Source of the DNA: Rhodopseudomonas sp. P2A-2r
GTDB lineage: Bacteria; Pseudomonadota; Alphaproteobacteria; Rhizobiales; Xanthobacteraceae
Length of the DNA: 64,000 bases
Reading direction: 5' to 3'
Assembly (NCBI RefSeq): GCF_026015985.1
Contig: NZ_CP110389.1
Location: 5,302,001-5,366,000 of the forward strand
Positions within the stretch are counted from its first letter, which is position 1. Every line of letters begins with the position of its first letter. Of the stretch, positions 1 through 64,000 are shown one piece after another. The position numbers and the translations under genes are program-made. The notes below the pieces were generated by a model that had not been told where the DNA came from, did no database searches, and saw only the letters and a program-made list of their open reading frames with translations.

Positions 1-359
1 CACAGCGCCGCAGCGCGAAGGATGTCCGAGCGGACTGGCATCAGGATCACCGGCAGACGGAGACTGGCCGTGACGGTTGGCCAACCCGATCCTAGCGCAA
101 GCCGCTGTGTCCTGGATAGCCGCCACCGTTCGCGGTAGCGCCGACGCCGAATGGTTCCGTGCAAGATTTAATTCATTTTCCTCGCCATCTGCCGGGCGGT
201 GGCGCACTGATGTGTGATGGATGCCGATCTTCCGGCTAATCCTGACTGCGCAATCGCGGTCAGGGCGTCCAATCATCAATTGCATCCTGCCGCCTGGGTC
301 GAGCACTGCGTCGGACTCGCGCGATATTGTCGGCTCCTTTTGAAAGCGTCAGTCCCTCC
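1..359. other. 5' flank, no gene recognised
   Basis: No reading frame with recognisable protein features was found on either strand in this stretch. It ends with the untranslated leader of the receiver/HWE-kinase gene. The part around 170-182 is locally AT-richer (a taattcatttt-like stretch) and may hold the promoter, but no convincing -35/-10 or sigma-ECF motif was seen. Confidence 0.4.
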
Positions 360-1547
360 ATGGCCACCCTTCCGCCGGACTCCCAGACCAACGTCCTCAT
401 CGTCGAAGACGAGATGGTGCTGCGCATGCGCGCCGTCGACATCGTCGAGGATGCCGGCTACACGCCGGTGGAAGCGGTCAATGCCGACGAAGCGATCGCC
501 ATCCTCGAGTCGCGCTCCGACATCTCGCTGCTGTTCACCGACATCCAGATGCCCGGCAGCATGGATGGGTTGAAGCTTGCCCATGCAGTGCATGACCGCT
601 GGCCGGCGATCAAGATCATCCTGGTGTCCGGCCAGATCAAGGTGGCCGACAGCGAAAAGCCGACCGACAGCCGCTTCTTCGGCAAGCCGCTGGAGGTCAA
701 GCAGATGATCAGCGAGCTGCAGAACATGATTGGCAAGGGCGTCCTGACGGCCGTTTCCAAAGCCACGATTCCGCTCGCCGTCGAAGCGCTCACCAAGACC
801 AGACCGAGCGGGCCGCCCTCGTCGGCACAGGAGTCGCTGACCGCCGAGAACGACAGCCTGCGGCTGCTGCTGGAGCAGGCGGTCATCGATGCCAAGGTGT
901 TGCTGGCACAGGCCGGCATCGACGCCGAGGAGCGCGAGGCTGCCGACAAGCTGCAGAAACTGATCCTCGACGAGCTCCATCACCGCATCAAGAATACGCT
1001 GGCCACCGTGGGCGCGATCGCATCGCAGAGCCTGCGCACGGCGACCTCCATCGAACATGCCCAGCACGCCATCGAGGGCCGGCTGATCGCCTTGGGACGT
1101 GCCCACGACCTGCTGATGCAGGTCAGCTGGGCCAATGCCAGCCTCGCCCATACCGTCCGCGGCGCCACCGAGCCCTATGACAGCCAGGGCGCCGGCCGCT
1201 TCTCGATCGAAGGACCGGATATCCGCATCACCTCCGGCGCGGTGATCGCACTGGCCATGACCTTCAACGAGCTGTGCACCAACACCACCAAGTTCGGCGC
1301 GCTGTCCGTGCCCTCCGGCCGCATCGATATCGCCTGGACCATCGACGCCGCCGCGCAACGGCTGCGCCTGACCTGGACCGAAAAGGGCGGCCCCGCGGTT
1401 AAGGAGCCGACCCGCCGCAGCTTCGGCACCAGGATGATGGGATCGCTGGGCCAACAGCTCAGCGGCGAAGTGCATCTGGCCTATGAGCCGGACGGATTCG
1501 TCTATGTGCTCGACGTGCCGCTGGCTTCTCTGGAAGTCAAAGCCTGA
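360..1547 (+). CDS. Response regulator receiver fused to HWE-family histidine kinase
   Basis: A 395-residue cytoplasmic hybrid. Residues 12-125 form a CheY-like receiver with the acidic pair VEDE, phosphoacceptor D61 in FTDIQMPGSMDG and the conserved K in FFGKP. A short coiled linker follows, then an HWE/HisKA_2 kinase core: H-box around H208 (ELHHRIKNT), N-box near 303 (FNELCTNTTKFGAL, slightly divergent) and the W-x-E motif (LTWTEKGG), ending in a glycine-rich SFGTRMM lid. There is no transmembrane segment. The frame also opens at a TTG at 327. ATG 360 was chosen because it makes the N-terminus (MAT...VLIVEDE) match the paralogous receiver at 25091. The family acts in light or general-stress phosphorelays; the partner here is unknown. 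Confidence 0.88.
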   Translation: MATLPPDSQTNVLIVEDEMVLRMRAVDIVEDAGYTPVEAVNADEAIAILESRSDISLLFTDIQMPGSMDGLKLAHAVHDRWPAIKIILVSGQIKVADSEKPTDSRFFGKPLEVKQMISELQNMIGKGVLTAVSKATIPLAVEALTKTRPSGPPSSAQESLTAENDSLRLLLEQAVIDAKVLLAQAGIDAEEREAADKLQKLILDELHHRIKNTLATVGAIASQSLRTATSIEHAQHAIEGRLIALGRAHDLLMQVSWANASLAHTVRGATEPYDSQGAGRFSIEGPDIRITSGAVIALAMTFNELCTNTTKFGALSVPSGRIDIAWTIDAAAQRLRLTWTEKGGPAVKEPTRRSFGTRMMGSLGQQLSGEVHLAYEPDGFVYVLDVPLASLEVKA

Positions 1548-1752
1548 CCGGAGCACCCAACAACGCTCATGCGACCGCAAGCCTGCTGACGGCTATGAGC
1601 GCGTCGCACTGCAGCGACGGCGAGACGTTAACGAATACGAACGCATTCGCTCACATTCAAGCGACGCCGTAACCTTTACTGGTTAGGTTAAGACGTGAGA
1701 AGGTTTGTATTTCGCGGTCGTCTTTGTAGTCTGCCCTGGTGAGGGATCAGAG

Positions 1753-1938
1753 ATGTCCAGCTCCATGCACAATGCCGACAAGAGCACGCATCGAAGGATC
1801 ATGGTCACGGGCCTGCTGTTCTGCCTGGCCTTTGTCCTGATCAGCTTCTTTGCGCGGGAACAGCCGGAAAGCCATTACGTCCTGCAAAAGGCCGATCGGC
1901 TGGTGCGAACCGCCGGGGGACCGACACCGGCGAATTGA
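1753..1938 (+). CDS. Small single-pass membrane protein
   Basis: A 61-residue protein with a hydrophilic, charged N-terminus (about 16 residues), one hydrophobic helix (roughly residues 17-33, VTGLLFCLAFVLISFF) and a short polar tail. The frame extends upstream to a TTG at 1705, but the purine-rich gagggatcag lies just before ATG 1753, so that start is preferred. No known domain was recognised. It is transcribed away from the ABC-transporter operon, whose 3' end lies only about 50 bases downstream on the other strand. The function is unknown; the case for a real gene is the RBS plus a clean TM segment. Confidence 0.55.
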   Translation: MSSSMHNADKSTHRRIMVTGLLFCLAFVLISFFAREQPESHYVLQKADRLVRTAGGPTPAN

Positions 1939-1987
1939 CAACTCATAGACGTTGGCCTGGACCTTGGCCGACGCCGGAGTTTTCCGC

Positions 1988-3652
1988 TCAGCTGCCGGCG
2001 GCCATCGGCAGCTTCTCGATATGCGGCACGGCGTCGACCAGTTCGCGGGTGTAGTCCGTCTGCGGATTGTCGAACAAAGCGTGGCTTTCGCCCTGCTCGA
2101 CGATCTCGCCGTTGCGCAGCACGATGGTGCGCTGGCACATCATCCTGACCACGTTGAGATCGTGGCTGACGAACAGAAACGACAGCCCGTCCTCGCGGCG
2201 CAGCCGCTCCAGCAGTTGCAGCACCACTGCCTGCACCGAGACATCCAGCGCGGCCGTCGGCTCGTCGAGCACCAGCAGGCTCGGCTCGCAGGCAATGGCG
2301 CGGGCGATGCCGATACGTGCCTTCTGGCCGCCCGACAATTGATGCGGAAAACGCTGCAGCAGCTCGGCCGGCAGGCCGACGCGTTCGGCGCATTCGCCCA
2401 CGCGCTTGCGCAGGGCATCGCCGTTGCGCATGCCGACCAGCCGCATCAAGGGATGGGCGATGCAGTCGAACGCCGTGAAGCGCGGATTGAGGCTGTCGTT
2501 GGGATCCTGGAACACGATCTGGATGGCACGGCGCTGCGGCGCCTTGTGAAAGTCCCGCGCCGGGATGTGGCTGATGGATTCGCCGTTGAAGTTGATCTGT
2601 CCCTCGCTCTGGTCGAGCAGCCGGCAGATCATCCGCGACGTCGTGCTCTTGCCGGAGCCGGACTCGCCGACCAGGCCGACGCTCTCGCCGGCCGCCATGG
2701 TCATGGAGAAGGTCTTGAGCGCCAGGGTGCCGTCGGGAAAGCGCTTCACCAGGTTCTGCACGTCAAGCAGCGGCGGTGTGCCGTGCGCCAGCGCCGGCCG
2801 GGGCGCGGCGGGAACGGTCGGCGGCAACGCGCGGTCTTCGCCGGTGACGAGGTCCTCGACCCGCGAGGTCGCCGTCGGCGACGCCGCCACAAGCCGCTTG
2901 GTGTAGGGATGCTGCGGCGACTGGAACAGGGTCAGCGCGTCGGCCTGCTCGACCAGCCTGCCCTGCTCCATGACCACCACGCGACGGCAGTAACGGGCGG
3001 CGAGGCCGAGATCGTGGGTGATCAGGATGGTCGCCATACCCCGTGCGGCGGCGATCGATGCCAGCAGATCCATCACCACCTTCTGGGTGGTGACATCGAG
3101 ACCGGTGGTCGGTTCGTCGGCGATCAGCAGAGACGGATTGCATGAGATCGCCATGGCGATCATCACCCGCTGGCACATGCCGCCGGACAGCTCATGCGGA
3201 TAGGCGCTCATGCGCTTCTCTGGATCGCGGATCTGCACGGCGCGCAGCAGCTCGAGCGACTCCGCGCGCGCGGCTTCGGCGGAGATCTTCTTGTGCGCGA
3301 GGATGGCATCGGCGATCTGCTGGCCGATGGCGCGGATCGGATTGAGCGCCCCGCGCGGGTTCTGGAAGATCATGGCCATGGCCGAGCCGTGCATCTCGCG
3401 CAGGCCGGCATTGGACATTTTCGTGATTTCGCGGTCGCGGAACAGGATGCGGCCGCCGGTGATCTTGCCGGAGGTGTCGAGCAGCCGGGTTACCGCGAAG
3501 CCGGTCACGGATTTGCCGGAGCCGCTCTCGCCGACGATGCCGAGGGTCTCGCCCGGCGCCAAAGCCAATGAGACGCCGCGCACCGCCTCGACCGGGCCGC
3601 GGCGGGTGGAGAAGGTGACGTGCAGGTTTTCGATGTCGAGAAGCTTGCTCAT
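1988..3652 (-). CDS. Dipeptide/oligopeptide-type ABC transporter, fused double ATPase (DppD-DppF)
   Basis: A 554-residue cytoplasmic protein with two complete ABC ATPase domains. The N-terminal half has Walker A GESGSGKS, signature LSGGMCQR and Walker B LLIADEPTTGLD. The C-terminal half has GESGSGKST, LSGGQKAR and LLVLDEPTAALD. This DppD-DppF or GsiA-like fusion powers import of peptides, opines, glutathione or related solutes through two permeases. It is the last gene of the leftward operon, 10 nt after the DppC-type permease. Both nucleotide-binding sites look intact. Substrate identity cannot be read from the ATPase; the neighbouring enzymes suggest a small organic amide or peptide-like compound. 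Confidence 0.93.
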   Translation of the reverse strand: MSKLLDIENLHVTFSTRRGPVEAVRGVSLALAPGETLGIVGESGSGKSVTGFAVTRLLDTSGKITGGRILFRDREITKMSNAGLREMHGSAMAMIFQNPRGALNPIRAIGQQIADAILAHKKISAEAARAESLELLRAVQIRDPEKRMSAYPHELSGGMCQRVMIAMAISCNPSLLIADEPTTGLDVTTQKVVMDLLASIAAARGMATILITHDLGLAARYCRRVVVMEQGRLVEQADALTLFQSPQHPYTKRLVAASPTATSRVEDLVTGEDRALPPTVPAAPRPALAHGTPPLLDVQNLVKRFPDGTLALKTFSMTMAAGESVGLVGESGSGKSTTSRMICRLLDQSEGQINFNGESISHIPARDFHKAPQRRAIQIVFQDPNDSLNPRFTAFDCIAHPLMRLVGMRNGDALRKRVGECAERVGLPAELLQRFPHQLSGGQKARIGIARAIACEPSLLVLDEPTAALDVSVQAVVLQLLERLRREDGLSFLFVSHDLNVVRMMCQRTIVLRNGEIVEQGESHALFDNPQTDYTRELVDAVPHIEKLPMAAGS

Positions 3653-3662
3653 GTGCGCTGCA

Positions 3663-4511
3663 TCAAGTCCGCTGTCTCGGATCGAGAATGTCGCGCAGCC
3701 CGTCGCCGAGCAGGTTGAAGCACAAGACTGCCATCATCAGCGCCAGGCCGGGAAACGCCACCAGCCACCATTTGCCGGTGGAGATGAAGCGCGCGCCTTC
3801 GGCGACCATGATGCCCCATTCCGGCGTCGGCGCCTTGACGCCGAGTCCGATGAACGAAAGTCCGGCGGCGTTGATGATCGCCCAGCCGAGATTGAGCGAC
3901 ATCTGCACCACCATGGCCGGCAGCACGTTGGGCAGCAGGAAGCGCAGCACCACGGAGAAATGGCTCTCGCCGCTGGCGCGCGCGGCCTCGACCCAGCCGA
4001 GGTTACGCCGCACGTTCACTTCGGCGCGGGCGAAGCGGATGTAGAATGGCAGGTTGATGATGGCGGTGGCGATGATGATGTTCTCGACCCGGTTGCCGAG
4101 CGCGGCGACCATGGCCATCGCCAGCACGAACAGCGGAAACGCCATCAGCACGTCGACGAAGCGGCCGACCGCGCGATCGAGCCGGCCGCCGCTATAGCCG
4201 CACAGCGCGCCGATCACCGCGCCGAGCGCGAAGGAGATGCCGACGGCGGAAATCGCGATGGCGAGATCGAGCTGGGTGGCGACGATGATGCGGCTGAACA
4301 CGTCGCGGCCGAGCTGGTCGGTGCCAGCCCAATGCGCCGCGCTCGGCCCCTGCAGGGCATTGGCCACGTCGGAGACGATCGGATCGTAGGGCGCGAGCCA
4401 CGGCGCGAAAATGCCGACGAGAATCAGCAGCGTCGAGCCGGCGGCAGCGATGCCGGTGATGGGATTGCCGCGCAGGATGAAGGCGGCGTGACTGAGGGTA
4501 GCGCTGCTCAT
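3663..4511 (-). CDS. Peptide/nickel-type ABC transporter permease (DppC-like)
   Basis: A 282-residue inner-membrane protein with about six hydrophobic segments. It has the binding-protein-dependent transport motif EAARASGESHFSVVLRFLLPN, which docks the ATPase, and the WAGTDQLGRDVFSRI element typical of DppC/OppC N-terminal regions. The open frame runs further upstream to 4727, but that part is antisense-like and lacks similarity. ATG 4511 overlaps the stop of the upstream permease gene as ATGA, showing translational coupling. It pairs with the DppB-like permease to form the channel. Confidence 0.92.
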   Translation of the reverse strand: MSSATLSHAAFILRGNPITGIAAAGSTLLILVGIFAPWLAPYDPIVSDVANALQGPSAAHWAGTDQLGRDVFSRIIVATQLDLAIAISAVGISFALGAVIGALCGYSGGRLDRAVGRFVDVLMAFPLFVLAMAMVAALGNRVENIIIATAIINLPFYIRFARAEVNVRRNLGWVEAARASGESHFSVVLRFLLPNVLPAMVVQMSLNLGWAIINAAGLSFIGLGVKAPTPEWGIMVAEGARFISTGKWWLVAFPGLALMMAVLCFNLLGDGLRDILDPRQRT

Positions 4512-5541
4512 CCGATGGAGATCCTGGGGTCGGCGATGCCGTAGAGGACATCGACGACCAGATTGACGATGACGAACACGAACGCCATCAAGAGGAAAAA
4601 CCCTGCACCGGCGCGTAGTCGGACGACAGCAACGCGTCGAGCGCGTAGGACGCGACGCCGGGCCACGAGAACACTTTTTCCACCAGCACGTTGGCACCGA
4701 GCATGGTGGAGAACACGATGCCGGCAATGGTGATCACCGGCAGGATGGCGTTGCGCAGCGCATAGGTGACGACGATCCGCCACCACGACAGGCCGACCGA
4801 GCGCGCGGTGCGCACGAAGTCGCTGCCCAATGAGGCCAGCATCGAGGCGCGGGTGATGCGCGCCAGCGGCGCGATCACGAACAGCGCCATGGTGCAGGCC
4901 GGCAGGATCAACTGCTTGAAGGCGGCCCACCAGCCCTCGAAATCCCCGGCGATCAGGAAGTCGATCAGCAGGAAGCCGGTATGCGACGGCGGCAGCGTCA
5001 TGAAGATATCGACGCGTCCGGTCGGATCCGGCGCAATGCCGAGCAGATAGTAGAACACATAGATCAGCAGCAGCCCGGAGACGAAAGTGGGCACGCAGAC
5101 GCCGAGCGCGCAGAACATGCGCACGCCGTGATCGATCAGCGACCCCGGCCTGAGCGCCGCCAGAATCCCGAGCGGCAGAGCGAGCACGAGCGCGATCAGC
5201 AGGGCCGAGAAGGTCAGTTCCAGCGACGCCGGAAGCCGCTCCTTGAGATCCTTGGTGACGGTCTGGCCGGTCATCAGCGAACGGCCGAGATTGCCGCGGC
5301 CGACGTCGTAGAGGTACAGCGCGAGTTGCTGCGGCACCGGCTTGTCGAGCCCCATCTGCTTGCGGATGGTCTCGATCTCTTCCTTGCCGGCATTGGGACC
5401 GGAGGCGAAGAACACGGCAGGATCGCCAGGCAACACCCGCATCAGCAGGAACGTAAAGATCAGCACGCCGAACAATGCGGGCAGTGACGAGGCAAAACGC
5501 CGTGCGGCGCGTTTCGCAGTGGATGCCAGCTTCATCAACAC
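4508..5541 (-). CDS. Peptide-type ABC transporter permease (DppB-like), frameshifted near its 3' end
   Basis: The first 313 or so residues read as a normal DppB permease: N-terminal TM, LPGDPAVFFASGP, the EAA-loop region (RTARSVGLSWWRIVVTYALRN) and repeated TM segments. The frame then hits a stop at 4588, just after VQGF. The missing tail (LLMAFVFVIVNLVVDVLYGIADPRISIG) is present one frame over and ends at 4508 in ATGA overlap with the next gene. Adding one base to the A5 run at 4596-4600 restores a 344-residue protein. Start is GTG 5541 (AAGG 10 nt upstream) or ATG 5535. A sequencing error or recent mutation is more likely than decay, because the rest of the operon is intact. Confidence 0.85.
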
Positions 5542-5626
5542 AAATGGTTCGCCTTAAACTGTCGTGAGAAAGATCACACGGCTCATGATCTTCATTACCT
5601 CTCCCCGCTTGCGGGGAGCTGCAATT

Positions 5627-5728
5627 GTAGGGTGGGCAAAGCTGCGACGCGGGAAGCGCGGCGAAGTGTGCCCACCACCGAGCATCAAAGTGGTGGGCAC
5701 GGCGCAAGTGCGCCTTTGCCCACCCTAC
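5627..5728. repeat. Nested palindromic intergenic element (REP/MITE-like)
   Basis: Outer arms gtagggtgggcaaag (5627-5641) and ctttgcccaccctac (5714-5728) are perfect 15-base inverted repeats. Inside them sit a second perfect pair, gtgcccaccac (5668-5678) and gtggtgggcac (5690-5700). A small separate hairpin, ctccccgcttgcggggag, lies just upstream at 5601-5618. The element fills the gap between the permease and solute-binding protein genes and could form a large cruciform or mRNA hairpin that tunes expression within the operon. Confidence 0.75.
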
Positions 5729-5757
5729 GCTCTAGTTTGTCGTGCAGTATCGGTCTA

Positions 5758-7374
5758 TCACTTCCTGCTGAGGTCGCGATAATCGACCTGGCGGTGGAAC
5801 TGATAGGTGTAGCCTTCGATCGACGGCGCCATCACCGCGTCCTGGCTCGGCTGCCACAACGGCACCTGGGGCATCTGGTCGAAATTGATGGCGTTCAGCT
5901 TGATGCCGTCGGCCTCATACTTCGCCTTGTCCGGCTCGAAACGAGCTTCCTGCGCGATGGCGGTGAGTTCGGCATTGTCGATCGAGCTGTAGTTCCAGCG
6001 CTGGTTACCGGTGTAGAAGTTGCGATAGAAGTAGTCGGTCGACGGCAGCCAGGCGACGATGCCTTCGGTGAAGAACGGCAGTTTCTTCTCGGTGATCTGC
6101 GTCGACATCTGCGCGTCGGGCAGCTTCTGGATATCCACCTTGATGCCGATCTTGGCGAGCGATTCCTTCACCAGTGCGGCCATCGGTTCCGCAGTCGCGG
6201 ACTGGCCGACGTTGAAGCTGAATGTGGTGGAGAAGCCATCAGGGAAGCCCGCCGCCTTCAGGTAGGCCTTGGCCTTGTCCAGATCGAGCTTGATCGGCTG
6301 CTTGATCGGGAAGCCGCCTGATGGCGGCTTGCCATCGGTCCAGGTGGCGCCGGTGAGCAAATCGCCGCGCCCGAACAAAGCCGCCTTGAACATATCGTCA
6401 TAGGGCAACGCATAGGCAACGGCCCGGCGCACATCGACCTTGTCGAAGGGCGGCATCTGGTTGTTCATCGAGATGAAGGTGATGGCATTGTACTGCGGGG
6501 TCGAGATCACCTTCAGCTTGCCCTTGGCCTCCAGCGATTGCGCATCGCTGGCCTGCAGGTCGATGACGATGTCGACATCGCCCTTCTCGACCAGGTTGGC
6601 GCGCGTCGAAGGCTCCGGCACCGACTGCAGGATCAGCCGCTTGAAGAACGCCTGCTTGCCGCCGGGACCGCGATTCCATGCGTCGTTGCGCTTCAGGATT
6701 ACCTGCTCGCCGGGCTTGAAACTGTCGATGACATAGGCGCCCGAACCCGCGGTATTTTCCTTCAGCCAGGCCTGCGCCCAGGGATCTTCCTCGGTCACAT
6801 GCGCCTTGGCGACTTTCGAATTGATGATGATCGGATAGACGGTGGCGAGGTTCGGCAGCGCCAGCTTGTCGGGCTTCGGCAGCGTCACTTCGAAGGTCAG
6901 GGGATCGATCACCTTGAACTGGCTGGCGTCGGTCAGCGAGCCCGTCAACAACTGTGCCTTGCCGAGAATCTTGGCGGTGACGGCACGATCGAGCGACCAC
7001 TTCACGTCATCGGCGGTGACCGGCGAGCCGTCCTGGAACTTGGCGTCCTTGCGCAGCTTGAAGGTGATCTTCAGTCCGTCGGGGCTGACATCGAAGGACT
7101 CGGCGAGTTCGCCGCGGATGGTATCGAGGTCGAACACCCATTTGCCGTTGAGCTGTTTGCGTCCGAACGAGACCAGCCGGTCATAGGTCGAGAGACTGAC
7201 GGCAAAGGCTTCGCGGGTCGAGCCGGGAATGTTCGGGTCGAGCGTATTGACCGAAGCGCCCGTGACATAGCGCAGCGTCTCGGCCCGGGTCTGCGCCTTG
7301 ACCGGCGCCGCGGCGACCAGAAAGGCCAGCACGGCGACCGCGCCCAGCATCTGCTTCGAATAAGAAAGTCTCAT
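5758..7374 (-). CDS. Peptide-type ABC transporter substrate-binding protein (SBP_bac_5 family)
   Basis: A 538-residue periplasmic binding protein. An Arg/Lys-led hydrophobic signal peptide ends near AAPVKA-Q (residues 1-27). The mature part has SBP_bac_5 features: the early LRYVTGASVNTLDPNIPGS segment, FKLRKDAKFQDGSPVTADDVKWSLDR, and the C-terminal NAINFDQMPQVPLWQPSQD. Length is usual for DppA/OppA-class proteins. It heads the transporter part of the leftward operon (binding protein, two permeases, fused ATPase) and follows the FMO-like gene after about 136 nt. The ligand is unknown. Confidence 0.93.
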   Translation of the reverse strand: MRLSYSKQMLGAVAVLAFLVAAAPVKAQTRAETLRYVTGASVNTLDPNIPGSTREAFAVSLSTYDRLVSFGRKQLNGKWVFDLDTIRGELAESFDVSPDGLKITFKLRKDAKFQDGSPVTADDVKWSLDRAVTAKILGKAQLLTGSLTDASQFKVIDPLTFEVTLPKPDKLALPNLATVYPIIINSKVAKAHVTEEDPWAQAWLKENTAGSGAYVIDSFKPGEQVILKRNDAWNRGPGGKQAFFKRLILQSVPEPSTRANLVEKGDVDIVIDLQASDAQSLEAKGKLKVISTPQYNAITFISMNNQMPPFDKVDVRRAVAYALPYDDMFKAALFGRGDLLTGATWTDGKPPSGGFPIKQPIKLDLDKAKAYLKAAGFPDGFSTTFSFNVGQSATAEPMAALVKESLAKIGIKVDIQKLPDAQMSTQITEKKLPFFTEGIVAWLPSTDYFYRNFYTGNQRWNYSSIDNAELTAIAQEARFEPDKAKYEADGIKLNAINFDQMPQVPLWQPSQDAVMAPSIEGYTYQFHRQVDYRDLSRK

Positions 7375-7510
7375 CGTCCTGTTCCCCTGAAATCAACAAC
7401 CCTTCGATGCCCAGCACCGTGAACTATTCGATATCTAAAGCAATTAATGCGCCAAGCGGTCCGGCCGGCCTCCGCGACGGGCTGCGTCAGCCTGCACGAT
7501 CGCACCGGGA

Positions 7511-8947
7511 TCATCCAGCATCGTCTGCGGTCTCCGGTTCCCTGCGGATGATGGCCTGCCGGACGTCGTAAGCCTGCAGGGAGGCCCAGTGTCCCTCAAT
7601 ATCGGCGCGAAACAAGCCACGAGTCAGTCCATGCACAAGCTTCGGCACTGCCGTTGTCATCGCGTTGATGGATGAACCGGATGCGCCGAAACTCATGGTT
7701 GAGGCGATGGCGAAGAGATGGATATCGGAGATCCATGGCGTCGCTCCGGCCACGCGCTCGGTCAGGGCATAATCCTCGGCAAGATAGGGAAAGCGCCCGA
7801 GCCGCGGGCTGCGCTCGCTTTGCGGCGGCTGGTAGCGGTCGGCCCAGGTGGCGATATTGGCCGCGCAGTTCTGCAATTCGGGCCGGCTGGTAAAATCCAT
7901 GGCGATGCCGGTGCCGCAGATCACGAAATCGGCGACCACCGGTCCGCCTGGCGTCTGCAATTCGACCTTGTTGCCCGCCTGTTGGGCAGCCTCGACCGGC
8001 GCGCCCTCATGCAGGACGAAATTCGCGTGGCGCGCGCAGCGGTCCCAGGTCGGTTGCGGAAACCCCTCGCGCATGTCCAGGATGGTGCGCATGAAGCGCC
8101 AGCGCCAGGCGTCGTCGAGCTCGCTGAAATGCCGCAGGAAGCCTCGAAAGGTCAGCCAGTGATAAGGCTGGATCAATTGCACCTCGGCGCGGCGGCACAG
8201 CAGGTGCACCTCGGCGGCGCCTGCTTCCAGCGCCGTGGCGGCGTTGTCGAAGGCCGACGCGCCGGCGCCGATCACCACGACCTGCTTGCCGCGCAGCGCT
8301 GCGAAATCGATGTCCGCCGACGCGTTGACGCACAGCGAGGGCGGCAGATGCGCCAGCGGCTCCGGAATCATCCAGTTGCCCATGCCCTCCTGCCCGGTCG
8401 CCAGCACGATTTTTCGCGCATAAAGCGTCTCCATGCCGCCGGCGGTCTGCACCGAAGCCGCGAGCAAACCATTCGCGGCCGGCTTGATGTCCAGCACCTC
8501 GCAGCCGTTGCGCACGGGCACGCCGACCACACGCCGGAACCAGATCAGATAGTCCACCCAGTGCTGCCGCAGGATGCGATCGAGCTGCTGCCAGTGCTCC
8601 CGGCCGAACATCGCCTCGTGCCAGGACTGGTAGGTCAGGCTCGGCATATCGAGGTCCGGACCGGTGAAATGCTTCGGGCTGCGCAAGGTCGGCATGCGCG
8701 CGTAAGTGAGCCACGGACCTTCGAGACCTTCAGCGGCCTTGTCCAGAACGAGGATATTGCCGACCTGCGAACGCAGCAGGCCGAAGCCGATGGCGAGACC
8801 GGACTGGCCGGCGCCGACGATCAGCACGTCCAGCGCCGGCTTGCCATCCGGACCGGGCCTTGCCTTGAGCCACGGCACATTGGGATGCGCGGTCTTGTGG
8901 AGATCGTCGCGAACCTGTGCTTCCAAAGCCGAGAGAGCGTCGTTCAT
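7511..8947 (-). CDS. FMO-like NAD(P)/FAD-dependent monooxygenase
   Basis: A 478-residue flavoprotein. The FAD-binding Rossmann motif is VLIVGAGQSGLAIGFGLL (about residues 39-57). An FMO-like region follows (FTGPDLDMPSLTYQSWHEAMFG), then a second Rossmann motif for NADPH (VVVIGAGASAFDNAATALEAG) and a late GTGIAMDF stretch. This resembles flavin-containing or Baeyer-Villiger-type monooxygenases and YdhS-like oxidoreductases, which insert oxygen at N, S or carbonyl carbons. The frame is open to 9391, but ATG 8947 overlaps the SDR stop as ATGA, so it is the coupled start. It acts in the cytosol; the substrate is inferred to be an intermediate of the island's pathway. Confidence 0.86.
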   Translation of the reverse strand: MNDALSALEAQVRDDLHKTAHPNVPWLKARPGPDGKPALDVLIVGAGQSGLAIGFGLLRSQVGNILVLDKAAEGLEGPWLTYARMPTLRSPKHFTGPDLDMPSLTYQSWHEAMFGREHWQQLDRILRQHWVDYLIWFRRVVGVPVRNGCEVLDIKPAANGLLAASVQTAGGMETLYARKIVLATGQEGMGNWMIPEPLAHLPPSLCVNASADIDFAALRGKQVVVIGAGASAFDNAATALEAGAAEVHLLCRRAEVQLIQPYHWLTFRGFLRHFSELDDAWRWRFMRTILDMREGFPQPTWDRCARHANFVLHEGAPVEAAQQAGNKVELQTPGGPVVADFVICGTGIAMDFTSRPELQNCAANIATWADRYQPPQSERSPRLGRFPYLAEDYALTERVAGATPWISDIHLFAIASTMSFGASGSSINAMTTAVPKLVHGLTRGLFRADIEGHWASLQAYDVRQAIIRREPETADDAG

Positions 8948-9705
8948 GCCGCGAGCCATCCGCCATCGACCGGCAGCACGGTCCCCGTGGTGAAGGACGA
9001 CGCGTCGCTGGCGAGATACAGCGCCGCTTCGGCGACCTCCACGGCCTCGCCGAACCGCTTCATGGCATGGCGGTTGCGCGACGCTTCGCGGACCGGATCG
9101 GGATCGGCATGCCGCGCAAAACTGCGGCGCAGCAGCGGCGTGTCGATGGCCCCCGGTGCGATGGCATTGACGCGAATGCCGTCGGTGGCAAAGTCCACCG
9201 CCATGGTGCGGGTCAGGCTGAGGATCGCGCCCTTGGACGCAATATAGGCGCTGTTGCCCTTGCCGCCGGCTATGGCCAGCTGCGAGGCAACGGTGACGAT
9301 CGAGCCCTTGCGCTGTCGCTGCATCTGAGGCACCGCCGCGCGCGCCCACAGCCAGGTGCCGCCCACATTGGTGCGGAACACCGCATCCCAATCCTCCGGC
9401 GCGGTGGTCACCACCGTGCCGCCGACGGAGAAGCCGGCGGAGGTCATGAGGATGTCGAGCCGGCCGCGCTGGCCCACGATATGCTCAACCGTTCCGGACG
9501 CGTATTCGCCGTCGCCGACATCGCCGACGTGGATCGAGGCATCGCCCTTCGCGTCCTGGATCTCCGCAAGAGTTTCCTGCAGGCCGGCCTCGTCGCGATC
9601 GACCAATGCGACGAATACGCCCTCGCGCGCAAACAGCAGCGCGCTGGCGCGGCCGATGCCGGAGCCTGCGCCGGTGATGATCGCCGTGCGTCCATGAAGT
9701 CTCAT
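8944..9705 (-). CDS. SDR-family NAD(P)-dependent oxidoreductase
   Basis: A 253-residue classical short-chain dehydrogenase. The cofactor motif is TGAGSGIG (residues 11-18). D37 after beta-2 (ALVDRDEA) favours NAD(H). The catalytic set is S141, Y154 and K158 (YIASK), and the C-terminus is the usual VLPVDGG. The canonical NNAG motif is replaced by TSAG (88-91), an unusual but tolerated variant. The start at 9705 is one base after the stop of the epimerase gene, with AGGAAGG inside that gene's end as RBS. The stop overlaps the FMO start. Such tight packing implies one transcript and a shared pathway. Confidence 0.92.
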   Translation of the reverse strand: MRLHGRTAIITGAGSGIGRASALLFAREGVFVALVDRDEAGLQETLAEIQDAKGDASIHVGDVGDGEYASGTVEHIVGQRGRLDILMTSAGFSVGGTVVTTAPEDWDAVFRTNVGGTWLWARAAVPQMQRQRKGSIVTVASQLAIAGGKGNSAYIASKGAILSLTRTMAVDFATDGIRVNAIAPGAIDTPLLRRSFARHADPDPVREASRNRHAMKRFGEAVEVAEAALYLASDASSFTTGTVLPVDGGWLAA

Positions 9706-9706
9706 C

Positions 9707-10681
9707 TCAGTTTCCTTCCTGATGCTGCGACCAGTCCTGAAGGTCAGCCGCGGAATCGGCGCAGCCAAAGCGCGCCCGCCAGCCAAACTCCTCCGCGAGG
9801 CGCGTCACAGCCAGCGGCGCGCGGTCGGCGGCGCTGTGCAGATTGACGTTCGGGGCTTCGCCCGGCGCGGCGAGCCGGCAGACGAAGCCCGGATTGAGCG
9901 CCGCCAGTGCTTCACCCCATTGCAGCGCCGACCATTCGACGCCGGTGGAGATATTGTACAGGCGATGTTGCGGCCTGGCAGCCTCGAGCAGCAGGGCGAT
10001 GGCGTCGGCCACGTCCGGCGCGTAGATCGAGTCCTTGACGCCGGCGCGCGGCAGCACGGCTTCGCGTCCCGCATGCAGCGCGTCGATGATCTGCATCTGC
10101 GGGCTCAGCGTGTCGCGCACGCCGGTCGCCCGCTCCCACGGTCCGAACACGCCGCTGAGCCGCACGCTGACGATGTCCATGGACCACAGCGCGGCGAGGC
10201 GCGCGGCGACCTTCTCGGAAGCGAATTTGGTGATGGCGTAAAGCGACTGGGGATCGCAGGTCAGTTCCTCGTCGAGCAGCGCGTGCCGAAAGGCGGCGGC
10301 GCCATAGGCGCCCGCGGAGGACAGGTTGATCACGCGTCGAACGCCGTGACGCTTGGCCGCAACAAGGATCGGCGTCTGCGCCATCAGGTTGACCTGCAGA
10401 ATGCTCTCGGGATCGGCGGCGTCGCGTTCCGCATCGGCGGTGATCGCGGCGCCAAGCACGATCGCATCGATGCCGCCGGCGATGGCCGCATCGACCGCGG
10501 CGCGATCGAGGATGTCGCCCAATACCATCGTCAGCCTGTCGCCATGACGGCGGAAGGCCCGCTGCGCCGCCGGCGGCAAGCCTGCGCGGTCGAACAATGT
10601 CACCGCATGGCCCCGCGACAGCAGGACATCGGCGATATTGAGCCCCACAAAACCGGTGCCGCCAAAGATCAGGACGTTCAT
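9707..10681 (-). CDS. NAD-dependent epimerase/dehydratase family protein
   Basis: A 324-residue extended SDR. The N-terminal GGTGFVG motif (7-13) binds NAD(P). S121/S122 and the Y148-x3-K152 pair (YAITK) form the catalytic set, as in nucleotide-sugar epimerases and uronate dehydrogenases. The frame continues upstream to 10771, but ATG 10681 begins the canonical MNVLIFGGTGF. It is the first gene of the leftward operon downstream of the GntR regulator. In a catabolic island it is more likely a hydroxy-acid or sugar-acid dehydrogenase than a cell-wall sugar enzyme; this is inference from context. Confidence 0.87.
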   Translation of the reverse strand: MNVLIFGGTGFVGLNIADVLLSRGHAVTLFDRAGLPPAAQRAFRRHGDRLTMVLGDILDRAAVDAAIAGGIDAIVLGAAITADAERDAADPESILQVNLMAQTPILVAAKRHGVRRVINLSSAGAYGAAAFRHALLDEELTCDPQSLYAITKFASEKVAARLAALWSMDIVSVRLSGVFGPWERATGVRDTLSPQMQIIDALHAGREAVLPRAGVKDSIYAPDVADAIALLLEAARPQHRLYNISTGVEWSALQWGEALAALNPGFVCRLAAPGEAPNVNLHSAADRAPLAVTRLAEEFGWRARFGCADSAADLQDWSQHQEGN

Positions 10682-10818
10682 TGCTCGATCCAGGAACCGC
10701 ACTGCCGGTTCAACCGGCACTCTTTGGACCATCGGCCCGGTCTTCTCCAAGCAAGTTTTTGGAGCGCGCAACGCTCATTCAACAGGCAGCATGACGCAAG
10801 GCAAGATGGCGTCCGCGA

Positions 10819-11467
10819 CTAGCCACCCGCCTCGGCTGCGGTTTTCAACGCCGCGAGAACCGCGTCGCCGGTCTTGCGGGTATGCGCGCTGAGCGACGCC
10901 GCAAAGCCCTGCGCATCGCGCGCGCAGCAGCGCCATGAAATCCTCGTGCTCCTTGACGGACTCGGTCCACCGTTTCGCATCGTAATTCGCCGTCGCGCGC
11001 GCACGATAGATATTGGCGTTCAAGGTGGTCCAGATGTTGAGCAGCACCGGGTTGCCGGCGAGCCGCGTGATTTCGATGTGAATATCCTGGTTCATGCGAA
11101 AATAGGCTGCGCGTGCCGCATCACGGTGCAGCGCCACCAACTGCTCATGCATCGCATCGAGCCGGGCGATATCGGCGTCGGTCGCAAGCATTGCGGCCTG
11201 GGCGCCGGCCACGCCATCGAGCGCCACCATGACGGCAAAGCTGTCAGCGATCTCATCGCGGTTGACCGGCGTCACCACCGGCGTCCGGTGCGAGCGCAAT
11301 TCGATCAGTCCTTCGGCGGCCAGGATCTTGAATGCCTCGCGCAGCGGCGTGCGCGACACGCCGAAGGTCTCGCACAGCATCTTTTCCGGCAACGGCGCGC
11401 CGGCCGCGAGTTCGCCGTCGACGATCATCTCCCGCACCTTGGCGACCAGCTGGTCGTGCAGCGACAT
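10819..11467 (-). CDS. GntR-family (FCD domain) transcriptional regulator, frameshifted near its C-terminus
   Basis: The N-terminal winged helix spans about residues 1-70 (VREMIVDGELAAGAPLPEKMLCETFGVSRTPLREAFKIL), followed by an all-helical FCD ligand domain with metal-type residues (MNQDIHIEI, EHEDFMALL). After LLRAR the frame runs into unrelated sequence ending at 10775. The expected last helix (RDAQGFAASLSAHTRKTGDAVLAALKTAAEAGG) is intact in another frame, ending at 10819. The break falls in a (CG)n run at 10917-10925, consistent with loss of one CG unit. It likely binds the palindromes in the divergent region at 11625-11689 and responds to a pathway metabolite. Confidence 0.87.
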
Positions 11468-11624
11468 GCGCTCCAGCGGCCGCTTCGAATGGTCGGACGA
11501 CAGTTTCAGCCGGGTGGGCTTGAAGCGCGTCCGCAGCCGCGCGCGGGGGCCAGCTCAGTCATGAGCCACATCGCTGGACGGTTCGAAATGCCTCAAAATC
11601 GTGTTCTCCGCCTAAAGATGCAGC

Positions 11625-11689
11625 AATTATTGATGACTACTATTAGCATCTAATAATTGATATTTCAAGATAATATGCAAATTGCATAT
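11625..11689. promoter_or_regulatory. Divergent control region with two operator-like palindromes
   Basis: This AT-rich stretch lies between the GntR gene (left) and the binding-protein gene (right). It holds tattag-cat-ctaata (11641-11655), a perfect palindrome with a 3-base centre. It also holds atatgcaa-a-ttgcatat (11673-11689), a perfect palindrome with one central base. An aattatt/aataatt inverted pair (11625-11631 with the bases after 11650) surrounds the first. FadR/FCD regulators commonly bind short palindromes of this size, so these are the best operator candidates. Confidence 0.6.
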
Positions 11690-11767
11690 CGTATTCGAAG
11701 TGGCATGAGGCTTGCTGATGGATGCAGGTCAAAGCGAACCCATCGCCCACGCCCGGAGATTGCGACC

Positions 11768-12775
11768 ATGAAACGATTATTGCTCGGCATTTGTCTCGCC
11801 CTTGGATTGACCTCGGCCATGTCATCCGGCGCCCTCGCCCAATCAGAGCCCGTCATCAAGCTCGGTTACGCCAAGTGCGCCCATTGCACGCCGATGTCGC
11901 TGACCCCGCAATACGCCAAGGGCGTGCAGATCGATGCCGTCGGCTTCAACACCGGCACCGACGCACTCACCGCGCTGATCTCGAAAAATCTCGATGTCGC
12001 GCAGGTCACCTATCTTCATTACGCCATCGCGCTCGACAAGGGTTTCGACGTGGTCGCGATTTCCGGCCAGGTCAACGGCGGCTCCGCCATGCTGGTCGGC
12101 AACGACCTGCCGGTTACGCCCAACGACTGGGCCTCGCTGAAGAAGGTCATCGCCGACTACAAGGCAGCCGGCAAGCCGTTCCGCGTGGCTGCGTCGCGCG
12201 GCAATGCGCAGGACATCCACATGCGCGGCGCCTTCGCCAAGCAGGGTATCGACATCAACAAGGATGTGCAGTTCGTCAATATTCCCAACCCGTCGGACCA
12301 TCTGCAGGCGCTGCGCCGCGGCGAGATCGAACTGATCTGCACCGTCGAGCCGTTCGCCACGCAGATTCTGCAGCAGAAGGCGGCCAAGATGTTCGGCCTG
12401 CCCTACGACCAGGCCGCCGGCAAGCTGACGAACCTGATCCTGACCCGCTCCGACGTGGTCAAGGACAAGCCCAAGGAACTCGAAGCGACCGTCAAGGCGA
12501 TCGTCAAGGTCGATGAATTCGTCGCCGCCGACAAGGGCGCGCTGATCGACGTCATCTCCAAGGTCACCGGCCTCGACAAGGCCATCGCGACAGGCGCCGT
12601 CGACAATCTCGATCCCGATCCGAAGATGTACCGCGCCTCGGCGCTGGCCATCGCCAACATGATGCGGGACCTGAAGTACATCAACTCCGACGTCTCCGCC
12701 GCGGTCGAGAAGAACATGAACTACACATTCCTCGAAGCCGCCACCGGCAAGCCCAAGACCGAACTCGGCTATTGA
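11768..12775 (+). CDS. NMT1/SsuA-type ABC transporter substrate-binding protein
   Basis: A 335-residue periplasmic protein with a signal peptide (MKRLLLGICLALGLTSAMSSGALA, cleavage before QSEP). The mature start, VIKLGYAKCAHCTPM, is typical of nitrate/sulfonate/taurine/thiamine-precursor-type (NMT1-like) binding proteins. Lobe features include TALISKNLDVAQVTYLHYAIALDKG and the SRGNAQDIHMRGAFAKQGID hinge region. The C-x-x-C (CAHC) near the mature N-terminus is unusual and may shape the ligand site. The frame reaches back to 11657, but ATG 11768 begins the signal peptide. It is the first gene of the rightward operon. Confidence 0.9.
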   Translation: MKRLLLGICLALGLTSAMSSGALAQSEPVIKLGYAKCAHCTPMSLTPQYAKGVQIDAVGFNTGTDALTALISKNLDVAQVTYLHYAIALDKGFDVVAISGQVNGGSAMLVGNDLPVTPNDWASLKKVIADYKAAGKPFRVAASRGNAQDIHMRGAFAKQGIDINKDVQFVNIPNPSDHLQALRRGEIELICTVEPFATQILQQKAAKMFGLPYDQAAGKLTNLILTRSDVVKDKPKELEATVKAIVKVDEFVAADKGALIDVISKVTGLDKAIATGAVDNLDPDPKMYRASALAIANMMRDLKYINSDVSAAVEKNMNYTFLEAATGKPKTELGY

Positions 12776-12783
12776 GATCGATC

Positions 12784-13590
12784 ATGGCCAGCCTCCGGCA
12801 CTTCAGAAAACTCGACCGCTATATCGTGCCGGTGCTGATCCTGGCCGGCTGGGAAGCGTTCTCGCGCTCGGGCGCGCTTCCCGCCGCCTTGCTCCCCGCC
12901 CCGTCCACCGTGGTGTGGGCATGGGCGGACTGGCTGTTCGGCACCGACGGCAACACCCAGACCTATAGCGGGCACTGGCTGTCCGACATGGCCGCCAGCC
13001 TGTCCCGCGTGCTGGCGGGATTTGCCATCGCCACGGTACTGGCGGTGTCCACCGGCGTCGCCATCGGCTGGTCGCGCAAGATCGAGGTGATCATCGAGCC
13101 GACGCTGCAGATGCTGCGGCCGATCCCGCCGGTGTCGTGGATTCCGCTGGCAATCATCTGGTTCGGCATCGCCAACAAGCCGGCGATCTTCCTGGTGTTT
13201 CTCGGGGCGTTCTTCCCGATCCTGCTCAACACCATCCACGGCGTGAAGACCTGCGACCGCAACCTGATCCGCGCCGGCGCCATGGTCGGCGGCGGCAACC
13301 GCGAGCTGCTGCGCTTCATCGTGCTGCCGGCGGCGCTGCCCAGCATCTTCGCCGGCCTGCGCATCGGCATCGGCTCCGCCTGGATGCTGACCGTGACCGC
13401 CGAGATGGTCGCCGTCAAAAGCGGCCTCGGCTATGTGCTCTGGGATTCCTATTACTTCCTGCGGTACGACCTCGTGCTGGCGGCGATGGCCAGCATCGGC
13501 CTGCTCGGCTTTCTCAGCGACCTCGGCATCCGCGCGGTGATGAGCCAGGTGCTGCACTGGCAGCGCAACACCACGATCGCGGGAGAATAG
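12784..13590 (+). CDS. SsuC/TauC-type ABC transporter permease
   Basis: A 268-residue inner-membrane permease with about six hydrophobic segments and the BPD_transp_1 EAA-loop (GGGNRELLRFIVLPAALPSIFAGLRIGIG). The segment LRPIPPVSWIPLAIIWFGI is strongly characteristic of the nitrate/sulfonate/taurine permease family. It starts 8 nt after the binding-protein gene. A TTG in frame at 12772 would overlap that stop, but ATG 12784 is the natural choice. It forms a homodimeric channel with the ATPase encoded next. Confidence 0.92.
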   Translation: MASLRHFRKLDRYIVPVLILAGWEAFSRSGALPAALLPAPSTVVWAWADWLFGTDGNTQTYSGHWLSDMAASLSRVLAGFAIATVLAVSTGVAIGWSRKIEVIIEPTLQMLRPIPPVSWIPLAIIWFGIANKPAIFLVFLGAFFPILLNTIHGVKTCDRNLIRAGAMVGGGNRELLRFIVLPAALPSIFAGLRIGIGSAWMLTVTAEMVAVKSGLGYVLWDSYYFLRYDLVLAAMASIGLLGFLSDLGIRAVMSQVLHWQRNTTIAGE

Positions 13591-13593
13591 GCG

Positions 13594-14382
13594 ATGGCAA
13601 CGATCGATATTTCCCACGTCTCCAAGGTCTTCAAGGACGCCAAGCGCAAGGCCGACGTCATCGCGCTCGACGACATCAACCTGGAGGTTTCCAAGAACCA
13701 GTTCCTGTGCCTGCTCGGCCCCAGCGGCTGCGGCAAATCAACCCTGCTGAACATGATCGCCGGCTTCGAGAAGCCGTCGTCCGGCACCGTCACCGTCGAC
13801 GGCCAGCTGATCACATCGCCAGGCTCCGATCGCGGTGTCGTGTTCCAGCAGGCCAATCTGATGCCGTGGCTGCCGGTTTGGGAAAACGTAGGCTTCCATC
13901 TCAAGCTGCGGGGCGGCCAGAAGGAAGAACGCCGCACCGTCGCCCAGCGCTACATCGACATGGTCGGCCTCACCGGCTTTGAAAACCATTATCCATCCGA
14001 GCTGTCCGGCGGCATGAACCAGCGCGTCGGCATCGCCCGCGCGCTCTTGATGAATCCGCAGGTCATCCTGATGGACGAGCCGTTCGGCGCGCTCGACGAG
14101 CAGACCCGGATGGAGATGCAGAACGAGCTGGTGCGGATCTGGCAGCAGCATCAGGGGACCATCGTCTTCGTCACCCACGGCATCGACGAGGCGCTGACCC
14201 TCGGCACCCATGTCGCAGTCATGAGCGCCCGGCCCGGCCGCATCAAGGAGATCATCCCGATCGACCTCGAGCGACCGCGCGATATCACCAGCCCGCAGTT
14301 CAACGAGATCAAGCGGCACATCCTCGACCTGCTCCGCTCGGAGCGGGCAACACCCACCCTCGAAACTCTGGATCACCCATGA
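13594..14382 (+). CDS. SsuB/TauB-type ABC transporter ATPase
   Basis: A 262-residue single-domain ATPase: Walker A GPSGCGKST (about residue 48), Q-loop VVFQQANLMPW, signature LSGGMNQRVGIARAL, Walker B VILMDEPFGALDE and switch His in VTHGIDEA. It has the length and C-terminal RPGRIKEIIPIDL element of the nitrate/sulfonate/taurine subfamily. It begins 3 nt after the permease stop and its own stop overlaps the next gene's ATG (ATGA), so transporter and decarboxylase-like enzyme are translationally linked. Confidence 0.95.
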   Translation: MATIDISHVSKVFKDAKRKADVIALDDINLEVSKNQFLCLLGPSGCGKSTLLNMIAGFEKPSSGTVTVDGQLITSPGSDRGVVFQQANLMPWLPVWENVGFHLKLRGGQKEERRTVAQRYIDMVGLTGFENHYPSELSGGMNQRVGIARALLMNPQVILMDEPFGALDEQTRMEMQNELVRIWQQHQGTIVFVTHGIDEALTLGTHVAVMSARPGRIKEIIPIDLERPRDITSPQFNEIKRHILDLLRSERATPTLETLDHP

Positions 14383-15104
14383 CCAAACGCGTTCTGCTCG
14401 GCCAGCTCACCCCATCGTCCAACACGGCGCTGGAGCCGATCACCACCGCCATGCTGGCGGGGCTTCCGGAAGTCTCCGCACACTTCTCCCGCTTCAAGGT
14501 CACCGAGATAGCCCTGTCCAACACCGCGCTGGCGCAGTTCGACAATTCGGAGATCCTGCGGGCCGCCGAACTGCTGGCCCACGCCAAGGTCGACGTGATC
14601 GGCTGGAACGGCACGTCGTCGGGCTGGCTTGGCTTCGAAGCCGACGTCCGCCTGTGCGAGCAGATCACGGCCGCCACCGGCATTCCCGCCACCACCTCGA
14701 TGCTGGCGCTGAACGAGATCCTTGCCACTACGGGCGTGAAGAAGCTCGGCTATGTGACGCCCTATCTCGATGCGGTTCAGGCAAAGATCCTGGACAATTA
14801 CGGCAAGCTCGGCATCGCTTGCGGCGGTGAGCGCCATCTCAACCTGCAGGACAACTTTTCGTTCTCGGAAGTGCCGGTGCCGCAACTGGAGCAGATGACC
14901 CGCGACGTCGCCGCTGACAAGCCCGACGCCATTGCCATCATCTGCACCAATCTGCGGGTGGCGCCGTCGACCGCGAAACTGGAGCAGGAAACCGGCATCC
15001 CGGTCTACGACACCATCGCCACCGTGGTATGGAAGTGCCTGAAGATGGCCGGCGTCGACACCAAGCGAGTGACCGGCTGGGGCTCGCTGTTCCAGAACGT
15101 CTGA
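14379..15104 (+). CDS. Asp/Glu racemase-superfamily enzyme, arylmalonate-decarboxylase-like
   Basis: A 241-residue protein of the maleate isomerase / arylmalonate decarboxylase (AMDase) branch. The N-terminal PSSNTALEP (12-20) is typical. At the first catalytic position, where racemases and maleate isomerases carry Cys, it has NGTSS (77-81). The second Cys is kept as C189 in ICTNLR. Y129 sits in TPY. Gly-Thr-Ser plus Tyr plus a single C-terminal Cys is the published AMDase arrangement (G74-T75-S76, Y126, C188). This predicts decarboxylation of a malonate-like acid rather than racemisation. The substrate is unknown; hydantoin racemase is less likely because one Cys is missing. Confidence 0.82.
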   Translation: MTKRVLLGQLTPSSNTALEPITTAMLAGLPEVSAHFSRFKVTEIALSNTALAQFDNSEILRAAELLAHAKVDVIGWNGTSSGWLGFEADVRLCEQITAATGIPATTSMLALNEILATTGVKKLGYVTPYLDAVQAKILDNYGKLGIACGGERHLNLQDNFSFSEVPVPQLEQMTRDVAADKPDAIAIICTNLRVAPSTAKLEQETGIPVYDTIATVVWKCLKMAGVDTKRVTGWGSLFQNV

Positions 15105-15140
15105 CCGGTTCGCAACACACACTCAACGGGAGGTCTCGCC

Positions 15141-16556
15141 ATGGCCACTTTCGACACCGTCATTCGCAACGGCACCGTGGTGACCGCCAGCGAGACCTTC
15201 AAGGCCGACGTGGGCATCAGGGACGGCCGCATCGTCGCGCTCGGCGAGGCGCTGACCGACGCCAGTGAAATCGTCGATGCCACCCGACTGCTGGTGCTGC
15301 CGGGCGGCATCGACAGCCACGTCCACATCTCGCAGCCGTCCGGTCCGGGCATCGTGATGGCCGACGATTTTACCAGCGCGACGCGGGCAGCGGCGTTCGG
15401 CGGCAACACCTTCGTGATGCCCTACTGCCTGCAGGCCAAGGGGCAGCCGCTGCGCGAGGCGCTGAAGGACTATCATGCGCTGGCGGAGCGGCATTGCTAC
15501 ATCGACCACTCCTTCCATCTGATCATCTCCGATCCCACCGACGCCGTGCTCGGCCAGGAACTGCCGGCGCTCGTTGCCGACGGCTACACCTCGCTGAAGA
15601 TCTTCATGACCTATGCGGACATGGTGCTGAGCGACTACGAGATCCTGCAGGTGCTGACGGTGGCCCGTGAGACCGGCGCGCTGGTGCAGGTTCATGCCGA
15701 GAACTATGACGCCATTCGTTTTCTTGCCGACCGCCTCGAACGTGCCGGCAATACCGGGCCGTATTACCACGCCAAGTCGCGTCCCATCGCCGTGGAGCGC
15801 GAGGCTACCCATCGCGCCATCTCGCTGGCCGAGCTGATCGACGTGCCACTGGTCATCGTCCATGTCTCCAACCGAGAGGCGATGGAAGAGATCCGCCGCG
15901 CCCAGCAGCGCGGGCTGAAGATTTCCGGCGAGACCTGCCCGCAATATCTGGTGCTCACCGAGGAGGACCTGAAGGATCTCGGCATGGAGGGCGCGAAATA
16001 CGTCTGCTCGCCGCCGCCGCGTGACGTGGCCAGCCAGCAGGCGTGCTGGGAAGGCCTGCAGCAGGGCGTGTTCACGCTGTTCTCGTCGGACCACTGCCCG
16101 TTCCGCTTCGACGACGAAGCCGGCAAGCTGACGCCGGGCGGACGCACCAGCTTCCGCTGGATTCCCAACGGCATTCCCGGCGTCGAGACCCGGCTGCCGA
16201 TCCTGTTTTCCGAAGGCGTCAGCAAGGGACGCATCACCGTCAACCAGTTCGTGGCACTGACCTCGACCAACCACGCCAAGACCTACGGACTGACAGGAAA
16301 GGGCTCGATCAGCGTCGGCTACGACGCCGACATCGCGCTGTGGGACCCCAAGAAGACGGCGACCCTGTCGCAGGCCGGCCTGCATCACGGCGCCGACTAC
16401 ACGCCCTATGAAGGCATCGAGATCACCGGCTGGCCGGTGGCGACCATGCTGCGTGGACGCTTTGTCGTGCGCGATGGCGCGCTGGTCGGCCCCGAGGGCG
16501 GAGGACGCTACGTCAGCCGGAGCGCGCCGGCTGCCGGGGACCGCGGCCCGGCATAG
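15141..16556 (+). CDS. Dihydropyrimidinase/hydantoinase-family cyclic amidohydrolase
   Basis: A 471-residue amidohydrolase with the full binuclear metal set: H60 and H62 (DSHVH), carbamylated lysine K153 (SLKIFMTY), H185 (QVHAEN), H241 (VHVSN) and D317 (SSDHCPF). Length and the GETCPQYL motif fit the D-hydantoinase/dihydropyrimidinase family, which opens cyclic ureides and imides. The RBS is gggagg 7 nt before ATG 15141. It ends the rightward operon, right after the AMDase-like gene. The chemistry of the pair suggests ring opening of a cyclic ureide/imide together with loss of a malonyl-type carboxyl; this is inference. Confidence 0.92.
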   Translation: MATFDTVIRNGTVVTASETFKADVGIRDGRIVALGEALTDASEIVDATRLLVLPGGIDSHVHISQPSGPGIVMADDFTSATRAAAFGGNTFVMPYCLQAKGQPLREALKDYHALAERHCYIDHSFHLIISDPTDAVLGQELPALVADGYTSLKIFMTYADMVLSDYEILQVLTVARETGALVQVHAENYDAIRFLADRLERAGNTGPYYHAKSRPIAVEREATHRAISLAELIDVPLVIVHVSNREAMEEIRRAQQRGLKISGETCPQYLVLTEEDLKDLGMEGAKYVCSPPPRDVASQQACWEGLQQGVFTLFSSDHCPFRFDDEAGKLTPGGRTSFRWIPNGIPGVETRLPILFSEGVSKGRITVNQFVALTSTNHAKTYGLTGKGSISVGYDADIALWDPKKTATLSQAGLHHGADYTPYEGIEITGWPVATMLRGRFVVRDGALVGPEGGGRYVSRSAPAAGDRGPA

Positions 16557-16644
16557 ACGTACCCACGCAACGCCGGGCGAGCCAGGAGCATGGCTCGCCG
16601 CGAGCCCCCTTGCTCGACAACCGGGCGGGCACTAGCTTGGACCG

Positions 16645-17034
16645 ATGTCCAGATGCCTTGTCATTCCGCTGATCGCTGTGGCCCTGTCGGGATGCTCCAT
16701 CGATCCCGGCGCCACCTGGGCGCCGGACATCCTCAAGGACAAGGCCGCCGCGGCGCCCCAACCCGAGCCGGCTCCGGACATCCGCAATCTGCTCGCGACA
16801 CGGCTGTCCGAATTCTTCATGCCCGCAGCGGCACCGTCCAACATCAGTTTTTCGCCGCCGCTGCAGGCAGCCGGAGCCTGGGAGACCTGTGTCCGCGCGA
16901 CCGTGAACGGCGCGATGGGCAATTCGATCGGGCAGCAGACCTACGTCGTGACCATCCTGCACAACAAGGTGTTTCGACAGGAAAAGGCCGAGCCATCGCA
17001 TTGGTGCGGACGAGCCACCTTCGAAACGCTGTAG
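16645..17034 (+). CDS. Putative lipoprotein
   Basis: A 129-residue protein with a short lipoprotein signal (MSRCLVIPLIAVALSGC; lipobox LSGC, modified Cys17). A proline/alanine-rich linker follows, then a small C-terminal domain with two conserved-looking cysteines (WETCVRATVN... HWCGRATFE). No known domain was recognised. It is probably anchored in the outer or inner membrane facing the periplasm. It stands alone, 88 nt after the hydantoinase, and no functional link is evident. Confidence 0.7.
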   Translation: MSRCLVIPLIAVALSGCSIDPGATWAPDILKDKAAAAPQPEPAPDIRNLLATRLSEFFMPAAAPSNISFSPPLQAAGAWETCVRATVNGAMGNSIGQQTYVVTILHNKVFRQEKAEPSHWCGRATFETL

Positions 17035-17035
17035 A

Positions 17036-17248
17036 CTAGTTTCTTCGCGACCTGCGCGCCTCGGGATGGGTCACGACGATCGTGCCGGGACCCGGCGTGG
17101 CCGGCGCAAACAATTCGTCGCAGACATAATCGCCGAACACGGTGGTGCCGTCGTCTGTATAGGTCATGCCCTCCCTGACCTCGAATGCCGTGTCGTATTC
17201 CAGATCGATCGACAGCGACCGTTTCGCGATCCAGGTTTTATGGGACAT
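17036..17248 (-). CDS. Small conserved-type hypothetical protein
   Basis: A 70-residue soluble protein (MSHKTWIAKRSLSIDLEYD...). GGAG lies 9-12 nt upstream of ATG 17248. The frame continues to 17365 without any better start. The sequence is acidic in the middle (TYTDDGTTVFGDYVCDELF) and basic at the end. It is convergent with the lipoprotein gene, with the two stops nearly touching. No function can be assigned. Confidence 0.5.
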   Translation of the reverse strand: MSHKTWIAKRSLSIDLEYDTAFEVREGMTYTDDGTTVFGDYVCDELFAPATPGPGTIVVTHPEARRSRRN

Positions 17249-17383
17249 CTTCAGACTCCAGTGAACTGGTCGGGATTTAGCAGCGTGTCGGCGATGACGC
17301 CAGTCTGCAGGTTGGCGTCGACCGACGGCGACGAGGCCGGATATTTCCCGATCCTGGCGCTGCATCGCGATCGAGAATTGCGG

Positions 17384-18583
17384 TCAACTATCCCGTGACA
17401 GATGCGCTGTCAGCGGCAAACTGGCTGTTGGCGGCAAGCGTGGCACGCCCAAGACTGCCGTAGCACCTTCCGGCCGTCGTTTGATCACGAAAGAGTTCCT
17501 GAGCTTGAGCACGGGATATTCAAACAGGTGCCACGAGATCACAGCGGCTGTCAGCGAGAGCGGAAACCCGACCAGAAACAGTGTCCACCAACGGTCGCCG
17601 GTCCAGGCCTCCGGAAAGTAGTGGATCAGCAGCTGCAGGAACGGGACATGATAGAGATACAGCCCGTAGGAGTAGTCGCCGGTCCCAAAGCCCGGAAGAC
17701 GTGGCATCGGCGACAGCCCGACCAGGACGGTGAGATAGCCGAGCAGCGGGAGCGCGATGGCATGAACGCCGGGGTTGCCGAACAACGCCGCATTACTTCC
17801 AAATGCGCTCAAAAGAGCCGCCACGCATAGCAGGCCGATGGCCGCCGTCCTGGAGAACGGCACGCAATACCGCAGTTGATAGAGGACGATTCCGATCAGG
17901 AAGGACGGCCAGAGCAACGATCCGCGGAAAAGGAAGAGGTTCATCGCCAGCAGATCGAAAAACGAGGCATGGTCGCTGACGAGGTGCGATGACATCTGCC
18001 TGAGATAGATTCCGGCGATCAGAACGCCGAGAGTGAACAACGGCACCACTCTGGTTCGTTTGATCGCCCCGGACAGCATCAGTCCGATCAGAATGACATA
18101 ACAGCCCATTTCGAAAGGGACCGTCCAGAGCGCGCCATTCACCTCCGGCGAAGGATTGTTCTCGAACACGCCCGGAAGAGAGTAGTGGATCCATCCCGTG
18201 ATGTTGAGAAAGTAGCTGAAGAAAGTCGCGTCGGTGAAATATTCTCTTGCGGGCAACGTCGTCACCAGCGGGCCGATCAAGAGCGCCGCAAAGAAGATGT
18301 CGACGATGAGCGCCGGCAGGATGCGCGCAGCGCGGTTAAGCATGAAGTTCTTTGCAGAGAGACGCGTGCTGCTTCCTGCCACCAGGAATCCGCTCAAGGC
18401 GAAAAACATCGGCACAAGCATGTATTCGGAAAGCCAGAAGACGGATGCCCTGGCCAACTCCAGATGCCCGCTCAGCTGGGCGGTGTGCCAGGCAATGATT
18501 CCGGTCGCCAGACATATCCGAAGGAAATCGAATCCCCGGCCGAAACCCTTTTGGTCGTCCAAAGCTGAACCAAGGGTTTGCAT
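17384..18583 (-). CDS. Acyltransferase 3 (OafA/YrhL-like) membrane protein
   Basis: A 399-residue integral membrane protein with about ten hydrophobic segments. The N-terminal FDFLRICLATGIIAWHTAQLSGH carries the family's conserved His. MFFALSGFLVAGSS and the basic RAARILPAL are classic acyltransferase-3 motifs. Members O-acetylate or O-succinylate surface polysaccharides, lipid-linked sugars or Nod factors using cytoplasmic acyl-CoA. AGGAAGG is positioned 7 nt before ATG 18583, which is preferred over the upstream in-frame start at 18649. The proline/arginine-rich C-terminal tail (about 25 residues) is not part of the domain. Confidence 0.9.
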   Translation of the reverse strand: MQTLGSALDDQKGFGRGFDFLRICLATGIIAWHTAQLSGHLELARASVFWLSEYMLVPMFFALSGFLVAGSSTRLSAKNFMLNRAARILPALIVDIFFAALLIGPLVTTLPAREYFTDATFFSYFLNITGWIHYSLPGVFENNPSPEVNGALWTVPFEMGCYVILIGLMLSGAIKRTRVVPLFTLGVLIAGIYLRQMSSHLVSDHASFFDLLAMNLFLFRGSLLWPSFLIGIVLYQLRYCVPFSRTAAIGLLCVAALLSAFGSNAALFGNPGVHAIALPLLGYLTVLVGLSPMPRLPGFGTGDYSYGLYLYHVPFLQLLIHYFPEAWTGDRWWTLFLVGFPLSLTAAVISWHLFEYPVLKLRNSFVIKRRPEGATAVLGVPRLPPTASLPLTAHLSRDS

Positions 18584-18839
18584 CGAGGTACCTTCCTGGA
18601 CCTTCCGGTCCACCTTTGCGGGGCTCTCAATCGCGCAATTGGAGCGCAAATCTAGACGCCGAGTTCTAATCTCTCCTTAAGGCCGACGCGCAAAATCGCC
18701 GCCTTCGCGCGGGGATGGAGGCTCGCCTGGTCAGGTCATGGATTTCCGCGTGTAACGCGCGCGGCATCGAGGGCGTCGGAAATCAACCTCTCGGACCCGC
18801 CCGGTGCTACCGTCGTCGCCGAACTGCAGAACCCGCGTG

Positions 18840-19343
18840 CTAATAATAGTCGCGCAGAAAGGCCGCGGCGCTATCGGGCTGCCAGTCGATGCCGGCAGAG
18901 TCGACGGGGTCGTCGGCCAGCAGCGCGCCGGCTTCGGACTTGTAGTCCGGCGACACCGCATCCGCCTGCGGCAGCGGCGCGCGCAGGATGTCCAGATACG
19001 ACAGATAATTGTCGCGGCGGCCGGTGAAGATGCAGACGCAGGCTTTCGGATCGGCATAGACGTAGACCGGACCGTTCGGCGTCTTGTGCACCACGAAGCG
19101 GTGGGCCGGCAGTTTGCGCATCGCCTCCTGCGAGGCCGCATCGCTGACGAACCGCGCCTTGAAACCCGCCGACTCCAGATAGAAGCCGTTCTTCTGCAGG
19201 AACGGCGCGCTCGGCGCCTCGCGCGCCGTCGATGGCGACGGCGACAGCGACAGCGACAGCAGCACGATAGAGGCCTGCGCCAGACGACGCAGACGCAGGT
19301 CGGAACAGATCGGCAGGATCGGCAGAATCGTGGTCGGCATCAT
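18840..19343 (-). CDS. Secreted hypothetical protein with Leu-Ser/Pro-Ser repeat
   Basis: A 167-residue protein. The N-terminal 40 residues form a signal-like hydrophobic stretch that runs into a low-complexity LSLSLSPSPS segment, coded by tandem gcgaca hexamers around 19228-19260. The mature part has a pair of close cysteines (ACVCIF) and aromatic-rich ends (PDSAAAFLRDYY). No domain was recognised. Start could be ATG 19343 or the adjacent ATG 19340. The hexamer run is a possible slippage site that would change signal-peptide length. Confidence 0.6.
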   Translation of the reverse strand: MMPTTILPILPICSDLRLRRLAQASIVLLSLSLSPSPSTAREAPSAPFLQKNGFYLESAGFKARFVSDAASQEAMRKLPAHRFVVHKTPNGPVYVYADPKACVCIFTGRRDNYLSYLDILRAPLPQADAVSPDYKSEAGALLADDPVDSAGIDWQPDSAAAFLRDYY

Positions 19344-19667
19344 CGGCGAGCCCCAAAGCGAGCGCGGGCAGCCGGGCTCTGACGGCCGCCACGCTACGCC
19401 AACACCATAAACGAGTCGTCACCGCCCGTGCTCCGATTTTCGCGCATGCCGCAGCCGTAGCTTCGGCATATGCCGCAACCGCGCCAAGGCGCGCCCGCTC
19501 GTCCCCGCGCCGCGCCGGCGTGCACACGGAAAAGGTTACAGTTTGGTGTCGATGGCGCGATGTCGCCATCACTTCAATGTCAGCCGCAGTCATCGCCAGT
19601 TCATGGCCCTGACTCACATCAGCCCCATTGCGTCGTCATGGTCCGCCCATTGAGAACAGAGGGCCCC
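19344..19667. other. Intergenic stretch, nothing recognised
   Basis: This is the divergent gap between the secreted hypothetical protein and the small + strand protein. Open frames here lack RBS and protein-like composition. No palindrome or promoter consensus was evident beyond ordinary GC-rich sequence. Confidence 0.4.
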
Positions 19668-19886
19668 ATGACGACAGAGACGATGCCGAAATTCGACCCC
19701 AGCTACATCGCTGCCTTGCGCGAAGTGCTGGATATCGCGGTGGAGCAGATCGCCGAGCAGCATCGCACTCCCGCCACCAAGGCGAAGATGGCCGAAACCA
19801 TCGTGCGCAGCGCATCGGAAGGCATCACCGACGCCCACGACCTGGTGACCCACGCGATCGCCGCCGGCGCCGGCGGCGCGCCGTAG
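19668..19886 (+). CDS. Small hypothetical protein
   Basis: A 72-residue protein (MTTETMPKFDPSYIAALREVLDIAVEQ...). It looks fully helical and soluble, with an alternating charge pattern and an Ala/Gly-rich end (AIAAGAGGAP). The ATG at 19668 begins the protein-like part of a longer open frame. Composition is coding-like, but no domain was recognised. It is followed about 100 nt later by another small helical protein. Confidence 0.55.
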   Translation: MTTETMPKFDPSYIAALREVLDIAVEQIAEQHRTPATKAKMAETIVRSASEGITDAHDLVTHAIAAGAGGAP

Positions 19887-19989
19887 TTTTTCGGGTTCCC
19901 GGCGGTCGCATTTGTGCACATTGCCGCCACGCCCTTGCCCATAACCGCGCACAGCCTCCGTCAATTGTTCGTTGATGGACGGAGGCTGC

Positions 19990-20175
19990 ATGATTTCAGA
20001 AATGTACCTGCGGCAACGCGCCGATGACTGCAACCGGCTCGCCAGCCAGGAAGCCGACGCCGAACTGCGCGGCATGCTGTGCGACCTCGAACTGGACTAT
20101 CGCGCCAAGGCGGTCAGGGCCGCGGCCCGCGACTGGCGCGACGCGCCAAGATATTTCGCCGCCGCGCCGGCTTGA
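19990..20175 (+). CDS. Small hypothetical helical protein
   Basis: A 61-residue protein (MISEMYLRQRADDCNRLASQEADAELR...). ggaggc directly precedes ATG 19990 as RBS. The sequence resembles the many short rhizobial proteins that read 'YRERAxxCxRLAxxAxDPxxRxxLLxLAxxW'. These are widespread in Bradyrhizobium and have no known role. It is predicted soluble, all-alpha. Confidence 0.65.
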   Translation: MISEMYLRQRADDCNRLASQEADAELRGMLCDLELDYRAKAVRAAARDWRDAPRYFAAAPA

Positions 20176-20312
20176 TCCAGCACCATCCGTAGAGCATTCA
20201 AACGTCGCAATGGCCCGGCGTATTGCGCCTGTCTGACGCCGAATGGCAGATCACGCTTCGCTGATCCGCCCTCGCTGGCGTGGAGGTTTGTGTCCGAGCG
20301 AGGCCCCTCACC

Positions 20313-20352
20313 CGGATTGCTTCGCAATCCGACCTCTCCCAGCGGGGAGAGG
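20313..20352. repeat. Rhizobial REP-like double hairpin
   Basis: Two adjacent inverted repeats: cggattgc-ttc-gcaatccg (20313-20331) and cctctccc / gggagagg (20333-20340 and 20345-20352). The arrangement 'cctcacccggattgcttcgcaatccgacctctccc' is a common intergenic signature in this group. It lies just past the 3' end of the proline-rich membrane protein gene and may protect or terminate its mRNA. Confidence 0.65.
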
Positions 20353-20362
20353 TGAAGGAAGA

Positions 20363-21934
20363 CTACTCGCCCCAGGCCGCGAAGGCCTCGTTGAAGGCGC
20401 GCTCGCCCGGCGAGCCCTTCTCGATGGCGATGATGGCGCGGCGCTGGTTGCTGTAGACCAGCGGCACGTCGAACCACGAACGCTCCTTGAGCAACTGGAT
20501 GTTGCGGGAGCGGTCGCTCTCGACGTTGCTGAGGCCCACCAGGAAGAAGCCGTCGGTGACCTTGACCGCGAGTCCTGCCAGCGGCGTGCCGCGCGCCTGC
20601 TCGTTGGACTTCATCAGGATGCCCGGCACGTTGCTGACACCGCCTCCGGAGAAATCTGGCGGCAACACGAAGGTCAGTTCGGCGGTGTGGCTGGCCGGCA
20701 ACGACGTATCGGTATTGCGTCGGAACGACATCGACATCTTGAACTTGCGTTCGGGAATCTCGATGTCGGCGCGCACCGCGAGGTCGCCGGGCTTGCCGCC
20801 CGACGCCTTGATCTGCTCGGTGCGCCATACAACGGTGCCGACATATTGCTTGCCCTTCGGCTCGGCCGGATCCTCGTCATAGAGCACCACGCGCTGTGCC
20901 ACGGGGGCGACCTGGTCCGACGAACTGGGCTGGCCGACGCGATCGGCAATCTTCGGCCGCGGCGCCAGCGGCGCATCCTTCGTGGCATCGACCACGACCG
21001 GCGTCGAGGAGCCGAACCCGCGCACCGTCTGCATGATCTTCGGACCCGCCAGGATCGCGGTGCCGACCAGGATCATTGCGATGCCGATGCCGACGGCAGT
21101 CTTGAGCGGAAACCGGCCGGTGCGCGGTGCGCGCGGCGGCTTGATCTTCTTCTCTTTCTTCGGCTTTACCGAATCCGGGCGCTGCCGCGACGCCGGTTCG
21201 GGTTCGAAGCGGCCGTCGTTGCCGGACTCGTCATAGGCATAATCGCCGCCGCGGTCTTCCATGCTCGGCTCGAGCCGGTCGAACTCGGGCGACTCCGACG
21301 GGACGTTGGCATAGGTTTTTCGCGCGGCGCGGTTGGCCTGCGCGGCGGCGCGGCCGAGATCGTCGACATCGGCAGTGACGTCGCGAAAGCCGCGCATGGC
21401 CGCGGCACCGGGAGCCGCCGGCTGGTCGGGGCGCGGCGCAGCGGAGCGTTCGCGGGTCGGCGGCAGGGTGGGCTCCTGCATGGCGACGCTGGGCTGCTGC
21501 TGCCGCGGAATCGGCGGCGGATCGATGCGCAGGTTGCGCTTCGGGCGCTCCGCCGCGACATCGTCGGGACGGTCGCGCGGCGGTGCCGGCGTCGGCACGA
21601 TCGGCTGGCGGCCGCGCGGCGAGGGCTCGGCCGGCGGCTGTGGATTGGCGCGGTTGTTGTTGCGGAACGCGTCGCCGGCGCGCGGCTTGCCGTCGCCACC
21701 GCGACTGATGTCGCGGGCCCGGGCGGCGGCCTCGGACTCGACCTTGCGGACGGCATCCTCGAGCGACAGCCGTTCCCGGGTGATCTCGGATTCGGTGAGC
21801 GGCGGCTCGACGCTGCGCAATTGCGCGATCAGCGCGCTGCGCGCGCGCTCGTACAGCGCGCGGCGCTGCTCGCCGGGAGCACTGGGATCCAGGCCAGCGA
21901 TGGCACGGGCAATCAGCGGGTAGTAGTCAGCCAT
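20363..21934 (-). CDS. Large proline-rich single-pass membrane protein of unknown function
   Basis: A 523-residue protein. An N-terminal helical module (1-80, ADYYPLIARAIAGLDPSAPGEQRRALYERAR) is followed by a long disordered Pro/Arg-rich stretch (about 85-270) ending in a Lys-rich patch. One TM helix (about 276-298) precedes a C-terminal extracytoplasmic domain of about 220 residues. The N-terminal module is common to proteins annotated 'hypothetical' in Bradyrhizobium. The charge rule (KKEKKIKPPR before the TM) puts the N-terminus in the cytosol. It is adjacent to and codirectional with purA, 55 nt downstream. Its function is unknown; it could be an envelope adaptor. Confidence 0.75.
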   Translation of the reverse strand: MADYYPLIARAIAGLDPSAPGEQRRALYERARSALIAQLRSVEPPLTESEITRERLSLEDAVRKVESEAAARARDISRGGDGKPRAGDAFRNNNRANPQPPAEPSPRGRQPIVPTPAPPRDRPDDVAAERPKRNLRIDPPPIPRQQQPSVAMQEPTLPPTRERSAAPRPDQPAAPGAAAMRGFRDVTADVDDLGRAAAQANRAARKTYANVPSESPEFDRLEPSMEDRGGDYAYDESGNDGRFEPEPASRQRPDSVKPKKEKKIKPPRAPRTGRFPLKTAVGIGIAMILVGTAILAGPKIMQTVRGFGSSTPVVVDATKDAPLAPRPKIADRVGQPSSSDQVAPVAQRVVLYDEDPAEPKGKQYVGTVVWRTEQIKASGGKPGDLAVRADIEIPERKFKMSMSFRRNTDTSLPASHTAELTFVLPPDFSGGGVSNVPGILMKSNEQARGTPLAGLAVKVTDGFFLVGLSNVESDRSRNIQLLKERSWFDVPLVYSNQRRAIIAIEKGSPGERAFNEAFAAWGE

Positions 21935-21988
21935 CGGTACTCGACTCTGTGAATACCCTCACTTTGAGAGTATTCTGGTAATACTTCG

Positions 21989-23281
<1,293 letters not shown>

Positions 23282-23683
23282 TTCGAGGTAATCCCTGCAA
23301 TTCACTTCATGGCGCATGACTGTGGCGGGAAAACCGGTTTCCCGCCGTGCGAATCATGCCGGAGCGCCCAGCCAAACACGGCCGCAGCCGCTCGCATGCG
23401 AGGCATCACGGGATTAACGGAAGCCGCTTGGGGAAGCAAGCAAGAAGGGCCGTTTTGAGGACTTCAGAGCGCGGTCAAACCCTTGATATCCCCCAAAAAT
23501 CCGTACTCCGTGGAGGCGCCGGGCAATGATGGCGCGGGTTCCGGCACATCCGGCGTAATCAGCGGGGTGGCTGCGTTGCCGTGGCGGTGAGCGACAGGGA
23601 ACCGTCACCCACCTCGCAACTTGATGCAAGCACTGCTGATACGCAGCAACTGACCGCTCGAGAATTCATTGTCAGAGGTATTC
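23282..23683. other. Divergent intergenic region, purA / HWE kinase
   Basis: This 400 bp gap must hold the promoters of purA (leftward) and the sensor kinase (rightward). Open frames inside it are short and not protein-like. No riboswitch-like structure or clear regulator palindrome was recognised. Confidence 0.4.
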
Positions 23684-25078
23684 GTGGATCAATCGTTCGG
23701 GCCGCTGTCAGACCCAACGTTGCTGCTGCGCAGCCTGCTGGCCTCGTCGGGCGACTGCATCAAGATCCTCGACCTCGAAGGCAACCTCGAATTCATGACC
23801 GAGGGCGGCCAGCGGATCATGGAAGTCACCGACTTCGCTGCTATCCGGGGCTGTCCATGGCCGGACTTCTGGCAGGACCAAGGCCATATCGACGCCAAGG
23901 CGGCAGTGGCCACCGCAAAGGCCGGAGGTGCCGGACACTTCCGGGGCTACGCCGCCACCATGGCCGGCTCGCCGAGATGGTGGGACGTCAGCGTCACGCC
24001 CATCCCCGGCCCCGACGGCAAACCCGAAAAATTACTGTCGGTGTCTCGCGACGTGACCGCCGTGCATTTTGCCGAAGTGGCGCTGCAGACCAGCGAAGCC
24101 CGTCTGGCCGCCGCGCTCAACGCCGCCGACACCGGGACCTGGGACTTCGATCCGCAAACCGGCGTCCTGAAATGGGATGCGCGTTGCTACCAGCTGTTCG
24201 GCCTGACGCCCGGCAAGCCGGTGAGCTTCGACGTGTTCCTGGCGGGCGTCCATCCCGACGATCGCGAAGCAACTGACAAAGCGTGTACCGACGCCATGCG
24301 GCCGGACGGACCGCAAGCCTACGACATCGAGTTTCGCACCATTGGCTTCGAGGACGGCATCGAGCGGTGGTGTTCCGCCAAGGGCAAGTCGGATTTCGAG
24401 AACGGCAAAGCGATCCGCTTCATTGGCACGATCTGCGACATCAGCAAGCTGAAGCGCGCGGAGGCGCAGCAGCGGCTGCTGACGCGCGAACTGGAACACC
24501 GCATCAAGAACACCATGGCGATGGTCGGCGCCATCGCCAACCAGACCTTCCGTACCGCGGCGACCAAGGAGGAAGCGCGCAGCATCTTCGATGCCCGCCT
24601 CCATGCGCTCAATCAGGCCCACGACATTCTCACAAGGTCGAGCTGGACCAGTGCCTCGATGCCTACCGTGGTGGACGGCGCGCTGGCGCCGCATCGCACC
24701 GGCGAAGGCCGCATCCGCGCCGGCGGCCCCGCTGTCCAGCTCACCGCGAAGCAGGCGCTGTCGTTGGCACTGGCGCTTCACGAGCTTGCGACCAATGCAG
24801 CCAAATATGGCGCGCTGTCGGTGCCCGGCGGAACGATCGCGATCGATTGGAATTGTATCGCGTCTGACAAAGAGCCGCTGCTGCACTTCCAATGGCGCGA
24901 AGCCGGCGGCCCCCTTGTGGCGCCGCCGACGCACCGCGGCTTCGGATCGCGCCTGATCGAGAGAACATTGGCATCGGATTTTGGCAATTCGGTCAAAATC
25001 GACTACCTGCCGGAAGGCCTGCTCTGCCGGTTCGAGACCAGATTGAGCGATCTGGTTTCGGCCGCCCCCAGCCTCTGA
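23684..25078 (+). CDS. PAS-domain HWE-family histidine kinase
   Basis: A soluble kinase of about 464 residues with two PAS folds (first about 10-125, with SGDCIKILDLEGNLEFM; second about 135-255, with NAADTGTWDFDPQTGVLKWD). The HWE core follows: H-box ELEHRIKNTMAMVGAIANQTFR, N-box LHELATNAAKYGALS, W-x-E in FQWREAGGP and GFGSRLIE. No TM segment, so it senses a cytosolic or light/redox cue. GTG 23684 has AGAGG 5 nt upstream; a TTG at 23669 is also in frame. It is followed 12 nt later by a stand-alone receiver, its likely partner. Confidence 0.9.
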   Translation: MDQSFGPLSDPTLLLRSLLASSGDCIKILDLEGNLEFMTEGGQRIMEVTDFAAIRGCPWPDFWQDQGHIDAKAAVATAKAGGAGHFRGYAATMAGSPRWWDVSVTPIPGPDGKPEKLLSVSRDVTAVHFAEVALQTSEARLAAALNAADTGTWDFDPQTGVLKWDARCYQLFGLTPGKPVSFDVFLAGVHPDDREATDKACTDAMRPDGPQAYDIEFRTIGFEDGIERWCSAKGKSDFENGKAIRFIGTICDISKLKRAEAQQRLLTRELEHRIKNTMAMVGAIANQTFRTAATKEEARSIFDARLHALNQAHDILTRSSWTSASMPTVVDGALAPHRTGEGRIRAGGPAVQLTAKQALSLALALHELATNAAKYGALSVPGGTIAIDWNCIASDKEPLLHFQWREAGGPLVAPPTHRGFGSRLIERTLASDFGNSVKIDYLPEGLLCRFETRLSDLVSAAPSL

Positions 25079-25090
25079 TACGAGATCGCA

Positions 25091-25471
25091 ATGGCAACAT
25101 CGAAGAAACCTGAACGCTACGCCATCCTGATCGTCGAAGATGAAGCGTTGCTGCGCATGCATGCCGCCGACATCGTCGAAGAAGCCGGGTTCATCCCCAT
25201 CGAGGCCTCTAACGCCGACGAGGCCGTCGCGATCCTGGAGTCTCGTTCCGACATCGCGCTGCTGTTCACCGACGTCAACATGCCCGGATCGATGGACGGC
25301 CTCAAACTCGCACACGCCGTTCGCGACCGCTGGCCCCCTATCAAGATCGTGATCGTCTCGGGCCATCTGCAGGTTTCAGAAAATGAGCTGCCCGCCGACA
25401 GCAGGTTTTTCGGCAAGCCGTTCGAGACCGATCGGATGATCGACGAACTGCGTACGCTGATCGCCGATTAG
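25091..25471 (+). CDS. Single-domain response regulator (CheY-like receiver)
   Basis: A 126-residue receiver with no output domain. It has VEDE acidic residues, phosphoacceptor Asp in LLFTDVNMPGSMDG, switch Thr/Ser in IVSGH and the conserved Lys in RFFGKPFE. It is strikingly similar to the receiver fused to the kinase at 360-1547, including the segment PGSMDGLKLAHAV. It starts 12 nt after the HWE kinase stop, so the two form an operon. Likely roles are phosphate sink or relay to another histidine phosphotransfer or regulator protein. Confidence 0.93.
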   Translation: MATSKKPERYAILIVEDEALLRMHAADIVEEAGFIPIEASNADEAVAILESRSDIALLFTDVNMPGSMDGLKLAHAVRDRWPPIKIVIVSGHLQVSENELPADSRFFGKPFETDRMIDELRTLIAD

Positions 25472-25753
25472 GCATCAGGCGGACAGCGGCTCGCGTTCAC
25501 AGCGGCTTGATCGCGCCGGTGCGCGGAGCCGAGCCGCCCGAGATGCGCATGCGGATCTCGCTGCGTCATCGCGAACCTGCGCAAAACCGCACCGACATAA
25601 CGGCCAAGCCTCCAAAAACTTGAACCGGCGGGTGGCATGGGTTTCGGCCGGCCTTATATAGGTACCGGCGCCCCGCCAATCCTTGGGCCTTGAACGAAAC
25701 CGCGCGATGCACGCCTAAAGGACCATGGCTGTCGAACAATTTGGAGTATTGGC

Positions 25754-26275
25754 ATGAGTATCCCCACGCAGATGGCGACCGCCGCGCTGGTGGGCGCAAT
25801 ATTCTGCGGCGCCGCTTCGGCGCAGCAACCAGGGATGGGCTGCACGGCGCAAGCGTCGGCCGCGGGTACGCAGACCCTGCGCTGCGGCGGTGGGCTGACC
25901 ATCGTCGCCGAGAGCGGCGCAACGTTCACGCTGCAGGATCGCAATCGTGACGGGCATGTGGACGCCATCGACCTGCAGAGCAAGGCGGTGTTCGTCGAGG
26001 CGCCGAAAAACAAATCCGGCAAGCGCTTCGAGGTGACGACGCCGCAGGCCATCGCCGCGGTGCGCGGCACCAAATGGGCGGTCGATGCCGACGCCGCCAA
26101 GACCTCGGTATTCGTCGACACCGGCCGTGTCGCCGTCCGCCGCCCCACCGTTGCGGGCCAGGTGGTGCTCGGCCCGGGCGAAGGCGTCGATGTCGAGGCC
26201 GGCACGACGCCGCTGGAAGTGAAGCGCTGGGCCGCGCCCCGCGTTGCGGCGCTGATGGCCCGGCTCGGCCGCTAG
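25754..26275 (+). CDS. Secreted FecR-domain protein
   Basis: A 173-residue exported protein. Signal peptide residues 1-23 (MSIPTQMATAALVGAIFCGAASA, cleavage before QQP). Residues 45-160 match the FecR fold: LTIVAESGATFTLQDRNRDG, VTTPQAIAAVRGTKWAVDAD, TGRVAVRRP, VVLGPGEGVDV. Two Cys (CTAQ...LRCGG) may form a disulfide. It has no TM anchor or regulator tail, so it is not a true FecR sigma regulator. It lies 7 nt before the CHASE2 cyclase gene, and FecR/CHASE2-cyclase pairs recur in this group, suggesting the secreted protein talks to the cyclase's periplasmic sensor domain. Confidence 0.85.
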   Translation: MSIPTQMATAALVGAIFCGAASAQQPGMGCTAQASAAGTQTLRCGGGLTIVAESGATFTLQDRNRDGHVDAIDLQSKAVFVEAPKNKSGKRFEVTTPQAIAAVRGTKWAVDADAAKTSVFVDTGRVAVRRPTVAGQVVLGPGEGVDVEAGTTPLEVKRWAAPRVAALMARLGR

Positions 26276-26282
26276 GCAGCCG

Positions 26283-28147
26283 ATGAAGGCCCGGGCATTC
26301 CAGGCTCCCGTTGCCATCGTGCTGGCAGGCCTTTGGGGCGCGGCGCTGACCTGGGGAAACGGGCCCTCCGGCATGCGGCTGCTCGACCGTTTCGAGGCGA
26401 CGCTGACCGATCTGCGGGTGCTGGCGCGCGGCACCCGGCTGCCGCCCGACGCGGTGACCATCGTCGCCATCGACGACCAAGTGGTGCGCGAACAGGGCAG
26501 CTATCCGCTGCCACGCGCCGCCCTCGCCCGCATCATTGAGCAGATCGCACAGCTCAAACCCAGGGTGATCGCAGTGGACTTGCTGCTGGTCGATCGCAGC
26601 ACGCCCGAGGACGATGCCGCGCTGGCGCGGGCGCTGGGCAACACCAATGCGGTGATCGCCGCGGCGGCGATATTCGCCGAGTCGCGGCAGCGCCTCGCCG
26701 CCGACGGCGACGGACCGCTGGCGCGGCTTCCAACCGCGGCGCGCTTCCTGCTGCCGCTGAAAGACTTTACCGATCAGGCCGGCGTCGGCGTGGTCAACGT
26801 GACCACCGATCAGACCGGCATTCCGCGCTCGATACCGCTGCTGTTCCGCACGGCAGATGCCGTGCTGGTGTCGCTGCCGCTGCGCACGGCGGCGGCGGCC
26901 GCGCGCCAGGACCCCAGCATCGCGCCGAACGATTTCGTTCTGTCGGGGCCGGATGTCCCGACCGACGTCGGGCATCTCTTGCCGATCTCGTTCTACGGCC
27001 CGCACGGCACCATCCCTACTGTTGGCGCCTCCGCCGCGCTTGACGGCACGCTGGCGCGCCACGACATCGAGGACCGCGCTGTGGTGATCGGCGTCACGGC
27101 GACCGGCGGCGGCGACTTTTCCCGACGCCGTTCGATCCGGTGATGCCCGGCGTCGAGGTGGTCGCGACTGCCATCACCCATCTGCTGGCCAAGGATGCGC
27201 TGGTGCGCAACCACGCAGTGCGGCTCGCCGATGGCGCCGTCGCGGTGCTGTTACCGATGCTGCTGGTCGGCCTGCTGGCGTGGCGCCGTAATACGGTCGG
27301 GCTTGTGGCCATCGCCGCCGTCGCGGCGATCTGGTCGACGGTCAACGTTGCGGCGTTCGCACACGGGGTCTGGCTAAGCGCCGCGCTCCCGATTGCCGCC
27401 GCCGCCCCGCCGACGATCCTGTTCGGCGCCGTGCAGATCTGGATGGGGCGCCGGCGCGCCCAGCACCTTGCGGATCGCAGCGACCTGCTGCAGCAGTTCC
27501 AGGCGCCGCGGCTGCACGCCTGGCTGACCGAGGATCCCGACTTCCTGCTGCAGCCGGTGCATCAGGACGCGGCCATTGTGTTTATCGATCTGTCAGGATT
27601 CACCGCACACAGCGAGACGGCCGGCCCCAATGCAACGCGCGAGTTGCTGAGCGATTTCCAGCGCATCGTCGACCGTGAAGTGGAGGCCTGCGGCGGCCTG
27701 ATCACCAGCTTCATGGGCGACGGCGCGATGATCCTGTTCGGCCTGCCGCAAGCTTCCGCCGACGATGCCGTCAACGCCGTAAATTGCTGTCTCGGCCTAA
27801 GCGCCCGCACACACGCTTGGCTAGCCTCGCTGCCGCCGCAGGTCGGAAGCCGGATCGGCTTCAAGATCGGCGCGCATTTCGGCGCCATCGTCGCGTCACG
27901 GCTTGGCGGCAGTCACCAGCACGTCACCGCCATCGGCGACACCGTCAATGTCGCCAGCCGAATGATGGACGTAGCAAAGAGCCATGGCGCCGAAATCGCG
28001 CTGACCGACGACCTGCTGCGCAAGGCCGGACCGAACTCGCCGGTGCAGACCTCCGGTGTGCTGAACGGCCCGGAGGACGTGCAAGTCCGTGGCCGCACCG
28101 GAAGCATCAATGTCTGGCTGTGGCGGCGCGGCGCGCCCACGCAGTAA
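26283..28147 (+). CDS. CHASE2-domain adenylate/guanylate cyclase (class III), frameshifted
   Basis: An N-terminal hydrophobic helix (residues 5-22), then an extracytoplasmic CHASE2 sensor (about 25-290: VTIVAIDDQVV, GVGVVNVTTDQTGIPRSIPLLF). About three TM helices follow, then a class III catalytic domain: metal-binding FIDLSGFTAHSE and GDGAMILFG, and transition-state N/R in DTVNVASRM. The frame breaks at GDF; the continuation (PTPFDPVMPGVEVVATAITHLL) is one frame over. Restoring one T to the T4 run at 27117-27120 gives a single protein of about 621 residues. It makes cAMP or cGMP in response to a periplasmic cue, probably with the FecR protein. Confidence 0.87.
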
Positions 28148-28170
28148 CACGCGCCGCCACGCCACGCCGC

Positions 28171-28338
28171 TCAATGGGTGTTGGTCTCGCTCCACTTTTC
28201 AAGATCGGGTTTCGGCGTATCCGGTGCCGCCGGGTCCTGCGACTTCTGTGCAGGCTGTTTCCACGGTTCGTCGGTCCCCTTCGTGGGCTTCCAGTCGTCG
28301 CGCTGCCGTGGATCGTCCTTTGGGGTCTCCTGGCTCAT
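28171..28338 (-). CDS. Small hydrophilic Pro/Asp/Lys-rich protein
   Basis: A 55-residue reading frame (MSQETPKDDPRQRDDWKPTKGTD..., ending KWSETNTH). AGGAG sits 5-6 nt upstream of ATG 28338. Composition is highly charged and disordered, with no TM or Cys. Similar short disordered proteins recur in Bradyrhizobium genomes. The strong RBS and clean coding-like composition support it; the function is unknown. Confidence 0.6.
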   Translation of the reverse strand: MSQETPKDDPRQRDDWKPTKGTDEPWKQPAQKSQDPAAPDTPKPDLEKWSETNTH

Positions 28339-28370
28339 GCCGGCTCCTGTTGCTTCTGCGTACGTAGGGG

Positions 28371-28617
28371 TTAATTGGTGGTGGCGCCCAGCGCCGTGCC
28401 ATTGCCGGCCGCGCGCGAAGGCACGCTGACATGGACTTCATGGCCTTCGCGCACCGCCAGCGAGGCCGCGGCCACTGCGGATCTCGAAAGCCGCCTCCTT
28501 GGTTTCGTAATCGCCCTCGACATTTCCGTCGTGGAGGATTCCCCAGGTGCTGTAGATGTTGGGGCCGGAGGTTCCGGTTTTCCCCGTTTCGATAATGGCG
28601 TATGTCGCAAGTCCCAT
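28371..28617 (-). CDS. Small conserved-type hypothetical protein, frameshifted
   Basis: The first half reads MGLATYAIIETGKTGTSGPN..., with a fold-like pattern (Trp/Gly, then TKEAAFE). After FEI the frame turns into arginine-rich noise. The natural continuation, AVAAASLAVREGHEVHVSVPSRAAG, is intact in the next frame and ends at TAA 28371. Removing one base in the gcggat stretch near 28477-28484 gives an 81-residue protein. The conserved 'aAv.aA..AireGheV.v.vP' ending looks like a real small-protein family (DUF2188-like pattern), but no function is known. Confidence 0.6.
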
Positions 28618-28698
28618 GGCGCTCTCCTGCGGTTGCACGGAGCAACGTCAAGGGCAACAACAGGTTCCGGCCCCGCGCCGGACGAAGCAGGACGCACC

Positions 28699-29172
28699 AT
28701 GTCGAAGACCACCCCCGCGACGCTGGCGCTGACCAGGCTGGGCATCGCCTTCACGCTGCACAGCTACGATTACGATCCCGACGCCGACAGTATCGGGCTG
28801 CAGGCCGCAGCCGCGCTGGGCGCCGAACCGCGGCGGGTGTTGAAGACGCTGATGGCCGAGGTCGACGGCAAGCCGGTCTGCGTCGTAGTGCCGTCCGACT
28901 GCGAAGTCAGCATGAAAAAGCTGGCGGCCGCATTGCACGGCAAGACCGCGAAGATGATGCGACCGGCCGACGCCGAGCGTCTGACCGGCTATCATGTCGG
29001 CGGTATCAGCCCGTTCGGCCAGAAGAAGCGTGTGCCGGTGGTGATCGAGCAGGCGGCGCTGAGCGAGGCCAGCATCTATCTCAACGGCGGCCAGCGCGGC
29101 TTGCAGATCGCGCTGGATCCGAACGACGCCTGCAAGGCACTTGGCGCCACCGCCAGCAGCGTGGTGGCCTGA
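28699..29172 (+). CDS. ybaK: YbaK/EbsC-family Cys-tRNA(Pro) deacylase
   Basis: A 157-residue protein of the YbaK/ProX trans-editing family, which hydrolyses Cys mis-attached to tRNA(Pro). Typical features: HSYDYDPDADSIGLQAAAALG near the N-terminus, RVLKTLMAEVDG with the active-site Lys, SMKKLAAALHGKTAKMM, YHVGGISPFGQKK and IYLNGGQRGLQIAL. The longer open frame back to 28375 overlaps the opposite-strand small gene, so ATG 28699 (MSKTTPATLAL) is chosen. It is cytosolic. Confidence 0.93.
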   Translation: MSKTTPATLALTRLGIAFTLHSYDYDPDADSIGLQAAAALGAEPRRVLKTLMAEVDGKPVCVVVPSDCEVSMKKLAAALHGKTAKMMRPADAERLTGYHVGGISPFGQKKRVPVVIEQAALSEASIYLNGGQRGLQIALDPNDACKALGATASSVVA

Positions 29173-29192
29173 ACGTAAACAGATAAGTTCCC

Positions 29193-29217
29193 GGAACAGG
29201 TCCGCGTCGGGCGGGTT
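29193..29217 (+). promoter_or_regulatory. Possible EcfG-type (general stress) promoter
   Basis: ggaac (29193-29197), a 16-base spacer, then ggtt (29214-29217), close to the alphaproteobacterial EcfG consensus GGAAC-N16/17-CGTT with one mismatch in the -10 part. It lies about 60 nt upstream of the small secreted protein at 29279. It was identified by eye and is weak evidence. Confidence 0.3.
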
Positions 29218-29278
29218 TCCCCTTGCCGTCCAGCCACGCGAAGACGCGGCCGATGACGGGGAAACCCAGGAGAGACAC

Positions 29279-29599
29279 ATGAAGATCCACCAGACCATGA
29301 TGGCCGGAATGGCCATTCTGATGCTCGGCCTCGGCGCCGCACAGGCAGGCCCCTGCACGACGGGCAAGGACGGCAAGATGGGCGATGCCGGCGCCGGGCC
29401 CACGCCGGGCAATACCGGACAGACGATCACCACAGGCTCCGCCACTACGGCGCAACATCCGCCGACCAGCGCCATGGGCAATGCCACCGCCGGCGGTGCC
29501 ACCTCGTCGGAGGACGTGCGGCGACAGACCGAGGGTCAGCCGACAGCGGCGCAGCAGGCCCAGGGCGCCACCTCGACGGCCAAACCCGGAGACTGCTGA
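29279..29599 (+). CDS. Small secreted Gly/Thr/Ala-rich protein
   Basis: A 106-residue protein. Signal peptide MKIHQTMMAGMAILMLGLGAAQA (cleavage before GPC). The mature part is low-complexity and polar (Gly, Thr, Ala, Gln), with one Cys at each end (GPCTTG... KPGDC), which could pair. AGGAG lies 8-12 nt before ATG 29279. It looks like the stress-related exported proteins common in Bradyrhizobium. The function is unknown. Confidence 0.65.
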   Translation: MKIHQTMMAGMAILMLGLGAAQAGPCTTGKDGKMGDAGAGPTPGNTGQTITTGSATTAQHPPTSAMGNATAGGATSSEDVRRQTEGQPTAAQQAQGATSTAKPGDC

Positions 29600-29687
29600 C
29601 GTCACCCACGAGACTTGACCGCGCATGGCGGAACAATCAACTGTCCCTAGAATTGGACGGTCATTGTCAACGAGCAAGGATTCTACC

Positions 29688-29984
29688 ATGCGTTCAATCT
29701 TGGCGGCCTCCGCCTTTCTCCTTGTCCTCGGCGCGACGCCGAGCATGGCTAGAGATTACCCGTGGTGCTCGCGCACCTCGGTCACCGGCTTCAATCCGAG
29801 CTGCTCGTTTACGTCGTTCAACCAGTGCATGGCGACGGTGAGCGGAATCGGCGGCGACTGCATCGTCAATCCGCGACTGGCCTTCGGTCAGGAGCAGCGC
29901 CCGCGCAAGAGCCGCCGCCACGGTGCTCGCGGGGATAACGACTGGAACAACAACTGGAATAACGACTGGAACCGACGCTGGTAA
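29688..29984 (+). CDS. DUF3551-family secreted protein
   Basis: A 98-residue exported protein. Signal peptide residues 1-21 (…GATPSMA, mature start RDYPWC). The core RDYPWCSR...CSFTSFNQCMATVSGIGGDCIVNPRLAF has the four cysteines of DUF3551, a family almost restricted to Bradyrhizobium and relatives. The C-terminus carries an RKSRRHG basic patch and a DWNNNWNNDWNRRW repeat, which is unusual. It is followed directly by a strong terminator. The function is unknown. Confidence 0.87.
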   Translation: MRSILAASAFLLVLGATPSMARDYPWCSRTSVTGFNPSCSFTSFNQCMATVSGIGGDCIVNPRLAFGQEQRPRKSRRHGARGDNDWNNNWNNDWNRRW

Positions 29985-30000
29985 GGTCGGTCCGCAGCGA

Positions 30001-30034
30001 AAAAGGCCCCGAGCCGTTCGGGGCCTTTTCTTTG
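30001..30034 (+). terminator. Rho-independent terminator after the DUF3551 gene
   Basis: The 12-base stem aaaaggccccga (30001-30012) pairs with tcggggcctttt (30019-30030) around a 6-base loop, followed by ctttg. It starts 16 nt after the stop of the DUF3551 gene. Confidence 0.88.
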
Positions 30035-30196
30035 CACTGCGAAGGTTGCGCGGCGGCGGCGCGACCGCGCTGTCCTGCATGATCGCAATGCAGTTCCGCC
30101 ATTGATATCGGCGGCAAATCCGTGTCTGTCAGACCGATCCGGCAGCCGGCCAGTAGCTGGCCGCGCGGTACCAGCGTTTTCTGTCCAGGCCCAATC

Positions 30197-31150
30197 ATGC
30201 CCCCTTCCATCTCGACCGAACGCACACCGATCGGATGGCTGTTGAACCAGCCCTATCTGCTGCTCAGCCTGACCTCGCTGTTCTGGGCCGGCAACGCCAT
30301 CGTCGGTCGCGCCGCTGCCGGCCACATTCCGCCGTTCACCCTGTCATTCTTTCGCTGGGGCCTCGCCGCACTGATCTTGCTGCCGTTCGGCTGGCGAGCG
30401 ATGCGGCAGGACTGGCCGGTGATCCGACGGCAATTCGGATTCATGATCTTCCTGTCATTGATCAGCATCGGCCTGTTCAACTCGCTGCAATACTGGGGAC
30501 TTGAATACACCACGGCCCTAAACTCGCTGCTGCTGCAATCGTCGGGACCGCTGTTCGTCGCGATCTGGTCGCTGCTCATTCTTCGCGTGCGGTTGACCAT
30601 CGCGCAAGCCTGCGGCATCGCGCTCTCCATGATCGGCGTGCTGGTAATCCTGCTGCGTGGCGATCTTGCGGCGTTGACCGCCATCGAGCTCAACAAGGGC
30701 GACCTCCTGTTCCTGCTGGCGATGGCGATCTTCGGTCTCTATGCGGTGCTTACCCTGAAACGGCCGGCGATCCAGCAATTGTCGTTCTTGACCTTCACCT
30801 TTGCCTGCGGCGCGCTGTGCCTCGTGCCGCCGTTCATATGGGAGCTGTTCACGCGGCCACCGGCGGAGATCAATGCCGGCAACCTGTTGTCGCTGGCCTA
30901 CGTCGCGGTGTTCCCCTCGGTGCTGGCCTATACGTTCTACAACCGCGGCATCGCCCTGATCGGCGCCAACCGCTCGGCGCCGTTCTTTCACCTGATCCCG
31001 GTGTTCGGCTCGGCCATGGCCATCTTCTTCCTCGGCGAGACGATGCACCTGTTTCACATCGTCGGCTATGCGCTGGTGCTGTGCGGCATCGTGGTGGCGG
31101 CCAGGAAGCCGAAGCCGGCGATTGCCGCGGCTTCGGCCGGGGTGGACTAA
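30197..31150 (+). CDS. DMT-family (EamA) transporter, copy 1
   Basis: A 317-residue inner-membrane protein with ten predicted TM helices in two EamA repeats. It begins MPPSISTERTPIGWLL and continues NQPYLLLSLTSLFWAGNAIVGR. Late helices include AYTFYNRGIALIGANRSAPFFHLIPVFGSAMA. Family members export amino acids, nucleosides or drugs. The frame reaches back to 30122, but ATG 30197 gives the family-type N-terminus. A close paralogue lies at 33741, in the same direction, with a TonB receptor between. Confidence 0.9.
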   Translation: MPPSISTERTPIGWLLNQPYLLLSLTSLFWAGNAIVGRAAAGHIPPFTLSFFRWGLAALILLPFGWRAMRQDWPVIRRQFGFMIFLSLISIGLFNSLQYWGLEYTTALNSLLLQSSGPLFVAIWSLLILRVRLTIAQACGIALSMIGVLVILLRGDLAALTAIELNKGDLLFLLAMAIFGLYAVLTLKRPAIQQLSFLTFTFACGALCLVPPFIWELFTRPPAEINAGNLLSLAYVAVFPSVLAYTFYNRGIALIGANRSAPFFHLIPVFGSAMAIFFLGETMHLFHIVGYALVLCGIVVAARKPKPAIAAASAGVD

Positions 31151-31199
31151 TCCTGCTGGTCTTCCTTGAGCCGATCGGCACCGCTGCCTTGACGGCCTG

Positions 31200-33473
31200 C
31201 TACCACTTGTAGCCGACGCTGGCCGTGACGCGACGGCGATCGCCATAGAAACAGGACGATGCCGTAGCGCAACTCGCCACGTAGATCTGGTCGGTGACAT
31301 TGACCGCATTCACGGCCACGCGCCAGTTCTGCCACTCGTAGTGAAGTGCCGCATCGCCCAGTATAGTGGAGGGGACCGGCAGCAGGTTGGCGGCGTCGGC
31401 GAACGACGAACCGATATAGCGCACGCCGCCGCCGAAGCCGAAACCGCGCAGCGGTCCGTCCTGGAACGTGTAGTCGGCCCAGCCTGACGCCATCTGGCGC
31501 GGCGTATTGGTCGGCACCGTACCGATCAATGCCGGGTTGCCATCCTTGCTGACGAACAGGTTATAGGTCGTGAATGAACCGATGACCTTGAATCCCGGCG
31601 CCAGATTGGCGACCGCCTCCAGTTCAAGGCCGCGCGACGTCACTTCACCGTTCTGCACCGTGAAGTTGGCGTTGCTGGGATCGCTCGTGAGGGCATTCTG
31701 ACGCTTCAGGTCGAAATAGGCGAAGCCGAAGTGACCGTCGAACCCGACCGGCTGATACTTGATGCCGACTTCGGTCTGCTGGCCGGTTTCCGGCATCAGC
31801 AACGTGCGGGTCGAGAAGTTGGTGCCTACGACGGGGTTGTAGCTGGTGGCGTAGGACACATAGGGGGCGACGCCAGAGTCGAAATTGTAGATCAGCCCGG
31901 CGCGACCGCTGAACTTGCTGTCGTCGCGGCTCAGGCCCGCGCCGATGCGGTTGTCGTTGTTGGTGCCGACCCAGTCGTTGCGACCGCTCAGCACCAGCGT
32001 CAGGCGATCGAGCTTGATCTGGTCCTGCACGTAGACGCCGAGCTGGTTCTGCGTCAGCATCGCATTCTGGTACGGCGTCCCGCTGAACTGCGCGGTGGGG
32101 GCATAGACCGGATTGATCAGGTTGAGCGGCGTCGCCGCGCCGAATCCCTGGTAGTCATCGATGCTGTAGTGCTTGAGGTCGAGGCCGAACAGCGTGGTAT
32201 GACTGAGAATGCCGGTGTCGAAACGGTATTCCACCTGGCTGTCGAGGTCGGCCTGGTTGCCTATGCCATGGGTGAAGAAGTTGCCGCGCGCCAGGTTTGC
32301 GGCGGCGGGCGTCGTCGCGTAGCCCAACCCCTGCTGCGTCGACAGCGTGACATCGGTGTGCGCGTAGCGCGCATTCTGGCGGAACGTGACGTTGTCCGAC
32401 AGATGGCGCTCGAACTGATAGCCCAGCATCTCCTGCTCGCGCTTGAACGTATCGGCGCTCGGTTCGCCGGCGAACAGCCCCGTCCCGATCCTGCCAAACG
32501 GCGCGGCGGTGACAGTGCCCGCATAGGGAAGGAAATTCTGCGCGCGGGTCTGGTTATAGGATGCCGACGCCAGCACCGTGAGGCTGGTGTCAGCGTCGGG
32601 CTTCCAGGTCACCGACGGTGCGATGAAGTAGTTGTTGTTGGGTGTAAAGTCGGTCTGGGTGCCGCCGTTCTGCACCTGGCCGACGAGACGGGTGTACAGC
32701 TTGCCATGCTCCGGCGAGATCGCGACCGGGCCGCCGAAATCGAACGCCGTGTAACCGTTGCCGAAGCTATCGACGCCGGCTTCGATGTAGCGGATCGGCT
32801 CCGCCGGCGGCATCTTGCTGACGGCGTTGACGATGCCGCTCGGGCTCGATCCACCGTACAGCACCGCGGAAGGCCCGCGCAGGACTTCGACACGCTCGAG
32901 ATTGAACGGCTGAAGCTTCCAGGTCGCGAAAGCGGTCGAGAACAACTGGATGCCATCGAGGAACAGACTATTGTCGTCGGACTTGAAGCCACGAATCAGG
33001 AACCAGTCGTTGCGGGTGTCGGCGCCGAAATAGCCGCCGACGATGCCGGGCGTGTAGCGCACGATCTCATCGAACTTCTTCGGCCTCTGGTCGCGAATCT
33101 GTTCGGCGCCGATGACCGAAACCGACTGCGGGTTCTCGTTGATCGCAGTGTTGGTCTTGGTGCCGGCCATGCTGCGCCCGGCGACATAGCCACGGATCGC
33201 GCCGCGCGGATTCTCGACGAATAGGGCGGCGCGCTCGACCGGCGGCCTGCGCGAAGCAGCAGCGCTGCTGCGCGGCGCACGGGCGGCGCGCTTTGGCGCG
33301 GCCGCCGCGGCACGGCGCACCTGCGGCTGGCTGATCACCACCGGAGGCAGGGTCTGCGCGCCCTGCCCAGCCCCCGCGTTCGCTTGCTGTGCCGCGGATG
33401 AATTCAATGTCAGCACGCTCAACGCACAGGCCGACGACAAGGCCGCCAGCCGCGACAGATGGATCTTCTTCAA
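31200..33473 (-). CDS. TonB-dependent siderophore receptor
   Basis: A 757-residue outer-membrane receptor. Signal peptide about 1-30 (LKKIHLSRLAALSSACALSVLTLNSSA-AQQ), then an unusual Ala/Arg-rich linker (VRRAAAAAPKRAARAPRSSAA). The plug domain (QSVSVIGAEQIRDQRPKKFDEIVRYTPGIVGGYFG, LERVEVLRGPSAVLYGGSSPSGIVNAVSK) and a 22-strand barrel ending VTASVGYKW follow. Barrel and plug resemble ferric hydroxamate/ferrichrome-type receptors. The start is inferred as TTG 33473 because GGAGG lies 6 nt upstream; the frame continues far upstream without similarity. It needs TonB-ExbBD encoded elsewhere. It is convergent with the first DMT gene. Confidence 0.93.
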   Translation of the reverse strand: MKKIHLSRLAALSSACALSVLTLNSSAAQQANAGAGQGAQTLPPVVISQPQVRRAAAAAPKRAARAPRSSAAASRRPPVERAALFVENPRGAIRGYVAGRSMAGTKTNTAINENPQSVSVIGAEQIRDQRPKKFDEIVRYTPGIVGGYFGADTRNDWFLIRGFKSDDNSLFLDGIQLFSTAFATWKLQPFNLERVEVLRGPSAVLYGGSSPSGIVNAVSKMPPAEPIRYIEAGVDSFGNGYTAFDFGGPVAISPEHGKLYTRLVGQVQNGGTQTDFTPNNNYFIAPSVTWKPDADTSLTVLASASYNQTRAQNFLPYAGTVTAAPFGRIGTGLFAGEPSADTFKREQEMLGYQFERHLSDNVTFRQNARYAHTDVTLSTQQGLGYATTPAAANLARGNFFTHGIGNQADLDSQVEYRFDTGILSHTTLFGLDLKHYSIDDYQGFGAATPLNLINPVYAPTAQFSGTPYQNAMLTQNQLGVYVQDQIKLDRLTLVLSGRNDWVGTNNDNRIGAGLSRDDSKFSGRAGLIYNFDSGVAPYVSYATSYNPVVGTNFSTRTLLMPETGQQTEVGIKYQPVGFDGHFGFAYFDLKRQNALTSDPSNANFTVQNGEVTSRGLELEAVANLAPGFKVIGSFTTYNLFVSKDGNPALIGTVPTNTPRQMASGWADYTFQDGPLRGFGFGGGVRYIGSSFADAANLLPVPSTILGDAALHYEWQNWRVAVNAVNVTDQIYVASCATASSCFYGDRRRVTASVGYKW

Positions 33474-33740
33474 CGCAAGCCTCCACTCATATCCGGCGCA
33501 TCTGCTGATGTGGATGACGCAACACTTCGCTGGATTCCGCTTAGGCGACTTGTCCAGGCAACTCCAATGGAAGGCTTCCAGACAGAGCCTTTCGCTGTGC
33601 ACTGTTGCCAGACTGCCGCAGCTTTGCGCGCGGCGGCACGTTGGTGCATGGAAGCGTCCCGCGTCGGACGGTTGTTTGTTTGCGTGAGTTGCGATTATTT
33701 GAATCGATCTAAACTCCTTGCGTGGCGATTGACGGGCTCG

Positions 33741-34652
33741 ATGATGGACCAAAGCCGAAAGCTGTCTCCCGTCACTTGGCTCTCCAACCAGCCCTATCTG
33801 CTGCTCAGCCTGACGTCGCTGTTCTGGGCCACTAACATGGTGCTGGGACGCTACGTGTCCGGGCATGTCCCGCCCGTGACGATGGCCTGCGTGCGCTGCG
33901 TCGGCGCGTTCTTGCTGCTGCTGCCGTTTGCCTGGCCGCATCTGCGCGACGACTGGCCGGTGCTGATCGCGCGCTGGCCTTTGATGCTTGCGCTCGGCTT
34001 CACCGGATTTGCCGCCAACACCGTGCTCGCCTATTGGGGCCTGCTGTATACTCAGGCGCTGAACGGGTTGCTGATCCAGTCGGCCGGACCGCTGTGCGTG
34101 GCGCTGTGGACGCTGATCCTGTTCGGCGTGCGGCTGACGCTGCCACAGCTGCTGGGCATCTTCACATCGCTCATCGGCGTGCTGATCATCATCCTGCGTG
34201 GCGACCTCGCGGCGCTGACCAGCATCGAGATCAACAAGGGCGACGCGATGCTGGCGGCGGCGCTGTTCATCTTCGGGATCTACTCGGCGCTGATGCTGCG
34301 GCGACCGGCCAGCCATCCGTTGTCGCTGATCGTGGTGACCATCGGCGCCGGCGCGCTGATGACCATTCCGCTCAACATCTGGGAACTTACGTCCGGCACG
34401 CCGCTGATCCTCGACCGCCTGACGCTCGTCACGCTGATCTATGTGATCGTCTTTCCCTCGGCGCTGGCCTACCTGTTCTTCAACCGCGGCATCGCCCTGA
34501 TCGGGCCCAACCGCGCTGCGCCGTTTTTCCACCTGATGCCGGTGTTCGGCTCGGCCATGGCCATCGTTTTCCTCGACGAACAGCCCAAACTGTTTCATCT
34601 GGTCGGCTATGCCTTGGTGCTGGCCGGCGTGGTCGTGGCATCGCGGCGGTAG
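33741..34652 (+). CDS. DMT-family (EamA) transporter, copy 2
   Basis: A 303-residue ten-TM exporter, paralogous to the one at 30197. Start is ATG 33741 or the adjacent in-frame ATG 33744. It shares the segments NQPYLLLSLTSLFWA, ILRGDLAALT.IE.NKGD and FFHLMPVFGSAMAIVFL. At DNA level 44 of 45 bases match around 33786-33830. It is transcribed away from the receptor gene, whose promoter region it shares. The substrate is unknown; linkage to the siderophore receptor hints at a role in siderophore or metal-chelate traffic, but this is only proximity. Confidence 0.9.
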   Translation: MMDQSRKLSPVTWLSNQPYLLLSLTSLFWATNMVLGRYVSGHVPPVTMACVRCVGAFLLLLPFAWPHLRDDWPVLIARWPLMLALGFTGFAANTVLAYWGLLYTQALNGLLIQSAGPLCVALWTLILFGVRLTLPQLLGIFTSLIGVLIIILRGDLAALTSIEINKGDAMLAAALFIFGIYSALMLRRPASHPLSLIVVTIGAGALMTIPLNIWELTSGTPLILDRLTLVTLIYVIVFPSALAYLFFNRGIALIGPNRAAPFFHLMPVFGSAMAIVFLDEQPKLFHLVGYALVLAGVVVASRR

Positions 34653-34774
34653 TTGCCCATGCGCCCCTGCATTCCGGTGGCGCCGGAAGTGTCGACGGAG
34701 GGGTGGTGCGCGCGACGCTCAGGAAGCCAACCGCTACGCTACTGCGGACGCAACACCTCTACTTGGGGACCGCG

Positions 34775-36868
34775 CTAAGCGGCCCGCACCGAGTCGAGGA
34801 ACTTGCTGACCTCAAGCTTGAGCCGGGCGCTTTCCGATGACAGTGACGTCGCTGCGGTGAGCACCTGCGAGGACGCAGATCCGGTCTCGCTGGCGCCGCG
34901 CTGCACTTCGGTGATGTTGGCCGAGACCTGCTGGGTTCCCTGCGCCGCCTGCTGGACGTTGCGGGAAATTTCCTGCGTCGCCGCACCCTGCTCTTCCACC
35001 GCTGACGCGATGGTCGAGGCGATCTCCGACATGCGCGCGATGGTCTCGCCAATCTCCCTGATCGCTGTCACGGATTCCTGGGTCGCGGCCTGGATGCCGT
35101 TGATCTGTGCGCTGATATCGCCGGTAGCCTTGGCCGTCTGCTCGGCCAGGGCCTTGACCTCGGACGCCACCACGGCAAAGCCGCGGCCGGCATCGCCGGC
35201 GCGCGCCGCCTCGATGGTCGCGTTCAGCGCCAGCAGATTGGTTTGTCCCGCGATGGTGTTGATCAGTTCGATGACATCGCCGATGCGGGCGGCAGCCTTC
35301 GCCAGTTCACCGACGCGGTCGTTGGTCTTCTGCGCCTGCTCGACCGCCTCGCCGGCGATCCGCGCCGAATCCTGAACCTGGCGGCTGATCTCGTTGACCG
35401 ACGACGCCATCTCCTCGGTCGCCGAGGCCACCGACTGCACGTTGGTCGAGGCCTCTTCAGACGCCGCCGCCACCAGCGTGGTCAGTTCCTCGGCGCGCTC
35501 GGCAGTCGACGTCAGCGTGGCCGCCGAAGCTTCGAGTTCGGTGGAGGCCGACGCCACGGTTTCGACGATCTCGCCAACCGCGCTCTCGAAACCCTCGGCC
35601 AGCCGGTGCATGTCCTTGCGGCGCTGCGCCGCAATGCGCTCGTCGTCTGCGGTTTTTGCCTCGATCTCCTCTCGCGCCCGGGCCTGAACGTGGCGCCTGC
35701 AGGCGTCCACTGCCTGCGCCATCTCGCCGATCTCGTCGGTGCGCCGCAGCCCCGGCAGAGCGACGGTCAGATCGCCCGCGGCGAGACCGCGCATCGCGGT
35801 GGTCAGCGTCGACAACGGCCGCAGGATGCGAGCGAAGGTCAGCCACAGGCTGACGATGACCAGCAGCAGCGCCGCGGCCAGCACCCCGCCGTTGAGGTTC
35901 ACGGCAGCGCTGCTGCGCGCCGCGTCGTTGGCCGCCTCCTCATCGGCCGCGCCGCCGATCGCCTCGGCGAGCCGCAGGATGTGGCCGACCGCCACCGTGG
36001 CGCGCTTGAAGTACTCGTCGGCGCTGAGCGCGTAGTCACCGCGTTCTCCGGAGGCGAATATCTGCTCGCGCACCGCGTTATAGACGCCGTAGTATTCCTT
36101 CGCGACGCCGTCGATCGCATCGCTGACCGCGGCAGGCGTGTCGACACGCTGTTTCAAAGCTGCCACCATCGACCAGGCCAGATCGATATGGCCGCGGAAC
36201 ATCGACAGGTTGCGTAACTGCTCGCTCCCCAGTTTGGCACGCGCGCTGATAATGCCGCCGAGATAGCCGCGCTCGCGGCCGGCATACTCGGCCATGTCCG
36301 CGGTGAGGTGGCGCAGCATCACCAGTCGCGCCAACGCCGCAGAGGGTGGGGAGCTGAGCGTTTCGAGCGTCTGCCGCAGCTTCGCCGAAGTCTCGATCGC
36401 CAGGGTGATCTGGGCGAAGGCGCCCTGCACCACCTCAGTCGCCCGCACATTCATCGGCTTGCCGAGTTCCTGATCGATCTTGCCGCGCACGGCCTGCAGC
36501 GCCCGATGCATCTGCTCGGCGTCGGCGATCACCGCAGCGGTGGCTTTTGTCTGCGCTTGCGCACGCAATAGTTCGAGCGCCTGGCGGAGGGACTGGTCGC
36601 CGGCCTCGCGCAGGGCTTTGATCTCGCCGAGCCGCGCCACGCCCGCCGCTTCCGGCGCCTTCAGCGTGGAATTGATGATGCCGCGCTCCGTCGCCCATTG
36701 CCCCGAGCTGCGCAGCAACGCCCGCGCGATCTGGTTGACCTCGAGAAAGGCCTCCGACTGCGCGCCGCGCTGCAGCGCGTCACGGACGCCAAGTCCGGCA
36801 AGGCCGACCGCAATCAGGGCGAGCGCGCAGACGACCAGCGGCAGCAGCGTGCGGATTCGAAGATTCAT
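34775..36868 (-). CDS. Methyl-accepting chemotaxis protein, copy A
   Basis: A 697-residue chemoreceptor. TM1 about 7-29, a periplasmic helical ligand domain of about 300 residues (no Cache motif), TM2 about 325-345, HAMP ([33 protein letters not shown]) and a long cytoplasmic signalling coiled coil. The hairpin tip contains [40 protein letters not shown], which binds CheA/CheW. The C-terminus ends SVRAA with no NWETF-type CheR tether. Its signalling half is nearly identical to that of the receptor at 37326, whereas the sensor domains have diverged: same output, different ligand. Confidence 0.94.
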
Positions 36869-37325
36869 GGGGGCCCCGAAACGGTCTGGTCAGGCGCGCG
36901 AATGGTCGTGCCCGCGCATGCCCGCCGACAGCGGAGAATCTGCGCTTGCGTCCATTCGAACGCCGGCCTGCATTTTCTTTGAACGCAATTTTGGTGATGC
37001 AACGACAGTAAATAAAGCTTTAGGTGGCACTCGGTTAATTTCGAGTTGATTTGGCATCACGTAGGACTGCAGGGACGCAACCGGCGGCGGCTACGCGCCG
37101 CCGATCAATATTCCGACCGCCAGCACGATGACTCCACCGAGCACGATCTCGAACACTGCCTGCACTAACGGCATATCCGTGTGCTCTTGATCATCAAGTC
37201 GCAGATGCCGCCGCGCAGCCACGGGGACCCGCACCTGGTCATCGAGCCCTTGTCGGAGAGCGCCTCAGCAATGCCCAGCTTCCGAATGCAGGCAGCTTGC
37301 GCGTGGCAAGTGCTGGCGGATCGCG
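36869..37325. other. Intergenic region between two chemoreceptors, with mbfA remnant
   Basis: The part nearest the copy-A start (36869-37070) is AT-richer, with gataaat/aaagcttta stretches, and probably carries its promoter. The rest holds a decayed mbfA 3' fragment (described separately) and no intact gene. Confidence 0.5.
37091..37275 (-). pseudogene. Remnant of an mbfA-like gene (3' fragment)
   Basis: 37091-37181 matches the last 90 or so bases of mbfA (39689-39779): the C-terminal codons GILIGGA-stop are preserved, along with most of the codons before them. 37191-37275 matches mbfA near 39922-40008, so about 140 bases between the two parts have been lost. No upstream coding part remains. 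Together with the flanking chemoreceptors this marks an old tandem duplication of an mbfA-chemoreceptor unit. Confidence 0.8.
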
Positions 37326-39401
37326 CTACGCGGCGCGAACCGAGTTGAGGAACTGGGCGACCTCGGCCTTGAGGCGCGCGCTTTCGCTGGACAGCGACTT
37401 GGCCGCATGGAGCACTTGAGAGGACGCGGATCCGGTCTCGCTGGCGCCGCGCTGCACGTCGGTGATGTTGGCCGAGACCTGCTGGGTTCCCTGCGCCGCC
37501 TGCTGGACGTTGCGGGAAATCTCCTGCGTCGCCGCGCCCTGCTCTTCCACCGCAGACGCGATGGTCGAGGCGATTTCCGACATCCTGGCGATGGTGTTGC
37601 CGATCTCCCGGATGGCGTTCACCGATTCCTGCGTCGCGGCCTGGATGCCGGTGATCTGCGCGCTGATCTCGCCGGTCGCCTTGGCGGTCTGCTCGGCCAA
37701 TGCTTTCACTTCGGACGCCACCACCGCGAAACCGCGGCCGGCTTCGCCAGCGCGCGCCGCTTCGATCGTCGCGTTCAGCGCCAGCAGATTGGTCTGTCCG
37801 GCAATGGTGTTGATCAGTTCGACCACATCGCCGATGCGCGCAGCCGCCTTCGCCAGTTCGCCGACGCGGTCGTTGGTCGACTGCGCCTGCACCACGGCCT
37901 CGCCGGCGATCCGCGCCGAGTCCTGCACCTGGCGGCTGATCTCGTTCACGGAAGAGGCCATCTCCTCGGTGGCGGAGGCCACCGACTGTACGTTGGTGGA
38001 CGCTTCTTCGGAAGCTGCCGCCACCAGCGTGGTCATTTTCTCGGAGCGCTCGGCGGTCGACGTCAGCGTTCCGGCGGAGGCCTCCAATTCGGTGGAGGCC
38101 GACGAGACGATGTCGACGATCTCGCCGATCATCGCCTCGAAATCGCGCGTCATCGTATCGACGCGCTGGCCGCGCCGGATCTTGGCATCGGCTTCCGCGG
38201 CAGCGGCCTCGTCGGCGGCTTTCTTGGCAATCAGGGTTTCCTTGAACACCTGCAGGGATTTCGCCATCGTGCCGATCTCATCGGTCCGGTCGATCGCGGG
38301 AATGACGACGTCATGCCGGCCGGCGGCGAGTTCGCTGACGGCCTCGGTGATCGTCGCCACCGGCGCGATCACCCGACGGCGCAACATCACCGTCACCGCG
38401 CCCAGCACGCCAAGCAAGGCAAGAACTGCGGCGCAGGTCAGAGCCAGCATCATCATGGCGTGGTCGCGCCCGGTGCGGGCACGCTGCGCGGCCTCGGCCA
38501 GCGCTGCATCGCGGACCGTGATGAAAGCTTGGATGGCCGGCACGATGGTTGCGGCGAGGACGTCGGACGTCATGGCGTATTTGCCGTCGCTGCGTGCGGC
38601 CGGCATCTCCTTCTCGATGGCGGGCGCGGCGCGATCGAAATAGCCCTCGATCGCGACCTTGAGCGGCGCCAGCAGCCGTTCCGGCTTGCCGAGCTGATCG
38701 ACAGACGCCTCGATCCGTTCCCGGCCGGCGTCGATACGGCCCTGGCCACGATCCATGCTGGACATCTCCGCCGGCGTCAGCGGCCGGCGGGTGCTGACCG
38801 GCAGCGAGAACGTCGCCGCGCGGCTGCCGCCGGTGACGCGGATATCCTGGGCGGTGCGGGCGATGCTCAACAATGTCGTGAGCGATGCGTCCGCCACGGC
38901 AACATCGTTTTCAAGGCGGTTCAGAAGCGGCTCGACGCTGGCGACGGCCTTGCCGACGCCAGGCAGGAAGCCCTTGATGATGGCGGGGTCGCGCGCCGTC
39001 ATCGGTGAGGTCATGGCGCGATCGGCGCTACCGAGAACGTCGGTAAGGCTCGCCGCGGCCTTGGACAGGCCGTCAATTACCGCCGCGCCGTCGCTGAGTG
39101 CACCGATAGCCTCGCGCGCGCTCGCAAAAGCGGCGTCCGATGCCGCGCGCACCTTCGCAACGGCGTCGAGCTGCACCGGCGTCGCCGCGGCTTCCTGGAA
39201 CAAGGGTCCGACATAAGGCGCCCGCAAGCCCGCCATGTTCTGTCCCACCACCAGAACTGCGCCGAAGGCCTCGACGGCCCTCATGGCCTCGCTCTTGCTG
39301 GCGACGGTTCGATATTGCGGGACGAGCACCTCGGCGCCCAGAAGCACTGCCAATCCCGTGACCGCGAGCATGGAGAGCGAAAACAGACGACCGATTTGCA
39401 T
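37326..39401 (-). CDS. Methyl-accepting chemotaxis protein, copy B
   Basis: A 691-residue chemoreceptor. TM1 about 7-27, a roughly 290-residue periplasmic helical domain, TM2 near 320-342, HAMP ([35 protein letters not shown]) and a signalling domain almost identical to copy A (…[36 protein letters not shown]). It ends LNSVRAA. The ATG is at 39401, about 290 nt downstream of the mbfA stop in the same direction. The ligand is unknown. Conservation of the tip means both receptors should join the same CheA/CheW array. Confidence 0.94.
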
Positions 39402-39689
39402 GGCACGTTCCTATGGTTCGTGCCGTCAAGGTATTGGCCGGAGCATAACTGTGCATTAACGGGCGGGCTGCGCGACAAACGCGAGTGGTAGCTCGATATT
39501 GGAAAATGAAAATTTTCTCAGTATGCCAAGCTACATATTGCCGCTATGTCGTCCGTCAGAAGCGGGGTGACTCGTGTTTCGAACGGCGCGGGTCCTGCTA
39601 TCAATTCGCGCGCGGATGCGACGCATCAGTGAGCCGTCGACGTCGCAATCGGAGCCGCTACGCGCGGCTGCAAAGCACGATGGCTCCGG

Positions 39690-40661
39690 CTACGCGCCGC
39701 CGATGAGGATGCCCACCGCCAGCACGATGACGCCGCCGAGCACGATCTGGAACACCGCCTGCATGAACGGCGTGTCCATGTACTTGGCGCGGATCCAGGC
39801 GATCGCCCAGAGTTCGAAGAACACCACCACGCCGGCAATGGCCGTAGCGATCCAGAACGCGTTGGCCCAGGAGTCCGGCACAAGATACGGCATGGTGTGG
39901 CCGAGGCCGCCCACGGTAGTCATCAATCCGCAGATGCCGCCGCGCAGCCACGGCGAGCCGCGCCCGGTCATCGAGCCGTCGTCGGACAGCGCTTCGGCAA
40001 AGCCCATGCTGATGCCGGCACCGATGGAAGCGGCGAGGCCGACAAGGAAGGTCGCCCAGTTCTGGTGTGTGGCGAAGGCCGCGGCGAACAATGGCGCCAG
40101 CGTCGACACCGAGCCGTCCATCAGGCCGGCGAGCCCGGGCTGGACATATTGCAGCACGAACATCCGCCGCCTGGTGTGATCCTCTGCGCTGCGTGCGCCC
40201 GGCGTCAGGAACGTCTCCGACAGCCGCGACGCCAGCTGCTCGTGGCCCTTTTCCATCTCGGCGAGATCGCCCAGCAGCTTGCGGACATGGACGTCGGTGG
40301 TCTGCTCGGCGGCCCTGGCGTAGAATCGCTCGGCCTCGAATTCCATGGTCTCCGCTTCCTTGCGGATGGCATCGAGCGGGAGATTGCGGGTCAGCCAGAT
40401 CGGGCGACGACGGATGAATCCCTTGACGTCGCCGCGGCGGATCGGCGGCAGGTTCGGCCCGAACCGTTGCTCATACATTTCCAGCAGCATGTGCCGATGG
40501 CCCTTTTCCTGCTCGGCCATCTCGCTGAAGATCTTTGCCGAATCCGGGTAGCGATCGAGCAGGTCCTCGGCGAAGCTGGAATAGATGCGGCTGTCTTCCT
40601 CCTCGCCGGAGATCGCGACCGCCAGCACCTCGCGCTCCGTCAAGTCTGAAAATGCCTTCAT
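39690..40661 (-). CDS. mbfA: MbfA-type iron exporter (rubrerythrin/ferritin-like + VIT1 domains)
   Basis: A 323-residue protein. The N-terminal ferritin-like/rubrerythrin domain (about 1-150) has iron-ligand patterns [31 protein letters not shown] and [12 protein letters not shown]. The C-terminal membrane part with about five helices is of VIT1/CCC1 type ([22 protein letters not shown]). This is the architecture of MbfA of Bradyrhizobium and Agrobacterium, which exports iron and protects against H2O2 and is repressed by Irr. An Irr-type palindrome lies 20 nt upstream of the start. ATG 40661 is preferred (AAGG 8 nt upstream) over an in-frame TTG at 40667. Confidence 0.93.
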
Positions 40662-40986
40662 CTTCAATGCCTTATTTTAGATTAGAATTATTCTAATAGA
40701 TATAACGACGGCCCGCGGTTTTGTCAAAACGATTGCCGCGGTGCGGCACAGGGACCACGGTCTTGCTATTCGACATGCCGCAACGATCGCTCCCGCACGC
40801 CGCCCTGCGGACACTGCCCCGGGGGACGATCGGGAGCAGCGACGGCTGATCGTCATCGCCGTCTGCGGCGCCTTCCGCCACGCGGTATCAGCGTGCCGCG
40901 TTTCGGCTTTGACGCCGCGCGACCGTCAGTTAGTTTGCCCGCAACAATGCCGGCCACTCAGGCCGGAGACAGGGAGAGCAAACGGG
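40662..40986. other. Divergent intergenic region, mbfA / TctC-type binding protein
   Basis: Apart from the Irr-box palindrome at 40681-40697 on the mbfA side, this gap has no gene. The side toward the binding protein is GC-rich with gggagagcaaacggg as leader and RBS for that gene. Confidence 0.5.
40681..40697 (-). promoter_or_regulatory. Irr-box-like palindrome upstream of mbfA
   Basis: attagaat-t-attctaat is a perfect 8-base inverted repeat around one base, matching the ICE/Irr-box consensus (TTTAGAA-N3-TTCTAAA) in core and spacing. It sits 20 nt upstream of the mbfA start codon, overlapping the likely promoter, as expected for repression by Irr in low iron. Confidence 0.8.
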
Positions 40987-41970
40987 ATGATCGACATTCA
41001 TGGAGTCCGCGGGGCACTGCGGGCGGCGGCGGCCGTCATCGCCATCGGCACGGCGGGCAGCGCGCTGGCGCAAGGCACCTACCCCAATCGCGCCATCACG
41101 CTGGTACTGCCGTTTGCCGCCGGTAGCGGCACCGACACCACCACGCGCGTCATCTCGCAGCAACTCGCCCAGGCGCTCGGCGTCACCATCGTGATCGACA
41201 ACAAGCCCGGCGCGAACGGGTCGATCGCCGCCAGCTATGTCGCCCGCGCGCCGGCGGACGGCTACACGCTGTTCGTCACCACCAACACCTCGCATTCGGC
41301 CAATCCCTATCTGCTCAAGACCATGAACTACGATCCGATCAAGGACTTCACCCCGATCGCCCGCACCGGCGACCTGCCCTTCATGCTGGTGATCAATCCG
41401 GAGATCCCCGCCAACTCGGTGGCCGAGCTGATCGCCTTGGCCAAGAAGGACCCGGGCAAGTACTCCTATGCGAGCGGCTCATCGTCGGCGATCGTGTCGG
41501 GCGCAACATTCGCGCGGCTCGCCGGCATCGACATGCTGCACGTTCCCTACAAGAGCTCGCCGCCCGCGCTGACCGACGTCATCGCCGGCCGCGTCAGCAT
41601 GATGTTTACGGACGTGCCGACCGGACTGCCGCACGTCAACGGCAAGGCGCTGAAGGCGCTGGCGGTGACCACCAAGACTCGTTCGAAACTGTTACCCGAT
41701 CTGCCGACCATGGACGAAGCGGGCGTCAAGGGCTTCGATATCACCTCGTGGCAGGGCTATCTCGGTCCGGCCAACATGCCCCGGGATATCGTGCTGAAGC
41801 TCAATACCGAGATCCGCAAGATCATCGACCGTCCGGAAATGAAGAAGGATCTCGCCGACCGCGGCATGGAGGCGTTCTCCGGACCACCGGAGGAGTTCGA
41901 TGCCTTCCTGAAGGAACAGCTCGTCGTGTGGGAGAAGCTGATCAGGGAAGCCGGCATCGAGAAGCAGTAG
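40987..41970 (+). CDS. Tripartite tricarboxylate transporter (Bug/TctC) substrate-binding protein
   Basis: A 327-residue periplasmic binding protein. Signal peptide about 1-28 (…IAIGTAGSALA-QGTYPNR). Bug family hallmarks: YPNRAITLVLPFAAGSGTDTTTRVISQQLAQALGVTIVIDNKPGANGSIAASYVA, LHVPYKSSPPALTDVIAGRVSMMF and the C-terminal VWEKLIREAGIEKQ. Bug proteins bind carboxylic acids or amides. No TctA/TctB membrane gene is adjacent, so this is an orphan binding protein, as is common in this group. ATG 40987 begins the signal peptide; the frame reaches back to 40741. Confidence 0.92.
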   Translation: MIDIHGVRGALRAAAAVIAIGTAGSALAQGTYPNRAITLVLPFAAGSGTDTTTRVISQQLAQALGVTIVIDNKPGANGSIAASYVARAPADGYTLFVTTNTSHSANPYLLKTMNYDPIKDFTPIARTGDLPFMLVINPEIPANSVAELIALAKKDPGKYSYASGSSSAIVSGATFARLAGIDMLHVPYKSSPPALTDVIAGRVSMMFTDVPTGLPHVNGKALKALAVTTKTRSKLLPDLPTMDEAGVKGFDITSWQGYLGPANMPRDIVLKLNTEIRKIIDRPEMKKDLADRGMEAFSGPPEEFDAFLKEQLVVWEKLIREAGIEKQ

Positions 41971-42000
41971 GGACTACTGCCACAGACGGAGCGTCATCCT

Positions 42001-42053
42001 GAGGTGCGCGCTCTTGCGCACCTCCCGCCGAAACGCAATTGCGTTTCGGCGGG
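42001..42053. repeat. Twin-hairpin intergenic repeat
   Basis: Two back-to-back palindromes: gaggtgcgc / gcgcacctc (42001-42009 and 42016-42024), then a perfect 30-base palindrome from 42024 to 42053 centred on aatt (cccgccgaaacgc... mirrored). The preceding 'gcgtcatcctgaggtg' is a familiar lead-in of rhizobial intergenic repeats. It lies between the TctC-type gene and the phytase-like gene. Confidence 0.75.
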
Positions 42054-42179
42054 GACGACGGCTGCGCCCCCTTGCCGCAGCCTTGTCCCCCGCTGTCATT
42101 CCGCCGTCATGCATCCGTCAGCGCGCCGTAACGCGCGCGCCCCAGAACACGCAGCATGGTCACCACAAGGAGAACCACC

Positions 42180-43535
42180 ATGCGCAAATCCCTGCTCTGT
42201 TCCGTAGCGTCGATGCTGCTGCTGTCGTCCGCGGCTCTGGCGCAAAGCGAAGGCGAATTTCCCGCCAAGCTGGCCGGCCATGCCGTGCTGCCGGCAATGT
42301 CGACCATCGATGCGCCGGCCGACGCGCCGAACGACCTCAAGACCTCCGGAAAATACACCACCGGCAAGCGCGTGGACGCGCTGGGCACCGTGATGGGCAA
42401 GTCCTTTGAGCGCGATACCGGGATTTCGCTGCCGATGAAGGGCCAGCCGCTGCAGGGGCATTCCGGCATCAAGGTGATGCCCGACGGCTCGTTCTGGGTA
42501 CTGACCGACAACGGCGCCGGCTCGCGCTACAATTCAGCTGACTACATGCTGTATCTGAACCACCACAAGATCGACTGGAAGGCCGGCAAGGTCGAGCGTC
42601 AAGCCACCGTTTTCCTGCACGACCCCGACAAGAAGGTGCCGTTCCGCATCGTCCACGAGGATACCGCCAAGCGCTATCTGACCGGCGCTGATTTCGATAC
42701 CGAAGGCTTCCAGATCATCGGCGACAATTTCTGGATCGGCGATGAATTCGGGCCCTACATCCTCAAGACCGACATGACCGGCAAGGTACTTGCGGTGTTC
42801 GAGACCGTGATCGACGGCAAGCCGGTGCGTTCGCCGGACCATTGGCAGGTGCAGTCGCCGGGCGCACCGGGCGCCACCTTCACCAACGTCAACCTGCGCC
42901 GCTCCAAGGGCTATGAGGGCTTCGCGTCGTCGAAGGACGGCAAGTTCATCTACGGCCTGCTCGAAGGCCCGGTGTGGGATGCCGAGAAGAAGGACTGGGA
43001 AAAGGTCGACGGCAAGGAAGCCGCGCGCATCCTCGAATTCGACGTCAAGGCCGAGAAGTTCACCGGCCGCTCCTGGCAGTATGTGTTCGAGAACAACGGC
43101 AATGCGATCGGCGACTTCAACATGATCACCGCCGACAACGGCCTGATCATCGAGCGCGACAACGGCGAAGGCACCAAGGACAAGGCCTGCGCCGACGGCA
43201 AGCGCGGCACCGACTGCTTCCCGGATCTGGCCAAGTTCAAGCGCGTGTTCAAGATCGAACTCAGCGACGCCAATGTTGGCAAGCCGGTGCGCAAGATCGG
43301 CTATATCGACCTGATGAAGATCCAGGATCCCGACAAGAAGTCGCTCAAGCCCTTGAACGACGGCGTTCTGACCTTCCCGTTCTTCACCATCGAGAACGTC
43401 GATCAGGTCGATGCCACGCATATCATCGTCGGCAACGACAACAACCTGCCGTTCTCATCGAGCCGCGAGCCCAACAAGGCCGACGACAACGAGTTCGTAC
43501 TGCTCGAAGTCGGCGATTTCCTGAAGGCGAAGTAA
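42180..43535 (+). CDS. Secreted esterase-like/phytase-like protein
   Basis: A 451-residue exported protein. Signal peptide 1-22 (MRKSLLCSVASMLLLSSAALA-QSEG). The rest matches the 'esterase-like activity of phytase' beta-propeller family: GQPLQGHSGIKVMPDGSFWVLTDNGAGSRYNSADYMLY, DFDTEGFQIIGDNFWIGDEFGPYIL, GYEGFASSKDGKFIYGLLEGP and a final NDNNLPFSSSR. The family's activity is a hydrolase guess from distant similarity to phytases, so treat the function as putative. It is followed 30 nt later by a strong bidirectional terminator. Confidence 0.87.
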   Translation: MRKSLLCSVASMLLLSSAALAQSEGEFPAKLAGHAVLPAMSTIDAPADAPNDLKTSGKYTTGKRVDALGTVMGKSFERDTGISLPMKGQPLQGHSGIKVMPDGSFWVLTDNGAGSRYNSADYMLYLNHHKIDWKAGKVERQATVFLHDPDKKVPFRIVHEDTAKRYLTGADFDTEGFQIIGDNFWIGDEFGPYILKTDMTGKVLAVFETVIDGKPVRSPDHWQVQSPGAPGATFTNVNLRRSKGYEGFASSKDGKFIYGLLEGPVWDAEKKDWEKVDGKEAARILEFDVKAEKFTGRSWQYVFENNGNAIGDFNMITADNGLIIERDNGEGTKDKACADGKRGTDCFPDLAKFKRVFKIELSDANVGKPVRKIGYIDLMKIQDPDKKSLKPLNDGVLTFPFFTIENVDQVDATHIIVGNDNNLPFSSSREPNKADDNEFVLLEVGDFLKAK

Positions 43536-43564
43536 GCTTCGCTGCTCGGCCTTGTCTCCACGAG

Positions 43565-43592
43565 AAAAGCCCTCCCTTGCGGGAGGGCTTTT
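43565..43592. terminator. Bidirectional rho-independent terminator
   Basis: The 12-base stem aaaagccctccc (43565-43576) pairs with gggagggctttt (43581-43592) around ttgc. A-run on one side and T-run on the other let it serve both the phytase-like gene (+) and the chemoreceptor ending at 43645 (-). Confidence 0.88.
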
Positions 43593-43644
43593 GCTGCGCG
43601 GGCAGGTTCGCCTGCCCCATTCCGGGAGAGCGAGCAAGTCAGCG

Positions 43645-45326
43645 TTACGCCGCCCGCACCTTGCTGAGGAAGTCATTGACCGCCGTGCGCAGCATGCCGG
43701 ACTGGCCGTCGAGATCGCGGGCATTGGACAGCACCTGCGAGGCCGCTGCACCGGTGGCTTCGGCGGACGCGCTGACGCCGCCGATGTTGTTGCTGATCTC
43801 GTGGGCGCCGGCGGCGACCGACTGGATGCTCTGCGCGATCTCGCGCGTCGCCTTGCCCTGCTCCTCCACCGCGCCGGAGATGCGGCTGGCAATCTCGCTC
43901 ATCTCGCTGATGGTGCCGGTGATGCCGGTGATCGACGCCACCGCCTCGCCGGTGGAGGCCTGCATGGCCGAGACCTGGGCCGAGATTTCCTCGGTGGCCT
44001 TCGCCGTCTGACTCGCCAGCGCCTTCACTTCGGAGGCGACCACCGCGAAGCCGCGGCCGGACTCTCCGGCACGCGCTGCCTCGATGGTGGCATTGAGCGC
44101 CAGCAGGTTAGTCTGCGAGGCGATATTGTGGATCAACTGGACGACCTCGCCGATCTTTTCGGCGCCGCGCGACAACAATTGCACGGTGGCATTGGTGCGT
44201 TCGGCATCGCTGACGGCACGGCTGGCGACCTGCGTCGACTGCGCCACCTGGCGCAGCACCTCGTTGACCGACGCCGACAGTTCCTCGGCGGCCGAGGCCA
44301 CCGTACCGACATCGTCGGACGAGCGCTGCGAGGCGGCGCCGACGGTGGCGGCGCGCGAGCTGGCGTCAGACGCCGTCGCGGTCATCGACTGGGCGGTGGT
44401 CTGCATATCCGTCGCCGCGGTCGCAACCGACCGGACGATGCCGTTGACGCTGCGCTCGAACTCGTCGGCGATGCTCTGCATCGCTGCGCGGCGCTCGGCG
44501 GCCGCGCGGTTCTGGGCGTCGGCCTCGACCTGCTCGAGGCCGCGGATCCGCAGCGCATTGTCCTTGAACACCTGAACGGTCTTGGCCATGGCGCCGACCT
44601 CGTCGCCGCGCTCCACGCCGGGAATGCTCTCGTCGAGCGCGCCATTGGCGAGCCCCTCCATGCGCGCGCCAAGCTGGCCGAGCGGCGCCGTGATGCTGCG
44701 GCCGATCAGCCAGGCGATCAGCCCGGCAATGGCGCCGATGGCGACCATCGCCAAGCCAAGCGTCCACATGATGGGCTTGAGCTTGGTATCGAGGTCGTCG
44801 AGATAGGCGCCGCTGCCGACGAACATGTTCCAACCGGGAATCGGAACCGCGTAGGCCACCTTGCGCGACATCTCCTGCGAGTTGGGTTTGAGGTTTTCAT
44901 AGCGGAGCGCAATTTCACCCTTGGCGGCTCCGTCGCGCAATTCGCGGATCACCCCCGCCCATTAAGCAGCGAGTCAATCCGGTTCTGGCCGACCAGCTTG
45001 GGATCCGGCAGCGCCAGAGCCACACCTTCCATTGTATAGGCGAACAGGTAGCCCGCGCCGTTGTCATAGGTCAGCGTATTTGCGCGACTGACGAATTCCG
45101 CGATCGCCGCTTCCTGGGTAAGTTTCCCGGCGGCTACCTGCTTCTGCAACCCGATCGCCATGTTGCGTGCGGCCTCGACAAAGATCTTGGTCTGGTCGAT
45201 ACGCGCCGTCAGCATTTCGTTCCGCATCAGATTGGCGGCGAGAAGGCCGGCTGCGCACAGCCCCATCAAAGTCACCCCCACAAGGATGATCAGCTTGGAG
45301 GTGACGCGAAGGTTGTTGAATTGCAC
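43645..45326 (-). CDS. Cache-domain methyl-accepting chemotaxis protein, copy C, frameshifted
   Basis: TM1 about 9-31 ([22 protein letters not shown] start), an sCache_2-type periplasmic domain ([27 protein letters not shown] … [17 protein letters not shown]), TM2, HAMP, and a signalling domain ending KVRAA. The reading frame breaks after SLLNGRG. The rest ([20 protein letters not shown]…) is in the next frame. Restoring one base to the C5 run (G5 in coding sense) at 44952-44956 joins them into a receptor of about 560 residues, matching the intact paralogue at 45524. Start is GTG 45326, in the same position as the paralogue's GTG. It probably senses small carboxylates. Confidence 0.9.
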
Positions 45327-45523
45327 TGGCTATCTCCCGAACGGTCGCGGCGACGGACCTGATCCGACAGTAGCGTTCATATCCTCGCTATTGATTAGCC
45401 TGCGACTCCGTAAAAATACGGGGAATCGCAACGCGTGATTGCCACCATAAATACCTTCCCGTAACGCACGGCATTTCCGGGGAGCCGGCAGGTCAGAGGA
45501 TCAGCAAGCAGCACCGGCATGGC

Positions 45524-47203
45524 TCACGCCGCCCGGACCTTGCCGAGGAAATCATTGACCGCCGCGCGCAGCATGCCGGACTGACCGTCCAGATCGCGGG
45601 CATTGGACAGCACCTGCGAGGCCGCGGCGCCGGTGGCTTCGGCGGCCGAACTGACGCCACCGATGTGATTGCTGATCTCGCTGGCACCGGCAGCAACCGA
45701 CTGGATGCTTTGCGCTATCTCGCGCGTCGCCTTGCCCTGCTCCTCGACGGCGCCGGAGATGCGGCTGGTGATCTCGCTCATCTCGCCGATGGTGCCGGTG
45801 ATCCCGGTGATCGACGCCACCGCCTCGCTGGTCGATGCCTGCATGGCCGAGACCTGGGCGGAGATTTCCTCGGTCGCCTTGGCGGTCTGGCTGGCCAGCG
45901 CCTTCACCTCGGATGCCACTACTGCAAAGCCGCGACCGGACTCGCCGGCGCGGGCCGCCTCGATGGTGGCGTTGAGGGCCAGCAGGTTGGTCTGCGAGGC
46001 GATGTTGTGAATCAGCTGCACCACTTCGCCGATCTTCTCGGCGCCGCGCGACAGCAGTTGCACGGTGGCGTTGGTCCGCTCGGCGTCGCCGACAGCGCGG
46101 CGGGCGACCTCGGTCGACTGCGCCACCTGGCGCAGCACCTCGTTGACCGATGCCGACAGTTCCTCGGCTGCGGAGGCGACCGTGCCGACGTCGTCGGACG
46201 AGCGCTGCGAGGCGGAGCCGACCGTGGCCGCGCGCGAACTGGCATCGCTTGCCGTCGCGGTCATCGATTGCGCGGTGGTCTGCATGCCGGCCGCCGCGGT
46301 CGAGACCGAGCGGACGATGCCGTTGACGCTACGCTCGAAATCGTCGGCGATGCTTTCCATCGCCGCGCGGCGTTCGGCGGCGACGCGGCCCTGCGCGTCG
46401 GCTTCGACCTGATCGAGGGCGCGGATGCGCAGCGCGTTGTCCTTGAAAACCTGCACCGTCGCCGCCATCGCGCCGATCTCGTCGCCGCGCTCCACACCGG
46501 GAATGCTCTCATCGAGCGCGCCATCGGCGAGCGACTTCATGCGCGCCCCGAGGCGGCCGAGCGGGCGGGTGATGCTGCGTCCGATAAACCAGGCGATAAG
46601 GCCGGCAACGGCGGCAATCGCGAACATTGCCAGACCGAGCGCCCAGATGATTGGCTTCAGGTGCTCGTCGAGGTCATCCAGATAGGCGCCGGTAGCAATG
46701 AACATGTTCCAGCCGGGCAGCGCCGCCGCATAGCCCATCTTGCGTGACAGAACCTGCGCGTTGGGTTTGGCAAATTCGTAGGTCAGAATGTGCCAGCCCT
46801 TGGCTGCCACGCCGTCGCGAAACTCGCGCGTCACGGCCACGCCGTTGACCAGCGTGTTGAGGCGATCGGCCCCGGATTTGAAGCCCGGCAGATGAACCAC
46901 GGTGCCATCCATGGTGTAGATGAACAGATAGTTGCCGTTGTCATAGGTCATCGGCTCGATCCGGCGCACCAGCTCGGCGGTGGCGGCTTCCCGCGTCAGC
47001 TTTCCGGCGGCGACGTCCTTCTGCAGGCCGGCAGCCACGTTGCTGCCGATTTCGACGATCGACTTCAACTGTTCGGTCCGCGCCGCGAGCATCTCGCTCT
47101 TGACCATGTGGGCCGCCAGAACGCCTGCAGCACACAGGCCGATCATCGTGACCGCCACCAGAATAACCAGCTTGGTCGTGATGCGAATGTTGTTGAATTT
47201 CAC
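45524..47203 (-). CDS. Cache-domain methyl-accepting chemotaxis protein, copy D
   Basis: A 559-residue receptor, the intact tandem paralogue of copy [23 protein letters not shown] forms TM1. The sCache_2 domain contains [25 protein letters not shown] and [25 protein letters not shown]2, HAMP ([36 protein letters not shown]) and the signalling hairpin with [40 protein letters not shown] follow. GTG 47203 has GGGAG 8 nt upstream. No C-terminal CheR pentapeptide. It is separated from copy C by about 200 nt. Confidence 0.94.
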
Positions 47204-47336
47204 GGCTATAGCTCCCTTGGCCCACACTTTCAGCAGCGCTCGGCATGACCCCTGGAAAGAATATATCAACGTAGTGTTTTCAAATGCTTACGCCCGCCGC
47301 CGATCAAAAATACCGCGACGTGGAATTCACGCAAAA

Positions 47337-47365
47337 AAATCCCCGCCTTTTTGGGGCGGGGATTT
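47337..47365 (-). terminator. Rho-independent terminator of serA
   Basis: Stem aaatccccgcc (47337-47347) pairs with ggcggggattt (47355-47365), loop tttttgg, followed on the minus strand by a run of T (from the A7 run at 47333-47339). It lies about 50 nt past the serA stop and insulates serA from the chemoreceptor genes. Confidence 0.85.
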
Positions 47366-47417
47366 TCATTTTCGTCGTTGCAAAGAGTCGCCTGCGGCGA
47401 CCGAAGCGCTTGCGATC

Positions 47418-49007
47418 CTAGAACGTCAGCGCCTTGGCCTGCTTCACCTGCGGCAGGGTCTGCACCTTCGCCAGCACATCCGCCGGCACGGCACCGTCAA
47501 CCTCGACCAGGGCAATGGCGTCACCGCCCTTGCTGTTGCGGCCGAGATGGAAGGTAGCGATGTTGATCCTGGCGTCGCCGAGCAGCGAGGCGAACTGGCC
47601 GATGAAACCGGGCTTGTCCTCGTTGGTAACGTAGATCATCGACTTGCCGAATTCGGCATCGACCCGGATGCCCTTGATATCGACCAGACGCGGCTGGCCG
47701 TCGGCATAGACCGTACCGGACACCGAGCGCTCCTGCTTGTCGGTGGTCACCGTCACCGTGATCAGGCTCTCGTAGTCGCTCTGCGCGGCACGCACCACTT
47801 CGTCCACCACCATGCCGCGCTCCTTGGCGACGACGGGGGCGGAGACGACGTTGATGTCGCCGAGCATCGGGCGCAGCAGCCCGGTGAGCGCCGCCGAGGT
47901 CAGTGCCTTGATCTTCATTTCGCCGACAGCGCCTTCATAGGTGATGGTGACCTTGGCGATGCCGGTCTCGGTCAGCTGCCCGGCGAACGAGCCCAGCTTT
48001 TCGGCGAGTTCGATGAACGGCTTCAGCTTCGGCGCTTCCTCGGCGGTGATCGACGGGAAGTTGACCGCGTTCGAGATCGCGCCGGTGAGCAGATAGTCGG
48101 ACATCTGCTCGGCGACCTGCAGCGCGACGTTTTCCTGCGCCTCGGTGGTGGCTGCGCCGAGATGCGGCGTGCAGATCACGTTGGGATGGCCGAACAGCAC
48201 GTTAGCGGTCGCGGGCTCCTCGACGAACACGTCGAAGGCGGCGCCAGCGACATGCTTCGTGTTCAACGCATCGACCAGCGCCTGCTCGTCGACCAGACCG
48301 CCGCGGGCGCAGTTGATGATGCGCACGCCCTGCTTCATCTTGGCGATTGCTGTGGCGTCGATGATGTTCTTGGTCTTGTCGGTCAGCGGCGTGTGCAGCG
48401 TGATGAAATCGGCGCGCTTGAACAGGTCCTCAAGCTCGACCTTCTCGACGCCGAGATCCTTGGCGCGCTCCGGCGACAGGAACGGATCGAAGGCGATCAC
48501 CTTCATGCGCAGGCCGAGCGCGCGGTCGGCGACGATCGAGCCGATATTGCCGCAGCCGACCACGCCCAGCGTCTTGCCGGTGATCTCCACGCCCATGAAG
48601 CGGTTCTTCTCCCACTTGCCGGCCTGGGTCGAGGCATCGGCCTGCGGGATCTCGCGCGCCAGCGCCATCATCAGCGTGATGGCGTGTTCGGCTGTGGTGA
48701 TGGAATTGCCGAACGGCGTGTTCATCACGATGATGCCCTTGGCGGTCGCCGCGGGGATCTCGACATTGTCGACGCCGATGCCGGCGCGGCCGATCACTTT
48801 CAGTCGCGTCGCCTTCTCAAGGATCTTGGCCGTGGCCTTGGTGGCCGAGCGGATGGCCAGGCCGTCATAGTTGCCGATAATTTCGGCGAGCTTGTCCTTA
48901 TCCTTGCCGAGGTTCGGCTGGAAGTCGACGTCGATGCCGCGATCCTTGAAGATCTGCACGGCGGCGGGAGAGAGAGCATCGGAAATGAGGACTTTGGGGG
49001 CGGTCAT
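47418..49007 (-). CDS. serA: D-3-phosphoglycerate dehydrogenase
   Basis: A 529-residue long-form enzyme that oxidises 3-phosphoglycerate with NAD to start serine synthesis. The Rossmann motif is VVGCGNIGSIVADRA. Catalytic Arg lies in INCARGGLVDEQAL, the Glu in VFVEEPA and His in CTPHLGAATTEAQ. After about residue 320 come the ASB domain and a C-terminal ACT domain (YVTNEDKPGFIGQFASLLGDARINIATFHLGR), which mediates serine feedback in many homologues. It lies downstream of serC in the same direction, with a palindromic repeat between. Cytosolic. Confidence 0.97.
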   Translation of the reverse strand: MTAPKVLISDALSPAAVQIFKDRGIDVDFQPNLGKDKDKLAEIIGNYDGLAIRSATKATAKILEKATRLKVIGRAGIGVDNVEIPAATAKGIIVMNTPFGNSITTAEHAITLMMALAREIPQADASTQAGKWEKNRFMGVEITGKTLGVVGCGNIGSIVADRALGLRMKVIAFDPFLSPERAKDLGVEKVELEDLFKRADFITLHTPLTDKTKNIIDATAIAKMKQGVRIINCARGGLVDEQALVDALNTKHVAGAAFDVFVEEPATANVLFGHPNVICTPHLGAATTEAQENVALQVAEQMSDYLLTGAISNAVNFPSITAEEAPKLKPFIELAEKLGSFAGQLTETGIAKVTITYEGAVGEMKIKALTSAALTGLLRPMLGDINVVSAPVVAKERGMVVDEVVRAAQSDYESLITVTVTTDKQERSVSGTVYADGQPRLVDIKGIRVDAEFGKSMIYVTNEDKPGFIGQFASLLGDARINIATFHLGRNSKGGDAIALVEVDGAVPADVLAKVQTLPQVKQAKALTF

Positions 49008-49021
49008 GATGAGGCTCCTTC

Positions 49022-49185
49022 ACCCTCCCCTTGAGGGGAGGGTCGGCGCGAAGCGCCGGGATGGGGTGAAGCTACGAGCTGACAATTGAGTGAACGAGCG
49101 GGGGAGTTCTTCACCCCACCCCGCCGAATCGTGACGACGCCGCGCGTCGCTCAGGGTCCGTCGACCCTCCCCTCCAGGGGAGGGT
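49022..49185. repeat. Paired hairpins between serC and serA
   Basis: accctcccc / ggggagggt occurs twice: 49022-49030 with 49035-49043, and 49164-49172 with 49177-49185. Both use the same 9-base arms, about 120 bases apart. The intervening DNA includes cggcgcgaagcgccg and cttcaccccaccccg, typical of rhizobial REP-like blocks. It fills most of the serC-serA gap. Confidence 0.75.
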
Positions 49186-49194
49186 AAGAAGTGC

Positions 49195-50367
49195 TTAAGC
49201 CGCCTTGGCGAGCGAGGACTTCATCTCGGCGAACGCCCAGTCGATCCACTGCGTCAGGATCTCGACGTCCTTGGCTTCCACGGTGGCGCCGCACCAGATG
49301 CGCAGGCCGGCGGGAGCGTCGCGGTAGTGCGCGAAGTCGAAACCGGCGCCTTCCTTCTCGACCAGCGCCACCAGCTTCTTGGCGAAGTCAGCCTGGGCAT
49401 CGGCTGACAGCGACGTGATGGCGGGATCGACCACCTTCATGCACACCGAGGTGTTGGAGCGGATCGCCGGATCGGCAGCGAGGAAGTCCACCCACGGCGT
49501 GCGGGCCTTCCAGTCGGCCAGCACCTTGGTGTTGGCGTCGGCGCGCGCGATCAGCGCGCTGAGACCGCCGACCGACTTGGCCCAGCCGAGCGCATCCAGA
49601 TAGTCCTCGACGCACAGCATCGACGGCGTGTTGATGGTCTCGCCTTCGAAAATGCCTTCGTTTAGCTTGCCGCCCTTGGTCATGCGGAAGATCTTTGGCA
49701 GCGGCCAGGCCGGCGTGTAGCTCTCGAGACGCGCGACAGCGCGCGGGCTGAGCACCAGCATGCCGTGCGCAGCTTCGCCGCCCAGCGCCTTCTGCCAAGA
49801 GAAGGTGACGACATCGAGCTTGGCCCAGTCGAGCTTCTGCGCGAACGCCGCGGAGGTGGCGTCGCAGATGGTCAGGCCTTCACGATCGGCCTTGATCCAG
49901 TCGGCATTGGGCACGCGCACGCCGGAGGTGGTGCCGTTCCAGGTGAAGACGATGTCCGACGCCGGATCGGCCTTGGAGAGGTCAGGAATTTCGCCATAGC
50001 CGGCATGCAGCTTGGTGACGTCCTTGAGCTTCAGTTCCTTGACGATGTCGCTAACCCAGCCTTCGCCGAAGGATTCCCATGCGATGGTGGTGACGGGCCG
50101 CGCACCGAGCAGCGACCACAGCGCCATTTCGACCGCGCCGGTATCCGACGCCGGCACGATGCCGATCTTGTAGCCGGCCGGAACTTCCAGCACTTCGCGG
50201 GTCAGTTCGATGGCGAGCTTGAGCTTGGCCTTGCCGACCTTCGCGCGATGCGAACGGCCGAGGGCTGCATCCTTGAGATTTTCGGGGGTCCAACCGGGGC
50301 GCTTGGCGCAGGGACCGGAGGAAAAATGCGGCACGTTCGGCCGCGAAGATGGCTTAGCTGCAGTCAT
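49195..50367 (-). CDS. serC: Phosphoserine aminotransferase
   Basis: A 390-residue PLP enzyme of the alphaproteobacterial long SerC type. It transaminates 3-phosphohydroxypyruvate with glutamate. N-terminal [17 protein letters not shown] is the family signature. The PLP lysine is in [44 protein letters not shown] and the C-terminal [11 protein letters not shown] are also typical. ATG 50367. With serA it supplies two of the three steps to serine; serB is not in the window. Confidence 0.96.
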
Positions 50368-50445
50368 AATCTATCCTTCCAGATAGCAAGCCTCCCGTTG
50401 GGGGAGGTGGCCCGCTGGCGTGGATATGGGAATCGCCTTCCGGCG

Positions 50446-50655
50446 TCAAGGAACTTCCCAGCACGCGCGAAAAGGTGATGACGGTTCATCCTGCTCCGCT
50501 TCCTGCTCCCGCGCGAGCAATCCCGCCGCCACGGTCACTGAACGTATCGCCTTCCGTTTGCTGGTGAATTTCATCACGCCGCGATCGTTCACCTGGACAA
50601 CGTAGTCGTTGCCGATTTTGACGATCGCATAGCATTTCTTGATTTCGACATTCAC
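50446..50655 (-). CDS. Small hypothetical protein
   Basis: A 69-residue protein from GTG 50655 (MNVEIKKCYAIVKIGNDYVVQVNDRG...). The pattern YAIVKIGNDYVVQVNDRGVMKFTSKRKAIRSV looks like a small beta-rich fold with a helix, as seen in short conserved rhizobial proteins. The C-terminal 20 residues are acidic and disordered. The RBS is weak, which lowers certainty. It stands alone upstream of serC. Confidence 0.5.
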   Translation of the reverse strand: MNVEIKKCYAIVKIGNDYVVQVNDRGVMKFTSKRKAIRSVTVAAGLLAREQEAEQDEPSSPFRACWEVP

Positions 50656-50765
50656 GCTCGATATACGCGCGAGACGTCTGTCCGTTGCACGACATTACCA
50701 TCGCGCGCCCATTTGGTTGCCAACAGTTAACCGGAACCGGCCGGATCGCAGCCTCGCTGCGGCAA

Positions 50766-51356
50766 TCAACGGGCCGGCGGCAGGTCCAGTTCACGTTCCG
50801 CCGCGGCGATCCAGCGCCGGATCGATGCGTAGCCGTCGAGATGGAAGCCGCCTTCATGGGCGACGCGCGTATAGGCCAACAGCGCCACGTCGGCGAGCGA
50901 GAAAGGATCGCCGATCAGGAACCGGGTCGCCGCGAGCTGATGCTCCATCCGCGCCAGCGCAAAGTAGCCACGCTTGATCTTTTCCGGATCGAGGTCGGAG
51001 GCCGGCTTGCCGAGATAGACCATCTGGAAACGGCAGACGGCGATATAGGGCTCGTGGCTGTACTGCTCCCAGAACAGCCACTCGTCCATCTTCGCGGCCT
51101 GGAAGGCATCGCGGGGAACAAGATCGCTGTCGCGCGCGAGATAGCGGATGATGGCGTTTGATTGCGCCAGCACGCGGCCGTCGTCGAGCACGATGGTCGG
51201 CACCTGCCCGGCCCCGTTGAGCCTGAGGAATTCCGGCGTCCGGCTTTCGCCCTTCATCGTATCGACGTCGACCCAGTCATACGGCAGCGCCAGCTGGTCA
51301 CAGACCCACTTCACCTTCAGGCAGTTGCCGGAACTGCTGTCGCCGTAGATCTTCAT
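50766..51356 (-). CDS. Glutathione S-transferase family protein
   Basis: A 196-residue cytosolic GST. N-terminal thioredoxin-like domain 1-75: MKIYGDSSSGNCLKVKWVCDQLALPYDWVDVD, cis-Pro in GQVPTIVLDDG and SNAIIRYLA. C-terminal helical domain 85-196 with FLIGDPFSLADVALLAYTRVAHEGGFHL. Several serines (SSSGN) stand at the catalytic position, as in theta/beta-like GSTs. The frame reaches to 51542, but ATG 51356 gives the canonical start. Detoxification or dehalogenation roles are possible. Confidence 0.92.
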   Translation of the reverse strand: MKIYGDSSSGNCLKVKWVCDQLALPYDWVDVDTMKGESRTPEFLRLNGAGQVPTIVLDDGRVLAQSNAIIRYLARDSDLVPRDAFQAAKMDEWLFWEQYSHEPYIAVCRFQMVYLGKPASDLDPEKIKRGYFALARMEHQLAATRFLIGDPFSLADVALLAYTRVAHEGGFHLDGYASIRRWIAAAERELDLPPAR

Positions 51357-51438
51357 GATCGCCCTGCTCCATGTCGGAAGCCCAGGGCAGCAGCCCGGCC
51401 AAATCCTGTCAACAGGTTTGGCGGGCGGCGGCGCGCGA

Positions 51439-52263
51439 TCAGAACTTGTAGCCGAGGCCGGCGCGCACGGTGTTGATGCTGGTATCGACCGCCGACGAGA
51501 AGCGGATGTATTCCCACTCGGCACGCAGGAACAGGCCGCCAATCAAATTGACGTCCACGCCAAGTCCGGCGGAATAGCCGTAGAGCAAGTGGCTATATTG
51601 GGCATCGGTCTTGTTGTGGTCGAACGAAATGTACTGAAAACCTGGCGCCGCGTTGACGTTGACGGACTGGCCGAAGACGCGCGCCGTCCTGATGATGTCC
51701 GCCTGTCCCAGCGCGACACCGCCGAACATGTAGGGCAAAAATGATCCGAACGCGTAGCCCGCGCGGGCCCGGAACGTGCCGATGTCGGTGATCGACATGC
51801 TGGATGAACCGTAGTTGGTCACGCCATCGGTGTAGCCGAGCGAGTCGACGAACGAACGTCCCACGCTGCCGCTCTGCGTGCCGCCGAATTTGCCATGTAG
51901 ATAGCTGAGCTCGACGCCGATCACCACGTCGTCCCACTGGCTGTTATAGCCGACGAAGCCGCCGAAGCCGTTGCCGTTCTGTGATGCCTTGCCCATGACG
52001 GGCCATTGCGACACCTGGCCGTCCTGCTCGATCGCGAGGCCGTCAAGCATTCGCGCCGTAACCGCGCGCGTGGCTCCCGCGAAATTCATGTCGGAGCGGC
52101 CATAGCCAGCCTGGGCACCGATATAGTAGCCCTGCCAGTTCACCTGCGAGGAGCTCACGCCGTCCGAAAAGGCGCCGCGCAGCACCGGAAGGTCCGGCAT
52201 GTCTGCGGCCTGTGCGCCATGCGCCATCCCAAGCATTGCCGTCGCCATCAGAAACTTACGCAT
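51439..52263 (-). CDS. Outer-membrane beta-barrel protein (Omp25/porin-like family)
   Basis: A 274-residue exported protein. Signal peptide 1-20 (MRKFLMATAMLGMAHGAQA-AD). The mature part is built of alternating Gly/aromatic beta strands (NWQGYYIGAQAGYGRSDMNF, GFGGFVGYNSQWDDVVIGVELSY) and ends with the barrel signature TVRAGLGYKF (C-terminal Phe). It is typical of rhizobial Omp25/Omp31-like 8-stranded barrels. Start is ATG 52263; an upstream frame to 52299 exists. It is codirectional with the second barrel gene upstream. Confidence 0.88.
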   Translation of the reverse strand: MRKFLMATAMLGMAHGAQAADMPDLPVLRGAFSDGVSSSQVNWQGYYIGAQAGYGRSDMNFAGATRAVTARMLDGLAIEQDGQVSQWPVMGKASQNGNGFGGFVGYNSQWDDVVIGVELSYLHGKFGGTQSGSVGRSFVDSLGYTDGVTNYGSSSMSITDIGTFRARAGYAFGSFLPYMFGGVALGQADIIRTARVFGQSVNVNAAPGFQYISFDHNKTDAQYSHLLYGYSAGLGVDVNLIGGLFLRAEWEYIRFSSAVDTSINTVRAGLGYKF

Positions 52264-52350
52264 CACGACATCCCTCAACTCATCGACTGTCATGATCATC
52301 CCGCGTTAACCTTAACCAATGGTTGCGCGAGTGTGGTTCGCGCAAAACAA

Positions 52351-52377
52351 AACGGCGCGGGAAGGTCCCGCGCCGTT
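52351..52377 (-). terminator. Rho-independent terminator of the second beta-barrel gene
   Basis: Stem aacggcgcggga (52351-52362) pairs perfectly with tcccgcgccgtt (52366-52377), loop agg. On the minus strand it is followed by TTTTGTTTT. It lies about 27 nt past the corrected stop at 52404. Confidence 0.87.
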
Positions 52378-52403
52378 AAGATGTCTTAAGATAGTTGGGC
52401 CGA

Positions 52404-53257
52404 TCAGCCCTTGCGGATCAACGGCGGCGGCGGCGGCGCATAGGCCGGCGGGCTGTCGAGATTCCAGCGCACGCCGAGCTTCAGATCATGCGAGGTGATG
52501 TCCTTGAACTGCATGGCAACCCCTTCGTGAAGCCAGTGTAGTCCGAAACGGGCCCGGTGGTGCCGCTACCGAGATTCATGTAGCTGTAGCCAAGTTCGAC
52601 GGTCATCGCCGGGTTGACCTTGTAGGCCAGACCGGTGTGCAGCGCCCAGGCGAAATTCCACTTCGACGCGGCCGGCGCGCCCGCGTAGCTCGACGAGCTG
52701 ACGAAGTTGACGAGCGTCCCACCGTTATCAGTGTAATTCGCAATATTGACGCGAGCCATACCGACACCAGCACCGACAAACGGTGTCACACACCACCAGG
52801 TGCCCAGATCGACATAGCCGTTGGCCATTGCGACCCACTCAGACTTGCTCGCATTATAGTTATTGACGCCACTCCCAACGAATCCGCTCGAGGGAAAGGT
52901 GATGCGGTCGGTGCCCTTAAAGTTCGAATTGCCGCGGTACTGGCCAGTGATGTCGCCGCGGAACCAGCTATTGAACTGATAGCCGACGCCGACCTGATAG
53001 ATGCCTGCGGTGTCGAAAGCCGTGGTCTCCTGAAGCGACAGCAGAGCGGCGTTCCGGTTATCGCCCATTTCGATGTTCTTCACGCGCTGGTTGCTGAAGC
53101 CGATGTCGCCGCGGAGGTACCAGCCACCGAATTCTTCGGCCGGCGGGGCCGGCGGCGCGTAGTACTGCGGCGGCGGCATGGGCATGTCGGCGGCAAAAAC
53201 CGCGGTCGACATCAGGGAAGCCGCTCCGGCGGCCAATATCAATTTCACGCTACGCAT
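52404..53257 (-). CDS. Outer-membrane beta-barrel protein, frameshifted near its C-terminus
   Basis: Signal peptide 1-22 (MRSVKLILAAGAASLMSTAVFA-AD), then a Pro-rich stretch (MPMPPPQYYAPPAPPAEE) and a barrel (GGWYLRGDIGFSNQRVK, YQVGVGYQFNSWFRGD, MTVELGYSYMNLGSG). After GFTKG the frame ends in noise at 52481. The expected ending (MQFKDITSHDLKLGVRWNLDS...PPPPPLIRKG) is one frame over and stops at 52404. One base lost in the C4 run at 52520-52523 explains it (corrected length 284). The family recurs in Bradyrhizobium. The proline tail after the last strand is unusual. Confidence 0.85.
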
Positions 53258-53468
53258 TGGCGTCGTCCTTTTTCAAGAGAGGCAATACCGGGGGCCCCAC
53301 ACTCAGAAACTCACGGACGGACGATGACACCAAATTCTTAAGCGGCGCTTAACCCTAACAATTAAGGTTGACAATATGTGAGGACCGCTGTGGAACCCGC
53401 GCACGACGCGGTCGCGCCACAAGTACTAACAATGTGTTGATATCAAACTGGAGCGCGCGGCGGTTTGG

Positions 53469-54722
53469 CTAGTGCGCAGAGCGCGGCATCTTCGGCAGCA
53501 GAACCGCGAGCAGGCCGATGGCCGGCAGCACCGCGCAAAGTTGATAGACGAAGGCGATGCCCATGCGGTCGGCGACCTCGCCGAGCAGCGCCGCGCCGAT
53601 GCCCCCTGCCCCGAAGGCAAAGCCGAAGAACAAGCCGGAGATCATGCCGAAGCGATGCGGCACCAGTTCCTGGGCGTAGACCAGGATCGCCGGCATCGCC
53701 GACGACAGGACGAAACCGATGATCACGCTCAGCACCGCGGTGCCCATCAGGCCTGCGAACGGAAGCGCCAGCGTGAACGGCAACACGCCGAGGATCGAGA
53801 ACCAGATCACGTAGCGGCGGCCGATACGATCGCCGATCGGACCGCCGAAGAAGGTGCCCACCGCATTCGCCCCGAGAAACGCGAACAGATAAAGTTGCGC
53901 GCCCTGCGTCGAGACGCCGAACTTCTCGATCAGGTAAAATGTGTAGTAGCTGGTCAGGCTCGACATGTAGATGAACTTCGAGAACACCAGCACGATCAGA
54001 ATGCCGATGGCAAAGGCCACGCGTCGCGATGTCGGGGCATCCGGATGCCGCGCCACGGCCCTGGCGGCGCGCGGCACGATGCGCGGCTTGTACCAGCGCC
54101 CGATCTGCCACAGCAGCACGATGGCGACGAACGCGATCGACGAAAACCAGGCGATGCTGGGCTGACCGAACGGCACCACGATCAACGCCGCGAGCACCGG
54201 CCCCAGCGCCGATCCGGCATTGCCGCCGACCTGGAACACGGATTGCGCCAGACCATAGCGCCCGCCGGACGCGAGCCGCGCGATCCGCGCCGATTCCGGA
54301 TGGAACACCGCCGAGCCCAGCCCGACCAGCGCCGCAGCGACCAGGATGACCGCATAGACATGGGCGATGCTGAGCAGCAACAGGCCGAAGAAGGTAAAGC
54401 CCATGCCGATCGCCAGCGAGAACGGCAGCGGCTTCTTGTCGGTGAAATGGCCCACCACCGGCTGCAGCAGCGAGGCGGTGATCTGGAACGCCAGCGTGAT
54501 CAGGCCGATCTGCGCGAAATCCAGCGCATAGTTTTCCTTCAGGATCGGATAGACCGACGGAATCAAGGACTGCATGGTGTCGTTGAGGAAGTGCGATAGG
54601 CTGATGCCGCCGAGCACCAGATAGGCCGGACCGGTTGGCGCAGCCAGTGCGGGCGTGCTCACAGGCGCGACCTGCGATTCCTCGGTAACGACAACGGGCT
54701 TGTTCACGACGGCATCCTGCAA
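53469..54722 (-). CDS. MFS transporter, fosmidomycin-resistance (Fsr)-like
   Basis: A 417-residue inner-membrane protein with 12 predicted TM helices. LGGISLSHFLNDTMQSLIPSVYPILKENYALDFAQIGLITLAFQ is highly characteristic of the Fsr family, as is GLGSAVFHPESARIARLASGGRYGLAQSVFQVGGNAG. These proteins export fosmidomycin and possibly other phosphonates or polar toxins. TTG 54722 is taken as start because GAGGAG lies 7 nt upstream. A GTG a few codons in would be the alternative. The gene stands alone. Confidence 0.9.
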   Translation of the reverse strand: MQDAVVNKPVVVTEESQVAPVSTPALAAPTGPAYLVLGGISLSHFLNDTMQSLIPSVYPILKENYALDFAQIGLITLAFQITASLLQPVVGHFTDKKPLPFSLAIGMGFTFFGLLLLSIAHVYAVILVAAALVGLGSAVFHPESARIARLASGGRYGLAQSVFQVGGNAGSALGPVLAALIVVPFGQPSIAWFSSIAFVAIVLLWQIGRWYKPRIVPRAARAVARHPDAPTSRRVAFAIGILIVLVFSKFIYMSSLTSYYTFYLIEKFGVSTQGAQLYLFAFLGANAVGTFFGGPIGDRIGRRYVIWFSILGVLPFTLALPFAGLMGTAVLSVIIGFVLSSAMPAILVYAQELVPHRFGMISGLFFGFAFGAGGIGAALLGEVADRMGIAFVYQLCAVLPAIGLLAVLLPKMPRSAH

Positions 54723-54830
54723 TGGGACGCTCCTCGTACAATGAACCGCCCGGGCGGACTATGGATATTAGTCGATAGCAGCGATGCGCGGCGATCGAGG
54801 TCTGACGCGCACGCCTGGATCTCACTGTCA

Positions 54831-54922
54831 TCGCCCGCGCAGGCGGGCGATCCAGTAGTCACCGGCGACAGTGACAAAGCCGAGGCAACGCCACTTACTG
54901 GATCACCCGCTTGCGCGGGTGA
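54831..54922. repeat. Inverted pair of hairpin repeats (BIME/MITE-like)
   Basis: Hairpin tcgcccgc-gcag-gcgggcga (54831-54850) and hairpin tcacccgc-ttgc-gcgggtga (54903-54922). With their flanks, gcgggcgatccagta (54843-54857) and tactggatcacccgc (54897 onward) are inverted copies with one mismatch. The pair encloses about 40 bases. It lies between the MFS and glmM genes. Confidence 0.72.
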
Positions 54923-54977
54923 TGATAATTGAGTGTAGTTCTAAAACGTTGTGGTCCGCGCACCCGTAGGCGCTCCA

Positions 54978-56321
54978 TCAAGCCGCGGCCTGCCCCAGCG
55001 CGGAGACGATGGTATCGACGACCTCCTCCACCAGAATGCGGTCGTCGCCCTCGCCCATCACGCGGATGACCGTCTCGGTGCCTGAGGCGCGGATCAACAG
55101 TCGGCCGTGGCCGTTCAGCCGGACCTGACCGGCGGCGATAGTCGACTGCACCTCGGCGTCGTCGAGCGGCTTGCCGCCGCGATAACGCACGTTCTTCAGG
55201 ATCTGCGGCAGCGGCTCGAACAGGTGGCAGACCTCGGAGACCGGGCGGCCCGACTTCTGCACCACCGCCAGCACCTGCAGGGCCGCGACGAAGCCGTCGC
55301 CGGTGGTCGCGTAGTCCGACATGATGATATGGCCGGACGGCTCGCCGCCGACATTGTAGCCGTTCTTCATCATCTGCTCGAGCACGTAGCGATCGCCGAC
55401 CGCGGTGCGGATCAGTTCGATGCCCTGCGCGTTGAGGAAGCGCTCGAGGCCGAGATTGGACATCACCGTGGAGACGATGCCCGGCTTGGCGAGGCGGCCG
55501 TCCTCCTTCCAGCTCTGCGCGATCACCGCCAGCAACTGGTCGCCGTCGACCACATGGCCACGCTCGTCGACGATGATGACGCGGTCGGCGTCGCCGTCCA
55601 GCGCGATGCCGATGTCGGCGCGCATCTCACGCACCTTGCGCGACAGCGCTTCCGGTGCGGTGGAGCCGCATTCCTTGTTGATGTTGAAGCCGTCGGGCTC
55701 GACACCGATGGAGATCACGTCGGCGCCCAGTTCCCACAGCGCTTCCGGGACCACCTTGTAGGCGGCGCCGTGGGCGCAATCGACCACGACGCGCAGGCCG
55801 TCGAGCGAGAGGTCGCGCGGCAGCGTGCGCTTGGCGAATTCGATGTAGCGGTCGTGCACGCCGTCGATGCGGCGAGCGCGGCCGAGGCTGGCGCTCTGTG
55901 CGAGCTTCCGGCCGAGATCCTCGTCGAGCAATTCCTCGATCTGTTTCTCGACGTCGTCCGACAGCTTGAAGCCGAGCGGACCGAACAGCTTGATGCCATT
56001 GTCCTCGAACAGGTTGTGCGACGCGGAAATCATCACGCCGAGGTCGGCGCGCATCGACTTGGTCAGCATCGCCACCGCCGGGGTCGGCATCGGGCCGACC
56101 AGCAGCACGTCCATGCCCACCGAGGTGAAGCCCGCCACCATGGCGTTCTCGATCATGTAGCCGGACAGCCTTGTGTCTTTGCCGATCACGACGCGGTGGC
56201 GATGTTCGCCACGCTGGAACACCAGGCCGGCGGCCTGCCCGACCTTCAACGCCAGCTCCGGCGTGATGACGCCATTGGCGCGGCCCCGAATGCCGTCGGT
56301 CCCGAAATATCTGCGGCTCAT
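54978..56321 (-). CDS. glmM: Phosphoglucosamine mutase
   Basis: A 447-residue enzyme that converts glucosamine-6-P to glucosamine-1-P for peptidoglycan and LPS. The N-terminal [15 protein letters not shown], active-site phosphoserine in [15 protein letters not shown], metal loop DGDADR, sugar loop GGEPSGH and C-terminal [12 protein letters not shown] are all present. ATG 56321 with GGGGG upstream is the start; the frame extends to 56375. Cytosolic and normally essential. Confidence 0.97.
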
Positions 56322-56538
56322 GCTACCCCCCACCGTCGCCTGCGGCTGCCGGCAACCCCCGGCCCAACGCCCCAAGCGCGACGCCCCACTGGCGTGTGAC
56401 GATCTTATAAAGCCCCTCGGCCTAAAATCGCTTCAAAAAATATGATGAATAATTACCACCGGGCGGGCCGCTAAAATCACATAAGTCACTGATTTTGCTT
56501 AACGATGTCATGGATACGGCCGCCCGGGCCGCGCCGAT

Positions 56539-56766
<228 letters not shown>

Positions 56767-56807
56767 CTAGATGACTGCCCGAGCGGCAAATACAAGAAGG
56801 CAGCGCA

Positions 56808-57953
56808 ATGTCCCTGAACAAGATCACCTGCATCGAAGACCTTCGCCTGGAACACAAGCGCAAGGTGCCGAAGGCATTCTTCGATTACGTCGATCATGGC
56901 TCCTATAGCGAGGACACTTTTCGCGCCAACTGCACCGACCTGCAGAAGCTGAAATTCCGCCAGCGCATCCTGGTCGATATCGCCAACCGCGACACGTCGA
57001 CGACGATCCTTGGCGAGAAGGCCACCATGCCGCTGATCTGCGCGCCGGTGGGCTCCACCGGCATGCAGTACGGCGACGGCGAGATCCACGCCTGCCGCGC
57101 GGCGCAGGCGGCCGGCATTCCCTACACGCTGTCCACCATGTCGATCAATTCGATCGAGGACGTCGCCGAGAACGTGGAAAAGCCGTTCTGGTTCCAGCTC
57201 TACGTGATGAAGGACCGCGGCTTCATCAAGGAACTGATCGAGCGCGCCATTGCTGCGAAGTGCTGCGCGCTCGTCCTCACCGTCGACCTGCAGGTGATCG
57301 GTCAGCGCCACGCCGACATCAAGAACGGCCTGTCGGTGCCGCCGAAGATCTACAATCTCAAGAACATGATCGATTTCATCAGCAAGCCCGCATGGTTGAT
57401 GCGCACATTGCAGGCCAAGCGGCGCAACTTCGGCAACATCGCAGGTTTCGTCAAGAACGCCGACGACCTGGAATCCGTTTCGCAATGGACGGCGACACAG
57501 TTCGACGCCTCGCTGAACTGGAAGGATCTCGACTGGATCCGCAGCATCTGGCCGGGAAAGATCGTGATCAAGGGCATCCACGATGTCGTCGATGCGCGCG
57601 AGGCGGTGAAGGTCGGTGCCCAGGCCATGGTGGTCTCCAACCATGGCGGCCGTCAGCTCGACGGCGCGCCGTCGTCGATCTCGGTGCTGCCGGGGATCGT
57701 CGATGCGGTGGGGTCGGATATTGAAGTGATGTTCGACAGCGGCATCCGCTCCGGCCAGGACGTGATGCGCGCGCTCGCTTTGGGCGCGAAGTCCTGCATG
57801 ATCGGGCGGGCCTATATTTACGGCCTCGGTGCTTACGGCGGCCCCGGCGTGACCAAGGCGCTGGATATCCTGCGCAACGAACTCAGCGTCACCATGGGCC
57901 TGTGCGGCGTCAATTCAATTGCCGAAATCGACAAGCACGTATTGGTGCAGTAG
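56808..57953 (+). CDS. lldD: FMN-dependent alpha-hydroxy-acid (L-lactate) dehydrogenase
   Basis: A 381-residue TIM-barrel flavoenzyme that oxidises L-lactate or a related 2-hydroxy acid to the keto acid. KVPKAFFDYVDHGSYSEDTF near the N-terminus, PVGSTGMQYGDGE, FQLYVMKDRG, LTVDLQVIGQRHADI, the catalytic His region VVSNHGGRQLDGAPSS and FDSGIRSGQDVMRALALGA are all family features. The aagaagg RBS is 7 nt before ATG 56808. Membrane-associated electron transfer is usual for LldD; other substrates such as glycolate or mandelate cannot be excluded. Confidence 0.92.
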   Translation: MSLNKITCIEDLRLEHKRKVPKAFFDYVDHGSYSEDTFRANCTDLQKLKFRQRILVDIANRDTSTTILGEKATMPLICAPVGSTGMQYGDGEIHACRAAQAAGIPYTLSTMSINSIEDVAENVEKPFWFQLYVMKDRGFIKELIERAIAAKCCALVLTVDLQVIGQRHADIKNGLSVPPKIYNLKNMIDFISKPAWLMRTLQAKRRNFGNIAGFVKNADDLESVSQWTATQFDASLNWKDLDWIRSIWPGKIVIKGIHDVVDAREAVKVGAQAMVVSNHGGRQLDGAPSSISVLPGIVDAVGSDIEVMFDSGIRSGQDVMRALALGAKSCMIGRAYIYGLGAYGGPGVTKALDILRNELSVTMGLCGVNSIAEIDKHVLVQ

Positions 57954-57983
57954 CGACACGGCCGCGTCCTTCCCTCTCCCGCA

Positions 57984-58002
57984 AACGCAGCTTCGCTGCG
58001 TT
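57984..58002. repeat. Small intergenic hairpin after lldD
   Basis: aacgcagc-ttc-gctgcgtt (57984-58002) is a perfect 8-base inverted repeat, framed by cttccctctcc and ggaagaggggaag. It lies between the convergent lldD and secreted-protein genes and can act as a bidirectional transcript end, although no T-run follows. Confidence 0.6.
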
Positions 58003-58027
58003 CGTGGAAGAGGGGAAGCAAGTGAGC

Positions 58028-58658
58028 TCACATCGGCGGCGTCAATCCATCCAGGCCGACATTGACGCGCGCGGTGTCGTAGGTGCCATCCTCCTTCTTG
58101 GTGGCCCCCATGATGATGATCTTGGCGCCCGCCTTCAGCTCGGCCTTGTTGCCCGGGACGAAGGTGACGATCGGCGTTTCCGGCGTCACCGTGACTTTCT
58201 TTTCGCCGTCCTTGTATTTCACCGTCAGGGTCTGACCGTCAGTGGCCTCGACCTTCTGATCCACCGTGGCATTGGTCATCGTGCTGTTGGGGCGCAGATC
58301 CCAGGGACGGACCCCCTCACCGGTGCCGCGCATGGCTTCCGGGAAGATGTGGATCGCAATCGCCTTCTGGGTGCCGTCAGGCTGCGGCTGGCCGGTGACG
58401 CCGATATAGGAGTCCGGCTTGATGTCGGCGAGCGTGGTCTTGACGATGCCGGTGACGGCGACATTGTCGAGACAGATGCACCTTCCGCTCGTCGCCGTCG
58501 CGGGTCTTGACGGTCAGCAGCGCGCCATCGACGCTTTCGATGCTGCCGCGAATACGCACCGGCTGCGGCTGCTGCGCCCACGCGCCCGATGCGAGCAGCG
58601 TCGCGGCCAACAGCATTCCCGCGCCGGCGCGCGAGAACAGTGAAACAGAACCTGACAT
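58028..58658 (-). CDS. Secreted hypothetical protein, frameshifted
   Basis: Signal peptide (MSGSVSLFSRAGAGMLLAATLLASGAWA-QQ) from ATG 58658 with AAGGA 6 nt upstream. Then VRIRGSIESVDGALLTVKTRDGDERKVHLS, after which the frame goes to noise. The rest (DNVAVTGIVKTTLADIKPDSYIGVTG… and MRGTGEGVRPWDLRPNSTMTNATVDQKVEATDGQTLTVKYKDG…) is intact in the next frame. Removing one base near 58466-58476 gives about 209 residues. The repeated 'v..vdg..ltVk..dG..kkV.v' modules look like OB-like or DUF5666-type beta domains. Periplasmic role unknown. Confidence 0.8.
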
Positions 58659-58729
58659 GATCAATCCTTTGCAGAGAGCACCCAGTACCCTGCAGATGGA
58701 AACACCATGGCCGGATTGCTATTCCCGCA

Positions 58730-59577
58730 TCACGCCACTGTGACGGCGAGATCGGCCTCGACCAGCGCGCGCAGCTCAGGGGTCACTTCGGGCCGAAGCC
58801 CGAACCACAACTCGAATCCGCGCACCGCCTGATAGAGCAGCATGCCAAGACCATCGGCCGTGCGCAGGCCGCGAGCACGCGCCGCCGCCAGCAGCGGCGT
58901 CACCAACGGCACGTAGACGAGATCGGCGACGACGGCATGGTCCGGCAGCAAGCCGACATCGACCTGCAGCGCCGGCTGACCATTCATGCCAAGCGAGGTG
59001 GTGTTCACCAGCAGCCCTGCCTGCGGCAGGACCATTTCGATCTGCTGCCATGCCACCGGCACGACCCCCGCGCCGAACTGGTCGGCCAGTGCCTGCGCCC
59101 GGTCCGTGGTGCGGTTGGCAAGATACACGCGCTTCACGCCACGTTCGAGCAAGCCGAACACCACAGCGCGCGCCGAGCCCCGGCGCCGAGCACCAGCGCA
59201 TCGTCGGCGGCATCCCATTCCGGCGCCGCGTGATCGAGATTGTCGATGAAGCCTTCGATGTCGGTATTGGTCGAACGCAGCGTGCCGTGGTCGTACCACA
59301 GCGTGTTTGCGGCACCGACGGCACGGGCACGCTGGTCCGGAGCGGTCAAGGTAAGCGCCCGCTCCTTGTGGGGAATGGTGATGTTGGCGCCGATATAGCC
59401 GTGCTTCGACAGGTTCAGCACGAATTCGGCGAAGCCTTCCGGCGGGACCGATTCGATGCTGTAGCCGCCGGGGATATCGAGCGTGCGCAGCCAGTGGTGA
59501 TGAATCAGCGGCGAACGCGAATGCGCCGCCGGCCAACCGATCAGGCATGCGGCGCGAGGTTTGCTCTGGTAGGGCAT
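58730..59577 (-). CDS. aroE: Shikimate dehydrogenase, frameshifted
   Basis: The N-terminal half reads CLIGWPAAHSRSPLIHHHWL (shikimate-binding SRSP), GANITIPHKE with catalytic Lys, and GAANTLWYDHGTLRSTNTDIEGF. The NADP motif should be VLGAGGSARAVVFGLL, but the frame breaks right in it. The rest, RVYLANRTTDRAQAL (NRT motif), VNTTSLGM and DGLGMLLYQAVRGFELWFG, is in the next frame. Adding one base to the C4 run at 59178-59181 (G4 in coding sense) gives a normal 282-residue AroE. It performs the fourth shikimate-pathway step. A true knock-out would make the strain auxotrophic, so a sequencing error is likely. Confidence 0.9.
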
Positions 59578-59735
59578 GTGGATTCCTTTGCCCTATCATC
59601 AAGGCATTGCGATGCTCAAATCATGCTGATGTCCGGGCTGTCAATGCCGTGTCACATTTGCATGCGCTGGCAGCGCAGCAACGGTGGCAGGCGAGGCCGC
59701 AGACCACCCCAACAGGGCGCAGCGCGGCCCCGCCA

Positions 59736-61475
59736 TCAGCCCGCCGCAGACTGCGACGCGGCCGGTCCGATCGCGTCAAGCCTGCCGGTCCGTGCCTTGA
59801 TCTCTGCGACGGCGTCGGCGATGTCCGACCGGTATTTGACCAGCGGCGGTCGCGCGCCATGGGTCAGCGGCGCACGGCGCACCGGCTGCGACGTGCCGGT
59901 GAGGATGACGCGGACACCGCGCCGCCTGGCCTTTTCGGCAATGCCTTTGATGGCATTGGCGGCCGTGGAATCCAGGAACGGCACCGCGGCAAAATCGATC
60001 ACGAAGGCCTTGTGGCGATCCGAGATGCTGTCCAACACCGAACTGATGGTCGAGGCGACGCCGAAGAAGAATGCGCCCGTGATGCGGTAGACCAGCACGT
60101 CGGGATCGACCACCAACCGGGTGTCGTAGGGCACCCGCTCGCCATTGGCGTCGTCGGCGCGGTCGCCCGCTGCCAGCGGCGCGCCGGCCTCGATGCCGGT
60201 GGTCTCCGCCATGCGGTTGATGAACAGCACGGCCCCGAGCGCGAAGCCGACGAGAATGCCTTCGGTCAGGTCACGAAAGACGGTGAGCAGGAAGGTGGCC
60301 AGCAGCACCACGGCATCGCCCCAGGACGAGCGGACCAGCGTCGCGAATTCGTGCTTCTCGGCCATGTTCCAGGCGACCACCGCAAGCACGGCCGCCAGTG
60401 CCGCCAGCGGGATGTAGCTAGCCAGCGGTGCTGCGACGAGAATGAAGACCAGCAGGAAGACCGCGTGCAGCATGCCCGACATCGGACCATGAGCGCCGGC
60501 ACGGACATTGGTGGCGGTGCGCGCGATGGTCCCGGTAACGCAGATGCCGCCGAACAGGGCCGCGCCGATATTGGCGATACCTTGCGCCACCAACTCGCAA
60601 TTGGAACGGTGGCGTCGCCCGGTCATGCCGTCGGCGACCACCGCCGACAGTAGCGACTCGATGGCGCCGAGCAGCGCGAAGGAAATCGCGTCCGGCAGCA
60701 CCGCCTGCAGCTTGGCCAGCGAGATCGCCGGCAAGGATGGCCGCGGAAAGCTCTGCGGGATGCCGCCGAATTTGGTGCCGATGGTTTCCACCGGCAGCGC
60801 GAACGCCCATGCCGCCACGGCGCTCAGGATCACCGCTATCAGGATGCCGGGCACCGCCGGCCGCCACAGCCGCAGGCCGAGGATGATGACGAGGCTGGCG
60901 ACGGTCAGGCCCACCACGGCGGGATTGAAGCTGGGCAGCGCCCGGCCGAGCGCTTCGAGCTTCGGCAGCAATTCGCCGGGCTCCTTGCCATCCAGCGTCA
61001 GCCCGAACAGATCCTTGACCTGGCTGGCGAAGATGATGACGGCGATGCCGGCGGTGAAGCCCACGGTGACCGGAAACGGGATGAACTTGATGTAGGTGCC
61101 GAGCTTCAGATAGCCCGCGGCCATCAGGATCACGCCGGACAGCATGGTCGCCAGCACCAGGCCGTCGATGCCGTGACGGCTGACGGTGGCGGCAACCAGC
61201 ACGATGAAGGCGCCGGCCGGGCCGCCGATCTGGAAGCGGCTGCCGCCGAGCGCCGACACCAGAAAACCGCCGACGACTGCAGTGACCAACCCGCGATCAG
61301 GCGAGGTGCCCGACGCGATGGCGATGGCCATGGACAGCGGCAGCGCCACGATCGCGACGGTGAGCCCGGCCAGCACGTCATCGCGGAAATCGGCGACGCC
61401 ATAGCCCTCGCGCAATACCGTGACCAGTTTGGGCGTGAACAGTTCTGCAAAGGTCGGCTGCTTCAATTGCTCCAT
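59736..61475 (-). CDS. SulP-family inorganic anion transporter with STAS domain
   Basis: A 579-residue inner-membrane protein. The N-terminal 410 residues contain about 10-12 TM helices with the SulP signature (DVLAGLTVAIVALPLSMAIAIASGTSPDRGL, GGPAGAFIVLVAATV, TGTIARTATNVRAGAHGPMSG). The C-terminal STAS domain spans about 430-560 with DSTAANAIKGIAEKARRRGVRVILTG. Family substrates include sulfate, bicarbonate or dicarboxylates. ATG 61475 (MEQLKQPTF) has gagg 6 nt upstream and is preferred to in-frame starts at 61493 and 61514. Confidence 0.93.
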   Translation of the reverse strand: MEQLKQPTFAELFTPKLVTVLREGYGVADFRDDVLAGLTVAIVALPLSMAIAIASGTSPDRGLVTAVVGGFLVSALGGSRFQIGGPAGAFIVLVAATVSRHGIDGLVLATMLSGVILMAAGYLKLGTYIKFIPFPVTVGFTAGIAVIIFASQVKDLFGLTLDGKEPGELLPKLEALGRALPSFNPAVVGLTVASLVIILGLRLWRPAVPGILIAVILSAVAAWAFALPVETIGTKFGGIPQSFPRPSLPAISLAKLQAVLPDAISFALLGAIESLLSAVVADGMTGRRHRSNCELVAQGIANIGAALFGGICVTGTIARTATNVRAGAHGPMSGMLHAVFLLVFILVAAPLASYIPLAALAAVLAVVAWNMAEKHEFATLVRSSWGDAVVLLATFLLTVFRDLTEGILVGFALGAVLFINRMAETTGIEAGAPLAAGDRADDANGERVPYDTRLVVDPDVLVYRITGAFFFGVASTISSVLDSISDRHKAFVIDFAAVPFLDSTAANAIKGIAEKARRRGVRVILTGTSQPVRRAPLTHGARPPLVKYRSDIADAVAEIKARTGRLDAIGPAASQSAAG

Positions 61476-61547
61476 GCGGTGCCTCGCCCCCATGTCCCGA
61501 TGCCAGACTACCATATCCCGGTAGACGGCCGCAGGTATTGAGCGGGA

Positions 61548-62067
61548 TCAAGCAGGGGCGATTCCGTCGATCTGTTTGGCATTGAGTAACGGACCGATGT
61601 CCGATCGATCCCGGATGCGAAGTTTGTCTCCCATGAACCCCTCGAACAGGCCGAGGTGACCATCATAGGAGGTGGAGGTCCGACGCTGCCAATAGTGCTC
61701 TGCCCATGAGAGAAATTCGCCGTGCTGTTCGGCCGTCGCGCCGCGCCACGGGCCGCGCTGCGCAAGGCTTTCCCGGCAGAGACTCCACGGCATGTCCAGC
61801 CAGATCAGCGTCGTCGCGCGGAACAGCGCCGCTTCGGCCAGCCAGCCGTAGACGCCTTCAATGATCCAGCGCTGCCCCGCCGCGGCGAAGGCGGCGACCA
61901 TCGCCTTCGCCTCGGCTTCGTCGCGCTTGACCCCAACCTGGTCCAGCCAGTGGATGCGATCGAGATCGGTATGCTCGCCACCGATCCTGCTCTCAAGCAG
62001 TCGCGCCAGCGTGCTCTTGCCTGAGCCGCTGTTGCCGATGATGACGATCTCGCGGTCCTAAAATCAT
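61548..62067 (-). CDS. P-loop adenylate-kinase-like ATPase, probably frameshifted at its 5' end
   Basis: The protein reads …REIVIIGNSGSGKSTLARLLESRIGGEHTDLDRIHWLDQ, a clear Walker A, and continues RWIIEGVYGWLAEAALFRATTLIWLDMPWSLCRESLAQRG, typical of the AAA_17/FlaR-like nucleoside-kinase group. The frame has a stop just before Walker A and no start codon until internal Met 61901, which would cut the P-loop off. An ATG at 62067 lies one frame away and reads MILG…; removing one base near 62051-62058 connects it (about 172 residues). It begins 15 nt after the EF-G-like gene stop, likely co-transcribed. Confidence 0.75.
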
Positions 62068-62082
62068 GGACCGCAGTTTACC

Positions 62083-64000
62083 TCACGCCGCGACCCTGTG
62101 CGCGGCGATGATCTGCTCGGCGGCGCGGCCGGTGACTTCGGCCATGCGGTCGAAGGCGCGGACAAAGCTGCCGGCGCCCGCGGTGGCCGAACGCAGTTCG
62201 ACGATCAGGTCGCCGATCTCCGCTTCCGGCAACATGGCGCGCACACGGTCCCAGCCCGGCCAACCCTCGCGGGTGTCGAAGCCGAGGATCTGGCCACGGC
62301 GTCCTGACAGGATGGCATTGATCTTCGCCGTGGTCTCCGTGGGGCACGCCACTTCCACCACATGGATCGGCTCCAGCAGCACCGGCTGGCACTGCGGCAG
62401 CCCCTCCGAGACGCCGATGCGCGCGGCGGTGCGGAACGCGAGATCCGACGAATCGACGCTGTGATAGGAGCCGTCGGTGAGCGTGACCTGCACGTCGATC
62501 ACCGGGAAACCGAGCGGGCCACGGGCGAGCCCGTCGACCACGCCCTCGCCGACCGCCGGAATGTAGTTGCGCGGCACCGCGCCGCCCACCACCTTCTCGT
62601 CGAAAGCAAAACCGCCGCCGCGCGGCAACGGCCGGATCTCCAATACCACGTCGCCGAACTGGCCGTGGCCGCCGGACTGCTTCTTGTGACGGCCGCGCAG
62701 GGTGATCGGCTTGCGGATGGTCTCCTGGTAACCGATGGTTGGTGGCTGCGACCTGACGGTGACGCCGAAGCGGTCGTGCAGGCGCTCCAGCGCGACGCGC
62801 AGATGCATTTCGCCCTGCCCCCACAGCACCACGTCATGGCTGCGCGCATTGTTGACGACGCTCAGCGAGGGGTCCTCCTCGTTCAGCTTCAACAGCGCCT
62901 GGCCGAGCTTGACGTCATCCTTGCGGTCGGCCGCAGCCAGCGCCATGGCCAGCACCGGCGGCGTCGCCACCACGCTGAACAGCGCCCTGGGCGCGGTCTT
63001 GCCCGACGACAGCGTGTCGCCGGTCCTGATGTGCTCGAGCTTGCCCAGCGACACCACCTCGCCGGCTTCTGCCGCCGCGCGCTTGCTGTCGTGACCGGCA
63101 TCGGCGGCGAGTATGCCCGATACCCGACCGCTCTCACCGGACGAGGCCTGCAGCGTCACTCCGTCCTCAAGCCGGCCCGAGACGACCCGCGCCAGCGACA
63201 GCTTGCCGCCATGGGGCTGGTGCGTGGTCTTGATCACGCAGGCCAGCGCCTCCTTGCCCGCGGCGGGCACGCCGAGACGTTTCGCGGTCTCCGCAATCCC
63301 CGGCGCCTCGTGGCGCAGCGCCTTCAGGAGCCGCAGCACGCCGTTCTCGCGCAGCGCCGAGCCGAGCAGCACCGGGCAGATCACGCCCTCACGCAATTCG
63401 CGCGCGAGGTCGTCGAACACCGCATCGGCCGGTGGCACGATATCTTCGAGCAATTGCTCCATCAGCGCGTCGTCGTGATCGGCGAGTTTTTCGAGCATCG
63501 AGAAGCGCGCTTCCTTCTCGCGCGCGAGATCGCCGCCATCGAGTGCGATCACCTCGGACGCCTTATGCTCACGATAGACAAAGGCGCGCTCCAGCGCGAG
63601 ATCGACGAAGCCGGCGATCAGTTCGCCGTTCCAGATCGGGATCTGCCGCAGCACCAGCGGAATCCGCGACGCCGGCTGCAGCGTGTCGAGGGTTTCGCGC
63701 ACGCGCTTGCTGGCGCGGTCGATCTTGTTGAGAAACAGGAAGCGCGGAATCCCGAGATCCTCGAGTTCGCGCATGATCAGTTGCAGCTGCGGCAGCTTGC
63801 GCTCGTCGGCCTCGCAGACCACGACCGCAGCATCGACCGCCGGCAAGGCCGCGCGCATGTCATGGGCGAATTCCACCGAGCCTGGACAGTCGATGAAGGT
63901 GTAGCTGTCGCCCATGAAGGTGGTGCTGACGGCGGTGAGGCTGACGCCCATCTTGTGGTGCCGCGCCTCGGGGCTGGCATCGCCGACGCTTGAGCCGGCA
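62083..64000 (-). CDS. Elongation factor G-like GTPase, partial (5' end outside window)
   Basis: At least 638 residues of an EF-G-like (FusA2-type) translational GTPase; the gene runs off the window end, so G1 (P-loop) is not seen. Visible: SVGDASPEARHHKMGVSLTAVS, G3 DCPG, G4 NKID, domain II (LSLARVVSGRLEDGVTLQAS), domain III, domain IV with GGHGQFGDVVLEIRPLPRGGGFAF and domain V with RRGQILGFDTREGWPGW. Sequence features differ from canonical FusA (for example DCPG rather than DTPG and a shortened switch II), fitting the paralogue group often annotated 'elongation factor G-like protein'. Its exact role in translation is unclear. Confidence 0.93.
   Translation of the reverse strand, partial: AGSSVGDASPEARHHKMGVSLTAVSTTFMGDSYTFIDCPGSVEFAHDMRAALPAVDAAVVVCEADERKLPQLQLIMRELEDLGIPRFLFLNKIDRASKRVRETLDTLQPASRIPLVLRQIPIWNGELIAGFVDLALERAFVYREHKASEVIALDGGDLAREKEARFSMLEKLADHDDALMEQLLEDIVPPADAVFDDLARELREGVICPVLLGSALRENGVLRLLKALRHEAPGIAETAKRLGVPAAGKEALACVIKTTHQPHGGKLSLARVVSGRLEDGVTLQASSGESGRVSGILAADAGHDSKRAAAEAGEVVSLGKLEHIRTGDTLSSGKTAPRALFSVVATPPVLAMALAAADRKDDVKLGQALLKLNEEDPSLSVVNNARSHDVVLWGQGEMHLRVALERLHDRFGVTVRSQPPTIGYQETIRKPITLRGRHKKQSGGHGQFGDVVLEIRPLPRGGGFAFDEKVVGGAVPRNYIPAVGEGVVDGLARGPLGFPVIDVQVTLTDGSYHSVDSSDLAFRTAARIGVSEGLPQCQPVLLEPIHVVEVACPTETTAKINAILSGRRGQILGFDTREGWPGWDRVRAMLPEAEIGDLIVELRSATAGAGSFVRAFDRMAEVTGRAAEQIIAAHRVAA

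Follow-up and report, generated by a model that had tools for sequence, protein, structure and literature searches.

Two adjoining gene modules, probably for import and degradation of cyclic ureides, with sigma-54-type sites before both binding-protein genes

Here we describe a 13-gene island in which two side-by-side modules probably import and degrade hydantoins and similar ring-shaped urea compounds, most likely to obtain nitrogen. The island occupies positions 1988 to 16556 of the window (the whole 64,000-nucleotide stretch of DNA analysed). Family profile searches identified five enzymes, two ABC importers and one GntR/FCD regulator (Table 1), and every gene named in a preliminary description was found in its expected family. 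The left arm encodes a fused two-domain ABC ATPase, two OppB/C-type permeases, an SBP_bac_5 protein, an FMO-like flavoprotein, an SDR and an epimerase-family protein. The right arm encodes an NMT1_2 binding protein (SBP), a permease, an ATPase, a PF17645 protein related to arylmalonate decarboxylases (AMDases; hereafter the AMDase-like protein) and a D-hydantoinase/dihydropyrimidinase. Both modules are variants of already known hydantoin-utilisation clusters. The island reflects more than chance, because four further genomes of the genus carry it whole and each of the modules is found again elsewhere.

Table 1 Genes and candidate control sites of the island
Feature	Position	Strand	Basis
Fused two-domain ABC ATPase, YejF/DppD-DppF-like, left importer	1988..3652	-	Pfam ABC_tran x2, oligo_HPY; best NCBIfam match YejF, under its cut-off
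Permease, DppC/OppC type	3663..4511	-	BPD_transp_1 and OppC_N (scanned as 3663-4520)
Permease, DppB/OppB type	4511..5541	-	BPD_transp_1; frame-broken near C-terminus, in-frame ORF 4588-5541
Peptide-type SBP, SBP_bac_5	5758..7374	-	PF00496, 299 bits
Sigma-54-type -24/-12 site TGGCGCATTAATTGCT, before SBP_bac_5, one mismatch	7439..7454	-	Consensus scan and positional conservation
FMO-like FAD/NAD(P)-binding flavoprotein	7511..8947	-	Pyr_redox_3, Lys_Orn_oxgnase
SDR oxidoreductase, PRK06138 family	8944..9705	-	378 bits (cut-off 312)
NAD-dependent epimerase/dehydratase family protein	9707..10681	-	PF01370, 136 bits
GntR/FCD regulator	10775..11467	-	GntR and FCD domains
Conserved block ATTGCATATCGTAT, candidate FCD operator	11681..11694	.	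15-row alignment of intergenic region
Sigma-54-type -24/-12 site TGGCATGAGGCTTGCT, before NMT1 SBP	11701..11716	+	Exact match, 0.03 expected by shuffles
NMT1-type SBP	11768..12775	+	PF13379, 91 bits
ABC permease, TauC/SsuC-like	12784..13590	+	PF00528; NCBIfam matches under cut-offs
ABC ATPase, right importer	13594..14382	+	PF00005
AMDase-like Asp/Glu racemase superfamily member	14379..15104	+	PF17645, 77 bits
D-hydantoinase/dihydropyrimidinase	15141..16556	+	PRK13404, 742 bits (cut-off 647); TIGR02033, 527 bits (cut-off 393)

Synteny gives good support to the earlier proposal that the island serves the catabolism of a cyclic ureide. Outside the genus of the window, which belongs to a Tardiphaga-type soil bacterium, in 16 of 18 loci the left module, made up of the epimerase–SDR–flavoprotein–peptide ABC genes, is a neighbour of hydantoinase and Asp/Glu/hydantoin-type racemase genes. 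An N-carbamoyl-D-amino-acid hydrolase also lies beside it in 14 of these, giving the hyu set, and a pathway that had seemed unnameable thus becomes readable. The trio has the same order as the hyuC–divergent hydantoin racemase–hyuH clusters reported in Bradyrhizobium (PMC3546935, section on these clusters), so that the pathway can be called undescribed only in part. The hydantoinase family is common to both, and a comparable hyuC–racemase–hyuH' trio lies elsewhere in the genome of the window. In the window itself, by contrast, the trio is not adjacent and the GntR–NMT1 ABC–AMDase-like–hydantoinase module stands there instead; flavoprotein, SDR and epimerase genes are not mentioned in that section of PMC3546935. 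No hyu gene was recognised in the flank examined of the left modules of L138 and of three genomes of the genus (L125/L157, L147, L149).

Of 80 loci with the AMDase-like gene, 61 also have a hydantoinase (at least 45% identity) and 7 a different cyclic-amide hydrolase or an amidase; the pairing with hydantoinase recurs in alpha-, beta- and gammaproteobacteria and one cyanobacterium (L005, L051; L085; L075). No recognised cyclic-amide hydrolase was found in 12 of the 80, 7 of which were not cut close to the gene; at L053, L055 and L078 the gene looks like an orphan with a mutL-like neighbour. A nucleobase symporter and an amidohydrolase adjoin it at L083. This recurrence of an AMDase fold relative with hydantoinase narrows the substrate search to cyclic ureides and provides defined test substrates.

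Among the loci examined, the two modules adjoin only in the genus of the window (5 of 10 informative genomes; 0 of 18 left-module loci outside), and the right module occurs without the left one at L005, L006, L007, L011 and L013. This pattern would be expected of two unrelated modules that are neighbours in this genus only, the left one serving hydantoin/D-amino-acid uptake with the distant hyu trio and the right one another compound with its own hydantoinase. We consider such an arrangement unlikely, given that the same promoter class precedes both binding-protein genes, that L126, within the genus, has retained the left module and, of the right one, the hydantoinase alone (86% identity), and that epimerase and SDR genes are again paired next to an AMDase-like gene, a hydantoinase gene or both in Azorhizobium L008, Klebsiella L085 and Methylobacterium L165, three lineages distant from one another. 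The preliminary description had named unrelatedness of the operons in other genomes as grounds for refutation; this was half borne out, because the modules are separable, yet these recurring pairs and L126 connect them. At L121 and L122 the epimerase and SDR pair is found beside a PuuE-type allantoinase and a ureidoglycolate lyase.

We favour, as the likelier reading though not a firm one, a role in scavenging nitrogen from a cyclic ureide, be it a 5-substituted hydantoin or a dihydropyrimidine. The two importers would take up either related compounds or different stages of a single one. Both SBPs score under the cut-offs of the substrate-specific NCBIfam models, and the SBP_bac_5 protein falls under those of all 10 NCBIfam models listed. 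The hydantoinase would open the ring to an N-carbamoyl acid, from which an N-carbamoyl hydrolase would release ammonia, CO2 and an amino acid. No N-carbamoyl amino acid hydrolase is present among the 13 island genes, and two candidates lie elsewhere in the genome (57 and 54% identity to a P. yeei enzyme). The flavoprotein, in which a motif check found no FxGxxxHxxx, the epimerase-family protein and the SDR may perform side-chain steps before or after ring opening, and the AMDase-like enzyme may catalyse a single step on a pathway acid, either a decarboxylation or a proton transfer, without a cofactor.

As in hyu clusters, a hydantoinase gene is part of the island. The metal set of D-hydantoinases and dihydropyrimidinases comprises an HxH motif, a carboxylated Lys, two His and an Asp, and the island protein has H60xH62, K153, H185, H241 and D317. 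Score and catalytic residues thus place it in the D-hydantoinase/dihydropyrimidinase family, with the activity itself predicted. The models it passes are named dihydropyrimidinase, and a D-hydantoinase of B. diazoefficiens has been discussed with dihydrouracil in nodules (in part of PMC4926349), both of which would suit a right module belonging to the reductive pyrimidine (dihydrouracil/dihydrothymine) pathway. That assignment appears very improbable, as no dihydropyrimidine dehydrogenase or ureidopropionase family was detected among the island genes scanned. An AMDase-like enzyme is also not known to act in that pathway.

The AMDase-like protein was modelled with confidence (AF2 mean pLDDT 91.1). 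In Foldseek its best fold match was maleate isomerase (4fq5_A, TM 0.88), with AMDase 3dg9 at TM 0.83 and AMDase folds overall at 0.75-0.84 (query-normalised). Gly78, Thr79, Ser80, Tyr129 and Cys189 are conserved and align with AMDase G74, T75, S76, Y126 and C188, so that, of the two catalytic positions, the first holds Gly78 (glycine in all 97 alignment rows) and the second Cys189. With the AMDases covered in passages of Maimanakos 2016 (PMC4996985) it has in common PF17645, the fold, the G-T-S / Tyr / Cys188 pattern and transporter neighbours; its own neighbours include hydantoinase, whereas those passages name TTT, TRAP, ABC and mandelate-racemase-type ones. Measured against Table 4 of that paper, V156 of the hydrophobic pocket is replaced by Asn159 and G189 of the dioxyanion hole by Thr190, both invariant in 39 sequences. 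Compared by eye, the protein differs at P15 (in the P14 P15 region P12 matches and S13 differs). In the tool alignment F162 stands for M159, and L40, V43 and Y48 lie outside that alignment. It scores 63.5 bits against the NCBIfam arylmal_decarb cut-off of 225, and 68.7 against 318 for EutA (ectoine utilisation, TIGR02990). The protein departs from AMDases on at least two published criteria (V156, G189) and on the family cut-off, and these departures weaken the earlier idea of a malonate-like substrate.

The names given to it in databases ('maleate isomerase', 'aspartate/glutamate racemase family'), the best fold match and a further, nearly invariant cysteine (Cys93) would suit a racemase or cis-trans isomerase. 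Maleate cis-trans isomerase (4fq5/4fq7, 2xec) also has in common the PSSN motif, Asn159 and the second Cys. We nevertheless regard this activity as unlikely, since the first catalytic cysteine of maleate isomerase aligns with the invariant Gly78. Of the two catalytic cysteines of maleate isomerases and Asp-Glu-hydantoin racemases the protein thus lacks the first, and Cys93 lies outside that position. The conserved G-T-S / Tyr / Cys pattern and the AMDase fold matches would suit a genuine decarboxylase of the malonate type, with a gem-dicarboxylate from an opened, carboxylated cyclic ureide as its substrate; this is also unlikely, and slightly more so, given the Asn159 and Thr190 substitutions and the alignment of Asn15 and Asn159 with asparagines of maleate isomerase. 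With equally low confidence, we suggest an undescribed activity, that of a polar-pocket superfamily member with a single cysteine at the catalytic pair on a ring-opened carboxylated cyclic ureide, for example cofactor-free (ureidomethyl- or ureido-)malonate decarboxylation. If true, this would give AMDase-type enzymes a natural pathway; their natural substrate and pathway are stated to be unknown in PMC4424294 and likewise in passages of PMC4996985.

Both binding-protein genes are preceded by -24/-12 elements whose GG and GC stand a fixed distance apart and whose position is conserved, as for sigma-54 promoters. As a class the left site is not strong by itself, with 5 such sites in the window against 1.88 expected. 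Counting scores of at least 11/12 within 170 bp upstream of each gene, sites precede SBP_bac_5 in 29 of 29 loci and the NMT1 SBP in 21 of 25, for a consensus picked after the sites were seen and loci that are related, not independent. Before the other 11 island genes the frequency is 0 to 3% (genes lettered A to M in order: A 0/28, B 0/29, C 0/29, E 0/30, F 0/29, G 0/28, H 0/19, J 0/26, K 1/30, L 3/93, M 0/87), and 9 of 30 regions upstream of K reach 10/12. The right modules of L008, L014, L017 and L044 (4 of 25) are without the site. Of the 11 loci L127-L137, 7 also have one before the racemase gene, 2 of them exact and 5 with a single mismatch. In the genome of the window, neither the hyu trio nor the second carbamoylase cluster (L161, L162) has one at 11/12 or above. 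Sigma-54-type promoters were absent from the preliminary description.

A survey of sigma-54-regulated genes lists hydantoin racemase along with certain COGs (in part of PMC12316311). Passages of PMC5979394 call a B. diazoefficiens hydantoin-utilisation gene a direct RpoN target and describe a predicted RpoN box at the P. phymatum (Paraburkholderia) hydantoinase operon Bphy_6150-52, to which we liken the island by description. The Bphy_6150-52 genes were not located in the three stretches examined. The COGs listed with the racemase belong to peptide-ABC families.

The 136-bp gap between the FMO-like gene and SBP_bac_5, together with the positionally conserved site within it, suggests that the left arm is likely two transcription units; the genes of the proposed single leftward operon are all present, but they do not clearly form one. 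ATGA overlaps exist, at two junctions (FMO-like/SDR and ATPase/AMDase-like) rather than several. Control by one GntR/FCD regulator is likewise incomplete, because sigma-54-type promoters mark both importer operons. These operons would be transcribed by sigma-54 RNA polymerase together with an activator whose gene lies elsewhere; NtrC, acting under nitrogen limitation, is the likeliest. Sigma-54 activator genes lie elsewhere in the genome and none within the window, and no convincing NtrC-type site was found. The common sites yield a prediction for the timing of importer production and make the nitrogen-scavenging role directly testable.

Two genes are frame-broken, through assembly error or recent damage. 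In the DppB-like gene the break lies at about 4597-4603, with a tail 81-97% identical to the proteins of six relatives in two frames; the gene is intact in 6 of 6 relatives compared. In the GntR gene a two-frame match places it at about 10910-10923, affecting the last ~33 residues, and the gene is intact in 5 of 5 relatives; similarity reaches upstream to about 11548, past the first in-frame ATG. The FCD regulator may add substrate control through ATTGCATATCGTAT beside the right promoter. Of the palindromic operators described earlier, a perfect 8+1+8 palindrome (ATATGCAA-A-TTGCATAT) does occur in the window, but palindromes found by simple scanning are out of register among relatives, and the aligned region shows the ATTGCATATCGTAT block instead. 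This block, just upstream of the right promoter, is recognisable in 14 of 15 alignment rows (exception L082), and its ATCGCATACCGAAT form is retained in L008, L014 and L017, all lacking the sigma-54 site.

The catabolic island is real and modular, and it probably constitutes a sigma-54-dependent cyclic-ureide catabolic system, a variation on known hyu systems. Family scans found 13 genes between 1988 and 16556, and the gene content proposed in the preliminary description thus stands; its 'several' ATGA overlaps do exist, but at two junctions. Hereafter, the left module denotes the leftward genes, and the right module the regulator together with the rightward genes. The host genome is a single contig of 6.74 Mb, and the best named relatives of the window are Tardiphaga.

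Features of the island and its flanks, in window coordinates
Feature	Position	Remark
Response-regulator/HWE kinase protein	327-1547	flank, outside island
Leftward genes: epimerase-family protein, SDR, FMO-like flavoprotein, SBP_bac_5, two permeases, fused two-domain ATPase	within 1988-16556	
Frame change, DppB-like gene	~4597-4603	
Putative sigma-54-type site, left promoter	7454-7439	TGGCGCATTAATTGCT; one mismatch to TGGCAYRNNNNTTGCW
GntR/FCD regulator gene		between leftward and rightward arms
Frame change, GntR gene	~10910-10923	
Putative sigma-54-type site, right promoter	11701-11716	TGGCATGAGGCTTGCT; exact match to TGGCAYGNNNNTTGCW
Rightward genes: NMT1-type SBP, permease, ATPase, PF17645 (AMDase-like) protein, D-hydantoinase		
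Cys93 codon, AMDase-like gene	14655-14657	
Acyltransferase-3 protein	17384-18649	flank, outside island

Among the 296 family genomes scanned, 62 have the FMO-like protein at E <= 1e-60. The best 30 of these 62 matches (64-100% identity) comprise 12 in the window's genus (its own genome included) and 18 in others. Wider stretches were examined around 28 of the 30 (16 + 12); the own genome is represented by the window, and genome G198 by a 3 kb contig piece. Outside the genus, a hydantoinase, an Asp/Glu/hydantoin-type racemase and an N-carbamoyl-D-amino-acid hydrolase are all present at 14 of the 18 left-module loci (L128-L140, L152-L156). At L139 and L140 the left module lies with a hydantoinase and a racemase, at L132 with a racemase and a carbamoylase; the fetched stretch of L138 contains none of the three. 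Neither an NMT1 SBP nor an AMDase-like gene was found in the fetched stretches of these loci (0/18). Within the genus, the full island occurs in five of ten informative genomes (own, G026, G066, G088 and G237); G198 and G222 end at contig breaks and are not among the ten. The left module is accompanied by a hydantoinase at 86% identity in G140 and by the hyu trio (hyuC carbamoylase, racemase and hyuH hydantoinase) in G180, and stands alone within the fetched flank in G107, G124 and G169. As read from N-termini, the G169 copy (L125:4344-15724) lies directly downstream of an apparent gyrB, near dnaA/dnaN/recF-like ORFs. Four further stretches surround weaker FMO-like matches (41-44%): the left module is absent from three, and at L144 a peptide-type ABC system at 26-44% identity adjoins the flavoprotein. 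In the available part of PMC3546935, hyuC-racemase-hyuH clusters are described in Bradyrhizobium BTAi1 and ORS278, with a variant in USDA 110; that part does not discuss the flavoprotein, SDR or epimerase genes.

The right module has a separate distribution, and Bradyrhizobium loci L005, L006, L007, L011 and L013 carry it without the left module. At E <= 1e-60 the AMDase-like protein is found in 48 of 397 sampled genomes of the order, and is thus accessory. A scan of species genomes with this protein gave 115 relatives, of which the best 80 were kept as loci and their content scored by tblastn with window and comparator proteins. Among these best 80, the fetched stretch contains a hydantoinase (>=45% identity) at 61, another cyclic-amide hydrolase or amidase at seven (L008, L014, L016, L019, L046, L056 and L080) and neither at 12. 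In five of these 12 (L003, L009, L010, L012 and L027) the stretch stops <5 kb from the gene to one side or both, and in seven it extends further (L015, L030, L031, L053, L055, L069 and L078). An NMT1-type SBP is present at 22 of the 80 loci, otherwise an MFS transporter at 40 and neither at 18; a GntR match lies anywhere in the stretch at 55. Judged from N-termini, the AMDase-like gene is apparently an orphan adjoining a mutL-like ORF in L053, L055 and L078 (~9900-10720), and the enzyme may therefore also act outside ureide clusters.

What surrounds the two modules in other genomes bears on the substrate. PuuE and ureidoglycolate lyase matches adjoin the AMDase-like gene in L046 and L056, and nucleobase symporter, amidohydrolase and UbiD/UbiX genes stand beside it in L083. 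Epimerase and SDR pairs of the same families as the window's adjoin right-module enzymes in Azorhizobium (L008), on a Klebsiella plasmid (L085) and on Methylobacterium nodulans pMNOD02 (L165), and no hydantoinase of this type lies beside the Azorhizobium pair. These epimerases are distant from that of the window (39% identity in L008, 34% in L085), and the L165 epimerase best matches the Klebsiella one (44%). Similar pairs, with epimerases at 39-41% identity to the window's, adjoin a PuuE-type allantoinase and ureidoglycolate lyase in L121 and L122. From gene context, these shared neighbourhoods point to cyclic ureides or related N-heterocycles as the probable substrates. The Klebsiella michiganensis plasmid carries an NMT1 ABC-epimerase-SDR-AMDase-like-hydantoinase-FAH cluster bordered on one side by IS elements, an arrangement compatible with horizontal transfer. 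A literature search covering few subscription journals found no papers joining arylmalonate decarboxylase with hydantoinase, or maleate isomerase with dihydropyrimidinase and a gene cluster.

The AlphaFold2 model of the AMDase-like protein (mean pLDDT 91.1) retrieved maleate isomerases first in Foldseek (TM 0.86-0.89) and AMDases next (0.75-0.84, query-normalised). Gly78-Thr79-Ser80, Tyr129 and Cys189 align with G74-T75-S76, Y126 and C188 of AMDase, whereas V156 and G189 of AMDase are replaced by Asn159 and Thr190. Because of these two replacements, the protein departs in part from the AMDase criteria in Table 4 of PMC4996985, and we did not accept it as an AMDase. The name maleate isomerase was also rejected: in the alignment Gly78 occupies the place of the first Cys, so the two-cysteine pattern of racemases and maleate isomerase is missing. 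Gly78 and Thr79 are each conserved in 97/97 rows and Ser80 in 96/97 (some rows being duplicate loci), and Cys189, Asn15 and Asn159 are invariant in sets of 39 and 34 sequences. Cofactor-free acid-base chemistry at Cys189 is expected. Cys93 is nearly invariant and lies outside the first and the other known catalytic positions.

Putative sigma-54-type -24/-12 sites precede both binding-protein genes. For the exact right-promoter match, 0.03 was expected by shuffles, and the T-ending form of its motif occurs 11 times genome-wide versus once for a reversed control. Judged within the window alone, the left site is weak (5 such sites versus 1.88 expected), and the weight of the sigma-54 evidence rests on site position. 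We scored the 170 bp ahead of every island gene across loci, the window included, dropping duplicates and partial or low-identity matches. Sites at >=11/12 precede SBP_bac_5 in 29/29 loci (7 exact) and the NMT1 SBP in 21/25 (17 exact); the remaining island genes have none, except ATPase K (1/30, with 9/30 at 10/12) and the AMDase-like gene (3/93). Because the consensus was fixed only once the first sites were known, and because the loci are mutually related, these tallies are conservation counts rather than independent trials. Upstream of the racemase, too, 7 of the 11 loci L127-L137 have such a site (2 exact, 5 with one mismatch). The accessible parts of two papers agree with this promoter class: PMC5979394 describes an RpoN box ahead of a hydantoinase operon of P. 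phymatum and, in B. diazoefficiens, a direct RpoN target, and PMC12316311 is a sigma-54 regulon survey that includes hydantoin racemase. Since P. phymatum pBPHY01 631-778 kb, from an unannotated record and searched for Bphy_6150-52, yielded no hydantoinase or AMDase-like gene, we do not equate the right module with that operon.

No sigma-54 activator gene lies within the window. Elsewhere in the genome there are ten PF00158 matches: six whole, two from one gene split over two frames (G000:C1:1272510-1273009) and two weak. NtrC-type sites were sought with <=4 mismatches in three regions; each region yielded a single match, always with the full 4 mismatches. As to the palindromic operators suggested earlier, scanning the intergenic region for palindromes yielded none that keeps register from locus to locus; the region's aligned footprint was more informative. 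A block, ATTGCATATCGTAT, sits immediately upstream of the right promoter and is retained as ATCGCATACCGAAT in L008, L014 and L017 though the sigma-54 site is absent there, which suggests a candidate element of the FCD regulator.

Two island genes change frame, and their relatives are intact wherever compared (6/6 for the DppB-like gene, 5/5 for GntR). If real, these breaks would deprive the regulator of its C-terminal portion and would remove one end of a permease in the left importer. We did not accept island decay and favour assembly indels, because relatives still match the off-frame tails at 81-97% (DppB-like) and 64-94% (GntR) identity and because, among the few genes inspected elsewhere in the genome, the second hydantoinase and a sigma-54 activator are split as well.

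The AMDase-like gene is single copy in the genome. There is no carbamoylase among the island genes; the genome encodes two at other sites, 57% and 54% identical to a P. yeei N-carbamoyl-D-amino-acid hydrolase. Neither the hyu trio nor the cluster of the second carbamoylase has a sigma-54-type site at >=11/12. At ~934-938 kb (G000:C1; L161:4766-7733), a hyuC-type carbamoylase, an Asp/Glu/hydantoin racemase and the second hydantoinase, split over two frames, stand in the gene order that adjoins the left module in other genera. The other carbamoylase, at ~2.286-2.292 Mb (G000:C1; L162:7600-14110), is accompanied by amino-acid ABC importer matches, a weak match to an amidohydrolase and a polysaccharide-deacetylase-family protein whose context suggests that it is PuuE-like.
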